A stretch of 64,000 nt of DNA from Cladocopium goreaui (taxonomy: Eukaryota > Sar > Dinophyceae > Suessiales > Symbiodiniaceae), in contig CAMXCT020002759.1 in the NCBI GenBank assembly GCA_947184155.2, positions 1 through 64,000 of the forward strand, read 5' to 3'. Under the pieces are notes generated by a model. It saw only the letters and a list, made by a program, of their open reading frames with translations. It did no database searches and was not told where the DNA came from. The stretch's first letter is position 1; every line of letters begins with the position of its first letter. Below, piece after piece: positions 1 through 64,000 of the stretch. A program made the translations under genes and the position numbers.

Positions 1-1
1 T

Positions 2-1426
2 GAAGAAGCAGCCTCTACCGATGGAGGAAGTGATCCAGAAGACCCTACCATCTCATGGTGTCCACCCATACCTGAAGCAGCTGAAGATCCCTCTGAGGAC
101 GAGATCTTGAGCGCAGCTGATAAGCTAGCAATGTTAATTGACAATATCCAACCTGACGGAAACCCATTCTGCATACCAGAAAACCTTGGCGTTCTCCCGC
201 CGCTATGGCTCCAGGCGAGACTGACGTTGTCCTTGATTGCCATCCAAGAAAAGTTTGCGCGCGTCTTGCTGAGTGTGGCCGGTGAACTGTGGTTGCGCGG
301 GCAAGGTGCCAAGGTGGAGGATGTCCTTAATCAAACAGCTAGGGCTCTCACAATTCGATTGGCAGAGAAGCTCGCCCAGGCGATGAGCTCGTTGATGAGA
401 TTGGCTGAATCCATGGTGACTCCAGAAACTGAATGTCTTTTGTATGCCACTTACTGGTTTCGGCCCATCCTGTCTGAACTCATTGGCTCAGCCCGCGAGA
501 GCTCTGAAGTGAATCGGAGTCGAGCGCCGAGTGGCCCTGTGAAAGTCCTAGTCACAGATCGACCGCATCGGCGCACTACTGGGTTAGTGGACCTTACAAG
601 TGGCGCCTCTGCCCTCTTGGCATGGTTTCCGGCTAGCTGGGCCAGTAAAATTGCTCCCAAACTCCTCGAGAATGCTCCTGAGAATGCACAGAAACCTCAA
701 GAAATCAACATCACGTGCCCGAAACGTTCCTATGACGAGACTACCGTGGAAGGAGAAAAGCAGCTGCTCCAAGCAGTTAAATTTGTTGCTAAAAATTTGC
801 CTGGTTTTCACCTGGGGTTGGATGAAGACTTTCAAATGGCTGGAAGCTTCCAGGAGCTCATCAATGGTTGCACCACAGGGCTCGTTGAACCATGTATGCT
901 GCGAGGCCTCCAACCCCTTGGATCGAATCGTACTACTCTTGAAGTGATTATTCCCTCTTCAGAAGGCCTTACCCCTGAAAAATGGAAAGAAACAGCCACA
1001 CTGTGTCCACTTGACTGGCCTTCCAACTACAGTCTTTTACTATTGTGGCACATGAATGGGAGCCTTCATCAAACAGAGGCGCGACTCAGGAAGCAACTGT
1101 CACACAGCCACATGTTTGCTGAGTGGACAGTCCATCTCGATAGATTTGCGGAGTGAGTTTTATTCCAGCAACCAGCAGTCTATATAGCGGAACATGCCTT
1201 GCAAACCAACCTGCGGGAGCGAAACTTCCCAGACAGGCGAGTCCGCAGGAGGGTCCCTCCGGAAGATCTGGATGAACATCGAAGGGCGCTCAGAGCGCTT
1301 CATCAGCGTGCTACTGCCCAGCAAGCAGTGAACCCAGTTTCATTTGGGCTCACCAATGAGTGGTATGACACCATTACAGCAGACAAAAAACACCATCTGG
1401 AACATTTCACGAGAGGTATGACATGA
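2..1426 (+). pseudogene. orf13 C-terminal region, upstream copy, broken by a nonsense codon
   Basis: The frame matches the last 470 or so codons of orf13 (31068-36779), from the acidic linker (about 2-105) to the common stop at 1424-1426. At 1154-1156 a TGA replaces the CGA (Arg) of the downstream copy, so the frame is cut about 90 codons early and resumes in register afterwards. Other differences are silent or mild substitutions. The domain itself is unrecognised. It holds the segment beginning GLTPEKWKETATLCPLDW, which is also the best preserved part of the decayed relatives at 40947-43290, so it is a constrained domain of the family. The N-terminal part lies outside the window. Confidence 0.88.
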
Positions 1427-4029
1427 TCCCCAGCTCAACCCCCAGTATCACACTTTCCTTCGTGTGTCCACCCCCTCTCCCCCCTCCCCTTATCTTTTTC
1501 TGTTTCACTCTGGGTTTTCACCCATTGGTTGGCTTTTGTTTCATCAATCACGGTGGTGGAAGATGACTTACGTGTCTAATTGGTTCAATTGTCACATCTA
1601 CTTAAGTGTACTGCTCATACCCAGTGTGTCTGTCCAAAGACGTGACAGGTGCACTGGTATGCAGCAGGAGACACAGTTTCCCCATTTATAATTGTTAGGT
1701 TCAGCATGCGACACATGCCTTGCTCCAACCAATACGATCTCTCCATCAGTTGGGAGCCACAGTTGGCTGTGTGTGCGAGTGCCAGCTTAGGCATAACAGA
1801 TCGGGCCGCATGGCTTCGTTAATACCCGTTTTCTGCACGAGCTGTCCCGTTGAGAGCTTAGCTTGTACTAAGGTTGCCTCTGCCATGAAGCCTAGTGCAC
1901 GCACTCGCTTTCTCGCAGTCGTTGCCTGACAATCATCGATGGGCAAAGATGCTGTTGTTGTCCCCAGATGCAGTCTTGATGAGCCACCCACTCCCCCACC
2001 CCTTCCACCAACTAAGGCACATGAATTCGCTGACTCATCCATAGGTTTTGCCATCCGCAGAGCTACATTAGGTGTTGGTGCCTTTTTCGTTCTTTTTCTG
2101 TTTGTGATTACTGTTCCCTGCCTGACGTGACCCTCACTCCCCCTCGGATGTTCCTCCTTGGCGCCTTGGTCCAGGTTTTACTGGTCCCTCCCTCTGGGTA
2201 TCGTTGCTTCCGGCGACGGCCTGGTTGCCTTGCCTCTGTGCTTGGAGTGATTGTTGTGCATTGATTTCCCCTCTTCATTGTGTCTCATGGCACTAAAAGC
2301 CTTTGGCCCTGTGTGGGGCTCGTTCCCTCTACACCATGTTTCCTGTGCTGTTGGAGTGCTGTGTGCACCCTCACTGAGGTATTCATCATAGTATGATCCT
2401 TGGCCCCTTTTTTGAACTCCGTTAAGGCACGTTTGTACCCTTTCTGGTGCGGGTGTGTCCCTCTCCCTCTGTCCTCTGCTGCCTCCTGGCTCCTCTCCTC
2501 GCTCCTTCTGTGTGGCCGGTGTCGTTGTGTGTGTTTTGTTTTGGCCTCTCCCCCCTTTTGTGATGTGCTTTCCCCCATGATGGCAGGGTTCTCTTTGGTG
2601 GTTGTTGTGTCATCTGGTTTACCTGTTGCCTGGATACTGAGGTCACCGCTCTACATCATTGCTCTGTCATTTCACCTTCACTACATTGGTCTTATCTCTA
2701 GTTACTCTGAATTCGTTCGCGGTGGGGCAGATTCCTGTCACCGTCCCCTCCTCTCCGTTTTACCTCTTTTTTGTCTTTTTGCGGTTTTGGGCTGTTTGAT
2801 TCATGTGGCTTTTTCGTTGGCTGTCTGGGGAGGGCCCTTCTCGCTCTGTTTTGTTTCTGCGATTTCTCCGGGAGGGGCGGTAGATCCCCGGTAGAGCCAT
2901 GGACCAGGCTGCACTGCAGTGAGCACTACTGGCGCTGTCCAGTGGTGCTTCCTGCTGTTCAGTCTGGAGCGCCCTAGTGCAGCAAAGCCTGCCAACATGG
3001 ATCGGTGCGCTGATGGGACGTTGTGATTCTGCTCATGGCTCACTCTAGGGGAGAGTGGCCCTATGTGAGATGCACTGCGAACCTCTGGAACATCTGACTT
3101 GCAGCAGTTTTTGCTGGGACGATGACACCTTGTGAATCCTGCTAGACTAGCTGCTAGTCAATCTGGTGCTGGTACAGCAAACCTAGCCACCTCTTCAAGT
3201 TTGTGGCTTGAGCTCGATTGCCATGTGCGAGCGGCGCAATTGTGTACAGGTCGCTGAGTAGCAATCTTTCTTTGCTTAAGCCTCCCCTCTGCACGAGTGT
3301 ATTCTATTCATCTGCAATGACCTTACGGAGAGGATCCTTTTTATCTGCGGAGATCTTTCACCATTGGCACCGTTTCAGGTCCTCTTGGCTTCCTACGATA
3401 TGACAGCATCTGGGATGAATTACAGTTATTGTCCTGCATGACCTACAGGCTGTCAATCCCTACCCCCCTTGAGGGGGGTATTGAGTCACATCACCACTGC
3501 GGCAGTATCTTACTACAGAGATTGGACTCCAACTTCACTCATCATCATAGGACCAACTTTGACAATGAGAATGGCAACTGATACGAGCTGTACTGTCAGC
3601 TATTCCTGCTTTGCCTACCTTTCAGAGAGCTGGAGTGACAGTCACGGTGTATGGATGATTAGAATCTGGGTGATCGTGTACTATATTTTTCGCTCTGCCG
3701 CACTTAATTAGTTTGCATGTTTTTGATGACGATACAGTGGCTTAGGTCACTGTATTCAAGGCAAATCTCAAGTTGTTTGGTTTGGTTCTTGTTTGGGCCC
3801 GGCCCCGTTCTTTGTTGCTTCGCTGTTTGCTTTTTGGCGAAACGCAAATCTGGCTGGGGGATTTGCGGGTCGTTTTGGTTGCGTTTTTTTGGTTTTTTGT
3901 TTGTGTTGATGAGATGATTTGCCCGCGTTTTTGGACCACACGAGTCCTTTTTCTAAATGCTTTTCACCGCTTACGCTATTGTAAGGACCGTGCCTAGTGC
4001 GAATCGGCCAAACCGGAGGAAAAAAAAAA
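1427..4029 (+). other. 3' UTR of the upstream copy
   Basis: This is 2.6 kb without a convincing gene, matching 36780-39373. It carries one copy of the family hairpin (1617-1660). It also has a strong hairpin at about 3452-3486 (a C6/G6 stem closed by TTGA inside a longer stem) and an 8 bp stem at 3732-3739/3748-3755 near the terminus. Several short ORFs here are pyrimidine-rich, are not conserved as proteins, and look accidental. The 2130-2420 part is also found, diverged, on the minus strand at about 39600-39900, so it belongs to the family's conserved 3' region. Confidence 0.8.
1617..1660 (+). promoter_or_regulatory. family two-helix hairpin, 3' UTR of upstream copy
   Basis: The inner stem CTGTC/GACAG (1630-1634/1644-1648) carries the loop CAAAGACGT. 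The outer stem is ATACC-CAGTG (1617-1626) paired with CACTGGTAT (1652-1660), with one bulge. It is the same architecture as the elements ahead of the accessory ORFs. Confidence 0.75.
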
Positions 4030-4578
4030 GTACCGCCAGACGGTCCCAAAAATGGGACCGTGAAAGTGCTTTTCTTTTCTTCTTTTACTAAGCTGTGCAT
4101 GCGGTCCCAAAAATGGGACCGCCAGGCGGTCCCATTTTTGGGACCGTGTTTAGGTTCATTTTTTGAAGTTTTTTGTATCAAGGTTGCAGAAGCGCAACGT
4201 TTTGGTTTCAATGAAGCTTTGTGGCTCATGGCGACCGGAAGGGCAACTAGGGAGGCCCTTTTGAGCGAAGCCGATTTTGAGAAGGTTTTCCGGACCCAGA
4301 ATTGGGTCCGTCGGAGCAAGCTGTTTTGTAGATGATTTTGTTTCTTGTTGCGGCAAGCGGGGTGCATATCGGTTGCTGCTTGAACCCAGTTGAAGGTAGC
4401 TTCTTATTATTTTGTTTCGTCTGGTGGCTTGATTGTTTGCTGCTAAACGAAGGCGCATCAGCCTGTTGCAGCCTTAGGTCATTGCTTGAAGTGTTTCTTC
4501 CTGTTGCGGAGTTTGTGGGTTTTCGCGCAGGTGGTCGGCTTCCATTTGAATGATTGTATTGAATACTTTATTTTTTTA
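4030..4578. other. spacer between the two element copies
   Basis: This is about 550 bp between the A-run of the upstream copy and the leader relic of the full copy. I see no gene. The first 280 bp carry a cluster of palindromes (see 4041-4310). No target-site duplication links this stretch to the sequence after 39373, so whether it is host DNA or an older repeat is unresolved. Confidence 0.6.
4041..4310. repeat. cluster of short perfect palindromes with an A/T-rich centre
   Basis: Palindromes occur at 4041-4060, 4101-4122, 4127-4146 (CGGTCCC arms around AAAAA or TTTTT) and 4291-4310 (CGGACCC arms). Similar palindromes with different arms (GCTCCC, GACTCCC) recur at 44825-44841, 44862-44882 and 45296-45337. 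The shared part is CCC-A/T run-GGG while the outer arm bases vary as pairs. They are probably small fold-back or hairpin-forming repeats. Confidence 0.7.
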
Positions 4579-4611
4579 TCCGTAGCCCCTGGCTCAAGTT
4601 TTCGGTTCAAG
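4579..4611 (+). other. relic dinoflagellate spliced leader, probably a tandem double relic
   Basis: The sequence reads TCCGTAGCC, then CC, then TGGCTCAAG (4579-4598). This is the DinoSL with its central ATTT replaced by CC. It is followed directly by TTTTCGGTTCAAG (4599-4611), which resembles the TTTTGGCTCAAG end of a second leader. Tandem decayed leaders are known marks of mRNAs that were trans-spliced, reverse-transcribed and reinserted repeatedly in dinoflagellates. If correct, this is the 5' end of the element's RNA. The first relic overlaps a stem (4586-4594), so structure could also explain part of the match. Confidence 0.6.
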
Positions 4612-4676
4612 TTACCAGTAGCCGAGCACACCTGTTGCAGAGGAGAGTACTGGTAACTGCGTAGTTAGCCCAGGGG
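4586..4676 (+). promoter_or_regulatory. stable stem-loop at the 5' end of the element RNA
   Basis: A perfect 10 bp stem (GTTACCAGTA at 4611-4620 with TACTGGTAAC at 4648-4657) is enclosed by a second helix (CCCCTGGCT at 4586-4594 with AGCCCAGGGG at 4667-4676, one bulge). It could be a 5' RNA structure used in translation or in template recognition. I could not fit it to an HDV-like or hammerhead ribozyme. Confidence 0.55.
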
Positions 4677-4938
4677 TAAGGGACTTGTTGCGTAGTTTGT
4701 TGCTGGGGCGACTTACTGTGCTCGATTCCTCCTGTGCTGTCGGAGCCCCCCCCCTTTTTAAGGTTAGATTGTGTTTCAGTCTGGTTGCTCTCTTTTGGTT
4801 TTCACCTGGCCCTTAGATATAGAGCTACTGGTTGAGAAAGTGTGCGAACCTTAGTTTCTGTTTTTTGCTTGCTCAAATCTCTGTGATTGGCATCGAGCTT
4901 CAGATCTTAAGGTTTGGTTTTCTTTGTTGCCTGGGTGT

Positions 4939-5726
4939 CTGTCCAAGGACGTGACAGGCACCTTGCGCAACCTACACTCACCCCTTTTTTGACAATTTGT
5001 TTTCACACAGGGTGTCTGTCCTAAGACGTGACAGGCTCACTGTTTTCATTTTTTCCTCTTGAATTTTCCACTCACACAGTGTGTCTGTCCAAAGACGTGA
5101 CAGGTCACTGTACTTTTACTACATTGCTCTACCAAGTTCCCCCTTTTTACCTGTTTTGACGCCAACACAGTGTATCTGTCCAAAGACGTGACAGGTCACT
5201 GTTGTTTCCACTGCACTGCTTTACCAAGGTCCTCTTTTGATCGATTGCTTTCTTTTCTCTCTTTTTACCAGTTTGAGTTCACACAGTGTATCTGTCCAAA
5301 GACGTGACAGGTCACTGTCCTTCTACTCCACCGCTTTACCAAGGTCCCTCTTCTAACCTGAATTTTTTGGATTGTTTCCTCTCGTCTCCTCTGTTTCTCT
5401 TCTGGACTACTCTCTATTTCACACAGTGTGTCTGTCCAAAGACGTGACAGGTCGCTGTTCTCTCCACCGCTGCCTCTGATTACACAGTGTATCTGTCCAA
5501 AGACGTGACAGGTGCTCTGTTGCCTCTACCCACCCCCCCTCTGTTTTGCATTTCGAGACACCTCGTCCCCCCCCTTTTTTTGAGTTGATTTGTTAAATCG
5601 GATCTCGTTACTTCCATATCGAACCATTTCGAACCTATTGAAGTGACTCCATTCTTTACACTCTCTTATCTTGTTTCGTTTCTCTCTCCCTGCTCTACGG
5701 GTTTATCTGTCCAAAGACGCGACAGG
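4939..5726 (+). promoter_or_regulatory. 5' UTR array of eight family hairpins
   Basis: Eight copies have cores at 4939-4958, 5016-5035, 5085-5104, 5176-5195, 5292-5311, 5432-5451, 5493-5512 and 5707-5726. The typical core is CTGTC-CAAAGACGT-GACAG. In most copies it is flanked by ACAGTG and CACTGT, which pair as an outer helix around a small internal loop. Loop variants are CAAGGACGT, CTAAGACGT and CAAAGACGC. Stretches between copies are pyrimidine-rich. The leader 4612-5821 contains no credible ORF, and orf1 starts 95 nt after the last hairpin. Roles as translation elements, packaging or RT-binding sites, or processing signals are all possible. Confidence 0.85.
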
Positions 5727-5821
5727 TACTCCCCCTCCCCTATCTTATCTCGAGTTACTTGTCATACCACTCACACACCTCTCACATACAACCTTTCTCT
5801 TGGTGAGAAGACAAAGCCAGA

Positions 5822-7129
5822 ATGGCTGAACACATCGAGGCTCAACAGGCTGCTGCGGAATATCTCGGTGCACTTGGATTGCATGCCACTCTCATGGTAC
5901 ATTTTCCGAGTAAGATCAAAGCACCTGAAGGCATACTTCTGACCACCTATGATCAGCTGCATTCACAGATAGCGAAGCAAGAGACTACTGCTTATGCGTT
6001 TCCCTCTTTTGGAGCGGCTCAAAGTGCTATGAAAACACTGGCAACGATGCAACAGACTGTTATACTTATCTATGAGTGTCATGCCAACACTGGCCCAGTC
6101 GAAATAGCAGCAAAAGTTTTTGACACTTGCCAGAGACACATAGCAGCCATTCGAGAAATAAAGCAGCTCACTGGAACCCTCAAATATCAAAAATATCCTA
6201 CTGTACTATATCTTGTCAAAATGGATAGCCTGTCAAGCAGTCCAGCCGTAATTGAATGGCAAATCCCTGACACGATAACTGATGAGCTGATAATGCCTGC
6301 CCGTATCGCCTTTGAAAATTTTGTTGGCAAAGAACTACGACAAGGGCAGTATCCAGGAATCAGCGAGACTAGTACATCACCAAATGGCTGCTATAATTCT
6401 GACAAGTCAAAAGGAAGCGTGCCGCTTACCATCAAATATGAAAAGAACTCTTGCTTACAAAGAACCAAAATCCGTGAAGCAATCGAATCGTTACAGAAAG
6501 AAATTAACACAGCACAAGACACCCAGTTTCAGATTAAAGAAGGCATTGACTGGACTCGTTTACATAAACTGCGGGAGGCTGCTACTTTCACTGTTATGTC
6601 CACTCGGCACTTAAGTGATCAAGAACGAAATGCACTTGCGCTGGAGCTCATGTCCTTTAGAATTAAGTACTTCTTCCTATCTAAAGCTCAAGTAATGCTG
6701 AAACTAGAAGGCATGGAAATCGAAGTGCTCCGCAATTTATTGCATTGTTCAACAACGTACTTGCCCTTTGGGCAACGCCAGCAATCGACACAATTTGTCC
6801 TTAGTCAAGTGACTGCCATGGGCAGCAACCGGTACCGAATTGAAGTAAGGTATGCACCAATAGGCAGTATGCCCTTTATACCACTTCAAATTGCAAAAAG
6901 TAGCATCATCCCACTCCTGGAAAATGAAGTAGCAGTCATTGACTCAGAGCTCGGTTTGCACTCATTAATGCGTTTTCAGCATCCAAATTTGAATTTCAAA
7001 CAATCGTTAATGAAGACAATGCCAATGTCACGATGCTCACTTTTTGGATCCCTCATGAAGTTAAGCAGAACTTCCCATGTTCTTTCTCAGTCAAGGACAA
7101 AAGAGGAAACAATATTGTCTGCACGATAG
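5822..7129 (+). CDS. orf1: unrecognised 435 aa protein, first ORF of the giant element
   Basis: The ATG at 5822 follows the hairpin array. A pyrimidine-rich stretch ends in CCAG just before the start, which would suit a trans-splice acceptor. I recognise no domain. There is no CCHC zinc knuckle, signal peptide or membrane segment. The middle (about residues 215-260) is rich in charged helical sequence. By position it corresponds to the ORF1 or Gag-like RNA-binding protein of LINEs, but this is inference from order only. Its end overlaps orf2 by 97 nt in the -1 frame. I see no classical slippery heptamer in the overlap, and orf2 has its own ATG there, so re-initiation is as likely as frameshifting. 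Confidence 0.75.
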   Translation: MAEHIEAQQAAAEYLGALGLHATLMVHFPSKIKAPEGILLTTYDQLHSQIAKQETTAYAFPSFGAAQSAMKTLATMQQTVILIYECHANTGPVEIAAKVFDTCQRHIAAIREIKQLTGTLKYQKYPTVLYLVKMDSLSSSPAVIEWQIPDTITDELIMPARIAFENFVGKELRQGQYPGISETSTSPNGCYNSDKSKGSVPLTIKYEKNSCLQRTKIREAIESLQKEINTAQDTQFQIKEGIDWTRLHKLREAATFTVMSTRHLSDQERNALALELMSFRIKYFFLSKAQVMLKLEGMEIEVLRNLLHCSTTYLPFGQRQQSTQFVLSQVTAMGSNRYRIEVRYAPIGSMPFIPLQIAKSSIIPLLENEVAVIDSELGLHSLMRFQHPNLNFKQSLMKTMPMSRCSLFGSLMKLSRTSHVLSQSRTKEETILSAR

Positions 7130-10100
7130 AGCATTGTGGAAACATACTGCCACAAACTGGTGCACCGGGTGAACCACCCAGGCACGAGACCAAAGGAGAG
7201 CATTGGCGTAGAATTGGTGAAAAGTGTAATCCAAGCTTCAAAAACAGACTCACTGTCATTGCCCCTGTCAGCACCCAGAATGCTTCTCAGAAGCGACGAT
7301 TCGGACTTCTGAAGGACTCAGCAGTTGACTTGCAGACTCAACAGGTATCATATACGTATTCTGAAGAGACCTACCCGTGGATTCTCTTCCTGGAATCTAT
7401 TCCTGTAATAGATACACTGGACATCTTTTTGACTCATTTTAGTCATTTTGAAGCAGTGAACAGTGCAAAAGGAGAATTCTGCAAGCAAAACTTCCTTAGG
7501 TTTGAACAAGTGTCCAAATTTACCAGAATCATGATGTTTGAAATCCCGTCAGGAAGGCAATGTCAAATCAATCGAGTTGATGGCCTCGAAAGCTCATTAT
7601 ACCTTACTAAGGTCGATGCTTTACAAATATACCCCTTCAAAACTTGTTATCTTGTCATGCTCGTGCCTCCCCACTTTGACTTCAGTACCATGCTAACTGC
7701 TGATACTAAAGTTGAAGCCATTGCTGCATGGAAATTTAGTACATTCGACAACAACAGAACCAATTTGAAAACCACCGCGGTACTTTCGACAAGCTCCACA
7801 CAGCACCAGCCGCTCATGAAGGACAAACGAACTGACCAGGGTGCCAAACTGCTTAGGACCCCGTCTGCCCCCCCCAGCAGCAAGAAAGCAATTGACCAGC
7901 TTCCGGCTTACGCAGTTTTAGGCGTCACCCCCCCACCAACTCCGCCCTCCCAGCAGGTCAATCCGTATCAAAACAGTCCCCCCCTCACTGAGGCTGTCGC
8001 TGGGGCAAGCGTCCATGACACTGCGAAGTCAAATGCAGAGCGGTCAGGCAGTCAAGGTGAACTTAATGGTGCGCAGCGTGCTGGTAACGTTCCAGAAGGG
8101 CAATTAACCCATGGGGATGCACGCACTGACCCCCCTACTGTCAGCCCAACCATCCCATGGACCAACCTACCTGCTAGTCACCCAACTGACACCGGTGAGC
8201 AACAGATTACTGAAATGGTTGTTGATCAAGACCATCACGGAAATAATATACGCAAAAGCGAGGAGGAAGATAAGGAGATGCTACCTCCCCAACCGGCACT
8301 TCTCTCCACCCCCGTCAAGAAACCCCCTACACGTGAAGGAGAAGCTCTTAGCAGTCAGAAAACTAGCATCCAAGAGCTCAAACCTACTTGTGGTGAAGTG
8401 AAAGGTGGGCTTGCAAGCAAAGGCAGACTGTCTAATGAACCTTCTGACCCTGTTGTCACTCCGTCCTCCCCACCTGGTGTCTCCCCTTCCTCACCAAATG
8501 ACAATGCGAAACCTGAGTGCAGTGACCCCATTGTACCTACACTTCCAAGTCAATGTCAGCCTCCAGATCTTGCCTCTAAGGCCCCTATTAGAAATGATCC
8601 TTCGCCAGAAAAACAGCCATTGTTACCTGATGACTCTATTGTCGTAGAAATCGGTGAAGATCCCCCTGGCATTGCAACCCCCACAAGGACCAAGTCTTCC
8701 CAGACCTCCTCCTTACATCAAGGAGAAGCGCTTCCCCCTATCCAGGCTGCCCTTAAACGAAGTTCTGTCCGCCCGGCCAACGACAAAACGCGTGTGTGCA
8801 TTGATATCACTGGGGAAGATGACCATACTAAGCAAAATGACCCCGCCCAGACATCCTTTGAACGTGAAACTCAAAGTCAGTCCCAACCAGCTCAGTTTGC
8901 CTCTCTCTCTCCTTTTGCTGAATCCAGCCGCAAATGGTTCCCGACCCTTGATGCTCCCGTTATTGCGGCCTTAGCTAATAAAGCCCAAGACATTGCGATT
9001 AACTGTGGTCACATGTCTAGCATGAATACTGCATTGTACTTCCTATCAAGAGGGCCGTGGATCCCAACACATGTTAGTATCCATGTGCGACAGGCAGCCC
9101 TTGCAGCAGTAGGGGTAGGGTGGAGTTGGGTCCATCAAGTACCCACGGTTTTTCCCTTTACATGTTTTGATGCCTGCCTGTCCCTTGCGACACTCAGCAC
9201 CATTCCCCCTAACGGCACTGCGCAAAACGATGCAGTATATGAACTATACTCAATCATATGCGCAAACCTTAGTCAGAGTACTCGTAACTTTCTTTTCTCA
9301 AGATTTGTATTACAATGTCAGGCGTGTTTACAGTCTAGCGCAATACCAATTGACACCTTCACTGCCACAGTCAAGCCTAATACAGGTATAGATGAACTTT
9401 GTGACTTGTTAGTTCCAATCTGGAATACTAATGAATTGACAGAGTGTCAAGCTTGTTCATGTCTAGACACTGCCAATGCCAAGTGGAAATGCGGCAAATT
9501 TGGCCCCTTGATTATCGTTCGAATCAAAGTACCTCCAGGATGCTCCCTTCCGAAGCTCGAGGAAGAACGACTCCCGCTTGGGTACAAATTCATGTTCCAA
9601 GAAAGAGAGTACGAAATCCAGTGTCTCATAGCCACCACTAGGCTTGACTTTGACAGCCAGCTCATAGTCCTGCATACTAGTCAGCCTGGAATGATAAGTA
9701 TGTACGACCATAACAATGGTATACGAGTTGTGGACTGTAAGCATGTCAGCGGGAAGCTCCTCATCAGTGGGCTTGTCATACTGCCAGTTAAGTCACCCAA
9801 AGCAATCCTAATGACAAAGCAACTTTCTGAAGCAGCAGGAGGAGGTGAAGTTGCGCAGTATCGCAAAAGACAGTTAAAGGTTGTCAAAGGCTTTCTCAAA
9901 ACGCCTCGGAAGCAGAAAAGAACGCGAACCTCGCAGCTCTCTCCCCCTTCATGCAAGAACAATGCGAAAACCAAGTCGAGCAAGAAGAGGGCGAAGGTGA
10001 CCAGACATGGACCCCCTAAGGATAGTCAGAATGAGAATGTAGTTGAAGAGATTGACCCTGAAGGATTACCTAGGATTATCGCACATGCAACGCTGGCCAA

Positions 10101-12624
10101 CGTTGGTGTTATCTCGATGTTTGATGGAGTCGGATCGGTCTATCACATCATTAAGAAAAAACTAGGTAAACCCCCTACTATCTTCATCGCAGCAGAAATT
10201 GATCCTGTCTTACGTCGGCTTGTTGCTGCCGAAATAGGACTGCGTGAAGACCAACAGTGGGCATATACGATTGAAGGGGTTGCTACCATCTACGTTAAAG
10301 ATGTATGGGATCTAGTTGCCCGTGACTCTCTGATCCTTCGTCAAGCCAAGACAATGTATCCTACAATCAAGTGGATTGTTGTTGCAGGATCTCCCTGTCA
10401 AGATCTTACTTATGCAGGTTACCTAAATGGATTGCTTGGGCTGACAGGTCAGCGAAGTATGCTCTTTTTTGTGGTTTACCTTGTAATTCTGCATCTTCAG
10501 AAGCTCTTTGGACCAGAATCGGTCCGATATTTGACAGAGAATGCTGGAAGCATGCAAATTGTACAAACTGACCGCAAACCTAAAGGCATGCAGCGCCTTG
10601 AGCAGTCTGAACACTTCCAAATGTTTCTATATTGTCTTGGACTTCCTAGTAAACAACCAACCAGTCGGTGGGTATGGGACACTGGTCCCTATTATGGCAT
10701 TCAGCGAAAAAGGGTATTTCTACGGAGTCACATGGACACAGAGAAACTGGCCAGTGTTCCGCTCACTTTTATCGATGAATGGGGCCCTTTAGTGACCTTG
10801 AACGGTGAAAACTTACCATTGGCCCCATTACTCCGAACAAGAGGGCTGTCAAACAATGGAATCCTGAAGCTTTCCTGGACAGGCTACCAGCCCAGTGCAC
10901 TCCTATGGGATTATTCCTTTTTTGGTGGGAGGAAATCTTTCATGTTGTTAGCCCAAATGGCTGAGGGAGTTAGGGTCCCAAACCTGCCATGGGCAAGCTT
11001 CATCCCTGCTCACTTTCTCCCCATATGGAAAAGTTTCCTTATTACTCTTCAAACAGACAGAGCGACCACATCCAAAAAAGATGAACTCATTGAACAACTA
11101 GTGCCTATCTTTCATAACCCAAATATTGTGCTGCCAATGAGAATTCTGACGGTCCAAGAAGTACGCAAACTAGCAGGACTTGAGAATATCTTAACGACAG
11201 AAAGACATGGGCCCTCTCTTCTCACGGATAAAGTGATTCGAGACTTTTGTGGAAATAGCTTTCACCCATCTCTCATCAGTGCGGCTCTCGGTACTGATAA
11301 TCAGCTGCAACAGTGGGTTGAGGGAAGCAATGATGCGCAGCCGTACCACAAAGACCTACCGAGTATTCAAGAAGTATATTCCAAATACCAAGACTTGCTG
11401 AAACTGGTTCTGGAACAAGCAGCCGCTCGAGGAGTTCAACTCAAAGATGACAAAGTTGACTTTGAAGCGAAATGGAGGCACTATACTCTTAATGACAGTG
11501 TCGAATCAGCTTGCCCTCCAATAGTGCACCAGCCGACAGTTTTCGCCTTTTTACAAGGATCCAAACCTCCGAAGTATCAAGGAACCCACAGTGAGGATAA
11601 ACCCCCCTTTGGGGATAAAGAGCTGAGCAATATTATGACCCAAACTCGGATTGATTGGGTGCTAGAGTCCTCAAACACATATGAAAATGTTACCCTATCA
11701 GCGCACATGCTTTACTTGGCTGTTAAAAATGGTCTTGGATTTCATGCTGAAGCTCAAGAGATCAAAGCAAAGCATATTGAACTGTTGAGAGAATATACGG
11801 GTGCTGAACAACTTACTGCTATCAAACAACTATTTGTTGTTTTCCAGATTGCAACGCTTAGTGTAAAGCACCAATTTCCCTACGGTTTTATCATTTGGGC
11901 ACCAAAAATTATGCAACCTCCCCTTATCTATGTTGGGGTACAGCGACCTTGCCTGCTATTCCTGTTGCTTTCTCATGAGCCTGATCAACCGTTTCGCTTT
12001 GGAACGGTCGCATTCGACTACCGACAAAGTAAAGACTTTCTCATTCATGCCAACATGCCAAAGATATTTGCTGATGTGGTGCAAGTTTCTTATCATACAT
12101 TTGCGACCTACCCGATACTTGCTCGAATTGATAATGGACAGCACTATATACATCTTAGTGAATTTGCGGCTTTACAGTGCCCTTTTTGTGCCTTGTGTTA
12201 CTTGCACACACTTGGTGCCCCGCAGTGCTTTATGCACAACGCCTCGCCCGCTAGCACTGTCATCCATTTACTCGGTGGTCTGGATGGCACAGGCGGCTTA
12301 AGTATTATAGGTGTATTAGCACGAGATGTTAGTGGTGCCACTCCACAATGGATCGCTGTACACGTTGTTGACAATCACCAAGTTCAAGATCTTACAAGAT
12401 CTAAGTCCTTTGTTGCGTACAAAGTTGCCACCCCTGTTGTATGGTCACCAATGTGGTATACGCAGTCATCGTCCATGCGGCGAATGCCTAGGCAACTTGG
12501 AACTCAGCTCATACAATCGCATACACTGGACCCATCAGGAGAATATCTTATCTTTGCAGGCACGGAGGAGTGGAGCAGGCTGCTCTTCGCACTGGGAGAA
12601 GCCCCAACGGAGGGACTAAACTGA
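7033..12624 (+). CDS. orf2: USP-like fold plus DNMT3-type DNA cytosine methyltransferase, 1863 aa
   Basis: After about 260 residues there is a long Pro/Ser/Thr-rich linker (about 260-630). Residues about 655-920 resemble a ubiquitin-specific protease: a Cys-box-like GHMSSMNTAL (659-668), Cys pairs at 762/765 and 805/808/810, then GPLIIVRIKVP. Ser662 sits where the catalytic Cys belongs and the GHY box is missing, so it is probably inactive. A basic linker follows. Residues about 1020-1430 are a C5 methyltransferase: motif I ISMFDGVGS (Asp1031), motif IV GSPCQDL (Cys1122), motif VI Glu1169-Asn1170, motif VIII near 1223, motif X GNSFHPSLI (from 1407). The order and wording are closest to DNMT3. 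The C-terminal 430 residues are unrecognised. Cytosine methyltransferases inside dinoflagellate retrotransposons are known, but I know of none in this setting. Confidence 0.87.
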   Translation: MLTFWIPHEVKQNFPCSFSVKDKRGNNIVCTIEHCGNILPQTGAPGEPPRHETKGEHWRRIGEKCNPSFKNRLTVIAPVSTQNASQKRRFGLLKDSAVDLQTQQVSYTYSEETYPWILFLESIPVIDTLDIFLTHFSHFEAVNSAKGEFCKQNFLRFEQVSKFTRIMMFEIPSGRQCQINRVDGLESSLYLTKVDALQIYPFKTCYLVMLVPPHFDFSTMLTADTKVEAIAAWKFSTFDNNRTNLKTTAVLSTSSTQHQPLMKDKRTDQGAKLLRTPSAPPSSKKAIDQLPAYAVLGVTPPPTPPSQQVNPYQNSPPLTEAVAGASVHDTAKSNAERSGSQGELNGAQRAGNVPEGQLTHGDARTDPPTVSPTIPWTNLPASHPTDTGEQQITEMVVDQDHHGNNIRKSEEEDKEMLPPQPALLSTPVKKPPTREGEALSSQKTSIQELKPTCGEVKGGLASKGRLSNEPSDPVVTPSSPPGVSPSSPNDNAKPECSDPIVPTLPSQCQPPDLASKAPIRNDPSPEKQPLLPDDSIVVEIGEDPPGIATPTRTKSSQTSSLHQGEALPPIQAALKRSSVRPANDKTRVCIDITGEDDHTKQNDPAQTSFERETQSQSQPAQFASLSPFAESSRKWFPTLDAPVIAALANKAQDIAINCGHMSSMNTALYFLSRGPWIPTHVSIHVRQAALAAVGVGWSWVHQVPTVFPFTCFDACLSLATLSTIPPNGTAQNDAVYELYSIICANLSQSTRNFLFSRFVLQCQACLQSSAIPIDTFTATVKPNTGIDELCDLLVPIWNTNELTECQACSCLDTANAKWKCGKFGPLIIVRIKVPPGCSLPKLEEERLPLGYKFMFQEREYEIQCLIATTRLDFDSQLIVLHTSQPGMISMYDHNNGIRVVDCKHVSGKLLISGLVILPVKSPKAILMTKQLSEAAGGGEVAQYRKRQLKVVKGFLKTPRKQKRTRTSQLSPPSCKNNAKTKSSKKRAKVTRHGPPKDSQNENVVEEIDPEGLPRIIAHATLANVGVISMFDGVGSVYHIIKKKLGKPPTIFIAAEIDPVLRRLVAAEIGLREDQQWAYTIEGVATIYVKDVWDLVARDSLILRQAKTMYPTIKWIVVAGSPCQDLTYAGYLNGLLGLTGQRSMLFFVVYLVILHLQKLFGPESVRYLTENAGSMQIVQTDRKPKGMQRLEQSEHFQMFLYCLGLPSKQPTSRWVWDTGPYYGIQRKRVFLRSHMDTEKLASVPLTFIDEWGPLVTLNGENLPLAPLLRTRGLSNNGILKLSWTGYQPSALLWDYSFFGGRKSFMLLAQMAEGVRVPNLPWASFIPAHFLPIWKSFLITLQTDRATTSKKDELIEQLVPIFHNPNIVLPMRILTVQEVRKLAGLENILTTERHGPSLLTDKVIRDFCGNSFHPSLISAALGTDNQLQQWVEGSNDAQPYHKDLPSIQEVYSKYQDLLKLVLEQAAARGVQLKDDKVDFEAKWRHYTLNDSVESACPPIVHQPTVFAFLQGSKPPKYQGTHSEDKPPFGDKELSNIMTQTRIDWVLESSNTYENVTLSAHMLYLAVKNGLGFHAEAQEIKAKHIELLREYTGAEQLTAIKQLFVVFQIATLSVKHQFPYGFIIWAPKIMQPPLIYVGVQRPCLLFLLLSHEPDQPFRFGTVAFDYRQSKDFLIHANMPKIFADVVQVSYHTFATYPILARIDNGQHYIHLSEFAALQCPFCALCYLHTLGAPQCFMHNASPASTVIHLLGGLDGTGGLSIIGVLARDVSGATPQWIAVHVVDNHQVQDLTRSKSFVAYKVATPVVWSPMWYTQSSSMRRMPRQLGTQLIQSHTLDPSGEYLIFAGTEEWSRLLFALGEAPTEGLN

Positions 12625-15600
12625 TTCTTGTTACTTGCAATGATGATGATTCTGCGGAACTTGCCTGCTCCACTGCTCCGTACACTGCTCAAGATGCTTA
12701 CGCGATGTGTCAAAACGACTTACTATTCGAAACAGGGACTCAGTGCCCGCCATATCTATCAAAGATACGTGACCTATCAATATTGCCCCATATACTCCAT
12801 GTCCGAACACCATGGTGGAAGTTAACCCTGCAACATGTTGCCACACTTTTCCATCAGGGTGTTGATGATTTTTATCAGCAACTTATGTGTGATTCACGAA
12901 CATTACCTTCTCTTGCAGTAGAAGAAATAGGACGAAGCATTCTCGAATATCGAAAAGCTATCAGACAAGATCTTCCATTCAGGCTTAAACGATTACACGT
13001 GTGGAATGTATCAGGGTGGACACTCACAACTAGAGCAGGGGATGCCAAAATGCGACTCATTAAACGACTGCTACGAACAGGCCCGGTTTTACTACAAGAA
13101 ACCAGATGGCATGCTGAAACCCATCAGGTCTTGCACCATAATATACCAGGTATTCAAGTTGCACACACCCAAGGATTGTTAACAGAAAGAGGTGGAGTGT
13201 CGGGTGGTTCAGCAGCCCTAATTCCACCTGGGTGGAAACTTGACCGAACAGAAGTTGTCATACCAGGTCGCATTGTCCTTGCCGTAATCCAAGACAGATA
13301 TTCTACCATCGGACTCTTGTCAGTGTATCTACATCCACAAACCAAGGTCGTTGAGTTGAAAGAATTAATCACCTGGGTCAAGACCAGTAGAGTCGACTTT
13401 CCCCTTTATATGGGGGGAGATTTTAACCAAGTGGATGCTAGCTGCCCGGACCTTTGGAATGAATTATTAGTCCACGCTCAAGTTCTCGACACGCATCCGC
13501 AACTTCACACCTTTGAAAGCCCTACTGGAAGTTCAGCACTCGACAGAGTATTATGTCCTACTGATTATATAGCTGCAGCCCAAATAGATGTTATGGTAGC
13601 AGCCAATAGGCGACATCACCTAAGTGGACATTACCAGCTCACCGCGACCTTTGTAGTTCGACCAAGAGTCAAAAGTGACATGAAAGACCCAGTCCATCAA
13701 ACCATCCCAACTAACGTGTTTTGCCCTGGAAAGAACGAGGCTGACCCCTATATGGTTCCTAACGATCTACAAGAGCTGATAAGAAGGATCCAAAGACTAC
13801 CCCAAACAGATGAAGTTGAGTTTGTGTCCACCCTTTGGTCGTGGTGGAGACAACAACCTATTCCATCGGATCACCCTCGAATTCCTGAGCATGAACTTCT
13901 GCGGAAATTCCTTAAAATTCGAGCTGAGGTGTTACACGTACCTGCAAAGCATTTCCATGCACTCCAGGCTGCCACTTACCATATATTTACTTCCAACGGG
14001 GTTAGTGAGCTATATCCAGGAAAAATAACAATCCGAAGTGATCTGTTGAAACAGATTTTTGATTTTCTAGACCAGATCACGATGACTCGGCAATATCCCG
14101 CTCTTGAGCAGGTAAATCAACAAGCCAGAGGTATCGGCAATAACATTACGTTCTGGAACCGTTTGCGATCTATTTGCCCCAAGGGCGTCATTTATAATGG
14201 GCCGATCCTCAATCAGCAGGGAGAACAGTGCACCACCTCCCAGATGTTGGACGAAGCCATGCTTGACACGCGGAACTTTTGGTTTGTAAAGCCTCAAGAC
14301 TCTCTTCAAGAATGGGAACCCATTTTACGGGAGTACCAGACTGCTTCGTCGTGGCCGAGTATTGAACTTCCCCAGAAACAGGACTTTCTCCATACACTCC
14401 TTGGCACTAAAGATTCAGCCCCTGGCCCTGATGGAATCCCCTACTCTGCATGGAGGCTTTCCCCTGAAGATAGCTACCCAGTCCTAGATCAGCTGATGAT
14501 GAAAATGTTAGCAGGCCTACGAGCTGCACCTGTACAAGTAGGGGTTTGGATACCCAAGGCAAAAGTAGGTCCGACTGCTGACTATTTCAGGCCCTTAGGA
14601 ATGCCCAATACTTGTGATAGGCTTGTTGATGGCACCATTGCTGCTGTAGTCATGAAAGCAACTTGTGCCTATATGCATCCCTCGCAGGTCGTCATGAATT
14701 GCTTTAAAGAACCGCAGCATGCTGTCCATGCCATACAAGCCTTACTGGATAGCAATACTCCCGTGGCTGCACTACTAGTTGATCTATCAAAGGCCTTTGA
14801 GCGGGTTAATCCCTATTGGATCTTACATATCCTGCGAATGCGTAACGCGCCGACATGGGTCTGTAATTATGCCAAATACATCCTATTTGGAAGGCTCATC
14901 CGCCATAAAGTTCAAGGCAGACTTCTGCCGCCTAGGGCGGTGCATGTGGGAGTTGACATGGGAAGGTCTTTCTCAGTGTTCCTATTCTGCTTGGCAATGG
15001 ACCCGATATATCACTATATGAATCGTATCCCCCGGGTCCTTAGTGTTCAGGGATACATTGACGACAACACGATTGCAGGACCAGGACATGACATTACCTG
15101 GGTTAGTAGAGTCCACAAATGCTATCAATGTTGCTGGTCGGCAGGTTTTCAAATTGACCAGCATGCCTGTTGGCAAGCTATCAGCACTGACTGTCCCCCC
15201 TTTTCAGTCCAATCCCTGCCTGGGCGGATCGAAAGTGAAGTTATTCTCCGGCAAAAGAAATACCCCACCGCACGAGCAGCGATCTTATCGGCTATCCTTT
15301 CCCAAAAGACACTCCTACTTGCACGAGCTGACAAGTGTATAGGGTTGACCCCTCGAGAAGCTTGCGGTATCCTTAATGGAACAGACTACACACCCATATG
15401 CTCATTGCTGGCACTAGAGTGTAACTGTAGATGTAAAACAGCTCTAGTAATCAACAGCCCGCTTCCAAGCTGGGTGCTTCGTCAGTTAGATCAGTCAGGT
15501 TTCGGGGCACACTGCATCCAAGGTGTTGCGACCTCTCTCGGACTATTATTGCTAGGGCGCGCCCAATTGTCGGATCGTGACTTATGGACAGTAACTACAC

Positions 15601-18600
15601 ACCCTACTACCCTTAAACAAATCAATCCTAAGGCTGCCGAAAAGTTTATACATCGGCTCAGGCTGTTTCGGCAACCAGTCCTCTCAGTTGTCTCTAAGAG
15701 CATTGCTTTCAATACGTTTGCACAAAGTGTGGTACTATACACTACATCCTATTTTGGTGCTGCCACGGAAGATCTTCAAATGCTACGCGCGGCAGCAACG
15801 GAACTCTTACTAGGACGAAGTTGGATTAGACATGACCTCCTTGCATTCGTATTTCGACTGTGTAAAATTGCACCACTACTTGACCCGGGCGTAAGTATCC
15901 TTGTTTCTGCATTAGGGCTATTTCTGCGAAAAGGAGGAAAGGTTCATGAACTTTACATTGAAACTCCACCGGCAGTGAACAGACAAACACACGAAGTTAG
16001 GATACTATGGCAAGCGTGGGCACGTGTCGTTGGGGAAGGTGTCCTAACAAGAGCAGTATCAGGAAGTGGTACAATCAAACAACGAATAAACGCAGTCAAA
16101 AAATGTGTGCTCCATCACATGATGCAGCTAGCATCTCACTATATTCGTAATAAGGTACTAACAGCTGGATGGACGGGAGGAATCAGCTGGGCATGGCTCA
16201 GCCATGCTTGCGAGGCCAACAAGCGATGGATTCCTAGTATTACTAGGTTCACCTTGTTACGCTGGGCAGTCAATGAGGATGATGATGAGTGGTTAGCACG
16301 ACGTGGCCAAAGTCGGCAAAAAAAATGTGCTCTCTGTGCAAACTTTGGCCGTGCATACCCACTCGGCGGCTATCAAACTGCAATTTGTGAAACATGTATA
16401 GTAACCAAACAGCTGACGGCCTTCACGACAGACTCCCTTGTCAGACTGCTTGAGGCATCACGCAGAGTACTCCCTACACAAGAAGAACTACCGGCAAGTG
16501 AAGACTGGGAAAAATGCATTGCATGTTCAAAGGGAGACAATACTGTAGGACATTGGATTCGGTGGTGTGTAGTACCTATCAGCGCGTTAAGAAGCCTGAC
16601 AGGAGATAATTCAATACTGTCGCTGGCCGAAGGGTCAAGAAAAAGCGCTAAGCACTTAGCAATAGCATCGCGAGTAGTTCATCAATTCAGGTTGCTACTA
16701 CGGGAATCAGGTGCAATGAGACATCAAATCTCTGCTCCCCTTACCCCCATGGATACCTGGATACATAACCTCGTGCAAAGAGTACAAACAGAACTACCCC
16801 TGGACCTTCGTATGCAGCATATAAGGACACAGTTAGTTTCCGCCCACTGTTCTGTTGATGACTCGCTACTCTCGTGCTGTGACAAACCCCCACTTCACAT
16901 TTCGTGTGCCCTTGCCCCTGCTCGAGTATGCATTACTCGTGAAGCAGTGGAAGCCAATCAAACAGTTGCGGTTGTCCCCTTAGGCTCTGAACCACTGCAA
17001 TTAATTCAGCAAACTATCCAGGTCGGAACAGGAATTTCCCCAAATGTCTCGCTCTCCACTTTCCAGTGTGAGTGTGGTGACTATCATTGCCGTCTTACGG
17101 CATTACAGCCTATAGGCACCGATGAAGTACTTAGTAGCTGTCTCAATTCGGACAAAACTACACTACTAGTACAATTTGACGGGTCCTGTCATGCTGATAA
17201 GGGAACAGGTGGGGCGGGCGCTGCTCTCTTAGAACTCCAGCGAGAAGGACTAACGCTGCTCAAGTGGAGAGCTATTGCACTACCTAGCTGCCCAGACAAT
17301 ATCTTTGCTGAGGCGGTGTCAGCTAATCTCGCAACAGACCTTTTGTGTGAAGAAATGGTACACAGAAGCTACGCAGTTGACCAGGCCTACTTACAAGGGG
17401 ATATCCTCCCCATCGTAAAGCACTTAGCCTTTGCAGGACGCTTTCGTCGGATCGACCTACAGCCTATTATACAGCAAATTCGCCGGAAACAATCGAGGTT
17501 TTTTGACCATGGAAAATGGGTATACCGCCCAAGAGAAGCCAATATACTCGCAGACTATCTTGCTGGAGTAGCGAGCCGAGCGGCACAGGCCTTCCCAGCT
17601 CATATAAGCGAGCCTACCGAAATCGTGGTTGAAGCGCCCTATCAGTTGGCCATGCGATCTGGAGCTATTGTACTGGAAGAGAGGCCGTTAGGTGTTACGA
17701 TCCTATTACTTACCGAAGTCCCGACTGTAAGCATAGAATTGGTAAATAAATTTATGATGCAAACTGCAAAGCAGCAATACCGCAAAGAGGTGGAGGCCTA
17801 TTTAGCGGGCACTGCCAATCTCACGAAACCTCGAGTAGTAGAGTATACAGCTTCTGCAACAGACTGTCTGGGCCGACTGTATGGCAGAGGTCCCTGTGCT
17901 CAAAGACTGCCACGAAAGGTAAGATTACTCCTATTTGGAAATACGCACCAGGAAGTTGACATGGTCGGCGCTTTCTACGAAATCATGCGACGACTCCTTC
18001 GCAGCAGTCACCTCCCACACATAGTAGATCTGAGAGCGATACTCATTGATCTGCTAGGGTTAGTACCGCTGAATCAGCGGTTTGCTGTGGTCAAGCGACA
18101 TCCGCTAATTGTAATGAATGCAGGGGCAAGTGAAGCGTGTGCTAAAATTGAAAGGGAACACCATATCACATGTCCTCCAGCATTATATCACCTCAGCCTT
18201 CAAATTGAATCAGCAACACAAGCTCTTGTTAACCACCACCTGCCCGTAAGGAGGCCACAATATGCTGCTCATGTCAGAGGTGCTGCTTTTCGAACTCTTG
18301 AATGGTATGAAGAACACATTATGATCTCTTACTACAAGGAACTAACGAGAAGGTGTCACGTAACATCAGCAATCTGGCTTCATGATGGACTCTGGCTCCC
18401 AAAAGAAATCTCTCCACATTTACTTTATGAAGCTGAACGGGCAATGCTCCATCAATTACAGCTAGATTCATGCGATCCCCCCCTTTTCAGTTTACGTGAA
18501 CTCGCCGCAGATGCTCAGGCTCTTATACAGACTCTCGATGATGTCAACGTGGCCACAAATCCCTCCCCCCTCCCCCGTACCGAAAGGAAAAGAAACACCG

Positions 18601-18707
18601 AAAGTGAGCTATTCGGGACGAGACCCATCCGATGGAACACACAAGCACCAACATCGGGCTACGATACCTTTACGGAACGCATGGCCAAACGGCGTAGAGC
18701 AACCTAA
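12492..18707 (+). CDS. orf3: LINE-type endonuclease, reverse transcriptase and RNase H, about 2045 aa
   Basis: Residues are numbered from a GTG at 12570. Endonuclease (EEP/APE type) signs are Glu177 (LLQETRWH), Asp284 and Asn286 (GGDFNQ), LDRVL and SGH near 354. Reverse transcriptase signs are APGPDGIPY near 618, Asp738 (VDLSKAF) and YIDD at 829-832 in place of YADD. Further on are Cys pairs near 1255-1350 that may be zinc-binding. RNase H signs are Asp1537 (FDGSC), EAV, a later Asp, and NILADYLAG. The last 330 residues are unrecognised. The frame is open from 12492, overlapping orf2 by 133 nt in the -1 frame. It has no ATG until 12705, after the orf2 stop, so it is made by frameshifting, re-initiation at 12705 or a non-AUG start. 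No canonical slippery site is visible. Confidence 0.92.
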   Translation, partial: ATWNSAHTIAYTGPIRRISYLCRHGGVEQAALRTGRSPNGGTKLILVTCNDDDSAELACSTAPYTAQDAYAMCQNDLLFETGTQCPPYLSKIRDLSILPHILHVRTPWWKLTLQHVATLFHQGVDDFYQQLMCDSRTLPSLAVEEIGRSILEYRKAIRQDLPFRLKRLHVWNVSGWTLTTRAGDAKMRLIKRLLRTGPVLLQETRWHAETHQVLHHNIPGIQVAHTQGLLTERGGVSGGSAALIPPGWKLDRTEVVIPGRIVLAVIQDRYSTIGLLSVYLHPQTKVVELKELITWVKTSRVDFPLYMGGDFNQVDASCPDLWNELLVHAQVLDTHPQLHTFESPTGSSALDRVLCPTDYIAAAQIDVMVAANRRHHLSGHYQLTATFVVRPRVKSDMKDPVHQTIPTNVFCPGKNEADPYMVPNDLQELIRRIQRLPQTDEVEFVSTLWSWWRQQPIPSDHPRIPEHELLRKFLKIRAEVLHVPAKHFHALQAATYHIFTSNGVSELYPGKITIRSDLLKQIFDFLDQITMTRQYPALEQVNQQARGIGNNITFWNRLRSICPKGVIYNGPILNQQGEQCTTSQMLDEAMLDTRNFWFVKPQDSLQEWEPILREYQTASSWPSIELPQKQDFLHTLLGTKDSAPGPDGIPYSAWRLSPEDSYPVLDQLMMKMLAGLRAAPVQVGVWIPKAKVGPTADYFRPLGMPNTCDRLVDGTIAAVVMKATCAYMHPSQVVMNCFKEPQHAVHAIQALLDSNTPVAALLVDLSKAFERVNPYWILHILRMRNAPTWVCNYAKYILFGRLIRHKVQGRLLPPRAVHVGVDMGRSFSVFLFCLAMDPIYHYMNRIPRVLSVQGYIDDNTIAGPGHDITWVSRVHKCYQCCWSAGFQIDQHACWQAISTDCPPFSVQSLPGRIESEVILRQKKYPTARAAILSAILSQKTLLLARADKCIGLTPREACGILNGTDYTPICSLLALECNCRCKTALVINSPLPSWVLRQLDQSGFGAHCIQGVATSLGLLLLGRAQLSDRDLWTVTTHPTTLKQINPKAAEKFIHRLRLFRQPVLSVVSKSIAFNTFAQSVVLYTTSYFGAATEDLQMLRAAATELLLGRSWIRHDLLAFVFRLCKIAPLLDPGVSILVSALGLFLRKGGKVHELYIETPPAVNRQTHEVRILWQAWARVVGEGVLTRAVSGSGTIKQRINAVKKCVLHHMMQLASHYIRNKVLTAGWTGGISWAWLSHACEANKRWIPSITRFTLLRWAVNEDDDEWLARRGQSRQKKCALCANFGRAYPLGGYQTAICETCIVTKQLTAFTTDSLVRLLEASRRVLPTQEELPASEDWEKCIACSKGDNTVGHWIRWCVVPISALRSLTGDNSILSLAEGSRKSAKHLAIASRVVHQFRLLLRESGAMRHQISAPLTPMDTWIHNLVQRVQTELPLDLRMQHIRTQLVSAHCSVDDSLLSCCDKPPLHISCALAPARVCITREAVEANQTVAVVPLGSEPLQLIQQTIQVGTGISPNVSLSTFQCECGDYHCRLTALQPIGTDEVLSSCLNSDKTTLLVQFDGSCHADKGTGGAGAALLELQREGLTLLKWRAIALPSCPDNIFAEAVSANLATDLLCEEMVHRSYAVDQAYLQGDILPIVKHLAFAGRFRRIDLQPIIQQIRRKQSRFFDHGKWVYRPREANILADYLAGVASRAAQAFPAHISEPTEIVVEAPYQLAMRSGAIVLEERPLGVTILLLTEVPTVSIELVNKFMMQTAKQQYRKEVEAYLAGTANLTKPRVVEYTASATDCLGRLYGRGPCAQRLPRKVRLLLFGNTHQEVDMVGAFYEIMRRLLRSSHLPHIVDLRAILIDLLGLVPLNQRFAVVKRHPLIVMNAGASEACAKIEREHHITCPPALYHLSLQIESATQALVNHHLPVRRPQYAAHVRGAAFRTLEWYEEHIMISYYKELTRRCHVTSAIWLHDGLWLPKEISPHLLYEAERAMLHQLQLDSCDPPLFSLRELAADAQALIQTLDDVNVATNPSPLPRTERKRNTESELFGTRPIRWNTQAPTSGYDTFTERMAKRRRAT

Positions 18708-18773
18708 ATACCCATTCTTTGTACCTCAGCCAAAGAACACATACTAGGGTGGTCGGTTTTTCGGTTTTGTCAG

Positions 18774-18811
18774 GCTTATCGAGCCCCTCAGTCCAATGAG
18801 TTTGATAAGTG
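18774..18811 (+). promoter_or_regulatory. hairpin ahead of orf4, different from the family type
   Basis: The outer stem GCTTATC pairs with GATAAG-GC, and the inner stem CTCA/TGAG has loop GTCCAA. It has two helices and an internal loop like the family hairpin but lacks the AAAGAC loop. The rest of 18708-18957 shows nothing else. Confidence 0.4.
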
Positions 18812-18957
18812 CGGTAGAACCTGCTATTGGCTCTCATCTTTTTATTTGTTTGATCATCTATCTCTGCTTAACTGCTATGAGGCAAGGCATAATTGTGCAG
18901 CTCATGAGCCGTTTTATTGCTCACAGATAGCTAATTTTGTACTCCATATCTCTGCCA

Positions 18958-19338
18958 ATGGGCACGGAGAGCGAGAGACCTAGACAAAAACCATTGCCAT
19001 GCTCAGCGAACCTGTTATCCCATCAAGTCACTCAGTTGCGAAAAGGCTTGGCTAAGGCAACTGACAATGCAAACCTAGCCGGTACGGGCACTGAAAATGC
19101 TATCAATCAACTGAAATTGGCATTAAGGGCGCTCGATCAAGCTCTAGTACTCCTGGCAAACGAAGAAGGGAATCACGTAGTCTCAACACGAGAATCGAGT
19201 GAAGAACAGGCTGACCGGAAATCTTTGACTGCCATTGATCGAGCCAAAATCTTTCAGAGATGGGAGGCAAGTCGGCGGCAAGAAAAGCACGGCAAGCAAC
19301 AGAGTCAGATTTCTGTGAAGCGGAAGTTGGATGAATGA
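18958..19338 (+). CDS. orf4: small hydrophilic helical protein, 126 aa
   Basis: The ATG at 18958 is the first in this frame. No family is recognised. The centre (about residues 25-65) has heptad-like Leu/Ala spacing and could form an amphipathic helix or short coiled coil. The C-terminus is strongly basic and Gln-rich (RWEASRRQEKHGKQQSQ). There is no cysteine cluster and no membrane segment. It lies 250 nt after the RT ORF on the same strand. A small nucleic-acid-binding or structural role would fit the basic tail but is inference only. Confidence 0.55.
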   Translation: MGTESERPRQKPLPCSANLLSHQVTQLRKGLAKATDNANLAGTGTENAINQLKLALRALDQALVLLANEEGNHVVSTRESSEEQADRKSLTAIDRAKIFQRWEASRRQEKHGKQQSQISVKRKLDE

Positions 19339-19825
19339 GCAGACTTATCGCTGCACATTGTGTTTGTGCCACAAACGAGTCATCAGCGCAGAGGACAAAA
19401 TGACTGGTCAACTGAGGGGTTGTCTTGCCAGTTGAGCACTACTCCTCTCTCCCTCTTTGGCTTCGACACTAGGTAGCGAGATTCTAACGGCACTCTACAT
19501 ATTGACCTCCCTCCTGTTGCTTCTCTCTATCTGGTTTAATTTGATTGTGCCTGTCTTATTCAAGTCTGCGCTCCCCTGTTCCATGAGCCACACTCCAACT
19601 AAGTACCTGATCGGTAGTACCGAATGTCGAGGATTCTATGCATATCCCACCTTTTGGCTCCTCAGTAGCGGTATTATGCAGTAACTGACCAAGATTGTGA
19701 ATTTATCATTTACCTCATGAATTATTGCTACTCTCTCCCATAATTGTCCTTGGGTGTAATTTCCTCCATAACCACGCAATGGACCTGTCAGAAGTATGTA
19801 TCACTTTCCCTTTCTAAGACTACAC

Positions 19826-19861
19826 AGGGTACTTCTGTCCAAAGACGTGACAGGGGTCCCT
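19826..19861 (+). promoter_or_regulatory. family hairpin ahead of orf5
   Basis: The core is CTGTC-CAAAGACGT-GACAG (19835-19853). The outer helix AGGGtAC (19826-19832) pairs with GTCCCT (19856-19861), leaving one bulged base. It is the only structured feature I see in the 640 nt gap 19339-19979. Two short upstream ATGs (about 19875 and 19925) come before the orf5 start. Confidence 0.75.
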
Positions 19862-19979
19862 CACATAAACAGTCAATGGACTCCTGTGGTCCCGGAATTC
19901 AACCGTCTTACATTCCTCTCCCACATGAATTGTGCTAGTCTGTTGAATTCAAAGAGATCACACAATTTCAGTTACCGGA

Positions 19980-20372
19980 TTGCCTGCCATGGCGTGTGCT
20001 ACATCGGATACATCGAGCTGTGATGAACGACTTCTACATATTAAACGCGTCATTAATAAGTACACAGCTTGCTGTACTTTATTGGACAACTTGCAGTCCG
20101 CCCACTACCATTTGCTCAAGGCGAAGCAACAGGCCAGGGAAGTATTCTGGGTTGACATACCAATGCCAGAAAAGCTTGATGAGAACATTCAAGCGCAAGT
20201 CACTTTACTTCACATGATCGCTGACTACAAAGCCCACATCGTACGTGAAATGGAATACGCTCAAAACGAGCTGTTAGTCCCAGTGGTGTATCCCGATGGC
20301 ATTGAGATCAGTTCAGATGTAGGCGAAGAACTACATGATGTGAGAGAGAACTGCTTCCCGCGCTCACCTTAG
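19980..20372 (+). CDS. orf5: small alpha-helical protein, 130 aa
   Basis: It starts at ATG 19980; a second in-frame ATG follows at 19989. No family is recognised. Predicted character is helical with many Leu, Gln, Lys and His residues and an acidic C-terminal part (EISSDVGEELHDVREN). Four Cys residues sit in the first 36 positions but not in a classical zinc pattern. The gene follows the family hairpin by about 120 nt and ends 470 nt before orf6. Similar size, strand and leader suggest it is a real accessory gene, but codon-level evidence is limited to one intact frame. Confidence 0.55.
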   Translation: MPAMACATSDTSSCDERLLHIKRVINKYTACCTLLDNLQSAHYHLLKAKQQAREVFWVDIPMPEKLDENIQAQVTLLHMIADYKAHIVREMEYAQNELLVPVVYPDGIEISSDVGEELHDVRENCFPRSP

Positions 20373-20779
20373 CAATGGTTTTACCATTGACTGAGAAGTG
20401 CCAGTGCTATAAAAGAAGCAAGATGATGATGTGCCTCCAAACTCCCTGTTCCCACCTTTCCTGAGCTCTGAGCGACTGGCCAGTCCCAATGTAGCTACGC
20501 CGCGTGTAGCGCAATTTTGTCCAGCTATTGAGAAAATAAGAACACGAGTGTTTTCAGCTTGAGTGACATGTTACATTAAAGCTGTACCATTCCGGCAGCC
20601 ACTGGAATTTTAATACAGGGTAACGAATTTCATAACACCTTGCCAGTACACGTAGTTTATCGGCTCAGACATAGTTCAGACAAAACAGCTGACCTAATGA
20701 TGTGCTACCTTCAATGTTGCTAACTTTGTTGCCTGACACTACCATACATAGTATAGGTTTCCCTCAGCTGCCAAGCCAC

Positions 20780-20816
20780 GGTGCTTTTCTGACCAAAGAC
20801 GTGTCGGGACTGCACC
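20780..20816 (+). promoter_or_regulatory. family hairpin ahead of orf6
   Basis: The inner stem CTGAC/GTCGG includes a T-G wobble, and the loop is CAAAGACGT. The outer stem GGTGC/GCACC can extend by GCCA (20775-20778) with TGGC (20817-20820). The orf6 ATG follows 25 nt after the outer stem. The rest of the 470 nt gap 20373-20841 shows no gene. Confidence 0.8.
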
Positions 20817-20841
20817 TGGCAAACGCTCCACCCTCGTAGCC

Positions 20842-21651
20842 ATGTCGACCGCGCTCATGACATTTCTGAGGAACTACCATTGGAAAGGTTATAACGTCGA
20901 AACCATTCAGAGCACTCCAAATATGCTGACAAATCTACATCGCGGCAAGTATCCTATCCATAGGCTATGTCACAATGTCAACATAGAGTGTAGGGCATTT
21001 AACTTGATGGAAGTATGCACATGGCTCAATGGTGAAAAATGGAACATCCTATGGGCTGAAGATGAATCATGGCTTCCGGAGGAGACGACAGTAGTGATGG
21101 GGGCTACACTGCCCCATGGATTCCATAAGGTCATTCCTCGAGAGTGTGACGAGGTTTACCTGCAGGCTTGGTTGAATATCGCAGGATACGGTGGTTTCTA
21201 TCCCTTCGCGGCAGAGGTGCGACACAACGGATATGCATGCTGGGCCAACTCCAGACGCTTTGCAATAGTTGCAAAGAATGCCCAACAATGTGCTATTATT
21301 GCAGAAATTATGCATGCTTATAATATATTAGGTAATCGCATTGAAACACTGCAGCCAACCCTAGAAGGAATTGCACTGAGTGAGCAATCACGAATCAACA
21401 GTGCTGTCCATGAAGATGATCGACCGTGCTTTGATTTCCGGCTCTCGCAAGAGTGCCAAGCTGCGATAGCAGGCCAGTTTCCTAATCATGCAGATGAAGC
21501 GGATAGGATCTTCCAACTCAGTGAAGGTATACAAGTGCTGCAAATGCAACATAATGACCTTGTCCAAGAAGCTAACCGAGCACTTTACCGACTACAGCAA
21601 AATTGGTATGCCCTCAGTGAAGCTTATGCAACCATCTTTACCGACCTGTGA
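20842..21651 (+). CDS. orf6: 269 aa accessory protein, paralogue of orf9
   Basis: The ATG at 20842 lies just after the hairpin. It shares an ordered set of motifs with orf9 (24280-25443): NGE-x-WNI (residues about 62-68), SRRFAI (about 137-142), MHAYNILGNR (about 157-166) and an S-x-N-S-AVHE segment (about 185-195). I do not recognise the family. The conserved aromatic and Asn/His positions suggest one globular domain, possibly enzymatic or ligand-binding, followed by a helical tail. Two diverged copies inside one element indicate an old duplication with both copies kept intact, which argues that each is functional. Confidence 0.65.
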   Translation: MSTALMTFLRNYHWKGYNVETIQSTPNMLTNLHRGKYPIHRLCHNVNIECRAFNLMEVCTWLNGEKWNILWAEDESWLPEETTVVMGATLPHGFHKVIPRECDEVYLQAWLNIAGYGGFYPFAAEVRHNGYACWANSRRFAIVAKNAQQCAIIAEIMHAYNILGNRIETLQPTLEGIALSEQSRINSAVHEDDRPCFDFRLSQECQAAIAGQFPNHADEADRIFQLSEGIQVLQMQHNDLVQEANRALYRLQQNWYALSEAYATIFTDL

Positions 21652-22198
21652 GGCCCAACGATTTAGCAGAAGTCAGGTGAAGTTGATCGCCAGCAAATCA
21701 AAAGAGGAACTCACGGGTCATCCTTTCCTGTGGTTATTCTCGCTTATCACGCAAATAACCTTTAAGGGAACTGCACCACATGCTCACCTGGTAGGGGCAC
21801 TTTCATCCTTTGTGACATTGTTGGTGGTGACTGCAGTGTGAACATGCGCGTGTGTTTGCTCACAGGTTCTTCATCCCTCCTAAGCTGGCATGTCTAACAA
21901 GCAATATCCCCTACACACCTATTAGCTGGTTATATGACAGTCCTGTGTATTTGCATTTAATGAATGTTCACGAAGGGCTCAGGATGACCCCCAACCCGCA
22001 TTTAACTTGTCTATCCTTGTTCAGTGGTATTAACTCGTGCACAATTGGTTACTTGCTTGATGTCCTAGGCCCTTCTCTAAGTCAAAGGTGTGAAGATTAG
22101 ATGGGCGTTTACTTCAGTGATAACGGGATAGGAACATAACTAATCTCCTCCATCATACTGGCTGAGATACCCTAGCGAGACAGTCGTCTTAGAGGCAT

Positions 22199-22290
22199 GA
22201 CCGACATGATCCAATACTCAACATATCATAAATAAAGTAACCATGTCGGTCACGTTGCCTTTCCGACCAAAGACGTGTCGGGATTGCAAC
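22199..22290 (+). promoter_or_regulatory. family hairpin plus an extra 10 bp stem ahead of orf7
   Basis: The family element lies at 22254-22290. The inner stem CCGAC/GTCGG carries the loop CAAAGACGT, and the outer stem GTTGC/GCAAC is extendable by GTCA/TGAC. Immediately upstream, GACCGACATG (22199-22208) and CATGTCGGTC (22242-22251) form a perfect 10 bp stem. The remainder of the 750 nt gap 21652-22400 shows no convincing gene. Confidence 0.8.
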
Positions 22291-22400
22291 TGACTGACAA
22301 CAACATCAGCTAACTGCCATCTCATTCTTCACTCTCACGATAAATGCAAGACAGCAATATTTGTGTATAGTGGGCGTCCACTCTCTCTACCCGTACTGCC

Positions 22401-23147
22401 ATGGATTATGTGCGACTCCGCGGAGAAGAACACCACTTCTCTATGCCAGTTAAGATGATCTTATATAGCTTGGAAGCAGCGCAAGACCTTATGGTGGCTG
22501 TACGAGACCTCAGGCGCACAGTACGGCTAGTGCAGAGTGGATGTGTCACCTTTTTTCCAGAAGAAGCACATGGACTGCAGTTGATATATAACACTTTAGA
22601 AGCTGACCTCCAGCAAGTTGAAGTGGATGGACAGCGCATCACACAGCATCTCTTGACAGCACTAGCAGCATCGTACGAGGACATAGTCCGAGTGGCAGGT
22701 TTTAGTCGCCCGTCTACACGAGGTGTGTGGGTCAACCACCTATACTTAGTCCCAGCTGCTGATGGAGGCATGACCGATCAGGCGGGACTTGCCCCAGTGC
22801 CAATAGATGCCCGACCATTTCGGTTAATCATTCAGACAATACATATCACTGCGACCCTGGGCGGATTCTTGGACCGCAGAACCATGCGGCAAGCAGCTGA
22901 TACAGTAGTGGAAGTTGCTTTCCTACTATTACGGTCAGGGGTGCCACCGAACCTCCGCATCTGGACCACCGCAGCCGTTGGAACTAATTCAACGATGCAA
23001 AGACTCCAACCTAACACGCTCCTAGCGGAAGTGGCCAGAATGATGGCTCCCGCCATAAGATTTAGTCTTCTCGTGCAGGACCCGCCCACTGCGGCCATTC
23101 GCAGTCCCGACAGAGAGTTGAGTGCGCCGGAGGTCGTCCTCCTATAA
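22401..23147 (+). CDS. orf7: unrecognised 248 aa protein
   Basis: The ATG at 22401 lies in a GCCATGG context, 110 nt after the hairpin. No family is recognised. The N-terminal 110 residues are rich in Leu, Val and Ala with charged positions typical of packed helices. The middle contains a Trp/Tyr segment (VWVNHLYLVP), and the C-terminal third again looks helical. There are no zinc-type Cys pairs and no clear membrane span. It is followed 170 nt later by orf8 without a family hairpin between, so orf7 and orf8 may share one leader. Confidence 0.6.
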   Translation: MDYVRLRGEEHHFSMPVKMILYSLEAAQDLMVAVRDLRRTVRLVQSGCVTFFPEEAHGLQLIYNTLEADLQQVEVDGQRITQHLLTALAASYEDIVRVAGFSRPSTRGVWVNHLYLVPAADGGMTDQAGLAPVPIDARPFRLIIQTIHITATLGGFLDRRTMRQAADTVVEVAFLLLRSGVPPNLRIWTTAAVGTNSTMQRLQPNTLLAEVARMMAPAIRFSLLVQDPPTAAIRSPDRELSAPEVVLL

Positions 23148-23318
23148 CAAAACAGTGAAATGGCTGGGGATTTTAGAGTTGCCGCATAACAGATCGGTGC
23201 AGCAACATGGTTTATGTGCCACTCATTACCTACGCGTGCCATCGTTTGCTCAAGAGTTGATACCTCACAACACAAATCCAACGAATACCACTCAGTAGTT
23301 ATCGGTTGAGATCACTAG

Positions 23319-23786
23319 ATGTTTCCAAGCAATTACGCTAGACACGGAGACCTAGTCAGACAGCGCATACGGAATTGCCATGGTGACGAAATGAAGCACT
23401 TAGACGTTGTGGATGGAGTTATCGGAGCAACCTCGCTCGAAGCAAGACCTCCATCTGCAGTGATAGGAGACAACATCGAACTGCTAATTTTGCACCTACG
23501 AATGCCTGATGCGGAGACTTGGATTGCACACACTGCTACACACGCAGTAATCCGAATCGAAGAGCAACAAATTCAAGACTATCTCCTCATATCCAATGGA
23601 CTCATGCATAGGACCCCTTGCGTTTTTTCGATCAAGGAAGAGACGGTAGATCGCCTTGATGATGGGCTCCTTGAACAGCTGTCCCGTGAAGGAATAGGCC
23701 TCACAGATTCATCTACAATGTACATTGCCACAGCTTATGTACAACACAGTTACACTGAACTTACTCACTGTTTAACTTTTTTTTGA
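23319..23786 (+). CDS. orf8: unrecognised 155 aa protein
   Basis: The ATG at 23319 is the first in frame. No family is recognised. The sequence is acidic, with alternating hydrophobic positions that suggest a beta-rich or mixed fold (IELLILHLRMPD; VIRIEEQQIQDYLLI). It is the only accessory ORF after orf4 without an AAAGAC-loop hairpin in its 170 nt leader, which supports expression together with orf7. A spurious frame is possible but less likely, given its length, strand and even spacing among neighbours. Confidence 0.5.
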   Translation: MFPSNYARHGDLVRQRIRNCHGDEMKHLDVVDGVIGATSLEARPPSAVIGDNIELLILHLRMPDAETWIAHTATHAVIRIEEQQIQDYLLISNGLMHRTPCVFSIKEETVDRLDDGLLEQLSREGIGLTDSSTMYIATAYVQHSYTELTHCLTFF

Positions 23787-24028
23787 TGAATCAACTGGCG
23801 CGAAGCAAGGACTATGCTTATCATCCTTAGGTGTGATATTGCCAATTCAGAAATTCTGGCAAAAAGAGAGTTGTGTTTCCGCCACGGCAGCGTGCATGAT
23901 CAGCATGTGCATTCATGAGTACACGTGCCCACCTTGGTACATGTCTACAGGTAGAGATACGGCATCATTCTTAGTATACCCTATCGCATACCTGTGGCTC
24001 AAACCACCGTCCCATGTACAGGGCTCCC

Positions 24029-24059
24029 ACTCCTCTGACCAAAGACGTGTCAGGGGAGT
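24029..24059 (+). promoter_or_regulatory. family hairpin ahead of orf9, followed by a long pyrimidine tract
   Basis: The inner stem CTGAC/GTCAG carries the loop CAAAGACGT. The outer stem ACTCC/GGAGT is almost contiguous with it (one base on each side). From 24055 to about 24270 the sequence is strongly C/T-rich and ends in GGGCAG two bases before the orf9 ATG. This is the arrangement expected of a 3' splice or trans-splice acceptor. It is the only content seen in the gap 23787-24279. Confidence 0.8.
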
Positions 24060-24279
24060 ACCCTCTCTCTATTCTGCCTTCCCTCTCTTTTGCCGTCGTC
24101 TTCTTCCCCTCTCTTTGGCTGCCCCCTATTGCTACCTCTGCTGCTGTCCGTAACTGTTGGCCCCTCGTGTTTACTTTCTGGTCCGTCCCTCTCACTCGTC
24201 TGTGATTGCTTCCTCTCCTCTCTCTTCCTGCACACCGTTCCTGCTTCTGCCATACCCTTGTAAACCCTGGTGGGCAGTC

Positions 24280-25443
24280 ATGGCGCAGTGGATCGGTGAT
24301 AAGGTCACGCTAAAAGCAGGCCCACTGACTGGGCCTGACCAAGCGGGCCCAGCTGGTGGCAGTAATGATACTGAGGCTCACAGTGAACACCAGCGACTTG
24401 AGTACAAAGAGTCCTACATTGCGGAATACGACGGCATCCAGGTCTATCGGCAGCAAGGCTGCTATGAGCACGCCAAGCAGCTCCATGCATGGTCCTTCTA
24501 CGAATATAGAATGTGCATCAATGGCGAATGTTGGAACATTATTCTCAATGATGACATGAAGAGCCCAGTGGACTGGACCTATCCAGGGTCCAGTTCCGCC
24601 AAGCTGTCACATGACTTTTGTCATATAGATACCGAAGCCAGTGATGACGTCTACACCAATTTTTGGTTTGTGGAAATGGGAGGCCGGCAGATCTGGCCCT
24701 TCTATGCCACAGAGTCCTTTCAGGAGGATTTATGGATTTGGGTCAGTCCCAGAAGATTTGCTGTCATCACGAACCACCGACACAATGAGAAATTGAATCA
24801 TTTCTATGTTGACCGGATGCATGAACACAATATCCTGGCGAATCGCACGCCCTGCTGGCCCTTCACAGAAATGACCAATAGCTCAGGCAAGGTGATGGAC
24901 AAAATTATTGCCCTGAACAGAGAATCCCGCTGTAGTTCAGCAGCTCACGAAACTTTCAAGACTGGCTTTGAACACAAAAGTGCCATAAAGTCTATGCCGC
25001 GAAGAGAGGAGAACTTGCATGGCAAGAGGAAGTATACAGACCCCACGGGACAGACAAGTACCCAACAGCTCGACCCGACTGGGAATTACAGTGAACGCGA
25101 CTTGCAGAAACTCAATGCGACCTTTGCTGGTCGATCGGAGCCGCAATCACCCTCCATGCCAAATCATACAACAAGCAAAGTCACAATGTGGCGGCATGGT
25201 GAGGTACCGCCGCTAGGACCTGCAACAGAGGGCCGGGCCCGGGCCGCTAAACAGCTGGCGTATGCACGCACTCTATTAACCTTCGTAATGGAGGCAGCCA
25301 CCCAAATGGAAGAAGTCGTGGGCAACTTGGTGCAGATCGAGCATGAACAAGCCACGGCTAAAGAGGAAGAGTTGGTTCAAGCTGCTTCAGCTGCTCCGAC
25401 AGAATCGTGCACAGATCCAGCTACAGAGGGAAGTCAAACCTGA
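24280..25443 (+). CDS. orf9: 387 aa accessory protein, longer paralogue of orf6
   Basis: The ATG at 24280 was chosen because the frame has no earlier ATG and the pyrimidine tract ends just before it. The shared domain with orf6 covers about residues 85-230: NGECWNII, SPRRFAV, MHEHNILANR and the S-S-AAHE segment. Unlike orf6 it has a Gly/Pro-rich N-terminal arm, then a polar Ser/Thr/Gln-rich linker (about 245-310) and a C-terminal helical region rich in Ala and Glu (about 315-387) that may form a coiled coil. The function is unknown. The extra tail suggests the two paralogues have diverged in partner binding. Confidence 0.7.
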   Translation: MAQWIGDKVTLKAGPLTGPDQAGPAGGSNDTEAHSEHQRLEYKESYIAEYDGIQVYRQQGCYEHAKQLHAWSFYEYRMCINGECWNIILNDDMKSPVDWTYPGSSSAKLSHDFCHIDTEASDDVYTNFWFVEMGGRQIWPFYATESFQEDLWIWVSPRRFAVITNHRHNEKLNHFYVDRMHEHNILANRTPCWPFTEMTNSSGKVMDKIIALNRESRCSSAAHETFKTGFEHKSAIKSMPRREENLHGKRKYTDPTGQTSTQQLDPTGNYSERDLQKLNATFAGRSEPQSPSMPNHTTSKVTMWRHGEVPPLGPATEGRARAAKQLAYARTLLTFVMEAATQMEEVVGNLVQIEHEQATAKEEELVQAASAAPTESCTDPATEGSQT

Positions 25444-25981
25444 GTGACATTAGACTTTTGACATCTGCATGCTGTCTACAGTCCGAAGGAACTGCAGCGA
25501 AGACTGTGGCTCTTTCCTCACGCTGAGGATGCAGGACATAAAAAGATGGTAATTGCACTAGTTGCTATATCTGCTAACAGATTTCTGGCAGTCGAGTAGA
25601 GGAGTCTTCTTGCATGGGACCCCTTGCCACGCTGCTCGATAGAAGGCCCGCAGCATTTTCAGCTCAAATAAAAGCATCGGACTCCTGATCCTCACCGAGA
25701 CTTTCCTGATACAAGTCTTGTCACATACCAACTAGATCGATCTTTAGACCTATGGGATCCTAGATATGCTATACAGCACAGGCCGTTTTCCTCTGACTGG
25801 CTACTATGTTTTCGTTGTATCATCTTGCAAGCCCTTGCGAACTGTTCTCTCGTGATCTGCTAAGCAATATCGGCACAAATTTAGATGGTCTGATATGTTA
25901 CTAGTCTTTTTACAGTTCCTTATACACCCCTCTGCATCCTGCCTAGGCATTTATGAATTTCGTGGTTGCAAATATAAGTGC

Positions 25982-26017
25982 GAGGCCTCTCTGGCTAAAG
26001 ACTGTCAGGGTTGCCTC
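25982..26017 (+). promoter_or_regulatory. family hairpin ahead of orf10, short-loop type
   Basis: The inner stem CTGGC/GTCAG includes a G-T wobble, with the 8-nt loop TAAAGACT. The outer stem is GAGGC/GCCTC. The orf10 ATG at 26043 follows 25 nt after the outer stem, the same distance as for orf6. The rest of the 600 nt gap 25444-26042 shows no gene. An upstream in-frame ATG at 25953 would place the hairpin inside the coding region. Confidence 0.75.
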
Positions 26018-26042
26018 CGATTACTTATTTCCAGGGGCAAGT

Positions 26043-27161
26043 ATGCGACTCCGTGTCTGCCATGGAATCCGTGGTGAAACAGCCCTGACGATGGACGTCG
26101 TGGAACGGACAACCCTCGGATGGGATATTATTAAACAGACGGCTAAGGTGCTCAGGTTGGACTCACCTTTTCAAGTGGTCCTATATGCAGCCAGCTCGTC
26201 AGCAATTCAATTGCCTTTGAGGGCCGTTCAGTTCGACACAGATACAAATGAGGCAACATTCTGCTATATAGTGCAGTCGTTACAAGTCCCGTCAGCACAG
26301 CAATACCGAGGCCTTCTCACTGCCATTTGTCACAAGGATGTGATTGATGTAAGCTATCTTCTTGGTAAGGGCGTAGGCCTTATGGACATGACAACGGAGG
26401 AAGGGCATATTAGTACATTAGTAGCTTCAGCTATCCTTCGAGACCACTCTGCTGATCCGTACGCTTACCAGCCTACCGCTGGCCACTGTTTCCCTCGACA
26501 TGGAGCCACACTAACTTACCTACTGCTACAAGCCAATGCTGACCCCAATATCATTCCGCCCAAAACAAAACCTACCACCATGTTGGAGTTAGCAGTTGAG
26601 TTGGGCAGCTCACAGCATGTACAAATTTTGCTTGAAGCTGGTGCCTCGGTGATGCCCGTGAAAGGAGCGCTCCCACCCCTTTTTCTTGCTGTCCTCCATC
26701 GACACAGGACTAATGTACAGCTGCTCCTAGACGCACAAGCGGACCCGTGGCAGGAGATTACGATTGCCTCGGTGCTTTGCCACTCCCTGGAATGGTATGG
26801 TTACCCTGCCCGTAAAGAAGTTTTCAACGCTGTACAAGCTGCTGCTTTGCAGAGCACTGAAGACACAGTCATTGACATTTTACAGCGTGCTAGTAGCCCC
26901 TCCGACGTGGTGAGAAGTGAGCAACGTTCTCAGGTGCGAATCAAATTCACTGCTCTGACAGATAGGGCCACCGCTATCATGAAACAAATAGTGTGGAAAT
27001 ATCAACACATCATCGAAAAACAGTCTCGACAGACAAATTTCACCACATTTAGATGGCGCAGAATACTCGATGGCCTGTCTTTACCAGTACAACTACGCCC
27101 TGAGCTGCAGACACCCCCTGAGCTCAACCAGGAAGAAACATTCCTACACCAAGTTGACTAA
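26043..27161 (+). CDS. orf10: ubiquitin-like plus ankyrin-repeat protein, 372 aa
   Basis: The start was taken at ATG 26043 because the hairpin sits just upstream; an in-frame ATG at 25953 would add 30 residues. The N-terminal 60 residues (MRLRVCHG...LTMDVVERTTLGWDIIKQ) have the spacing of a ubiquitin-like fold. From about 110 to 260 come three to four ankyrin repeats: LLTAICHKDVIDVSYLLGKG, LTYLLLQANADPN, LELAVELGSSQHVQILLEAG and LFLAVLHRHRTNVQLLLDAQ. The tail is basic and helical. Ubiquitin-like plus ankyrin proteins are common in dinoflagellates, so it may have been captured from the host. A protein-interaction role is likely; the partner is unknown. Confidence 0.75.
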   Translation: MRLRVCHGIRGETALTMDVVERTTLGWDIIKQTAKVLRLDSPFQVVLYAASSSAIQLPLRAVQFDTDTNEATFCYIVQSLQVPSAQQYRGLLTAICHKDVIDVSYLLGKGVGLMDMTTEEGHISTLVASAILRDHSADPYAYQPTAGHCFPRHGATLTYLLLQANADPNIIPPKTKPTTMLELAVELGSSQHVQILLEAGASVMPVKGALPPLFLAVLHRHRTNVQLLLDAQADPWQEITIASVLCHSLEWYGYPARKEVFNAVQAAALQSTEDTVIDILQRASSPSDVVRSEQRSQVRIKFTALTDRATAIMKQIVWKYQHIIEKQSRQTNFTTFRWRRILDGLSLPVQLRPELQTPPELNQEETFLHQVD

Positions 27162-27606
27162 TTGCGTGCTCCAGATGAACATTTTCCCAGTAGGATGCGG
27201 GCATCAGGCAAAAAGGAACTCTGGCCTGCTTGTTATCTTAAGACACACGAAAGAACGTACGCATAAAAAACTTTCATTTGAACCATGATGTTTGTAATGC
27301 ACTAGCACTGTGTGCTCTGTCACATAGAGATACTGCTCCCTGCGATCCCATCGGCTCAAGAGACAGTCGTAGCCAGTCTTGCTGCCTTAGCTCAGTTCCA
27401 GGAAAGGGACATACAGCTCCTCCTAACCACGTTAAGGGATTGAAATAGCCAACTTCCCGGATATTGGGCGAAGGGTATTGCTACAGCTTCTTCTCCATTC
27501 AACAAAGTACATATTGATCTTTCGTGCATTGGGACCACATTCCACGATAGTATCCATCATTGCTCATTTCACTTCATCCTGCTTCTCCCTCCCTTCCATT
27601 TGACGT

Positions 27607-28082
27607 CTGGTTTCTCTGGCCAAAGACGTGCCAGGTTACCAGCGCCTCCCTTCACCTCCTCTCCCATTCTTCTCTTTTCTCTCTCTCGTGCCTGGATTCT
27701 CTGACTAAAGACTGTCAGGGCTTCCAGCTTCTTCTTCCTGCTTCCTCCCCCTGATTCACCTCTTTCGCTCACTACGTGTGCGCTGCCTAGCTTAGCCATT
27801 GCTCCTAAGTCTCAGTGTCCTGGGTATTTGATTTGATCCTTCAAGTTTGCGCTCTGGGTGCTTGAACTGCCTGGCCAAAGACGTGTCAGGTTTTTCAACA
27901 CTTGCCCCCCCTTCTCCCACCCCCCTTTTTGATTTGTTTGGTTGTGTGTTGTGCTGTTGGCCTTTTCTTGTTGTTGCCTGCTTTGTTTGTCCTTCTCTTT
28001 GTTCCTCCCTGTCGGTTTTTCTGTTGTTTTTTCCAATTGGTGTGCTTGAGTCTTCTGACCAAGGACGTGTCAGGATTCTCAA
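27607..28082 (+). promoter_or_regulatory. array of four family hairpins ahead of orf11
   Basis: Four elements follow. 27607-27642 has inner CTGGC/GCCAG and outer CTGGT/ACCAG. 27692-27727 has inner CTGAC/GTCAG, loop TAAAGACT and outer CTGGA/TCCAG. 27862-27898 has inner CTGGC/GTCAG and outer TTGAA/TTCAA. 28046-28082 has inner CTGAC/GTCAG, loop CAAGGACGT and outer TTGAG/CTCAA. Every change in one arm is matched in the other, by a Watson-Crick or G-T pair. Spacers are pyrimidine-rich. The rest of the gap 27162-28148 shows no gene. Confidence 0.88.
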
Positions 28083-28148
28083 CACCTCCCTCCCTCCCCC
28101 GTTCTTCAATTCTACAGCCAAATCAGTTGCCCAGGAATTCACAGTGTG

Positions 28149-29126
28149 ATGTCTCTGCTTTCCAGAGAACAGGTTACGAAGTCTTGGTATGAAAAGAACC
28201 CAAATATCAGTTTCTTTGACTTGCTCTACGCAATTGAACAGCACAAGAGCATTTCGACTGAATACGGGCTGAATGTATCGATTGAGCAGCACTGGCGATT
28301 TGGAGACCCCCATAAGAAGACAGCTGCACCGGATCGGCATGACTATGAAATTGCCACGGTCGACGGGAGCGAAACCTTACCTGGACCTGATTGGCACAAG
28401 TTGAACCGATGGTTGGTTAGTCAGAGCTCAGCTTTTCTGCCCTACCACACGGTATATCTGGTGATGGACAATCGGGATCTGCAATCAGACAAGGTCAAGT
28501 CTGTGCCTGGACTCAGCCATTGGCCAATGGTCGCTGCTTGGTGGAAAGAACGGCTACGATATGTCGGTCCATATGGCGAACTCACCACAGTTGTCTTTGT
28601 CCACATTTCGGCTGACACTGGTCTTCACAAGGTACACCCGACATGGGCTGGGACGTACATTCTTGATGCTTGTGTATTCCTCTTTCCGACCATCAACTTT
28701 GCACTGATTGACAGCGATTGTGTGCCTGTGACCCTCTTTGAGATACGAGAACTTTGGCTAGCGAGCACTGATCCAACCCTCCCAGCTACGCCAAGCAAAG
28801 TTGCCAAAAACAAACTGCCAAGTCCCATTGCATCATCGCACAAACGTGCGCGCTCTGTGGACACGGGCAGGGATATGCAGCAACCTGGCCCACCATCGAA
28901 GCTGTCCAGATCGCATAGTGCTGACCATATTGCTGTCCGAACAGCTGACCCGCTACGAGCTCCGCCACTTACCTATGGTGCCGATCTGGCAGATGAAGTT
29001 GACTATGGTGGGTCACCAGACCCGAGTCCCCGCATGTCTCGTCGGGCGTCGTCCAGCAGCGATGACTCTTCACCGCCTGGGTCAACTAAACCTACCCGGA
29101 AAGACAAAACAGCCGAGGATGGGTAG
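28149..29126 (+). CDS. orf11: unrecognised 325 aa protein with a DxD-like motif
   Basis: The first ATG is at 28149, 67 nt after the last hairpin. The N-terminal 210 residues look globular, with many Trp and Tyr residues. FALIDSDCVPVTLFEIREL (about 188-206) looks like the DxD metal and nucleotide-sugar site of some glycosyltransferases, but without other family signs this is a weak hint. Residues about 215-325 are low-complexity, Ser/Pro-rich and charged (KRARS, SSSDDSSPPGS), probably disordered. The stop at 29124-29126 opens directly into the 1.1 kb structured block. Confidence 0.65.
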   Translation: MSLLSREQVTKSWYEKNPNISFFDLLYAIEQHKSISTEYGLNVSIEQHWRFGDPHKKTAAPDRHDYEIATVDGSETLPGPDWHKLNRWLVSQSSAFLPYHTVYLVMDNRDLQSDKVKSVPGLSHWPMVAAWWKERLRYVGPYGELTTVVFVHISADTGLHKVHPTWAGTYILDACVFLFPTINFALIDSDCVPVTLFEIRELWLASTDPTLPATPSKVAKNKLPSPIASSHKRARSVDTGRDMQQPGPPSKLSRSHSADHIAVRTADPLRAPPLTYGADLADEVDYGGSPDPSPRMSRRASSSSDDSSPPGSTKPTRKDKTAEDG

Positions 29127-30216
29127 GGGGATGGGGTCCCCAATACCATGTCCTCAACAGGGGGAGGTGGACCCGAGAGGGTCCGGGGGGCCGTTAAACT
29201 TCATGACTGTATAGCGCTGGGGAGTTGCTGAAGGCCCCCGTCCCTAACGAACCGTGAATTGACACGGTACCTTGGTACCCCCTAGTCGGCGTGTGTTGAC
29301 ATGTTGGGTTGCTCCTCATGTCCCACCCTCGTTTGTGTTTGCGCACATCCTTGGGTGATCGTGCGGTATCTCGGGGTTCTCCCGGACCGATCGGTACACA
29401 CGTGGTACGGGACCGACGGGTCTCACCTTACCTTGTGTCTAGGGTAGCAACACCCAATGATGACACGGGGGAACAGGCAAGGTCGGTGAACCTCTTAGAG
29501 ACTTGGGGACTTGTCTCGAGGAGGGGTTCAACGGGGCAACCCGTTGGCTAACGGTCAATATTCATCGTTGGGTAGCTAAGCTCGCGGTGGACAAGACCGT
29601 CGGTTCCTCCCTAACAGTGTTAGGGTCCTGTCGCAAGACAGGTGTATCCCCCTGGGATACATGGGATCGCTAACGACTGGGTCACCGACCGGTTCACTCT
29701 TAACCTTCGGGGAGAGTGGGCTCAATGTACAGTCTGGCCACAGTGAGGACCTTGTTTTTGGCTCTAAGGTCCGAGCTGTGCTCCATAGGGACTGGGGTCA
29801 CTGAAAAGGTGACTAAGACTTTCCACTCCTTTCTTGGATCGTCTTCTCCGGTGATCGCTGGAGTCCGGGAACCTATGGGGGCATCATGAGTTGGTCCCTT
29901 GGATTGAGTGGTGATCATCTTGGGTGAAATGAATGGGTTCCGTCTCCACGTCCATTCGGGGTGTACGGTTTACGCTGTACATTCTTGGTGGAAATGAATG
30001 GTTTCGGTTCCCACGTCACTCGGTGAGTGGATCCACTCTCCTTGGTTTGACCTGGGACTCGTGGTGTGGAAAGGGTACCGCCCCAGGGTGCGCCTGGTGC
30101 TTGCGTAGGGCCATGCTTCTGCGTGGTTTTCGCCTTTTTGGCGTGGCCCTGCACCGGGTGCCCAAAGGTACCAAGCGGAAACTACCGCTGAGTGTAGGCC
30201 CAAAGGAGTCATCTTA
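29127..30216 (+). ncRNA. 1.1 kb highly structured RNA block ahead of orf12
   Basis: There is no credible gene, but many perfect hairpins. 29169-29184 is GGACCC-GAGA-GGGTCC. 29251-29268 is ACCGTG/CACGGT. 29530-29545 is AACGGG-GCAA-CCCGTT. Three are back to back: CCCTAAC-AGT-GTTAGGG (29609-29625), CCTGTC-GCAA-GACAGG (29627-29642) and TGTATCCC-CCT-GGGATACA (29643-29661). A palindrome lies at 30025-30038. Three loops are GNRA tetraloops. A 27-nt stretch is repeated at about 29929-29955 and 29995-30021. The composition is more G-rich than the other leaders. It is probably a folded RNA: an IRES-like element, a ribozyme or intron remnant, or a packaging signal. I could not match it to group I or group II intron cores. 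Confidence 0.7.
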
Positions 30217-31107
30217 GTGAGTGAGGCATTCACTGAAATTAACGCGGGCCTGGTCATTGTATTAGCTTCAGGTCATAAGAGCCCTGTGCCCATCACTGTA
30301 TTGGAGGACTCGGATACTGATCCTGATGAACTAGCCCACGTTATTACCAGTGCCTATCATAGACATGTCGAAGCCTACCTTGCTACTACATATCCACCTG
30401 CGGACGTTGAGCAAGCAGTCGCTAGTGGATTACTTGGCTCTCCTCTGCTTGGCACGTCCACCCGGGTTACTGCAGATTGGTGCCATGCGTGGAGGGTGTT
30501 GGGCCAGTGGTCTGGATTAGTCACTTTTCCGGTCCCAGCCTCTGGAGTCTGGCCGCGCCACGGTCATCTACGGAGAATCCTTGATGGCTACCAAGGCAGA
30601 CAACCCAACTTCCACAAATGGGCTCGGCCTGCCTATGAGCAAGGAGCCCTTCCGACCCTTAGCCTGCTGCCGGGTGAAGTCAGCGTACGAGTACTACCGG
30701 GAGACAAGATGTACCAAGCCATGACAATTGAGCCACACTACATGCGGCCTGTTATCCTGCATGGGTTTGGCACTACTGCCAAGAAAAGAATGCCCAGCAG
30801 TCTCGCTGAGCTGGCCCAATTTGGCTGGTTGCCGCTGGCTGCGGCTTTATTTGGGACACAAGAATGGAAGCCCCAATGGTTGCATCCCAATTTCCTTCCA
30901 GTGGTTGGTCTGCGACTGCATGCCAAAGTGCCTCCTGTTCCTCTCTCCCAAGCTCAACTCACATTGCTGTGTGGACGTGGCACCGGAAGGAACAATCTGA
31001 ACCTTCATGTACATCGCTGCAGCAGGCAGCTCCTCTCACGTTTGGTCTTCCGTTACCCTTCAGAGAGATGGCTAAGTGGGAAGTCACCGTCAACGAGCAG
31101 GCCATAG
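30109..31107 (+). CDS. orf12: unrecognised protein without an in-frame start ATG
   Basis: The frame is open from 30109 to the stop at 31105-31107. It has no ATG until about codon 168 counted from a GTG at 30217 (296 residues from that GTG). The sequence looks like real protein throughout, with a Pro/Trp-rich globular composition (VTADWCHAWRVLGQWSGLVTFPVP) and no recognised family. Translation may begin at a non-AUG codon directed by the structured block upstream, or the reading frame may be joined to other sequence by splicing. Its last 40 nt overlap the orf13 ATG (31068) in the -1 frame. It may act as the N-terminal part of orf13. Confidence 0.6.
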   Translation, partial: GHASAWFSPFWRGPAPGAQRYQAETTAECRPKGVILVSEAFTEINAGLVIVLASGHKSPVPITVLEDSDTDPDELAHVITSAYHRHVEAYLATTYPPADVEQAVASGLLGSPLLGTSTRVTADWCHAWRVLGQWSGLVTFPVPASGVWPRHGHLRRILDGYQGRQPNFHKWARPAYEQGALPTLSLLPGEVSVRVLPGDKMYQAMTIEPHYMRPVILHGFGTTAKKRMPSSLAELAQFGWLPLAAALFGTQEWKPQWLHPNFLPVVGLRLHAKVPPVPLSQAQLTLLCGRGTGRNNLNLHVHRCSRQLLSRLVFRYPSERWLSGKSPSTSRP

Positions 31108-34100
31108 ATATTGGGGAAGTGTCCAAACAACACTACAGTGGGGGCCAACCCGCAGATGCGCTGCCCGTAGCCCTCACAGGCTCTGCAGAGTGGGCCTCCT
31201 GGGTCTTTTCCCTCGCTGAAGTCTGGCAAGATGACGCCCCGATGCAAGACCGACCCCTTGAAGTGCATTGCAGTGGACTAGGGGGTGGCCTACTTAGTGG
31301 CGAGCATGAATATGATATTTTTCTGCAAAATCTTGCGCAAACCAAGGTGTATGGCCCATCGCTTGCGATGACAGATGACTGGGAAGAACATATCACCCAG
31401 TTGGGCCTCACCAAAACTGTGCATGAATATGTGATCTATCAGCTACTCTCCACGGCAGAAGGATGGACAGCCTGGCGAGATTTTCTCCCTGGACAGTTCG
31501 CTGATCCACAGCTGCTGCTCACGCGAGCGATTCGCCTAATTGAGGCTGCGAATATCCGGCCAGCCCATGCCAGGCCACCACACCCGACCTGGACAACAGC
31601 AATTATGCAAATCTTTCGTTGCTACCATCCGCAAGGCAAACATCTATTTCTGAAGTCATGCTTTCCACAGTTAGTCACCACAACGGCTACAAGCGGTTTC
31701 AGGGATGTCAACGTGCACGGTTTCTCGGCAGGGTCCTATACGGGCCTTGCTGTCCATGAGATCCTGAGTGCGTTTGCTGTGTTCCCTGGCCTCACCAAAG
31801 TTGCTGCGATTGCGACGCCACCAGAGATGATGAGACTTGCCACGGGCGAACGCACAGTCACACTGGTGCACTGCCTGGAGGACCGGCTTTGTGTGTGGAA
31901 ACCTGACTCTCTGACAGAATTCAACTATCAGATTGTCCTGATAGAAGGGCACCCCACATGGAGTGGACGTGCTAAACACTCCTATGGCCACTTGCTCTTC
32001 ATTGATCTTGACGAAGGGGTTCATGAAGTCCAAAGACTACAAATCACTACCCCTCAAGTCATTCCACATGGGGTACGTTGCGAGGGTTTGCTGCGTGTAC
32101 TTTCATGGGTTAGCTTTGACCTTCCGGAACACCTCAAGACAACTCTAAGTTCTCTGTTAGTAGCAGCTGGTGAAGGGAACACTGAACTGCACACAGTGCC
32201 CATTGACGGACGGGATATCCGGGATGGCCAGCCTGAAACGGAAGCTGAACTGCAAGCAGCCCTGATTGCGATGATTCCCACACCGGGAGGGTCCCATGAT
32301 GAGGGAGGATTGCTAGTTCGCAACTTACTGGCGGAATTCCTGCGAGGCTTTTCCCTACGCACCCTCATCTTCCTCCTGGACATGGTGCTTCCGCAATTAG
32401 ACGCCTATCATGCGGGACGGCAGCTCCAACATCTACAGCCTTGGGTCAGTGTAGAACTTGCTCAGCAGAAGAAGCGAGGACAGACTGGAACACGGTTACA
32501 GGTTACCTATCAATATGAGGCGTATGCCGGATTTCATGTCATCCACCTACATACTGATGGTGCCCCACTCCTGCTATTTAGTGCACCTTCCGATGTTCCA
32601 GCGCTGTCGCCGCGTGCTCTCTGTGAAGCTGGGAACCTAGGCAACTTGGAAGCGAACGTGATGGCAGGCAGAGCCCTACTGGGCATATTCCAGTTGCCAG
32701 ACAATCAGCAGCGTTGTGTCATAGCATTGGTACATGAGAAGGTGATGTCGAGCGGAACTAGCAAAAACCCTGTTCAAAGAGCGCTCAAGCGCATTGCCCC
32801 AAAGCTGCTGGAGCTTGTTATTGTCTCTCTGCCTATTGCTCGGACCTTTTGTGGGCGACTTTTGGACCAGCATCTTAAAACAATGAGTTATTTTGATCCT
32901 GCACAGGATTGGCTGAAACCCATTGAAGACCACCCGTCCATGGCCGTTGTTTGGGAAGAGCTGGCCTTTCTGGGAGACACACGCAGCCGCCATGAACTCT
33001 TAGTGTTTGCACAAGCTAACCAGTCGCGCCTACCATTGGCAATGGGCATCGTGCAGCCGCATATACCTGTTCGCCGTATGGCTAGCGAGCGCAAAACGCA
33101 ACTGACTGATGCGTTAGTCAGAATTCTGAGCCGATTTTTGACACCAGCCGCGATCTTGATGGATGGGGCCCATGACAGTTACTATCGTGAACATCTCCTT
33201 CCTCTAGCAGCACACGGTGATGGACATGTCCTGACAGTCTCAATTGCACTCTTGCTGGCCATTATGACTGGAAGATCTGACTTATGTATTGCAGGGGTTT
33301 TTGGTGCTGGCAAAACGCGGTCCCTTGCGGTCCTGCTCATTGCCCTAAGCTGCGAACTGAATGACTTTGTTGCAATCGTCTACACTAAAGAGAATGTAGC
33401 TGCCAAAGCACTAGCGGATCAAGTGAGTGATCTTGCGCCCCCCACAATCAAGAACTTCGGCAGGCTAATTGGACGCATGGAGGAGGGCAAAGGAGAGGCG
33501 TACGCCTCCAAAATTGACGTCCGATGTAGTGACCGTAATAGAATCATCTCACATAAGAATATACTCATCGCAACAGGTGGCTCAGCTACGGCGGAAATGG
33601 CGATGCGCTACTCCACTTTTGGCCATTGGATTTCTCGCACCTGGCTTGCCTTTATGGACGAAAGTCAACAGTATGGCAATTACCATGAGATTGCAGCTCT
33701 TGCTGCCATACAACAGCCAATGCTGACTGTCTTTATTGGAGACCACAGGCAAACTCCAGGAGGGCTATCCAAAGGCCGAGCAGCGGCTGTCAATCGACGT
33801 AAACTGTTGCAACGGCCGTTGGGGCTCCGAGCACTTGATAAGTCCGGCGACTATTTTCCACCAGCACGAATGGCAGCCCTCGTAGCTCAGCTGTGGCCTG
33901 ATGCGAGCCAAGATCCGGAGTCAGAGCTCTTCAGTCTGCTGAGACTTGCAAACAAGCCGCACAGTGGCCCATGGACATCCACTCCGCAAGATTACGAGCT
34001 GCCTGTCGCCCTAAGGCGGGTGTTCCACTGCCGAATTTCGTGCCAGTTGGATGCACACAGCAGCCTCATTGCAGCGGTGCTCGCAGTCTTGCTGATTGCC

Positions 34101-36779
34101 ACAGCACCAGAGGAGTTTGGGGTACCTGCGTGCACCACGACCCTTGAAGCAGCTGGACTCTGTGGTCCTCATCGATGGGGCATCATTCTCCCTAACAGCT
34201 CACGAGTTTCAATGCTGACCTACCAAGCCATCGTTGCAGTTCGATATCCGGAGTTAGTCCTCCATGAGTCCAACCATATCTACATTGGCCATTTCGTGCC
34301 ACATGAGTCCACTGTAGCCATTGGAGGCTTCCGCACAGTATTGTGGAAAGCCCCTAAGGATCTCAGGTCTGCAGTTGAGGATGTGGTTGCCTTCTGTACC
34401 TACCTGAAGAATTATTATCGTAACTTGCAACAGGGAGCGACCTCGCAGCTGCTTGTCTTATGCAACCGTACGGCTGTACATAATTTGCTACTCCAACATG
34501 GCTTTCAGACCGAGTGGTATGGTGGGCTGCGAGTTTCCACCACCTCCTCTGCTGCAGGAGCGACAGCACGCATTGCTGTCATTGTTCAAACAGGGGTAGG
34601 CTTTCTCAGTGGAGGACGGAGAGATTCAACAGCAGACGAGCGCGAGGACTGCTATGGAAGGGCAACTGTAGCGCTGACAAGAGCCATTGACCATACCTAT
34701 ATTGTCTCGCCTCTTGACATGGCAGGCATGATTGGAATGGCCCAGACAATAGGGGTTTACCATTACGGATACTTCACGCTGAAAGCCCGTGACATTCAGT
34801 ACCATGGCCCTACAAACTACCCCAGCGACAGATGTGCCATACTGGACTGGGGATTATCGGTACCCTTTACTCCCCAAGATAAACCGCCCCTTGCTATTGC
34901 CATGATAGTGACCACCAATGGCACACGAGCGTGGAGACGATATCGGCTGGTAGTGGCATGCAGAGACAGGCTACGGCTTCCCCCTAATGTCCTCGCAGCG
35001 CTAGAGTCCCGCACACGTGACCATGTGCTGACGACCAGCGGATTTTTCCCCTGCTCAATTGATCGTGAGTACCTATATGGTTACGCCGCTGATGGTTACA
35101 GATCTCCCCTCTGGCTGTGTGCAGCTTACAATGGGTCCCCAGCCCTCGTTCATCGACACAGAGGTCACAAGGTTTTCTTTCATGCTGGTATACAGGATCG
35201 ACAACTCGTGGTAATCCCTGGTATCCATTATTTTGATGCCCATCGGTTGCAACCTGAGCTTTTGGCCACACTAGATCGCCAATTTGATCCAGGCACTATG
35301 AAACTTGCAAGCCCGGAGGGTGCAAGAGACACAGTGAGTGACCCCTCCTCGGATGAAGAAGCAGCCTCTACCGATGGAGAAAGTGATCCAGAAGACCCTA
35401 CCATCTCATGGTGTCCACCCATACCTGAAGCAGCTGAAGATCCCTCTGAGGACGAGATCTTGAGCGCAGCTGATAAGCTAGCAATGTTAATTGACAATAT
35501 CCAACCTGACGGAAACCCATTCTGCATACCAGAAAACCTTGGCATTCTCCCGCCGCTGTGGCTCCAGGCGAGACTGACGTTGTCTTTGATTGCCATCCAA
35601 GAAAAGTTTGCGCGCGTCTTGCTGAGTGTGGCCGGTGAACTGTGGTTGCGCGGGCAAGGTGCCAAGGTGGAGGATGTCCTTATGCAAACAGCTAGGGCTC
35701 TCACAATTCGATTGGCAGAGAAGCTCGCCCAGGCGATGAGCTCGTTGATGAGATTGGCTGAATCCATGGTGACTCCAGAAACTGAATGCCTTTTGTATGC
35801 CACTTACTGGTTTCGGCCCATCCTGTCTGAACTCATTGGCTCAGCCCGCGAGAGCTCCGAAGTGAATCGGAGTCGAGCGCCGAGTGGCCCTGTGAAAGTC
35901 CTAGTCACAGATCGGCCGCATCGGCGCACTACTGGGTTAGTGGACCTTACGAGTGGCGCCTCTGCCCTCTTGGCATGGTTTCCGGCTAGTTGGGCCAGTA
36001 AAATTGCTCCCAAACTCCTCGAGAATGCTCCTGAGAATGCACAGAAACCTCAAGAAATCAACATCACGTGCCCGAAACGTTCCTATGACGAGACTCCCGT
36101 GGAAGGAGAAAAGCAGCTGCTCCAAGCAGTTAAATTTGTTGCTAAAAATTTGCCTGGTTTTCACCTGGGGTTGGATGAAGACTTTCAAATGGCTGGAAGC
36201 TTCCAGGAGCTCATCAATGGCTACACCACAGGGCTCGTTGAACCATGTATGATGCGAGGTCTCCAACCCCTAGGATCGAATCGTACTACTCTTGAAGTGA
36301 TTATTCCCTCTCCAGAAGGGCTTACCCCTGAAAAATGGAAAGAAACAGCCACACTGTGCCCACTTGACTGGCCTTCCAACTACAGTCTTTTACTATTGTG
36401 GCATATGAATGGGAGCCTTCATCAAACAGAGGCGCGACTCAGGAAGCAACTGTCACACAGCCACATGTTTGCTGAGTGGACAGTCCATCTCGACAGATTT
36501 GCGGAGCGAGTTTTATTCCAGCAACCAGCAGTCTATATAGCGGAACATGCCTTGCAAACCAACCTGCGGGAACGAAACTTCCCAGACAGGCGAGTCCGCA
36601 GGAGGGTCCCTCCGGAAGATCTGGATGAACATCGAAGGGCGCTCAGAGCGCTTCATCAGCGTGCTACTGCCCAGCAAGCAGTGAACCCAGTTTCATTTGG
36701 GCTCACCAATGAATGGTATGACACCATTACAGCAGACAAAAAACACCATCTGGAACATTTCACGAGAGGTATGACATGA
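31068..36779 (+). CDS. orf13: alpha/beta-hydrolase-like segment plus UPF1-like SF1 helicase, 1903 aa
   Basis: The ATG at 31068 was chosen because codons upstream (to 30864) read like an out-of-frame shadow of orf12. Residues about 210-310 carry a hydrolase-like triad: Ser220 in GFSAGS, Asp272 in HCLEDRLCVW and His304 in KHSYGH. The helicase spans about 735-1240: Walker A GVFGAGKT (Lys749), Walker B MDESQQ (Asp864, Glu865), GDHRQTPGG (Asp892), and VALTRA (Arg1205) as motif VI. This set is typical of SF1B (UPF1-like) helicases. An acidic linker (about 1420-1465) is followed by the unrecognised family C-terminal domain containing GLTPEKWK. It could unwind RNA or cDNA during the replication of a very long element. 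The hydrolase assignment is tentative. Confidence 0.87.
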   Translation: MAKWEVTVNEQAIDIGEVSKQHYSGGQPADALPVALTGSAEWASWVFSLAEVWQDDAPMQDRPLEVHCSGLGGGLLSGEHEYDIFLQNLAQTKVYGPSLAMTDDWEEHITQLGLTKTVHEYVIYQLLSTAEGWTAWRDFLPGQFADPQLLLTRAIRLIEAANIRPAHARPPHPTWTTAIMQIFRCYHPQGKHLFLKSCFPQLVTTTATSGFRDVNVHGFSAGSYTGLAVHEILSAFAVFPGLTKVAAIATPPEMMRLATGERTVTLVHCLEDRLCVWKPDSLTEFNYQIVLIEGHPTWSGRAKHSYGHLLFIDLDEGVHEVQRLQITTPQVIPHGVRCEGLLRVLSWVSFDLPEHLKTTLSSLLVAAGEGNTELHTVPIDGRDIRDGQPETEAELQAALIAMIPTPGGSHDEGGLLVRNLLAEFLRGFSLRTLIFLLDMVLPQLDAYHAGRQLQHLQPWVSVELAQQKKRGQTGTRLQVTYQYEAYAGFHVIHLHTDGAPLLLFSAPSDVPALSPRALCEAGNLGNLEANVMAGRALLGIFQLPDNQQRCVIALVHEKVMSSGTSKNPVQRALKRIAPKLLELVIVSLPIARTFCGRLLDQHLKTMSYFDPAQDWLKPIEDHPSMAVVWEELAFLGDTRSRHELLVFAQANQSRLPLAMGIVQPHIPVRRMASERKTQLTDALVRILSRFLTPAAILMDGAHDSYYREHLLPLAAHGDGHVLTVSIALLLAIMTGRSDLCIAGVFGAGKTRSLAVLLIALSCELNDFVAIVYTKENVAAKALADQVSDLAPPTIKNFGRLIGRMEEGKGEAYASKIDVRCSDRNRIISHKNILIATGGSATAEMAMRYSTFGHWISRTWLAFMDESQQYGNYHEIAALAAIQQPMLTVFIGDHRQTPGGLSKGRAAAVNRRKLLQRPLGLRALDKSGDYFPPARMAALVAQLWPDASQDPESELFSLLRLANKPHSGPWTSTPQDYELPVALRRVFHCRISCQLDAHSSLIAAVLAVLLIATAPEEFGVPACTTTLEAAGLCGPHRWGIILPNSSRVSMLTYQAIVAVRYPELVLHESNHIYIGHFVPHESTVAIGGFRTVLWKAPKDLRSAVEDVVAFCTYLKNYYRNLQQGATSQLLVLCNRTAVHNLLLQHGFQTEWYGGLRVSTTSSAAGATARIAVIVQTGVGFLSGGRRDSTADEREDCYGRATVALTRAIDHTYIVSPLDMAGMIGMAQTIGVYHYGYFTLKARDIQYHGPTNYPSDRCAILDWGLSVPFTPQDKPPLAIAMIVTTNGTRAWRRYRLVVACRDRLRLPPNVLAALESRTRDHVLTTSGFFPCSIDREYLYGYAADGYRSPLWLCAAYNGSPALVHRHRGHKVFFHAGIQDRQLVVIPGIHYFDAHRLQPELLATLDRQFDPGTMKLASPEGARDTVSDPSSDEEAASTDGESDPEDPTISWCPPIPEAAEDPSEDEILSAADKLAMLIDNIQPDGNPFCIPENLGILPPLWLQARLTLSLIAIQEKFARVLLSVAGELWLRGQGAKVEDVLMQTARALTIRLAEKLAQAMSSLMRLAESMVTPETECLLYATYWFRPILSELIGSARESSEVNRSRAPSGPVKVLVTDRPHRRTTGLVDLTSGASALLAWFPASWASKIAPKLLENAPENAQKPQEINITCPKRSYDETPVEGEKQLLQAVKFVAKNLPGFHLGLDEDFQMAGSFQELINGYTTGLVEPCMMRGLQPLGSNRTTLEVIIPSPEGLTPEKWKETATLCPLDWPSNYSLLLLWHMNGSLHQTEARLRKQLSHSHMFAEWTVHLDRFAERVLFQQPAVYIAEHALQTNLRERNFPDRRVRRRVPPEDLDEHRRALRALHQRATAQQAVNPVSFGLTNEWYDTITADKKHHLEHFTRGMT

Positions 36780-39373
36780 TCCCCAGCTCAACCCCCCAGT
36801 ATCACACTTTCCTTCGTGTGTCCACCCCCTCTCCCCCCTCCCCTTATCTCTTTTCTGTTTCACTCTGGGTTTTCACCCTTTGGTTGGCTTTTGTTTCATC
36901 AATCACGGTGGTGGAAGATGACTTACGTGTCTAATTGGTTCAATTGTCACATCTACTTAAGTTTACTGCTCATACGCAGTGTGTCTGTCCCAAGACGTGA
37001 CAGGTGCACTGGTATGCAGCAGGAGACACAGTTTCCCCATTTATAATTGTTAGGCTCATCATGCGACACATGCCTGGCTCCAACCAACCCAGATCTCTCC
37101 ATCAGTTGGGAGCCACAGTTGGCGTTGTGTGCGAGTGCCAGCTTAGGCATAACAGATCGGGCCGCATGGCTTCGGTAATACCCGCTTTCTGAATGTGCTG
37201 TCCCGTCGAGAGCTTAGCTTGTACCAAGGTTGCCTCTGCCATGAAGCCTAGTGCACGCACTCGCTTTCTCGCAGGCTTTGCCTGACAATCATCGATGGGT
37301 GAAGAGGCTGTTGTTGTCCCCAGATGTAGTCTTGATTAGCCACCCACTCCCCCACCCTTTCCACCAACCAAGGCACTTGAATTCGCTGACTCATCCATAG
37401 GTTTTGCCATCCGCAGAGCTTCATTAGGTGTTGGTGCCTTTTTCTGTCCCTTTCGGTTTGTGGTTACTGTTCCCTGCCTGACGTGACCCTCACTCCCCCT
37501 CGGATGTTCCTCCTTGGCGCCTTGGTCCAGGTTTTACTGGTCCCTCCCTCTGGGTATCGTTGCTTCCGGCGACGGCCTGGTTGCCTTGCCTCTGTGCTTG
37601 GAGTGATTGTTGTGCATTGATTTCCCCTCTTCATTGTGTCTCATGGCACTAAAGGCCTTTGGCCCTGTGTGGGGCTCGTTCCCTCTACACCATGTTTCCT
37701 GTGCTGTTGGAGTGCTGTGTGCACCCTCACTGAGGTATTCATCATAGTATGATCCTTGGCCCCTTTTTTGAACTCCGTTAAGGCACGTTTGTACCCCTTC
37801 TGGTGCGGGTGTGTCCCTCTCCCTCTGTCCTCTGCTGCCTCCTGGCTCCTCTCCTCGCTCCTTCTGTGTGGCCGGTGTCGTTGTGTGTGTTTTGTTTTGG
37901 CCTCTCCCCCCTTTTGTGATGTGCTTTCCCCCATGATGGCAGGGTTCTCTTTGGTGGTTGTTGTGTCATCTGGTTTACCTGTTGCCTGGATACTGAGGTT
38001 ACCGCTCTACATCATTGCTCTGTCATTTCACCTTCACTACATTGGTCTTATCTCTAGTTACTCTGAATTCGTTCGCGGTGGGGCAGATTCCTGTCACCGT
38101 CCCCTCCTCTCCGTTTTACCTCTTTTATGTCTTTTTGCGGTTTTTGGCTGTTTGATTCATGTGGCTTTTTCGTTGGCTGTCTGGGGAGGGCCCTTCTCGC
38201 TCTGTTTTGTTTCTGCGATTTCTTCGGGAGGGGCGGTAGATCCCCGGTAGAGCCATGGACCAGGCTGCACTGCAGTGAGCACTACTGGCGCTGTCCAGTG
38301 GTGCTTCCTGCTGTTCAGTCTGGAGCGCCCTAGTGCAGCAAAGCCTGCCAACATGGATCGGTGCGCTGATGGGACGTTGTGATTCTGCTCATGGCTCACT
38401 CTAGGGGAGAGTGGCCCTATGTGAGATGCACTGCGAACCTCTGGAACATCTGACTTGCAGCAGTTTTTGCTGGGACGATGACACCTGGTGAATCCTGCTA
38501 GTCAATCTGGTGCTGGTACAGCAAACCTAGCCACCTCTTCAAGTCTGTGGCTTGAGCTCGATTGCCATGTGCGAGCGGCGCAATTGTGTACAGGTCGCTG
38601 AGTAGCAATCTTTCTTTGCTTAAGCCTCCCCTCTGCACGAGTGTATTCTATTCATCTGCAATGACCTTACGGAGAGGATCCTTTTTTTCTGCGGAGATCT
38701 TTCACCATTGGCACCGTTTCAGGTCCTCTTGGCTTCCTACGATATGACAGCATCTGGGATGAATTACAGTTATTGTCCTGCATGACCTACAGGCTGTCAA
38801 TCCCTACCCCCCTTGAGGGGGGTATTGAGTCACATCACCACTGCGGCAGTATCTTACTACAGAGATTGGACTCCAACTTCACTCATCATCATAGGACCAA
38901 CTTTGACAATGAGAATGGCAACTGATACGAGCTGTACTGTCAGCTATTCCTGCTTTGCCTACCTTTCAGAGAGCTGGAGTGACAGTCACGGTTGTATGGA
39001 TGATTGGAATCTGGGTGATCGTGTACTATATTTTTCGCTCTGCCGCACTTAATTAGTTTGCATGTTTTTGATGACGATACAGTGGCTTAGGTCACTGTAT
39101 TCAAGGCAAATCTCAAGTTGTTTGGTTTGGTTCTTGTTTGGGCCCGGCCCCGTTCTTTGTTGCTTCGCTGTTTGCTTTATGGCGAAACGCAAATCTGGCT
39201 GGGGGATTTGCGGGTCGTTTTGGTTGCGTTTTTTTAGTTTTTTGTTTGTGTTGATGTGATGATTTGCCCGCGTTTTTGGACCACACGAGTCCTTTTTCTA
39301 AATGCTTTTCACCGCTTACGCTATTGTAAGGACCGTGCCTAGTGCGAATCGGCCAAACCGGAAGAAAAAAAAA
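36780..39373 (+). other. 3' UTR and 3' terminus of the giant element
   Basis: This is 2.6 kb without a convincing gene, nearly identical to 1427-4029. It carries one family hairpin (36972-37015), a C6/TTGA/G6 hairpin near 38796-38830, and an 8 bp stem at 39077-39084/39093-39100. It ends CGGCCAAACCGGAAG followed by ten A residues (39364-39373). Short ORFs in it are C/T- or G/T-rich and not supported. Confidence 0.82.
36972..37015 (+). promoter_or_regulatory. family hairpin, 3' UTR of the full copy
   Basis: The inner stem CTGTC/GACAG carries the loop CCAAGACGT. The outer arms ATACgCAGTG and CACTGgTAT pair with one mismatch. It corresponds to 1617-1660 of the upstream copy, with loop and outer-stem substitutions. 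Confidence 0.75.
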
Positions 39374-40930
39374 ACACAACAAAAAGCCAAAACAAAGGGG
39401 CAACAAACCACAAACCAAAACACACAAAGGCAGCGAAGCGGGCAGAGGAAGCCAGCGAACGAACAAGGAAGAGGGGGAAGGCAGAAGGCGGAGGCCAGCA
39501 GCAACAGACAGAGAGGGCGCCCGGGAAGGCAGCAAGGACAGAAGGGAGGAAGCAGCACGGGCCAAGTAGAAGGGCGCATGCAGCTCTAGCGGCGTCCTGA
39601 GGGGGGATCTGGATCACCATAAAGGTGAATACCTCAGTGCAGGAAGGAGGAGCACCGAAACAGCACTCGCAACATGGTGTAGAGGGCGGAGCCCCACACA
39701 GGGCCGAAGCCTTTATTGCCATGAAGAGAAGTGAAGAAAGGTGCCAAGCCGTCACAACACACCATGCCACAGGCATGACAACCGGGCCGTCGCAAATACA
39801 ACCAGATACCCAGAGGGAGGGACCAGCAGAGCACTGACTGGACCAGAAGGCACCAGACGACTAACCGAGGGGGCGGGCAGAGCAGGGGCCAAGGAAAAGA
39901 CAACAGCAAAAACAAAAGGCCAACAGAAACCCGCGACACCACAAGCAAAAACCAAACAGAAAACAAAAGGGCCACGAGACACCGGACACAAAGGGACAAC
40001 CAGAGCAGGCCGAAGCAAGCAAGCCGCACATTGCAGGCCCCAACACACCACCCAGAGAAAAACAACAAACAAGGAACAAACCAAGAAGGCAAGAGGCCAA
40101 ACAGTCAAACGTCAGACAGGAGACCAGACAAAACGCGACAACGAACACAAACGAATTAAAGAGTACGAGTGCACCTGCCCAGTCTGCACAAGTACAAGAA
40201 GGGTCAAGATCAATTTATGGGGCGGGAGGACCGAAACAAAAGTAATAATGTACCAGTCCAGTTTGCGGGTATGCACGCAGGCATCCACGCAGTCCAAAAG
40301 GGATCAAGACCTTAGTGCTACAGTACCGTGGTAGAAACAGGAAAGAGAAAGGGGTACGGTGGGCCCTGTGTGATTTTGTGGTTGGTTGTTTTGGTTGTTT
40401 TCTTGTTTAAGGGCCTGCGTTAACATGGCACAGAAGTTGTCATTTGCATGCGTCGAGATGCAGATGGCCTGCGCGAAGGATGGCACACAAGCTGCTATCG
40501 GAATTCATCTCAAGAGCACATTGCTGTCCATTTGCCCCGTTTTTTTTGGGCTGTTTTTGTTTGTTTTGTTGTTTTTTGTGTGTTTTGCTTTTTGTGGTTT
40601 TTGTTTTGTTTGCTTTCTTGTTGGTTTGTGCTCGCTCTCGGCAATTGGATAGCTTTATGGACTATGTAAAGGTCCACACCAGCTCTCTTTTGTGGCTTTG
40701 CATGCATATCAATTCAATTTCCGGCAAGTAAAAGCTTGTGTAACGACCTGGCGAAAGCCTCGGAGGCGTTGGACGGAAAAAAAAGAGAAAGGGGTACGGT
40801 GCCTGTCCAGTCTGCGGACAGACACACGCGCATAACCTTATTTCTGCACCTTAGTGAAACAAGAGGGGTGAAACAGGTAGGGAGAGAGCACCACGAAACT
40901 GAGCTTATTGCTGCAAATCAAACAACAAGA
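39374..40930 (-). other. diverged 3' UTR of an older family member, minus strand
   Basis: Read on the minus strand, about 39600-39900 matches the 2130-2420 / 37490-37770 part of the 3' UTR, with many substitutions and gaps. Around 40802-40821 lies the minus-strand hairpin CTGTCC-GCAGACT-GGACAG, downstream of the coding remnant as in the full copy. A more decayed relative is near 40168-40190. The match begins immediately at 39374, so the full copy seems to have landed in, or recombined with, this older relative. It is interrupted by the 420 bp retroposon at 40362-40781. Confidence 0.75.
40362..40781 (+). mobile_element. 420 bp non-autonomous retroposon with 20 bp target duplication
   Basis: The 20 bp AAAGAGAAAGGGGTACGGTG occurs at 40342-40361 and 40782-40801. 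The sequence between starts GGCCCTGTG and ends GGACGGAAAAAA, an A-rich tail. It has no ORF. Its 3' end (GGCGAAAGCCTCGGAGGCG, then TTGGACGG and the A-run) resembles that of the tRNA-derived SINE in this window (GGCGAAAGCC...GGCGCCGTCC, then A-run). A similar end is seen on the minus strand near 47303-47345. This suggests a shared LINE partner. Confidence 0.75.
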
Positions 40931-40946
40931 GGGGGGAGAGGGGTAT

Positions 40947-42178
40947 CTATGTCATACGGCGTGTAATTTGTTCAAGGTAATGGTGTTTGTCAGATTTGAG
41001 AGTGGCAGTCCAACTGTTTTCAAGGGCAAACGAGACAGGGTTATTTAGTTCTTGAGTAGTGGCTAGCCGTCGGAGCTCACTACATTTTGCTTTGAACTCA
41101 TCTATGTCACCTCGGGGTGGCTTTTTACGTACTCGCCTGCTAGGGAAGTCCCGATTCTGCAGCGTAGCTGCAGGAGCATAGTGAGCCGGTAGCTGGTAAA
41201 GGACTCTGCTCGTAAACTTGTCGTAACTGATCTCCCAATGAGAGAACATATGACGGTGGTTCATTTGCTTCCTTAGTTGGTGCACAAATTGGTGTAAGTC
41301 CTTCGTTACATGCCAGAGCCGCAGTAGGCTGTAGTTGGAAGGCCAGTCCAGCGGACACAGCGTCGCGGTCTGCTTCCACTTTTCCGGCGTCAGGCCTTTG
41401 GGAGATGGGATTTTTTTTTTTGGCCGGCGCCCTTTGCCTTTCGGCGGGTCACCACTTGAGGCTTGCTCGCGGACCAGCGGGGAATCGAACCACCACCGGT
41501 AGTCTGTCTGCGACGTCAAGAACGACGCCCTACCAACTGAGCCACGAGGAGACCTGGCCTGTGGGAGATGGGGTAATGACCTCGAGCGTGACTCTGGTTG
41601 CTCAGCCAGCGGCTTGTAAGTCTTCATCAAGGTCGAGCTGGAGACCAGGTACTCTCTTGTCAGTAAACTTGACTACCATTGTGTGTTTGCCGCTTCCAGT
41701 TAGCACATTGGATGGTCACCTCCTTGTGTAGCACCCCCAGCATCACCAATGAAACGCGCCACCACCTTACTCGCCCAGCTGGCCGGGAACCATGCTACAG
41801 GGCAGACATTCCACTGACAAGATCGATCCCTGCGTTGGGTCATGAGTGAGGTTGATTGGTGACGACCACTTTGACTGGGCCACTTGGAGCGCGGTCATGA
41901 TTGACGGCTGCACTTTCCGTGGCTGCTCCAATTAACTCAGACAATATAGAGCGAAACCAATACATGGCATAGAGGAGGCATTCCGTTTCAGGGTGGCCAA
42001 TGTTTCCGCACGCCGCATCAGCGAGCATAGATACTTCGCTAATGTTTCGGCCAGCCGAATAGTAAAGTTTCTGGCCGTAGCCTGAAAGACTGTCTCCAGG
42101 GTGTCAATACGTCCTCGCAGCTAAAGTTCTGCTGCAATGGTCATAAACAATTTGGCAAATTTCTCTTGGATGGAAGTT
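40947..42178 (-). pseudogene. decayed orf13 C-terminal fragment, minus strand
   Basis: On the minus strand the translation follows orf13 from LTSIQEKFAK (about 42178), through RLAETLAKYLCSLMRRAET, ETECLLYAMYWFRSILSELIGAA and GPVKVVVTNQPHS, to the C-terminus (GLTPEKWKQTATLCPLDWPS, then DKHHYLEQITRRMT). It has in-frame stops (for example near 41840 and 42120), a deletion of the stretch between about SLVMLG and AGATRV, and a SINE inserted in the codons for IIPSPEG (41410-41561). Homology is clear but much more diverged than between the two giant copies, so it is an older subfamily. Confidence 0.85.
41410..41561 (-). mobile_element. tRNA-derived SINE, minus strand
   Basis: The TGGGAGATGGG target duplication is at 41399-41409 and 41562-41572. 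Read on the minus strand, the head is tRNA-like with Pol III box A TGGCTCAGTTGG and box B GGTTCGATTCC. It is followed by a body (AAGCCTCAAGTGGTGACC...GGCGCCGGCC) and an A-run (T-run at 41411-41421). It interrupts the orf13 remnant. Confidence 0.85.
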
Positions 42179-42183
42179 AACGA

Positions 42184-43290
42184 GACCAATCAACCTCATT
42201 CCCGACCTAACGCAGAGGGATCGATCTTGTCAGCGGAGTGTCTGCCCTCCTGGCATGGTTCCCCGCCAGTTGAGCGAGTAAGGTTGCACCGCGTTTCATT
42301 GGTGATACTGGGGGAACTACGCAACTGCCACAAGAAGTGACGATCCAATGCCCTACCCGGGAAGCGGCAAACATATAATGGGATGATAGTGACCAAGTGC
42401 TTCAAGCAATCAAGTTTACTGACAAGAAAGTACCTGGTCTACACCTGGACCTTGATGAAGACTTAGAAGCCGCGGACTGTTTCACGGAAGCTATTCGTGG
42501 CTATTAAATGGGGGTAGTGGAACCAGATGTCATGCGCGGCCTTCAACCAGCAGGAGCAACCAGAGTCACGCTTGACGTAATCATCCCATCTCCAGAGGCC
42601 TAACGCCTGAAAAGTGGAAACAGACTGCAAAGATAGGTTTCAAGATGTTCAAGTAGGTTCGAGGTGGTTCAGTGCACTACCCAAACTTTCACACAAAAAG
42701 GTCTTCGCATGACGCAAGTGGATCAAAGTTGGGCAGCAATTTTTCAACGCAACTGGGGAGGACAACTTCTTCAATGTTTTACAGCTCCGAAAATGAGATT
42801 CTGCAGTGACCTTTGAAACTGGCGCAGCTTTGACAAACAGCAATACTTTTTGCAAGTCCAGAAGGCATTACAGTGTCCCACTGCCACCATCAATCATGGC
42901 TAAGGGACCCCAACCATAGTATTGTATAGATTCGAGTCCCCGTGAGCCTCGCTTTGTCCTCGTGCCTTGGGCAAGCCTCGGTGAGCCTTGGAGCGCCTCG
43001 AATGCCAACAAAAATGCTTCAGCATGGACCCTAAAACAGGGTCCAAAAAAGTGGTCAAAACATGGCTGCGAGAAAGGGACCTTGACAGTGGGACGCTATG
43101 TCCGCTGGACTTGCCTTCCCACAAAAAACTTCCTGCAGCTCTGGCATGTACCGAAAGACTTACACCAATTTGTTGACCAATTAAACGAGCAAATGAACCA
43201 TCGTCATATGTTCTCTCGTTGGAAGATAAACTGAGACAAGTTTACGAGTAGAGTCCTCTACCAGTTCCCGGCTCACTACTGGGGAGGCCC
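42184..43290 (+). pseudogene. decayed orf13 C-terminal fragment, plus strand
   Basis: The plus-strand translation follows orf13 from TNQPHS (42184) through SALLAWFPAS, VLQAIKF, GLHLDLDED, MRGLQPAGATRVTLDVIIPSP (to about 42600), and after an insert resumes at about 43091 with LCPLDLPS and LWHVPKDLHQFV, to TSRVLYQF. Several in-frame stops and a frameshift near 42600 disable it. About 450 bp of unrelated sequence (about 42640-43090) interrupt it. It lies head to head with the minus-strand fragment, with the junction at about 42179-42183, so the two are products of an inversion or of two opposed insertions. Confidence 0.82.
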
Positions 43291-43554
43291 CAGCTGGTGG
43301 ACCTGGTTTTGGCAGCTTGCCTGACTGCTAAAAACGGAGTTGCTGTTGCTCGTGATTATCAGGCATCTGCATCTTAGACCATCTCGTAGCAGTGTCTCGT
43401 AGTTGGGCTCGAAGACTTGTAGTCAATCGTTTGCAAGCTTTTCTTTCCAAGCTCGGGTTGTTCTCGCCAGAAGCGGTGAAGATTTACAGGACCAGAAGAA
43501 GATTTTACAGCGTTGCTGATGGGAATTGCCACGGCAGACTTTGGGCTGCAGTGA

Positions 43555-43862
43555 AATACGCGCGGCGCTGTGAAACGCAGTGAAACGCACAGTGAAACGC
43601 GCACGGCGCTGTGTAACGCAGTGAAACGCACAGTGAAACACACAGTGAAACACAGCGCGAAACGTTGTAATTTACAATGGTTTGCGTTTTAAGTAGAAGC
43701 AAGGGCTGCTGCATTGAAAAAAGTCCTAGCTTTTTTTCTTCCCGCAAGCACGAAACGTCGTAAATTACCGTGTTTCGTGCTGTGTTTCACTGTGCGTTTC
43801 ACTGCGTTTCACAGCGCCGTGCGCGTTTCACTGCATTCTACAGCGCTGCGCGTATTTCATTT
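43555..43862. repeat. fold-back palindrome built of GTGAAACGC units
   Basis: The left arm (about 43555-43672) repeats GTGAAACGCA and its variants. The right arm (about 43760-43862) is its inverse (TGCGTTTCAC). A ~90 bp centre separates them. It forms a long hairpin. It is duplicated at about 45850-46140. Confidence 0.85.
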
Positions 43863-43983
43863 TCTGTTTGCTGGGCAGCAATAGTGTTAGGAAAGCGTAG
43901 AGGCGTAGAATGCCCTCTGCCCCCCCATTCGGCAATGTTGGACAAGTACCTTGCTTTTGTGACAATGAAGGATTATTAGCGTA

Positions 43984-44128
43984 GGCGTCCCTGTGGAGTA
44001 GTTGGTAGGGCGATTGTCTTGACGTCGCGGACAGACTACCGGTGGCGGTTCGATTCCCCGCTGGTCCGCAGGTAAGCCTCAAAGTGTGGTGACCAGGCGA
44101 AAGCCAATTGGCGCCGTCCACAAAAAAA
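43984..44128 (+). mobile_element. tRNA-derived SINE in block 1
   Basis: A tRNA-like head (box B GGTTCGATTCC) is followed by a body ending GGCGCCGTCC and an A8 tail. The target duplication AATGAAG-ATT-TTAGCGTA is at about 43964-43983 and 44129-44148, with two mismatches. It is the same family as 41410-41561. Confidence 0.85.
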
Positions 44129-44494
44129 ATGAAGCATTTTTAGCGTATTCTAAGCCCATGCCAGCCGCTTGTTTGTCTTGGGCTACGATTTGCATTGCGC
44201 CTTGTGATTGTTGTTTCGGTTGGATTCGCTTTGGTTATTGGGCCGGGAGAGGAGAGGGTTCGGATGATTGCAATGTTTTGAATCATGTGCTAAAGCTTTG
44301 CGGGGCTTCGCAAGCCTGTCTACGCTTTGAGATCCGCTTCTTTGTTTGACGAGAAGTTGTACAGGCTGTGTTTTGTCATCGCTGTCACTGTAGCTGTCAG
44401 ACTTTAAAGGACCGAGGCGCATGAACTTTGCTAGACTCAAATAGTCGTTGTCCGCATTCTGCGGCGTACCACAACATTGCACGATGAGGGGAAG

Positions 44495-44665
44495 GGAGCA
44501 ACGTGAGCATCGGCCAGCAAAGCGGTTGGAATGTCATCCATGACAGATGTTCAAGTGCTTTTAATGTTTTTGTTTTGGATTCGAAAATGGCCAAGCAACA
44601 GCTCCAAAAATGGGAGTTGAAATTTGTCACAGAACTGGAGCCATTGGAAGGGGCCTCCCCAGTCT
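44495..44665. repeat. inverted repeat partner of 46917-47090
   Basis: The sequence from GGAGCAACGTGAGCATCGG to GGGGCCTCCCCAGT is found inverted at about 46917-47090. It includes a short palindrome (AGCTCCAAAAATGGGAG type). There is no gene in it. Confidence 0.8.
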
Positions 44666-45590
44666 GTCTTTTTGGTGAGAAGATTGGACTCTTGTGGAAG
44701 AATGTTTGGTTGCAAGTTCTGAAACTTTGAAAGGATGAATGGCTCGGTTTTTAATTTGAGTGTGGGTCCAGAAGTTTTCGTTTCAACGTCTATATTGAAA
44801 TACGAAAAAAACGATTCAAAATTAGCTCCCATTTTGGGAGCCGATTTTGGGAGCCGGAAAGCGACTCCCAAAATGGGAGTCGGCGCCGTTGTTATTGCAA
44901 AAGTAAATGAGGCGTGGCGATTGCCCCCATTTTGGGGTCAAGAAACGACTCCCAAAACGGAGGCCGCATTGTGTGTTTTTTTGAAGGTATTGCTTGGCAT
45001 TCGAAAGCGGAATTTGATAATTTGCAAGCGCAAGTTTGTAAATTCTGGGTTGAACCCTCTGTTGGCAAAGTGTGTCTCGCTTAGTGCAATTTAGGACACA
45101 TAAATAGCATTCTGCTGCGGCGTTCCTGCACAGTCTGTCTTTTTGGTGAGAAGATTGGACTCTTGTGGAAGAATGTTTGGTTGCATGTTCTGAAACTTTG
45201 AAAGGATGAATGGCTCGGTTTTTAATTTGAGTGTGGGGCCAGAAGTTTTCGTTTCAACGTCTATATTGAAATACGAAAAAAACGATTCAAAATTAGCTCC
45301 CATTTTGGGAGCCGGAAAGCGACTCCCAAAATGGGAGGCGGCGCCGTTGTTATTGCAAAAGTAAATGAGGCGTGGCGATTGCCCCCATTTTGGGGTCAAG
45401 AAACGACTCCCAAAACGGAGGCCGCCTTGTGTGTTTTTTTGAAGGTATTGCTTGGCATTCGAAAGCGGAATTTGATAATTTGCAAGCGCAAGTTTTTGAA
45501 TTCTGGGGTGAACCCTCTGTTGGCAAAGTGTGTCTCGCTTAGTGCAATTCAGGACACATAAATAGCATTCTGCTGCGGCGTTCCTGCACT
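44660..45590. repeat. tandem duplication of a roughly 465 bp unit
   Basis: Units are 44660-45130 and 45131-45590, nearly identical apart from a deletion of one palindrome half in the second. Both carry CTCCCAAAATGGGAG palindromes. No coding potential stands out. Confidence 0.85.
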
Positions 45591-46710
45591 GGGGAGGCCC
45601 CAGCTGGTGGGCCTGGTTTTGGCAGCTTGCCCGACTGCTCAAAACGGAGTTGCTGTTACTCGTGATTATCAGGCATCTGCATCTTAGACCATCTCGTAGC
45701 AGTGTCTCGTAGTGTTGGGCTAGAAGACTTGTAGTCAATCGTTTGCAAGCTTTTCTTTCCAAGCCAGACGCGTTGAAGATTTACAGGACCAGAAGAAGAT
45801 CTTATAGCGTTGCTGATTGGAAACTTGCCACGGCAGACTCTGGGCTGCAGTGAAATACGCGCGGCGCTGTGAAACGCACAGTGAAACGCGCACGGCGCTG
45901 TGTAACGCAGTGAAACACACAGTGAAACACAGCGCGAAACGTTGTAATTTACAATGTTTTGCGTTTTAAGTAGAAGCAAGGGCTGCTGCATTCAAAAAAG
46001 TCCTAGCTTTTTTCTTCCCGCAAGCACGAAACGTCGTAAATTACCGCGTTTCGTGCTGTGTTTCACTGTGCGTTTCACTGCGTTTCACAGCGCCGTGCGC
46101 GTTTCACTGCATTCTACAGCGCTGCGCGTATTTCACTTTCTGTTTGCTGTGAGTTGGGTTGGAGGGGCAGCAATAGTGTTAGGAAAGCGTAGAGGCGTAG
46201 AATGCCCCCTGCCCCCCCATGCGGCAATGTTGGACAAGTACCTTGCTTTTGTGACAATGAAGCATTTTTAGCATAGGCGTCCCTGTGGAGTAGTTGGTAG
46301 GGCGACGTTCTTGACGTCGCGGACATACTACCGGTGGCGGTTCGATTCCCCGCTGGTCCGCAGGTAAGCCTCAAAGTGTGGTGACCAGGCGAAAGCCAAT
46401 TGGCGCCGTCCACAAAAAATGAAGCATTTTTAGCGTATTCTAAGCCCATGTCAGCCGCTTGTTTGTCTTGGGCTACGATTTGCATTGCGCCTTGTGATTG
46501 TTGTTTCGGTTGGATTCCGCTTGGGTTATTGGGCCGGGAGAGGAGAGGGTTCGGATGATTGCAATGTTTTGAATCATGTGCAAAGCTTTGCGGGGCTTCG
46601 CAAGCCTGTCTACGCTTTGAGATCCGCTTCTTTGTTTGACGAGAAGTTGTACAGGCTGTGTTTTGTCATCGCTGTCACAGTAGCTGTCAGACTTTAAAGG
46701 ACCGAGGCGC
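45591..46710. repeat. segmental duplication, block 2
   Basis: This is the second copy of 43281-44420, with small indels. It includes the fold-back palindrome (about 45850-46140) and a SINE (46277-46418) with its AATGAAGCATTTTTAGC target duplication. Confidence 0.85.
46277..46418 (+). mobile_element. tRNA-derived SINE in block 2
   Basis: It is the same insertion as 43984-44128, duplicated with its block. The tRNA-like head, body and A-tail are intact, and the flanking target duplication is present on both sides. Confidence 0.82.
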
Positions 46711-48179
46711 ACGTTGTGGCTGCAGACGAAATTGACTATCTCGCTAACTTCCATTCAAGACAAATTTGGCAAGTTGTTTATGACCATTGCATGACTGTGG
46801 TTGCGAGGGAGGGCAGTGAGGCGATGATCTCGACCATGTGATGCAAATGTAGCTAGGACCTCAGGTGTAAGACGCAGCTTTGACTCGGGCTGTCACCACA
46901 TGGCTTCAGGGAGGTACTGGGGAGGCCCCTTCCAATGGCTCCAGTTCTGTGACAAATTTCAACTCCCATTTTTGGAGCTGTTGCTTGGCCATTTTCGAAT
47001 CCAAAAACAAAAACATTAAAAGCACTTGAACATCTGTCATGGATGACATTCCAACCGCTTTGCTGGCCGATGCTCACGTTGCTCCCCGACAGCGGCGCTC
47101 ACCCTCTGTGGGTTCAGTGTCACACACCGTAAATACCGCACCTGCCACCAAAATCAGCTCTAAACGCTCAGTTTTCACACCATGACTGCCAGAAGTGTTG
47201 CACATGCCAAGCAAATCAAACCCGCAGGGGCGACAGTAAAGTTAGCGCAAAACAGCGCGCTTTCTGCAAGACGGGAAAAAGGCATTTGCATCCTCTGTTG
47301 CAACTCCTTTTTTCCGTCCAACGCCTTCATGGCTTCCGCCAGATCCGTTTGATCGTAGCAAAAGATGAATTTCAATTATCGTGCGCGGCTTCAATTTGTC
47401 GATAGCCACAAAAGTACTGGCAACAAAAAACAACAAATAAAGCAAAAACAAAATAACCAAAAAATACCAAGAAGTGGGATCGCTATCAGCAATGAGGATT
47501 AATGCATGATGACATTTTGTGTGTCATGACGAGAATGGCCCCTAACAAGAAGCAAAACAAAGAACCACAACAAAAACACCAGTGGACAGGTCAGAGGGTG
47601 TAAGAAGCAACAAAGCTCAACATCCTCTGTTGCAACTCCGGTTCTCGACCATGCGAACTTGGAGAAAAACAAAGAATCTTTCAGGATGAGCCTGGCGGCA
47701 GGCTTCCAAGCAGGCTTCGAGGCAGCCTCGAGGCTTTAGAAATTGCAACAAAACAAGAAATGTAAGGATGAGGGAGAATTTTCGATGCAAGCCTCGACGG
47801 CTGAAATTGGAGCAAATGCACATGAATGTCTATTTTTTTTTAACAGGTTTCACCATTGAGAGGGCCGTTGCAACTTTACGCTTTACAAGGGCCAATGTTC
47901 CTTTTTGTTGACCGTCTTGGCTTTTCGCTGTTCCCATCTAGGAAGTGTCTCAACGACATCTGTCCAAAACAAATAGCCACCTGTTACCAAATGCAAGCAA
48001 CCAAAACAATCAGTCCACGCAGACAGGATTCAAGAAATTCAGCAGCCCCCAAACGAACGCCAACAAGACATTCAGCGGTCAAAGACTTTAGTGTTTGGCG
48101 ACAAGACTGTAATAAAACGGAAGTTTTGCATCTCGAGCCTTCTTACGGAATCTGCTGGCATACCGGGCCCACCCCCTTC
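46711..48179. other. non-coding repeat-derived stretch
   Basis: It contains the inverted partner (46917-47090) and the minus-strand retroposon end near 47290-47390. The rest is A-rich DNA without a credible gene. A 144-codon frame at 47856-48290 runs into the G-rich tract and looks accidental. Confidence 0.6.
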
Positions 48180-48640
48180 GTACGAAGGGGGGGCTTAAGG
48201 GGGACCTTAAGGGGGGGCTTAAGGGGGGGTGGGGCTTGCTTAAGGGGGGGCTTCGAAGGGGGGGCTAAGGGCGGCTTAAGGGGAGGCTAACGGGGGGGCT
48301 CTTTAAGGGGGGCTCTGAAGGGGGGATTAAGGGGGGCTAAGGGACTAAGGGAGGGCGTAATGGGGGCTTAAGGGAGGGCTAAGGGGAGCTTAAGGGGGGC
48401 TTAAGGGGGGCTCAAGGGGGGGCTTAAGGGGAGCGTTAAGGGGGGGGGATCGTTAAGGGAGCTTAAAGGGGGGGGGGGCTTACGGGGGGGGGGTTAGGGG
48501 GGGGCTTAAGGGGGGCTTACTTACTTAGGGGGGGGTTTTAAGGGGGGGGTACCTTAAGGGGGGGCTTAAGGGGGGGTATCCTAAGGGGGCTAAAGGGGGG
48601 GGTGGGGACCTACGGGGGGTTAAGGGGGCGGGTTAAGGGG
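48180..48640. repeat. low-complexity GGGGGGCTTAA tract
   Basis: Irregular repeats of CTTAAGGGGGGG and variants run through the stretch, with G-runs of 6-10. It could form G-quadruplexes on the + strand. The same motif returns between satellite units at about 48915-49000, 49282-49358 and 49650-49728. Confidence 0.9.
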
Positions 48641-49968
48641 CCTCTGCTGGGCCTATGTTGGCCTATGTTGGGCATATTTTGGGCCTATGTTGGCCCATGT
48701 TGGCGCTATGTCGGGCGTATCTTTGCTCTATGTTGGGCCTATGTTGGGCAGGCAGATGTGGATGTACTGGTATTTCTAGGCACCGCGCCCTGTGCATGTG
48801 GCTCTGGCGGGCCTCTGCTGGGCCTATGTTGGCCTATGTTGGGCATATGTTGGACCTCTTGGGGCTATGTTGGCTCGTAGTAGTCGTAGTAGTCGTAGTA
48901 GTAGTAGTAGTAGGGGGGGACCTTAAGGGGGGGCTTAAGGCGGGGGGACCTTAAGCGGGGGGTTAAAGGGGGCTTAAGGGGGCTTAAGGGGGAGGACCTT
49001 GGGGGCCTCTGCTGGGCCTATGTTGGCCTATGTTGGGCATATTTTGGGCCTATGTTGGCCCATGTTGGCGCTATGTTGGGCGTATCTTTGCTCTATGTTG
49101 GGCCTATGTTGGGCAGGCAGATGTGGATGTACTGGTATTTCTAGGCACCGCGCCCTGTGCATGTGGCTCTGGCGGGCCTCTGCTGGGCCTATGTTGGCCT
49201 ATGTTGGGCATATGTTGGACCTCTTGGGGCTATGTTGGGTCGTAGTAGTCGTAGTAGTCGTAGTAGTAGTAGTAGTAGTAGGGGGGACCTTAAGGGGGGG
49301 CTTAAGGGGGGGGGACCTTAAGGGGGGGGTTAAGGGGGGCTTAAGGGGGGGGGACCTTGGGGGCCTCTGCTGGGCCTATGTTGGCCTATGTTGGGCATAT
49401 TTTGGGCCTATGTTGGCCCATGTTGGCGCTATGTTGGGCGTATCTTTGCTCTATGTTGGGCCTATGTTGGGCAGGGAGATGTGGATGTACTGGTATTTCT
49501 AGGCACCGCGCCCTGTGCATGTGGCTCTGGCGGGCCTCTGCTGGGCCTATGTTGGCCTATGTTGGGCATATGTTGGACCTCTTGGGGCTATGTTGGGTCG
49601 TAGTAGTCGTAGTAGTAGTAGTAGTAGTAGCAGTAGTAGTAGTAGTAGTAGGGGGGGACCTTAAGGGGGTGCTTAAGGGGGGGGGACCTTAAGGGGGGGT
49701 TAAGGGGGGCTTAAGGGGGGGGGACCTTGGGGGCCTCTGCTGGGCCTATGTTGGCCTATGTTGGGCATATTTTGGGCCTATGTTGGCCCATGTTGGCGCT
49801 ATGTTGGGCGTATCTTTGCTCTATGTTGGGCCTATGTTGGGCAGGCAGATGTGGATGTACTGGTATTTCTAGGCACCGCGCCCTGTGCATGTGGCTCTGG
49901 CGGGCCTCTGCTGGGCCTATGTTGGCCTATGTTGGGCATATGTTGGACCTCTTGGGGCTATGTTGGGT
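48641..49968. repeat. satellite of four roughly 365 bp units
   Basis: Units start at 48641, 49006, 49364 and 49734 (spacings 365, 358, 370). Each begins CCTCTGCTGGGCCTATGTTGG and contains a second copy of that start about 170 bp later. Each ends with TAG/TCG triplets and a G-rich linker. Frames encoding repeated MLAYVGHM-type peptides follow from the repeat and are not supported as genes. Confidence 0.92.
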
Positions 49969-49978
49969 CGTAGTAGTC

Positions 49979-50022
<44 letters not shown>

Positions 50023-50116
50023 CGTAGTAGTAGTAGTAGTTAGAGTAGTAGTAGTTGTAGTAGTAGTAGAGTAGTAGTAGTAGTAGTCGTAGTAGTAGTA
50101 GCAGCAGTAGTAGTAG
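49969..50116. repeat. TAG microsatellite
   Basis: This is about 150 bp of TAG triplets with occasional TCG and CAG. Shorter TAG runs end the preceding satellite units. Confidence 0.95.
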
Positions 50117-50127
50117 TTTTGGCTCTA

Positions 50128-50493
50128 CGCCTTACAGATACAGCTTCCATTCCGCAAAATCGTGTGTGACTGTATTTGCTTTTGCTGTGTTTTGAACTGG
50201 ACGGTTTTGCGTCCAAGCGAATTGCTCGGAGAGCTTAAGTCACCTGCGCTTTCGTAGCTGTTTCTGCGATCGAGCCACGCACCCAGCGCGGTGCCTCGGG
50301 GCTGTTCTGCTTTCTTTCTTGACAGGCGCGGGGAAGCCACATATTCATTGTGTAAGTACGCATCAAACCTTGGCGCTGACTGTACCTTTTGGTGCGAGGC
50401 TTAGATGACGGAGCAGGCCTAGATGGAATTCAAGTGGTTGTGGGTTTCATGTCATGGCACTGTTAGGTAGTGCCCATCCTTTTTGCTTTACAC
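50128..50493. repeat. 365 bp direct repeat, left copy
   Basis: It is nearly identical to 54524-54890, beginning TTGGCTCTACGCC-type sequence and ending CCATCCTTTTTGCTT. It precedes the GC-rich ORF at 50616. The second copy precedes the ASCH-like ORF at 55208. Confidence 0.88.
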
Positions 50494-50615
50494 TTCGTTC
50501 ACATTGACATTCTGCATGTAGATTAAATATACGAGTTGTGATGGAATGTCTTCTGCAGCTGTGAGTGACAGAGTGCAACTTCTCAAACGCCGGATCTTCA
50601 TACGAGCACGTGCCC

Positions 50616-51254
50616 ATGGCAACGCTGCGCGATGCCTTCGTTGCGCTCGCGCTGATTGAAGATTTCCTTGGCTGGTGGCCCCTGTGGCGCCTGGCGCGCT
50701 GCGCCACATGGGCCCACACCTTGCAGGCGCGGCGACGCCTTCTTGATGAGTTGGCCGTCTACGACGTGCAGCCGCTCCCGACGCCAACGCTCACTGGAGT
50801 CCGGCTTCTGGGGCACCATCTGCAGCTGCTCTGGCTCGCTGCGGCCATGCCGTTGCTCGCCTTCGACCGGACCACAGACGCGTTGCCGCCCGTCGAACAA
50901 CGACGTGTCCGCGTCGAGCACTTTCGCTCAAGCACGCCCTGGGACCGGCGGCACGTCAGGTGGGTAGCCGTGACGTCGCTCGCCGAAGCCACGGAGCTCT
51001 GGTTTGAGTCTACCTTCGGCGGAGCTGTCGAGGTGGTGCTTGCGATTGGGCCCGCGCCGACAACCTGGCGCGCATGGCAGACTTTGGAACCAGAGCGCTT
51101 CAACGACGGGACGGACGGCACCGTCATAGAAGTGCAGCGGACGGCGCTTCAAGTGGCCAAGAGCGGCTTCATCTTCGAGCTCCTCGAGGAGGCCGTGATG
51201 TTCCGTGAGGCTGAGTCGGACGACGAGAATCTTCCCTGGCACGGCCCTCCCTGA
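50616..51254 (+). CDS. unrecognised GC-rich 212 aa protein
   Basis: The first ATG in frame is at 50616. The frame is markedly richer in G and C than its surroundings, with many Arg, Leu, Trp and Ala codons, a pattern like expressed dinoflagellate genes. No family is recognised. The N-terminal half is Trp/Leu/Arg-rich helical, the middle has FRSSTPWDRRHVRW, and the C-terminus is acidic (REAESDDENLPW). It sits between a 365 bp repeat and a 126 bp repeat (51339-51464) that also bracket the ASCH-like ORF. It may be a host gene or a cassette of a repeat. Confidence 0.55.
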   Translation: MATLRDAFVALALIEDFLGWWPLWRLARCATWAHTLQARRRLLDELAVYDVQPLPTPTLTGVRLLGHHLQLLWLAAAMPLLAFDRTTDALPPVEQRRVRVEHFRSSTPWDRRHVRWVAVTSLAEATELWFESTFGGAVEVVLAIGPAPTTWRAWQTLEPERFNDGTDGTVIEVQRTALQVAKSGFIFELLEEAVMFREAESDDENLPWHGPP

Positions 51255-51338
51255 AAGCAGCCAGCTGACCAGCGGCCTCATTTTCATTTGACAACATGGT
51301 TTTTGACGAGGCGATAGGTGCAAGCAGAAATGTTTGCC

Positions 51339-51464
51339 GTGCCAAGTGAAAAAGAGCCCCAAGGAATATGTACAACGTGGATTCATTTCCAAGATTCGAA
51401 ACGCGTTGCTGCTTCATGTTTGTACCTCCTGCTTTGTTAGTGGTAAGATTGTTTCAACAGCTGT
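51339..51464. repeat. 126 bp direct repeat, left copy
   Basis: It is nearly identical to 55651-55775, from GTGCCAAGTGAAAAAGAGCC to TTTCAACAGCTGT. It follows the coding frame in both places and is probably part of a shared 3' UTR. Confidence 0.85.
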
Positions 51465-51668
51465 TGCTTTCTTTGATTCAGGAGTCAATGGTCGAATGTC
51501 GTGATGAAGCTGCCTCAGTGCTATTCCAATTTGCTTCTCGCTGGCAGGTTCATATCCGTCTTCCAGTCTGTGTCAATCTCAGACCTTTGTTTCGCGAGTT
51601 GTTGTTGTATGCTTGTGCCCCAACAGACTTGTTTGACAAACTCTGCGAAACCGTCCCTGGCCGTCACT

Positions 51669-53160
51669 GTGCCTGCAGGGATACATGCAATTTTTTGCCA
51701 ACACTTTGTTTCTGATGTCTGTATGGAACCTTCGATTTGAGGTATAGCTCTGCAGAAGACTGGTCAGTTCCACCGGACCCCTGCTCCTGCCAGCCACTGC
51801 CATTGTGGATTGCGCGTGGTTTGTGTTGCTGCAGCGCTGTCCTGTAAAAGCTTCTCATTCATGTTCCCGTCGCATTCACTCACTACTCCCTGATGTTGCT
51901 TGACTCGTGATGCAATTTCGTGTGCAGGACGAGCTTCTACGACTTTGTCTATATATGTGGGAGGATGTTCAGGCTGGGGCATTCTCAGTTGTTGCCAAAG
52001 GTTGTTTTGTCAGTTCCACTGTGCCTGCAGGGATACATGCAATTTTTCGCCAACACTTTGTTTCTGATGTCTGTATGCAACCTTCGATCTGAGGTAGCTC
52101 TGCAGAAGACTGGTTTGGTCTATGATCACACATGCTGCAATTTTTTGCCAACACTGCAATTTTTTGCCAACACTTGGTTTCTGATGTCTGTATGAAACCT
52201 TCAATTGGAGGTAGCTCTGCAGAAGCCCGGTCAGTTTCCACGGGAGCCCAAACGCGTCGGAGTAAAAGTGGTTCGATCGATCGGGGCACAAATTCTTACA
52301 AATCGAGTGCTATGTCGATTTTGCCTGCCCGGTGCTGAGCGTCGCCCAAACGCGTCGGAGTAAAAGTGGTTCGATCGATAGGGATGGCTTAGTGTTTGCA
52401 GGTGGTCACGTTGCTTGTTTTCTGTGTCATTGCAGTGCTTGGAAGTGGTTCATTTCCATGATCACACATGCTGCGAATTTTCGGCTGCTGTGTTCTACGA
52501 CGTCGCATTGGATGCAGCGTGTGCTGCGCATTTTTTGGCTTAGGCTCGTGCTATCCGATTCCACATTTCCATTAAAGCTGGCCATGGCGCGACGTTGGAC
52601 TGACATCACGTCTGATGATGAAGATGTTGGTGTCTTCCTTGCTCGCCTTTGGCCGCAACCCTTGCAGCATGCTGGCCCTATCGCAGCTCCAGTTCCAGGC
52701 GCACTGCAGCAACGTGGTCGACCTCCGCGTCGTGTCCGCGATGCCCAGCGTGCGACAGGAGGCGCGGGCATGTTGTGCAGAGTATAACCAGGTCTGTGTC
52801 AACTCCTATGCTGTTTTTCGGCGCTACCTCATACATGTCTTTCCACAGGTCCCTTCCTTGTCCTTCTTCTCGCATTCCTTCGTGGACTTGGAGACCCCAG
52901 TGTCAGCAAACATTCCTTGCATGTACTTCAGGGTTTGCTACAAGCGCATCCACGCACTGCGGAGCGCACACATGGAACACTGGTCTACGACCTGATCTTT
53001 TTCTCAAGCCTGGACCACTTTGTCAAGGTTGACCATGTGACCAGTTATCTTCGTGCCTTTTGGTCCGGTTCCATCTCATGGGAGGCCCTTGCTCTTTGGC
53101 ACAAATTCTTACAAATCGAGTGCTATGTCGATTTTGCCTGCCCGGTGCTGAGCGTCGCTT
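51669..53160. repeat. patchwork of short dispersed repeats
   Basis: A unit from TGCCTGCAGGGATACATGCA to CTGCAGAAGACTGGTC is present at about 51669-51770 and 52022-52110, and partly at 52140-52230. ACGCGTCGGAGTAAAAGTGG lies at about 52250 and 52350. A 58 bp stretch at 52287-52345 recurs at about 53100-53160. They look like shuffled exon or UTR pieces. Confidence 0.75.
52585..52787 (+). CDS. short hypothetical exon-like ORF, 67 codons
   Basis: It starts at ATG 52585 (MARRWTDITSDDEDVGVF). The frame is GC-rich in its second half and then stops. It could be the first exon of a spliced gene that continues near 52850, where a pyrimidine stretch and CACAG precede an open frame. No family is recognised. 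Support is weak. Confidence 0.3.
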
Positions 53161-53451
53161 TGCACGGGGGTAATCATTTTCCGGTCTCACGCAGACCGTA
53201 GTCCACATGTATCCGTTTCACTGGCGAACATTTTCTGCAGGATGTAAAATTCATCTTCCATGGTTGCCACCTTTTTGTTTCTTTCGACTGTGCCTGGCTG
53301 CCAGTGTAACGTTGTTTTGCTGCTGGTTCCACATGGTGCGGGGGTCACAGTGTGACATCATGCTTTCTTCTTTCACTTTCTTGGTACACCTGTCTTGCGC
53401 AGGTCCGATTCTATTTGGCTCAAAGATTGCTACTTTCGATAGCGGAGAGTC

Positions 53452-54075
53452 ATGGCACTGGTGCAGCTTCCCTCGTCCGTGGTGCTCTTTCACCTCTTGG
53501 ATCTGTTGCCCTTGGGCGCTGCGCTGCTACTGTGTGCTTCGGCGCATTTTGCCGATATCTCTGTGGATGCGTTCCGCACTTACGTACGTACAGTCCAACA
53601 AGAATTGCTGGCGAAGTTGGGCCCGATCCTGGACGCAGGTGTCAACATTCCATGCATGAGTTTCCACCATCGACCAAATGTGTCTTTTGATTTGTGCCTT
53701 CTCGAGCCTGACTTCAAATGGGTTCGGCCTGATGGTGGCTATGCAGAGCATCGTCGAAATGATATTGGAGACCATCGCCTTTGGAGACTAGTGGTGGCCG
53801 GATTGCGTCTGGTCCCGCAACGTCCCGGTGCCTTTGAACGGTTTTTGCAGCAGGCCCGCGGGACTTGTTGTCTGCGTCGATCTTGTTGTGTTGTATCTGT
53901 GTGTGTTTTTCACGGATACGATGAGCAGCAACCAAGTCGAAATCCTCTTTCAACGATTTCTTTTTGTTGTCTGCGTCGATCTCGTTGTGTTCTATATGTG
54001 TGTTTTCACACGGAGACGATAAGCAGCAACCAAGTTGAAATCCTCTTTACACGATGTCGCTCCTTGTACCCTTGA
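53452..54075 (+). CDS. hypothetical ORF, 207 codons
   Basis: The first 130 residues (MALVQLPSSVVLFHLLDLLPLGAALLLC...) begin with a long hydrophobic stretch and continue as plausible protein (NIPCMSFHHRPNVSFDLCLLEPDFKWVRPDGGY). The end is formed by an approximately 84 bp tandem duplication (about 53870-54035) that encodes Cys/Arg-rich repeats. It is perhaps an exon of a fragmented gene. No family is recognised. Confidence 0.35.
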   Translation: MALVQLPSSVVLFHLLDLLPLGAALLLCASAHFADISVDAFRTYVRTVQQELLAKLGPILDAGVNIPCMSFHHRPNVSFDLCLLEPDFKWVRPDGGYAEHRRNDIGDHRLWRLVVAGLRLVPQRPGAFERFLQQARGTCCLRRSCCVVSVCVFHGYDEQQPSRNPLSTISFCCLRRSRCVLYVCFHTETISSNQVEILFTRCRSLYP

Positions 54076-54491
54076 CAATTAACTCATGGCATCAAGCGGT
54101 GTATCGCCATATAGGCTTGTCCCTGTCTGTCCATGCCGTGCTCTGTTGTGAGGACGACATTGCGTGCCCTCTGCACGCATGGCTTCCAGTCTACAATCAT
54201 GATCTCGGCGGGGCGCCAGAATACGACGATGCAATTTTGTGGCTCAACAACCTTCTATTTTCCTGCGTATGGTGCCCCGAGATTCAAACAGGGCCGGTGC
54301 ATCCAGCCTTTTCTGTTGGGTGGACTGCAATTCCAGCAATTGGTTCGTACGGATCCTATTTTCTCATGTACGCGCAGTGGCGGAATCTTGGCGTCGTCCT
54401 CACTTGCTTTGAAGCTGAAACGCCGAGTGGTTGGCCGGTACCCGGAGGCACTGCCATGGAGGGGCACGTTTCGACACACAGGAGGACATAA
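54054..54491 (+). CDS. hypothetical ORF, 145 codons
   Basis: It opens at ATG 54054, right after the tandem duplication. Its composition is protein-like (Trp, Tyr, Pro and His spread evenly) with CEDDIACPLHAWLPVYNHD and WTAIPAIGSYGSYFLMY. It overlaps the end of the preceding frame by 22 nt. No family is recognised. It may be a continuation of the same gene through a frameshift or splice. Confidence 0.35.
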   Translation: MSLLVPLTINSWHQAVYRHIGLSLSVHAVLCCEDDIACPLHAWLPVYNHDLGGAPEYDDAILWLNNLLFSCVWCPEIQTGPVHPAFSVGWTAIPAIGSYGSYFLMYAQWRNLGVVLTCFEAETPSGWPVPGGTAMEGHVSTHRRT

Positions 54492-54523
54492 GAAAGTCAA
54501 TTGAAGGAGTCAATTGGCTCTAC

Positions 54524-54890
54524 GCCTTAGAGATACAGCTTCCGTTCCGCAAAATCGTGTGTGATTGTATTTGCTTTTGCTGTGTTTTGAACTGGATGGT
54601 TTTGCGTCCAAACGTATTGCCCGGAGAGCTTAAGTCACCTGCACTTTCGTAGCTGTTTCTGCGATTGAGCCATGCACCCAGCGTGGTGCCTCGGGGCTGT
54701 TCTGCTTTCTTTCTTGACAGGCGCGGGGAAGCCACATATTCATTGTGTAAGTACGCATCAAACCTTGGCGCTGACTGTACCTTTTGGTGCGAGGCTTAGA
54801 TGACGGAGCAGGCTCAGATGGAATTCAAGTGGTTGTGGGTTTCATGGCATGGCGCTGTTAGATAGTGCCCATCCTTTTTGCTTCAGACTT
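54524..54890. repeat. 365 bp direct repeat, right copy
   Basis: This is the partner of 50128-50493, with scattered substitutions. It is about 318 nt upstream of the ASCH-like ORF. Confidence 0.88.
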
Positions 54891-55207
54891 CTCGCGGCTG
54901 CATCATTGCATCTACAACCGTGCAAGCACTACTGCCAAGGCTTGACTGCCAGAGGCTTTCGACATTTGATCCTGCCAGCAAATCTGTTTGTAGTGGTTGA
55001 GGCCTTGGCCAGGCGTCCAATGTCCTGGGAACATTGCTTCTGGAGGCGGGTCTCGGTTGAGGCTTGTTTCTTATATGCTTGCCTCATTTACATGTTTTTT
55101 GCTTACGGGCTGTTGTTGAGGGTGGTTGCGGGTGTGTTTGGTCCATGTCAGAAGCCATAAAGTTGTTTCTGTCCAGCAGTGTTTTCTCAAGCGAGCGTAC
55201 ATGAGCC

Positions 55208-55588
55208 ATGCCTTCGCAACAGCTGCCGCTGCTGGATGCCCCGTGGCCGGCTCCTGGCGACCGGGTGCTTTTGTTGAAGAAGCGGTGGCTTGACATGATC
55301 GTGAGTGGGGAGAAGGTTGTTGAAGTGCGTGGGCAGCGCCTAAAGCCGGGACCTGCATGGCTTGCCTGCGGGCCCTATGTTTATGCCATTGTCGAATTTG
55401 ATGCAGCGCAGCAGGCGCCAGATCTTGCTACGTTTCAACAGCGTTGGCCTGAACATCGCTTGGTTGCAGCTCAGTTGCCATATGCAACAACATGGCTTTG
55501 GCCCATCCTGTCTGTTCGCTCCTTGCCACGGCCTGTCGCTCGCAAAACGCGACCGGGCCCGGTCACGTGGGACAAGTTCGCCACTTGA
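55208..55588 (+). CDS. ASCH-domain-like protein, 126 aa
   Basis: It starts at ATG 55208. The segment VLLLKKRWLDMIVSGEKVVEVRGQRLKPG (residues about 20-48) has the layout of ASCH domains: a beta strand, a helix with a Lys, the GEKxxEVR turn, then a strand. The small size also fits the family. ASCH proteins bind RNA or modified nucleosides. Its exact role here is unknown. The C-terminal end is basic (RSLPRPVARKTRPGPV). The frame is GC-rich like 50616-51254 and is bracketed by the same two repeats. Confidence 0.65.
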   Translation: MPSQQLPLLDAPWPAPGDRVLLLKKRWLDMIVSGEKVVEVRGQRLKPGPAWLACGPYVYAIVEFDAAQQAPDLATFQQRWPEHRLVAAQLPYATTWLWPILSVRSLPRPVARKTRPGPVTWDKFAT

Positions 55589-55650
55589 CCTTGCACTTTC
55601 GTGCCTCGAACAATGACGCGAAGCTGTACCTCTTCGGAGTTTTTTTTGCG

Positions 55651-55775
55651 GTGCCAAGTGAAAAAGAGCCTCAAAGAATATGTAGAACATGGATTCCTTT
55701 CCAAGATTCGAAACGCGATGCTGCTTCATGTTTGTACCTCCTGCTTTGTTAGTAGTAAGATTGTTTCAACAGCTG
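55651..55775. repeat. 126 bp direct repeat, right copy
   Basis: This is the partner of 51339-51464, directly after the ASCH-like frame and just before the left repeat of the DIRS-like element. Confidence 0.85.
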
Positions 55776-55867
55776 TAGCCATGTACGCATTTGGATCTAC
55801 CAGTGAACCTGTTGTCCAGTGTATATTCACCGCACGCATGTGTACTGCTGTTCATTCGATCATTTTG

Positions 55868-55990
55868 TTTAACGTACTTGTTTCGTTTATGTTTTACGGG
55901 GTACTTTCAGATCATTGTTTCCCCTGAAACATTTTGGCTCAAGGACTTCAATCTTGTTTTGCGTTTTACATGCTGTTTTAACTTAAAAAA
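55868..55990 (+). repeat. left terminal repeat of the DIRS-like element, with DinoSL sequence
   Basis: It matches 63624-63745 almost perfectly. It contains CATTTTGGCTCAAG (55930-55943), the last 14 bases of the DinoSL. The stretch 55991-56374 after it shows no gene. Confidence 0.85.
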
Positions 55991-56374
55991 AGAAAACAAG
56001 GGCAACAAATGGTGTCTAAGTGCGTCAACAAACTGCAGGATTCATTTTTCAGTTTCACTGTCATGGTGTGGGTTGCGTCATTTTAAACGGTTTTTTCTCA
56101 CTTCACTTGCTTTTAGGTCATTGACAGGACCTTTTACATCCCGGATAGCCGGGGCTTGCCATGCTGGCATTGCGTCGCCGGAACCCAGACTGGACAGAGA
56201 TCTTTGCATCGCATTTCAGGTTAGAATTGTGCACACTCATCGTCTCATACTTGTACGATCAAAATTCAGAAGATAGAACACTGCCCAGGGATATTTGGCG
56301 TTTTAGCTGGTGCTCCCATCGCATTTTTCGTTGTGCAGTTCGGTTTCGAGTCATCGATACACCTTCAGTAGCTG

Positions 56375-58510
56375 ATGGATCTTCCGATTGAAGACGGTTG
56401 GGACCTCATTTGTGATTCAGAGTCAATACAGCTGATGCAACCCACACCTAAGACATGCCCTTTGAGTCGTCCGGATATGCCAGTCCAACCTCGACTCCAG
56501 GCTAGTTTGCAGGTATCTCCAATTCCAATTACAGCGGCACCCCAGTCAGTTCCAGCAGGTCCCAGATTGACTTTGGCGGCCATCTCAGTTGCAGAGCCCA
56601 GATCAACACCAGCGTATCAACCAATTCGAGGCAATTTGGTTCATCATGTTTCACATGTCAGTTCACCATACCTTAGAACCCATCGCACAGAGTATCACCC
56701 GGCCAGTTTGACCATGAGTTCACCACCATCCAGGTTGTCGGAGCCTTCAGTACCCACAAGGGTTTTTCCGGCGTTGTGTCCTAGTACAGAGAAAGCATTG
56801 CCTCGCCCTCCAGTGAACAAGGGTCATGTAGCCGTTGCTAAGCCCCAGCTGGTGCGGAGCTCAACATCGATTCAATTGACTCGATCAAAGCTGGCCAGTG
56901 ACAATCCTTTTTTGGTTGAATTGTTCACCAGCTTATTGCAGCTTTTTGGCAATTCATCTGCAGTATATGTATCACTGCAATCCTCACCATATGCCGATGA
57001 ACATCGCAAGAGACTTTTGAACAATTATGCTGCCACGACATCATTCCGCTATTTACAAGCGGTCCAGAAGTTTGCACGGGTTACTGCACAACTTGGATTG
57101 GACATGCATACCTTGTCAGAATCTCAGCTTGCAGACGTGCTGACCGTCATGAAGTTATCGAAGTCATGTGAGACTGACAGAGATGTGTGTTCAGGAAACT
57201 TTACAATCAAAGCATTGCGTTGGTGGCAAAAAATTGCAGGAGTTTCTCATTTGATGATTTGTTTTTCTCCGTTGGTCGACAGCGTCTTGAAAACAAAACT
57301 GAGCAAAGACCGTCGAGAGGCACCTCCTCTCCCGCTATGGTTGATTTTCCAATGGGAACGTAGAATCTTACAAGGGGCTTCCACTACATACGAAGTGATG
57401 ATGCTTGGCTCCTTCCTTCTAATTACCTGGGCAGGTCTTCGATTTGCTGATGCACAGAGGTTGAACATTAGTTCATTGGTCTTCAATTTTCAGGAACTCC
57501 GTGGCTTGGTATGGAGATCAAAGACAATGGCGGCAGGACACCCTTTCGGGGCACAGGCGGCGGGACTTTGCAGCAAAGGGACATACACGTGGCTGTTTAA
57601 GTTTTTACAAACTTGGGACCAGGTGATGACAGCATTGCAGGTCCCACAGTCCAAGGTGGACTTTCCGATCCCGTCCATGGAGCCAGATGGAACATTTCAA
57701 GAGCTCGAACCACTGAATTATGCGGAGACAACACGAATTTTTCGTGAAATGCTGTTGACACCATGGAAGAAATTTCAGGATCAACATCCACTGGCTCACC
57801 TGCAACAAACATACACTCTACATTCAATGAAGGCTACTCTTTTGAGTTTTGGCCCACAGTTGGGCAACCTGGTCAGCGACTCAGACCGATTGCTGCAGGG
57901 TCACCACCAGGATCCCAAGCATTCACTGAATCTTTATGGCAGAGACAGCGTTTGGGGTTCCTTACGGTACCAATCAACCATTATCATGGAGATACACAAA
58001 GGGTGGCGGCCCAAGACAGCTCAACACAGGGGAGGACAATTTCCTCTGACGGAACCAACGGTCACTTTGGAACGGTTCCAGAAGACGGCACCAGAATATT
58101 CGTTTCAATGGCTTCCCTTTTCTAAGCCTGAAGATCCTCATGAAATCCTGCCTGAACCGGAGGTCGAACAGCTGGACTCAGACAACGACTCTTCGAGCAT
58201 CAGCAGCCAGGGTGACAGTTCCAGTTCAGAGGCATTGGAGCCTATGGCACACACCAAAACAGTGGTACCCGACGAGGGTCAGGTTGACGAAGCAGTGTTT
58301 GCAAGGCATCGGAAAGTTACCCATGCCATGGTTGCGACAACGGACAATACTGAGTCCAGACCTTTCAACAGAAACCATTACTGGAGAGCAGCATGTGGCG
58401 CCAGGATGCTCCATTCAGAAACCGATTTCCTTGAGGACTTGCAACCACCCGTGGCCTTTTGCCAACATGCAGGTTGCAAGAAAATTTGGAAAGCAGTCCA
58501 AATTGTTTGA
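56375..58510 (+). CDS. tyrosine recombinase of the DIRS-like element, 711 aa
   Basis: The ATG is at 56375. The N-terminal 170 residues are Pro/Ser-rich and probably disordered. A core-binding helical region follows (about 185-300). The catalytic region shows Arg356 in GLRFADAQRLN, His483 and Lys486 in HSMKATLLSFG, His510/511 in GHHQDPKHS, and Tyr521 in SLNLYGRD as the likely nucleophile. The usual HxxR is HxxK here. The C-terminus has an acidic Ser-rich linker and a Cys/His cluster (CGARMLHSE...CQHAGCKKIW) that may bind zinc. It would recombine circular cDNA into the genome. It precedes Gag, unlike in most DIRS elements. Confidence 0.85.
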   Translation: MDLPIEDGWDLICDSESIQLMQPTPKTCPLSRPDMPVQPRLQASLQVSPIPITAAPQSVPAGPRLTLAAISVAEPRSTPAYQPIRGNLVHHVSHVSSPYLRTHRTEYHPASLTMSSPPSRLSEPSVPTRVFPALCPSTEKALPRPPVNKGHVAVAKPQLVRSSTSIQLTRSKLASDNPFLVELFTSLLQLFGNSSAVYVSLQSSPYADEHRKRLLNNYAATTSFRYLQAVQKFARVTAQLGLDMHTLSESQLADVLTVMKLSKSCETDRDVCSGNFTIKALRWWQKIAGVSHLMICFSPLVDSVLKTKLSKDRREAPPLPLWLIFQWERRILQGASTTYEVMMLGSFLLITWAGLRFADAQRLNISSLVFNFQELRGLVWRSKTMAAGHPFGAQAAGLCSKGTYTWLFKFLQTWDQVMTALQVPQSKVDFPIPSMEPDGTFQELEPLNYAETTRIFREMLLTPWKKFQDQHPLAHLQQTYTLHSMKATLLSFGPQLGNLVSDSDRLLQGHHQDPKHSLNLYGRDSVWGSLRYQSTIIMEIHKGWRPKTAQHRGGQFPLTEPTVTLERFQKTAPEYSFQWLPFSKPEDPHEILPEPEVEQLDSDNDSSSISSQGDSSSSEALEPMAHTKTVVPDEGQVDEAVFARHRKVTHAMVATTDNTESRPFNRNHYWRAACGARMLHSETDFLEDLQPPVAFCQHAGCKKIWKAVQIV

Positions 58511-58902
58511 GTTGCATCCAACAGCATAGCTTAAGACAAAAAAGGCAGATGCGCTCATCATTTCTTCAGCGTTTGATCATTGCGTCAATTGGAACAATCT
58601 CCTGCAGGAGGTTGAGCATCAGCATTTTCCATGGCCGAAGCCACCATACATGTCACTCATCCGCATACATCCCATAGCCATTTTTATTTATATGCTCGTC
58701 CGCAGCCATTTTCAAAAAAAAAATGATTTTTTTAAAAAAACACATGTCAGCCATACCATGACATCCCTCAGGACCATATCTCAGTTCAGCCCGGACCTCA
58801 ATTGCAGTGCACCAGGATGTACCACATGATCAAATTTAATTTCGTTTTATTGACAGCTTCTTCATTTAGTGTCCACCTGGACAGCGTTTTCTTGCGTGCG
58901 TC
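58511..58902 (+). other. YR-Gag spacer with DinoSL-like relics
   Basis: No gene. Two stretches resemble the DinoSL 5' half: CCCATAGCCATTTTT (58671-58685) and TCCGCAGCCATTTTCAA (58699-58715), the latter with one change in its first 13 DinoSL positions. They lie about 200 nt before the Gag ATG. Confidence 0.45.
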
Positions 58903-60108
58903 ATGACTTCCAAAAATTTGGAAGAGGTGATGTCAGCGTGTGGCGTTGATCCTGCTACAGCATCCCAGCTGATTTCAGCAGGTTGGACAGTTCAGTCCTT
59001 TGCGTTCTCTGCGTTGGATCTAGAAGCGTTTGACAAGCTATGGCCTGAGTTTTTCAGTGAAGAGCCAACGTTGCTCCAGAAAGCCTCACTTAGGGCTGCG
59101 TTCCGAATGTGTCATGACTTGACCCAACCTGCACCTGCAAATCAAACACCTGTTGGTGGAACGGCCACTTCCGATGCATCGGCCTCAGCAAGCACGTGGG
59201 CAGAAAGCTTCCCACCGAAGTTGGACACAGCAGTGATTGAACAGATGAAGGCCAAATTTTTGGCAAGTTATCCCTCAGAGCTCCTCAATCATGATACCAT
59301 GCCAAGTACGCGTTTACTGAGCCTTACACACCATCAGCTCTCAAAGAAACAGTGGTCGTGGATCCCCTGGAAATATCGACTTACTTTGGCAAAATCAGAT
59401 GAAATCACTTCTCAAAGGCAGGCAAAGATGCCGAAACTTGAAGTGGCCACACTGCACAGCTTGTTGGTGGACGAGCCCCCTTCTATTGACATTTCAAATG
59501 CTGGCTTTGGGGTGAATGCAGTCCGTAACTTACTGGCAGTACATGATACGGCAGTTGCAATGTGTGGAGGCGCCCACCTAGCGAACCTCAAAGCCTATTC
59601 AGCGAAGTTTTTGAGTTTCCTTACACAAAGGGTGGACCCAGATACCATGTTGCGCTGTGCATCGATTACAGAGGCGCAAGCGGCAGACAGGCAGATTTGG
59701 GTTTCCATTTCAGACCTGATGTCTGAGCGTGGTTGGGATATGGATAATTGCTTACATGAATTCACCCATATACGCCATGACCTTCCAGGCCTTCTTCAAC
59801 TTCGCCCTCGTCCAGTGAAGGCTCCATCCATGACATCAACACCCAGCTCCTCAAGCTTTACGAAAGGCAAGGGCAAAGGCAAGCCCTCGAAGGGCAAGGG
59901 TAAATCGAAGGGCAAAGGAAAGGTTCAATGGTTGACTGATGTCAAAACCAAAGACGGTCAGTGGAAACAGTTATGCATGCGATACCAAACAGGAGGCTGT
60001 TCGCTGGGAGATTCATGCAAATTCCAGCACCAATGTGCATACCCAGTTAACGGCCATGCGTGCGGTTTGGACCACGGTGCCCTTCAGCATCAGAATACGA
60101 CCCACTGA
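58903..60108 (+). CDS. Gag-like protein with CCCH zinc finger, 401 aa
   Basis: The ATG is at 58903. A helical N-terminal part (residues 1-310) is followed by a very basic linker of Lys-Gly repeats (about 325-345). One CCCH finger comes next (C-x7-C-x5-C-x3-H in CMRYQTGGCSLGDSCKFQH, about 364-382), then further Cys/His residues (CAYP, CGLDH). A CCCH finger instead of a CCHC knuckle is typical of dinoflagellate RNA-binding proteins. It ends with TGA CTA ATG, in frame with the RT ORF three bases later. Confidence 0.8.
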   Translation: MTSKNLEEVMSACGVDPATASQLISAGWTVQSFAFSALDLEAFDKLWPEFFSEEPTLLQKASLRAAFRMCHDLTQPAPANQTPVGGTATSDASASASTWAESFPPKLDTAVIEQMKAKFLASYPSELLNHDTMPSTRLLSLTHHQLSKKQWSWIPWKYRLTLAKSDEITSQRQAKMPKLEVATLHSLLVDEPPSIDISNAGFGVNAVRNLLAVHDTAVAMCGGAHLANLKAYSAKFLSFLTQRVDPDTMLRCASITEAQAADRQIWVSISDLMSERGWDMDNCLHEFTHIRHDLPGLLQLRPRPVKAPSMTSTPSSSSFTKGKGKGKPSKGKGKSKGKGKVQWLTDVKTKDGQWKQLCMRYQTGGCSLGDSCKFQHQCAYPVNGHACGLDHGALQHQNTTH

Positions 60109-60111
60109 CTA

Positions 60112-63100
60112 ATGCAGCCAGTTACAACAGATGATATGGTAGATCCTATTCCCACGTCACAGGAACCAGTTTCACTTCAAAGGACTCCCAAGGAGTCAAC
60201 CCTGTCGGAGCAGCCAACTGATGTCACTTCAGTTTCACAGGTATCACCAGTGTCACCAACCATATCAGCACCTTCACTGCCTGACTTCGCCCAAGGCGAG
60301 GCTCGACTGTTTCTGGATATTTGCTCGGGAGCAACACGCTCACTGAGTGCGGCCATTTTGGCCCAACAGGGCAATGTACTGTCTTTTGACATTTTGCTGG
60401 ACAAGCGTATGGACCTCCTGAATGACCAGAGTTACGAACAATTGCTGCGAATTTGTTCATCTGGACAGGTGGCTTATGGGGCGGCTTCCCCTTCTTGTGC
60501 CCATTATTCACGGTTGAAACTTCATCGTCCAGGCCCTAAAGCACTTCGAACACCTGAAGCTTTAGACGGCGTCCCGGGCCTTAACAGCATGGAGCTTTTA
60601 CAAGTCCAAGAATCTTTTATGATGCTTTTTAGAACTATTACCTGTCTGACATTAATTTTTCAGGCAGGGGGACACGCTCACCTGGAGCAACCCCCATCCG
60701 CCATGAGCTGGTTGGAGGAGTGCGTTAAATCTTTTCTGGTTCTGATCTCAGCATGGTGCACGGTCATCTCCGCATGTGAATACGGCAAGAACTGGTACAA
60801 ACAATGGATGTTTGCAAGCAGTTGGCAACAAATTTCGACACTGGGTTGTCTATGTTCCCACCCGTATGGGAGCCATACATCACTGGTTGGTACAAGATCG
60901 GAATCAGGCGAATTTCTCAGCCGGCAAACGGCATGTTATCCACCGGCACTGGCAGACGCTTTTGCCAACCTGGTTTCTCCTCTGGTTAACCAGCACTCCA
61001 AAGATTTTAAATGGGATGATATAGCACAGATTCCTCCACGCAAAGATATTTTTGACCCACCTTTCGGTCAGGAAGATGGGGGGGGCCTGCATTCCAACCC
61101 AGACTGGAGTCTTGGTGCTCGAACAGCTTCGGATGTTTTTGGTCCCTTGCGCAAGAAATGGATGACACGCATATTGGAATCCAGGCTGGACAAACAATTG
61201 CTTCAATATTTTTCGATGGCAGACCATTCCAACCCCCCATTTTCAGAAGCGGTCCTTGCTCCCTTTCGACAAGATCTGGAACAATTTTTGATTTCATCAG
61301 GCATGACACCCAACTGGGAAGTTCGGACACACCAACCCATGTGCTTGAATATTCTGCACTCCTTGAACACCTTGATGCAGGATCCGGACCATGCACTTTT
61401 CCCTTCACTTATTGCGGGGGTTGGCACAGGTTTCCAACGTGACATTCCATTGAGCAACTGTTTTCCGTTAAGCAACTCAGAGGACCGGGAAGAACCACCA
61501 TTGTCGGCTCACCAGACGAACTGGCAGAGCGCAGAGGACGACATTGCCCTCACCCGTGAGTTGGTGCAACAAGAGATCGACAAGGGCTGGGTTTTTCCAT
61601 TTGAAGGAACATTGGAGGATGCACAACAGCACTTTCCCCTGGGGGTTGCCCTCGGAAAACTTGGCTTTGCACACTCGGACGGCAGGGCACCCAGGTTAGT
61701 CCTGGACAATACCATATGCGGCCTTAATGACCGCTGCCACATACCTGAGCGGAGCACATTGCCGTCGGCCAAGGATGTGCTGTGCACATTCCCTTTGCGA
61801 AATTTTTCAGGTGATCATATGGCCTTTTCCCTCGACATTAAGTCAGCCCATAAAAGAATAGTAATTCGAGATGAAGAATGTGGACTACTTGGATTTACGC
61901 TGCAGGGCCAGCTGTTCTTTTACAGAGTGGCCCCTTTCGGGGCCACTTTTTCGGCGGCGTGGTGGTCCAGACTCGGCGGCTGGATGCTGAGGCTTTTCCA
62001 TTTTTTGGTATGGTGGGCTCACATAGCCCTATTATACGTTGATGACTTCTTGTTCTACCAGACCATGACTAGCATGCCCCTCTCGGCGACAATGATCTGT
62101 TTGATTTGTCAAATCACAAACATCCCGGTCTCATGGTCCAAATGCGAACTTGCTTTTAGTATCCAATGGATTGGCTGGAAAATCCATTTTCGCTCTGGTT
62201 TCATTGAAATCCCCATGGCCAAGCTCACAAAATTTTTGGGATATTTGCGTTCGATTGGTCGAAGCTCTCGCACATCCAAACGAAACTTGGAAAAACTGAT
62301 TGGGTTAGCACTCTGGCTTACCCAGCTTTGGCCCTACATGCGAATTTGGATTCGTCACTGGTATCATGATTTATATTCAATTCCTGCAACACACTATAGT
62401 ATCGACAATGGCGACTGGAGATCCTTTGCATCACATTTGGATGAAAATCTCAACATCATTTCTCGGCCCCAAGGCACTGCATTACCACTCGGCGGCAAAT
62501 TGCTAGCTGTCCGCCATCAGAACATACAGCAAAAGAGCGACCTTGCCAAGGTTCATCTCTCGAACAAACGTATTTGGCTTCGCATTCGAGACCCAGCTTC
62601 AACGAAGAGAACACTATCTCCAGCCAGCCTTAGGATTGTTCAACACTTTATCCAATGGGTATCCGGTTTATCCCCCATGAAACCTTTAACACCGAAAAAA
62701 TACTGGGGGGGCACTGCCGCAGCCGACGCTTGTGCCTCTGGAAAAACTTGTGAAATTGGAGGTTTTGTGACCTCGCCAGCAGGGAAAACATACTGGTTTT
62801 CTGAGATTTATTCACATTCCGATTTCCTTGAATTGGGGGTGGAACTTGACCCAGAAATGCAACGATCAATTTCTTCATTTGAGACATTAGCTCAGATTGC
62901 CCTTCTATTTGTGACGGCACGATTTTTTCCAGCTCATCGCATGCCTATTTGCCTGAAAAGCTTGAGCGACAATACAGGTGCCGAATCTGGTAGCAATAAA
63001 CTTTGGAGCATGACATACCCACTTTCCATTTTTCTTGAACGTTTGTGCTTGTTATCAGCCATGCTGGGTATGGAAATTGACGTTAATCACATCGCAGGTT

Positions 63101-63276
63101 CCGACAACATCCTTGCAGACGATCTCAGCCGATGGGACCAGATCGGACAGCCACCACATAATTTCCAATTAAGTGATCGTATTCGAATCCCATTGCCAGA
63201 CCTTTGGAACATCCGTAGGACTCCAACGCTTGTACCGTCAAATGCTTCTATCCCCTGGACACTTCCAACTGTATAA
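60112..63276 (+). CDS. Pol of the DIRS-like element: methyltransferase-like, RT and RNase H, 1054 aa
   Basis: The frame is the same as Gag's, separated only by TGA CTA. Residues about 64-300 look like a methyltransferase of the C5-cytosine type found in DIRS elements: LFLDICSGATRS (66-77), ASPSCAHYSR (about 125) in place of PCQ, and LEQPPSAMSW (about 190). Reverse transcriptase covers about 510-700: LVLDN, SLDIKSAHK, APFGATFSAAWW and YVDD (642-645). The RNase H region has ADACAS (about 871), ETLAQ, DNTGAES (about 953) and the final NILADDLSRW. All catalytic positions of RT and RNase H seem intact. It could also be made as a separate protein from the ATG at 60112. Confidence 0.9.
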   Translation: MQPVTTDDMVDPIPTSQEPVSLQRTPKESTLSEQPTDVTSVSQVSPVSPTISAPSLPDFAQGEARLFLDICSGATRSLSAAILAQQGNVLSFDILLDKRMDLLNDQSYEQLLRICSSGQVAYGAASPSCAHYSRLKLHRPGPKALRTPEALDGVPGLNSMELLQVQESFMMLFRTITCLTLIFQAGGHAHLEQPPSAMSWLEECVKSFLVLISAWCTVISACEYGKNWYKQWMFASSWQQISTLGCLCSHPYGSHTSLVGTRSESGEFLSRQTACYPPALADAFANLVSPLVNQHSKDFKWDDIAQIPPRKDIFDPPFGQEDGGGLHSNPDWSLGARTASDVFGPLRKKWMTRILESRLDKQLLQYFSMADHSNPPFSEAVLAPFRQDLEQFLISSGMTPNWEVRTHQPMCLNILHSLNTLMQDPDHALFPSLIAGVGTGFQRDIPLSNCFPLSNSEDREEPPLSAHQTNWQSAEDDIALTRELVQQEIDKGWVFPFEGTLEDAQQHFPLGVALGKLGFAHSDGRAPRLVLDNTICGLNDRCHIPERSTLPSAKDVLCTFPLRNFSGDHMAFSLDIKSAHKRIVIRDEECGLLGFTLQGQLFFYRVAPFGATFSAAWWSRLGGWMLRLFHFLVWWAHIALLYVDDFLFYQTMTSMPLSATMICLICQITNIPVSWSKCELAFSIQWIGWKIHFRSGFIEIPMAKLTKFLGYLRSIGRSSRTSKRNLEKLIGLALWLTQLWPYMRIWIRHWYHDLYSIPATHYSIDNGDWRSFASHLDENLNIISRPQGTALPLGGKLLAVRHQNIQQKSDLAKVHLSNKRIWLRIRDPASTKRTLSPASLRIVQHFIQWVSGLSPMKPLTPKKYWGGTAAADACASGKTCEIGGFVTSPAGKTYWFSEIYSHSDFLELGVELDPEMQRSISSFETLAQIALLFVTARFFPAHRMPICLKSLSDNTGAESGSNKLWSMTYPLSIFLERLCLLSAMLGMEIDVNHIAGSDNILADDLSRWDQIGQPPHNFQLSDRIRIPLPDLWNIRRTPTLVPSNASIPWTLPTV

Positions 63277-63623
63277 TCCTGATTCGCTTGCTGGAATTCT
63301 CCTCACTCTATATTTGGGGGATTAATGGCGAGTTGAATTCCCAGATAGTTTATATGGGGGTCTGATGTCCATCTGAAAATTCAACCAAATAAAGCTGTTG
63401 GTTGAGACCTCTGGACAAAATTATATCCAGCAAGCGAAAAAGGAAATAATATAAGACCGAGTGCATCAGAAGTCATTCTGGAAATTCGAAGAATGGAAGC
63501 CAAGCCTTTTTGGCGAATGAAATGGTTTTTTATTAAATTGAAATATAATTATAAAATATATACATATTAAGATATGTATATATTAAAGAATTAACAAGAT
63601 TGAAGTCCTTGTAGAACGTTTAA

Positions 63624-63745
63624 CGTACTTGTTTCGTTTATGTTTTACGGGGTACTTTCAGATCATTGTTTCCCCTGAAACATTTTGGCTCAAGGACTTC
63701 AATCTTGTTTTGCGTTTTGCATGCTGTTTTAACTTTAAAAAACCC
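63624..63745 (+). repeat. right terminal repeat of the DIRS-like element
   Basis: This is the partner of 55868-55990, again with CATTTTGGCTCAAG (63681-63694). The AT-rich stretch 63520-63600 and the inverted 19-mer (63594-63612) lie just to its left. From 63746 to 64000 I see only short frames and no recognisable gene. Confidence 0.85.
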
Positions 63746-64000
63746 ACCCATCCCTCACCTAAGTTATACTTTTTGTTTTTGCTGTCATTTTGGTTGGGGT
63801 ATCAGATTGTTCTCAGCTTCCTGGCATGCTCCTCCTTGCCGGGCCACTCCTGGATTAGTTCTCGTTTCACTGCCGTGACATCCGTGCCTGACCATACCGC
63901 GTTTCTCCGCCCTGGAGATTGATTCAGCCGACCTAGATGCATCCGATCCCATTTGGCCTCACCATGGAGGCGTGCATTCGATATCCCTGCGTTTCAACCA

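Follow-up and report, generated by a model that had tools for sequence, protein, structure and literature searches.

A giant LINE that resembles SymbioLINE retrotransposons is the carrier, in a dinoflagellate genome, of a family of hairpins that is real and is selected as sense-strand RNA. The hairpins ahead of ORF1 and orf11 of this element lie in the 5' leaders of spliced-leader mRNAs, and those ahead of the other ORFs probably do so likewise. The favored reading, with a probability of roughly one half, takes the hairpin as a tag in the leaders of the element's mRNAs that a lineage-specific and probably element-encoded RNA-binding factor reads for translation and/or particle assembly; both this factor and its function are predicted. 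The question addressed is how a retrotransposon with about ten ORFs could express them and mark its own messages.

Element layout and hairpin placement

In the window, which is the whole stretch of 64,000 nucleotides analyzed, the element has about ten ORFs spread across approximately 34.8 kb and follows an upstream copy that ends likewise in a 10-base A-tract (4020-4029). Its features are as follows, with each loop given by its start position.

1618 to 1660, + strand: hairpin of the upstream element copy, in its 3' UTR (loop 1635)
4580 to 4598, + strand: relict dinoflagellate spliced leader, the element 5' end, with 4 edits relative to the canonical leader; other copies begin here too
4927 to 5737, + strand: eight hairpins in the ORF1 5' leader (loops 4944, 5021, 5090, 5181, 5297, 5437, 5498, 5712)
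5822 to 7129, + strand: ORF1, 435 aa, no Pfam match
7033 to 12624, + strand: ORF2, 1863 aa, no Pfam match
12705 to 18707, + strand: ORF3, reverse transcriptase (RVT_1, E=1.4e-9), with a weak RNase H-like match below the cut-off
19823 to 19865, + strand: hairpin ahead of orf5 (loop 19840)
ATG at 19989, + strand: orf5
20777 to 20819, + strand: hairpin ahead of orf6 (loop 20794)
ATG at 20842, + strand: orf6
22251 to 22293, + strand: hairpin ahead of orf7 (loop 22268)
ATG at 22401, + strand: orf7
24023 to 24065, + strand: hairpin ahead of orf9 (loop 24040)
ATG at 24280, + strand: orf9
25979 to 26020, + strand: hairpin with an 8-nt loop (25996), ahead of orf10 if orf10 starts at 26043
27353 to 27362, + strand: GGCTCAAGAG, the putative trans-splice acceptor of the orf11 mRNA (AG at 27361-27362), placed by the junction in insertion L088, approximately 240 nt before the first hairpin
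27604 to 28085, + strand: four hairpins, h1 to h4, in the orf11 leader (loops 27621, 27706, 27876, 28060)
28149 to 29126, + strand: orf11
30864 to 36779, + strand: orf12, with a weak AAA_19 helicase-type match below the curated cut-off
36973 to 37015, + strand: hairpin in the element 3' UTR, loop CCAAGACGT (36990), approximately 2.4 kb before the element 3' end
39365 to 39374, + strand: 10-base A-tract, the element 3' end

ORF2 matches no Pfam family at E<=0.1, and a cytosine methyltransferase domain, which SymbioLINE-Dnmt has in the ORF upstream of its reverse transcriptase ORF, was not confirmed there by Pfam; a PCQ-type stretch found in it by eye may resemble C5-methyltransferases. The endonuclease family Exo_endo_phos (PF03372) is precomputed for the close homologs of ORF3 (P0003-P0007), but the ORF3 of the window itself gave no match to it at E<=0.1. 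The products of orf6 and orf9 are paralogs that share 28% identity (E 1.6e-11), ankyrin repeats are present in orf10, and orf11 is in a number of other copies part of a single open frame of approximately 2300-2600 aa. The sole structure prediction attempted, that of orf6 (24 sequences), gave a mean pLDDT of 41 and was not used. The element family is large, with at least 123 scored orf11 matches out of 1719 candidates. With a distant reverse transcriptase (P0026) as the query, 1702 candidates came up, of which 21 were scored, with 38-43% identity in the reverse transcriptase part; because several of these contigs also carry orf11 homologs, they can be read as probable members of the window's own family.

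The preliminary description counted about 18 hairpins in the element and one in the upstream copy, and all 19 are present, all on the + strand; the placement that it gave, eight in the 5' UTR, others ahead of orf5, orf6, orf7, orf9, orf10 and orf11 and one in the 3' UTR, also holds, and no hairpin lies ahead of orf4 or orf8. Its further claim of an invariant loop was too strong: the loop is exactly CAAAGACGT in 12 of the 19 copies, TAAAGACT in two and a one-base variant in five, and other lineages of the same genome differ. The string CAAAGACG occurs 14 times in the window versus 1.94 expected, a number reached in 0 of 100 shuffles, and no recurrent-loop hairpin other than that with CAAAGACGT came out of a scan of 4500-64000 (stems of 6, loops of 6-10). 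None of the 18 element loops lies inside coding sequence, though 73% of the element is coding, by an author-chosen gene set that starts orf10 at 26043 (the longest ATG frame, 25953-27161, would include the copy at 25996) and does not count as genes two short ATG frames, 19796-20023 (75 aa) and 23896-24153 (85 aa), which overlap the copies at 19840 and 24040. The 5' UTR copies are partly tandem duplicates, as self-matches show.

A pattern search found 796 places, of which the first 100 were listed, versus 252 for a reversed-pattern control; 12 of 15 loci fetched from this search match the element and three (L034, L040, L042) do not. At these three, which would be hairpins outside the element, the model gives nothing, 13 bits and 16.5 bits, read as chance. 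In viral contigs CYGNCCAAAGACGTGNCRG occurs once in each of 15, which a rough estimate puts near chance, and a blastn comparison with the window (E<=1e-10) returned no rows for these loci. The claim that no described element has this loop stands with respect to Rfam release 15, which gives no match at the gathering score in the window, and to the literature searched, with its limited reach into subscription papers, in which no description of the hairpin was found.

Fold, covariation and strand

In the plan common to the single folds, an outer helix of 2-3 bp and a one-base bulge lead to a stem of 5 bp; a pyrimidine-rich 2x2 internal loop separates this stem from the inner one of 7 bp, which ends in a 9-nt loop with first and eighth bases able to pair; some copies are paired throughout, and the 5' UTR copies use a different outer register. 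When 12 correctly bounded sequences were folded singly, 11 were equaled by no more than 0 to 8 of 200 shuffles, and the copy at 5073-5115 was unremarkable (24 of 200 as good). Among the 19 window copies, two-sided changes are found in 10 of 15 pairs, and the covariation score is 0.445 versus 0.165 for shuffled alignments (reached in 0 of 500) and at most 0.141 for slid controls. Larger sets, made of author-picked class representatives with 44-nt forms and near duplicates left out, gave a score of 0.547 versus 0.196 shuffled for 27 copies and of 0.614 versus 0.220 shuffled (0 of 500) for 36 copies, the latter falling to 0.179 or less when partners were slid by 1-3 columns. In the set of 36, which comprises four lineages and one 3'-UTR copy (L039), 89.9% of cells are paired versus 68.9% shuffled, with two-sided changes in 11 of 14 pairs. 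A home-made tree-based null, which is not R-scape and the tree of which rests on 43 columns, leaves four column pairs at E<0.05, of which three are base pairs (8-36, 11-33 and 4-40) and one joins two loop columns (25-26); the remaining base pairs, among them 5-39 (0.09), 6-38 (0.38) and 16-28 (1.5), stay above 0.05. Selection for the folded form, which the preliminary description had claimed, is borne out by the covariation in the window, 27-copy and 36-copy sets and by the tree-based null.

The wobble pairs indicate the strand. Cells with G.U number 69 in the 27 copies and cells with A.C number 6, whereas a DNA fold would favor neither, and therefore the + strand RNA is the selected form; in addition, pair 12-32 is U.G in 26 of the 27 copies and in 35 of 36 in the larger set. 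The same counts and the nearly fixed U.G wobble make it extremely improbable that the hairpin is a DNA cassette-recombination site which folds as single-stranded DNA in the manner of attC, even with the paralogy of orf6 and orf9, which implies that ORF modules have been duplicated; nor was an integrase matched in Pfam at E<=0.1 in the ten element frames scanned (orf4, orf5 and orf8 left out).

Leader-capped RNAs of the element and of the orf11 unit

The sequence of the dinoflagellate spliced leader is given in the available part of PMC6050394, according to which trans-splicing is general for dinoflagellate host genes; this leader, along with one homolog named symbB, is what points to a dinoflagellate as the host. 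All 12 fetched element 5' ends begin with leader-like sequence, and the DNA upstream of the leader differs between copies, except in L075 and L076, which share it. Tandem leader relicts are present in L073 (two) and L081 (three), and L087 supplies a thirteenth 5' end with the leader. With 4560-5830 as the query, 38 of the 59 other matches listed, which come from 40 scored of 320 candidates, start at query positions 16-42 and none starts earlier. The leader at the element 5' ends therefore implies that the RNA copied into DNA is a trans-spliced mRNA.

Three other insertions, two of lineage B (L058 and L064) and one of the window's lineage (L088), start with the leader fused just ahead of orf11. 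In L058 and L064 the leader is exact and the DNA upstream is unrelated, and the bases that come after the leader follow CAG in 8 of 10 aligned longer copies. A probe for the lineage-B leader junction is covered from base 1 by 2 of 12 matches, and the longer lineage-B copies themselves carry a decayed leader-like stretch at the junction point. A leader-plus-spacer probe for the window's lineage is covered from base 1 by one of 40 matches, L088, in which the leader minus one base is joined to the sequence after GGCTCAAGAG and which spans all four hairpins with 95.9% identity. Thus, a leader-capped RNA of the orf11 unit, with the hairpins in its leader, has undergone retroposition at least three times. 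Either trans-splicing within the long RNA or a separate start could give rise to this RNA. In the seven spacers, each leader-like match is weak by itself (p 0.01 to 0.87), and only their sum is significant, at 61 versus 50.9 (sd 2.8; 0 of 500).

Leader junctions thus exist ahead of two hairpin clusters, as they should if the hairpin directed trans-splicing or 3' processing at ORF junctions, but the junction lies approximately 200-240 nt (orf11) or 330 nt (ORF1) before the first hairpin, the number of hairpins ranges from 1 to 8, and host genes are trans-spliced generally (PMC6050394, in the part available), so that this role is very unlikely. An internal ribosome entry or re-initiation element, by which internal ORFs would be translated from a long polycistronic RNA, is distinctly unlikely. 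Hairpins do precede seven ORFs, and the longest reading units (ORF1-3 and orf11-12) have clusters of eight and four in pyrimidine-rich leaders, but internal entry is not required for the orf11 unit, which has its own leader-capped RNA, nor for ORF1, which is already behind a leader-capped end; moreover, the spacing between the last loop and the ATG ranges from 47 to 240 nt, and one hairpin is in the 3' UTR.

Loop lineages, their putative reader and known systems

In the orf11 leaders of 12 copies of the window's lineage, h2, h3 and h4 are 96.8, 98.1 and 97.8% identical, versus 67.4% for the spacers (counting only columns present in the window), and h1 is 91.6% identical over 9 copies (L024, L029 and L032 left out, though L024 does carry h1); the pattern by which these copies were reached requires a loop like that of h1 or h3 (in L024 and L029 also h4), which puts a selection bias on h1 and h3 but leaves h2 unbiased and h4 mostly unbiased. 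Near-identical hairpins amid diverged spacers, together with the covariation, leave a neutral duplicated repeat without RNA function barely credible, despite the partly tandem duplication of the 5' UTR copies. Among 20 loci upstream of orf11 homologs, author-chosen from a longer match list, 16 contain hairpins (44 hits, all on the sense strand); L046, L051, L052 and L054 gave no hairpin hit, and likeness to other copies starts at or after the hairpins there. L051 has a hairpin-like string at 1708.

The loops of lineage B are mostly GTAGAC, GCAGAC or ATAGAC and those of lineage C are GCAGAC, with one ACAGAC. Agreement of the two variable loop bases within a locus is 0.78 versus 0.36 in a shuffle that ignores relatedness (44 hits, one of them unreadable, in 16 loci). 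The clearest case is contig C4735 (lineage D), where all nine hits have the loop CGCAGATTG; three lie in the 5' UTR region, four ahead of orf11 and two in spacers that match the orf6 and orf7 ones by stem and spacing; these nine, on one strand over approximately 35 kb, are taken as one element, but the stretch may hold insertions or two copies because its distance from reverse transcriptase to orf11, approximately 21 kb, is well above the 9.4 kb or so in the window. In contig C4691, a 97% match to the window's lineage, the loop is CAAAGACGT in 10 of 11 hits and CAAAGACGC in one. Mixed loops occur at several lineage-B loci (L048, L050, L058, L061; C3621 in L082 and L085) and once in L055. Stems at corresponding sites can be related while the loops differ, as with CACGGTG ahead of orf6 in the window, L082 and L083. 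The loop is nearly uniform in the window's lineage, is different in other lineages of the same genome and tends to be common to the copies of one element. The lineages share one assembly; therefore one host factor of fixed specificity fits poorly, and a factor of the element that co-evolves with the loops fits better.

In the proposed mechanism, the copied RNA of the giant LINE starts with the host spliced leader, and the unit that starts ahead of orf11 also exists as a leader-capped RNA, itself retroposed. Hairpins lie downstream of the leader in both RNAs, with one copy in the 3' UTR, and the tag would be recognized by a putative loop-reading RNA-binding factor, most likely encoded by the element and co-evolving with the loops because these tend to be shared within an element and differ between lineages of one genome. 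By binding, this factor would single out the element's own mRNAs to be translated and/or built into the retrotransposition particle. Among the functions offered in the preliminary description, the best fit is a binding site, here located in mRNA leaders; the wobble counts disfavor a DNA cassette site, and the mapped acceptor upstream of the first hairpin disfavors a trans-splice site. A signal for packaging or nucleation only, with repeated sites for an element-encoded coat-like protein and no role in translation, is unlikely: the many copies, that in the 3' UTR included, and the lineage-specific loops, which suggest an element-encoded partner, would suit it, but the placement is outside the counted ORFs and mainly in leaders, though an assembly signal could sit anywhere. 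The reading of the hairpin as a leader tag can be extended, tentatively, to a model in which each lineage has its own RNA password, such that an element protein would read the loops in the leaders of all of its own spliced-leader mRNAs, genomic and subgenomic, and the lineages would be orthogonal in one nucleus, with loops and readers drifting together.

The lineages of this one genome have related stems but differ in their loop alphabets, which makes them natural candidates for orthogonal RNA-protein pairs. A further indication from the data is that host spliced-leader trans-splicing can serve a LINE both for its copied RNA and for a shorter mRNA, a use open to direct testing by transcript sequencing in dinoflagellates. 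SymbioLINE-Dnmt (de Mendoza et al. 2018, PMC5890265), in the part of its description available, is a dinoflagellate LINE in which, as here, a large ORF is upstream of an endonuclease-reverse transcriptase ORF, but it has two ORFs rather than about ten over approximately 34.8 kb. It also has no poly-A tail, from which the 10-base A-tract that ends both window copies may be a difference; neither "hairpin" nor "spliced leader" occurs in that text. Leader-tagged retrogenes are already known, and the available parts of PMC6050394 and PMC12014239 describe DinoSL-tagged retrogenes with spliced-leader relicts, sometimes several, at the 5' end of retroposed mRNAs; leader-capped LINE RNAs and the hairpin family were not found in those parts. 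The element and the orf11 unit both have the feature of such retroposition, a 5' leader relict with different DNA upstream. Unlike in DinoSL-tagged retrogenes, the retroposed RNA is here the retrotransposon itself, and an internal unit also has its own leader.

The coat-protein operator and packaging hairpins of RNA phages likewise place a conserved loop on variable stems at many sites per RNA, but the present sites are in the mRNA leaders of a eukaryotic LINE and their partner is only putative. Nidoviruses also combine a long RNA with shorter mRNAs, and their transcription-regulating sequence hairpins recur both at the 5' end and before downstream ORFs; here, in contrast, the shorter mRNA has a host spliced leader and the hairpins are inside the leader, not at the junction. 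The 3'-end stem-loops of LINEs, which are read by reverse transcriptase, are similarly structured LINE RNA, whereas the present hairpins occur in many copies, mainly in leaders.

Leaders and 3' UTRs of related copies

At the 5' ends of element copies in two other loci, the decayed dinoflagellate spliced leader occurs in tandem, as two relicts in L073 and three in L081. Such tandem relicts document repeated cycles in which the RNA was trans-spliced and then retrotransposed. At the opposite end, the 3' UTR of the copy in a further locus (L025, 7430-7588) holds two hairpins, not one. Within the window, an inverted stretch at 39626-39873 has 74% identity to the element 3' UTR (37495-37741); it may be the end of a related minus-strand element.

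Features elsewhere in the window

48544-50021: G-rich repeat array
56372-63276: second element with a reverse transcriptase; one of its frames has a CCCH zinc finger

For the array, GC skew is 0.41 over 48001-50000. For the second element, a 125-base sequence has copies at 55867 and 63618 with 98% identity to each other.

Modules and reading-frame junctions

The diverged paralogs orf6 (20842-21651) and orf9 (24280-25443) have 28% identity (E=1.6e-11), and their paralogy is a sign that modules have been duplicated within the element. A 1056-base stretch (29122-30177) is absent from many of the fetched copies, which run directly from the equivalent of 29121 to that of 30178; it breaks what is a single long frame in other copies, and related sequence is present at the same place in L041 and L043. 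Between 5822 and 18707, ORF1 overlaps ORF2 and ORF2 overlaps ORF3, the reverse transcriptase, with an identical relative frame at both overlaps. By analogy, this constancy of relative frame at the two junctions would liken the element to systems in which polyproteins are made by frameshifting.
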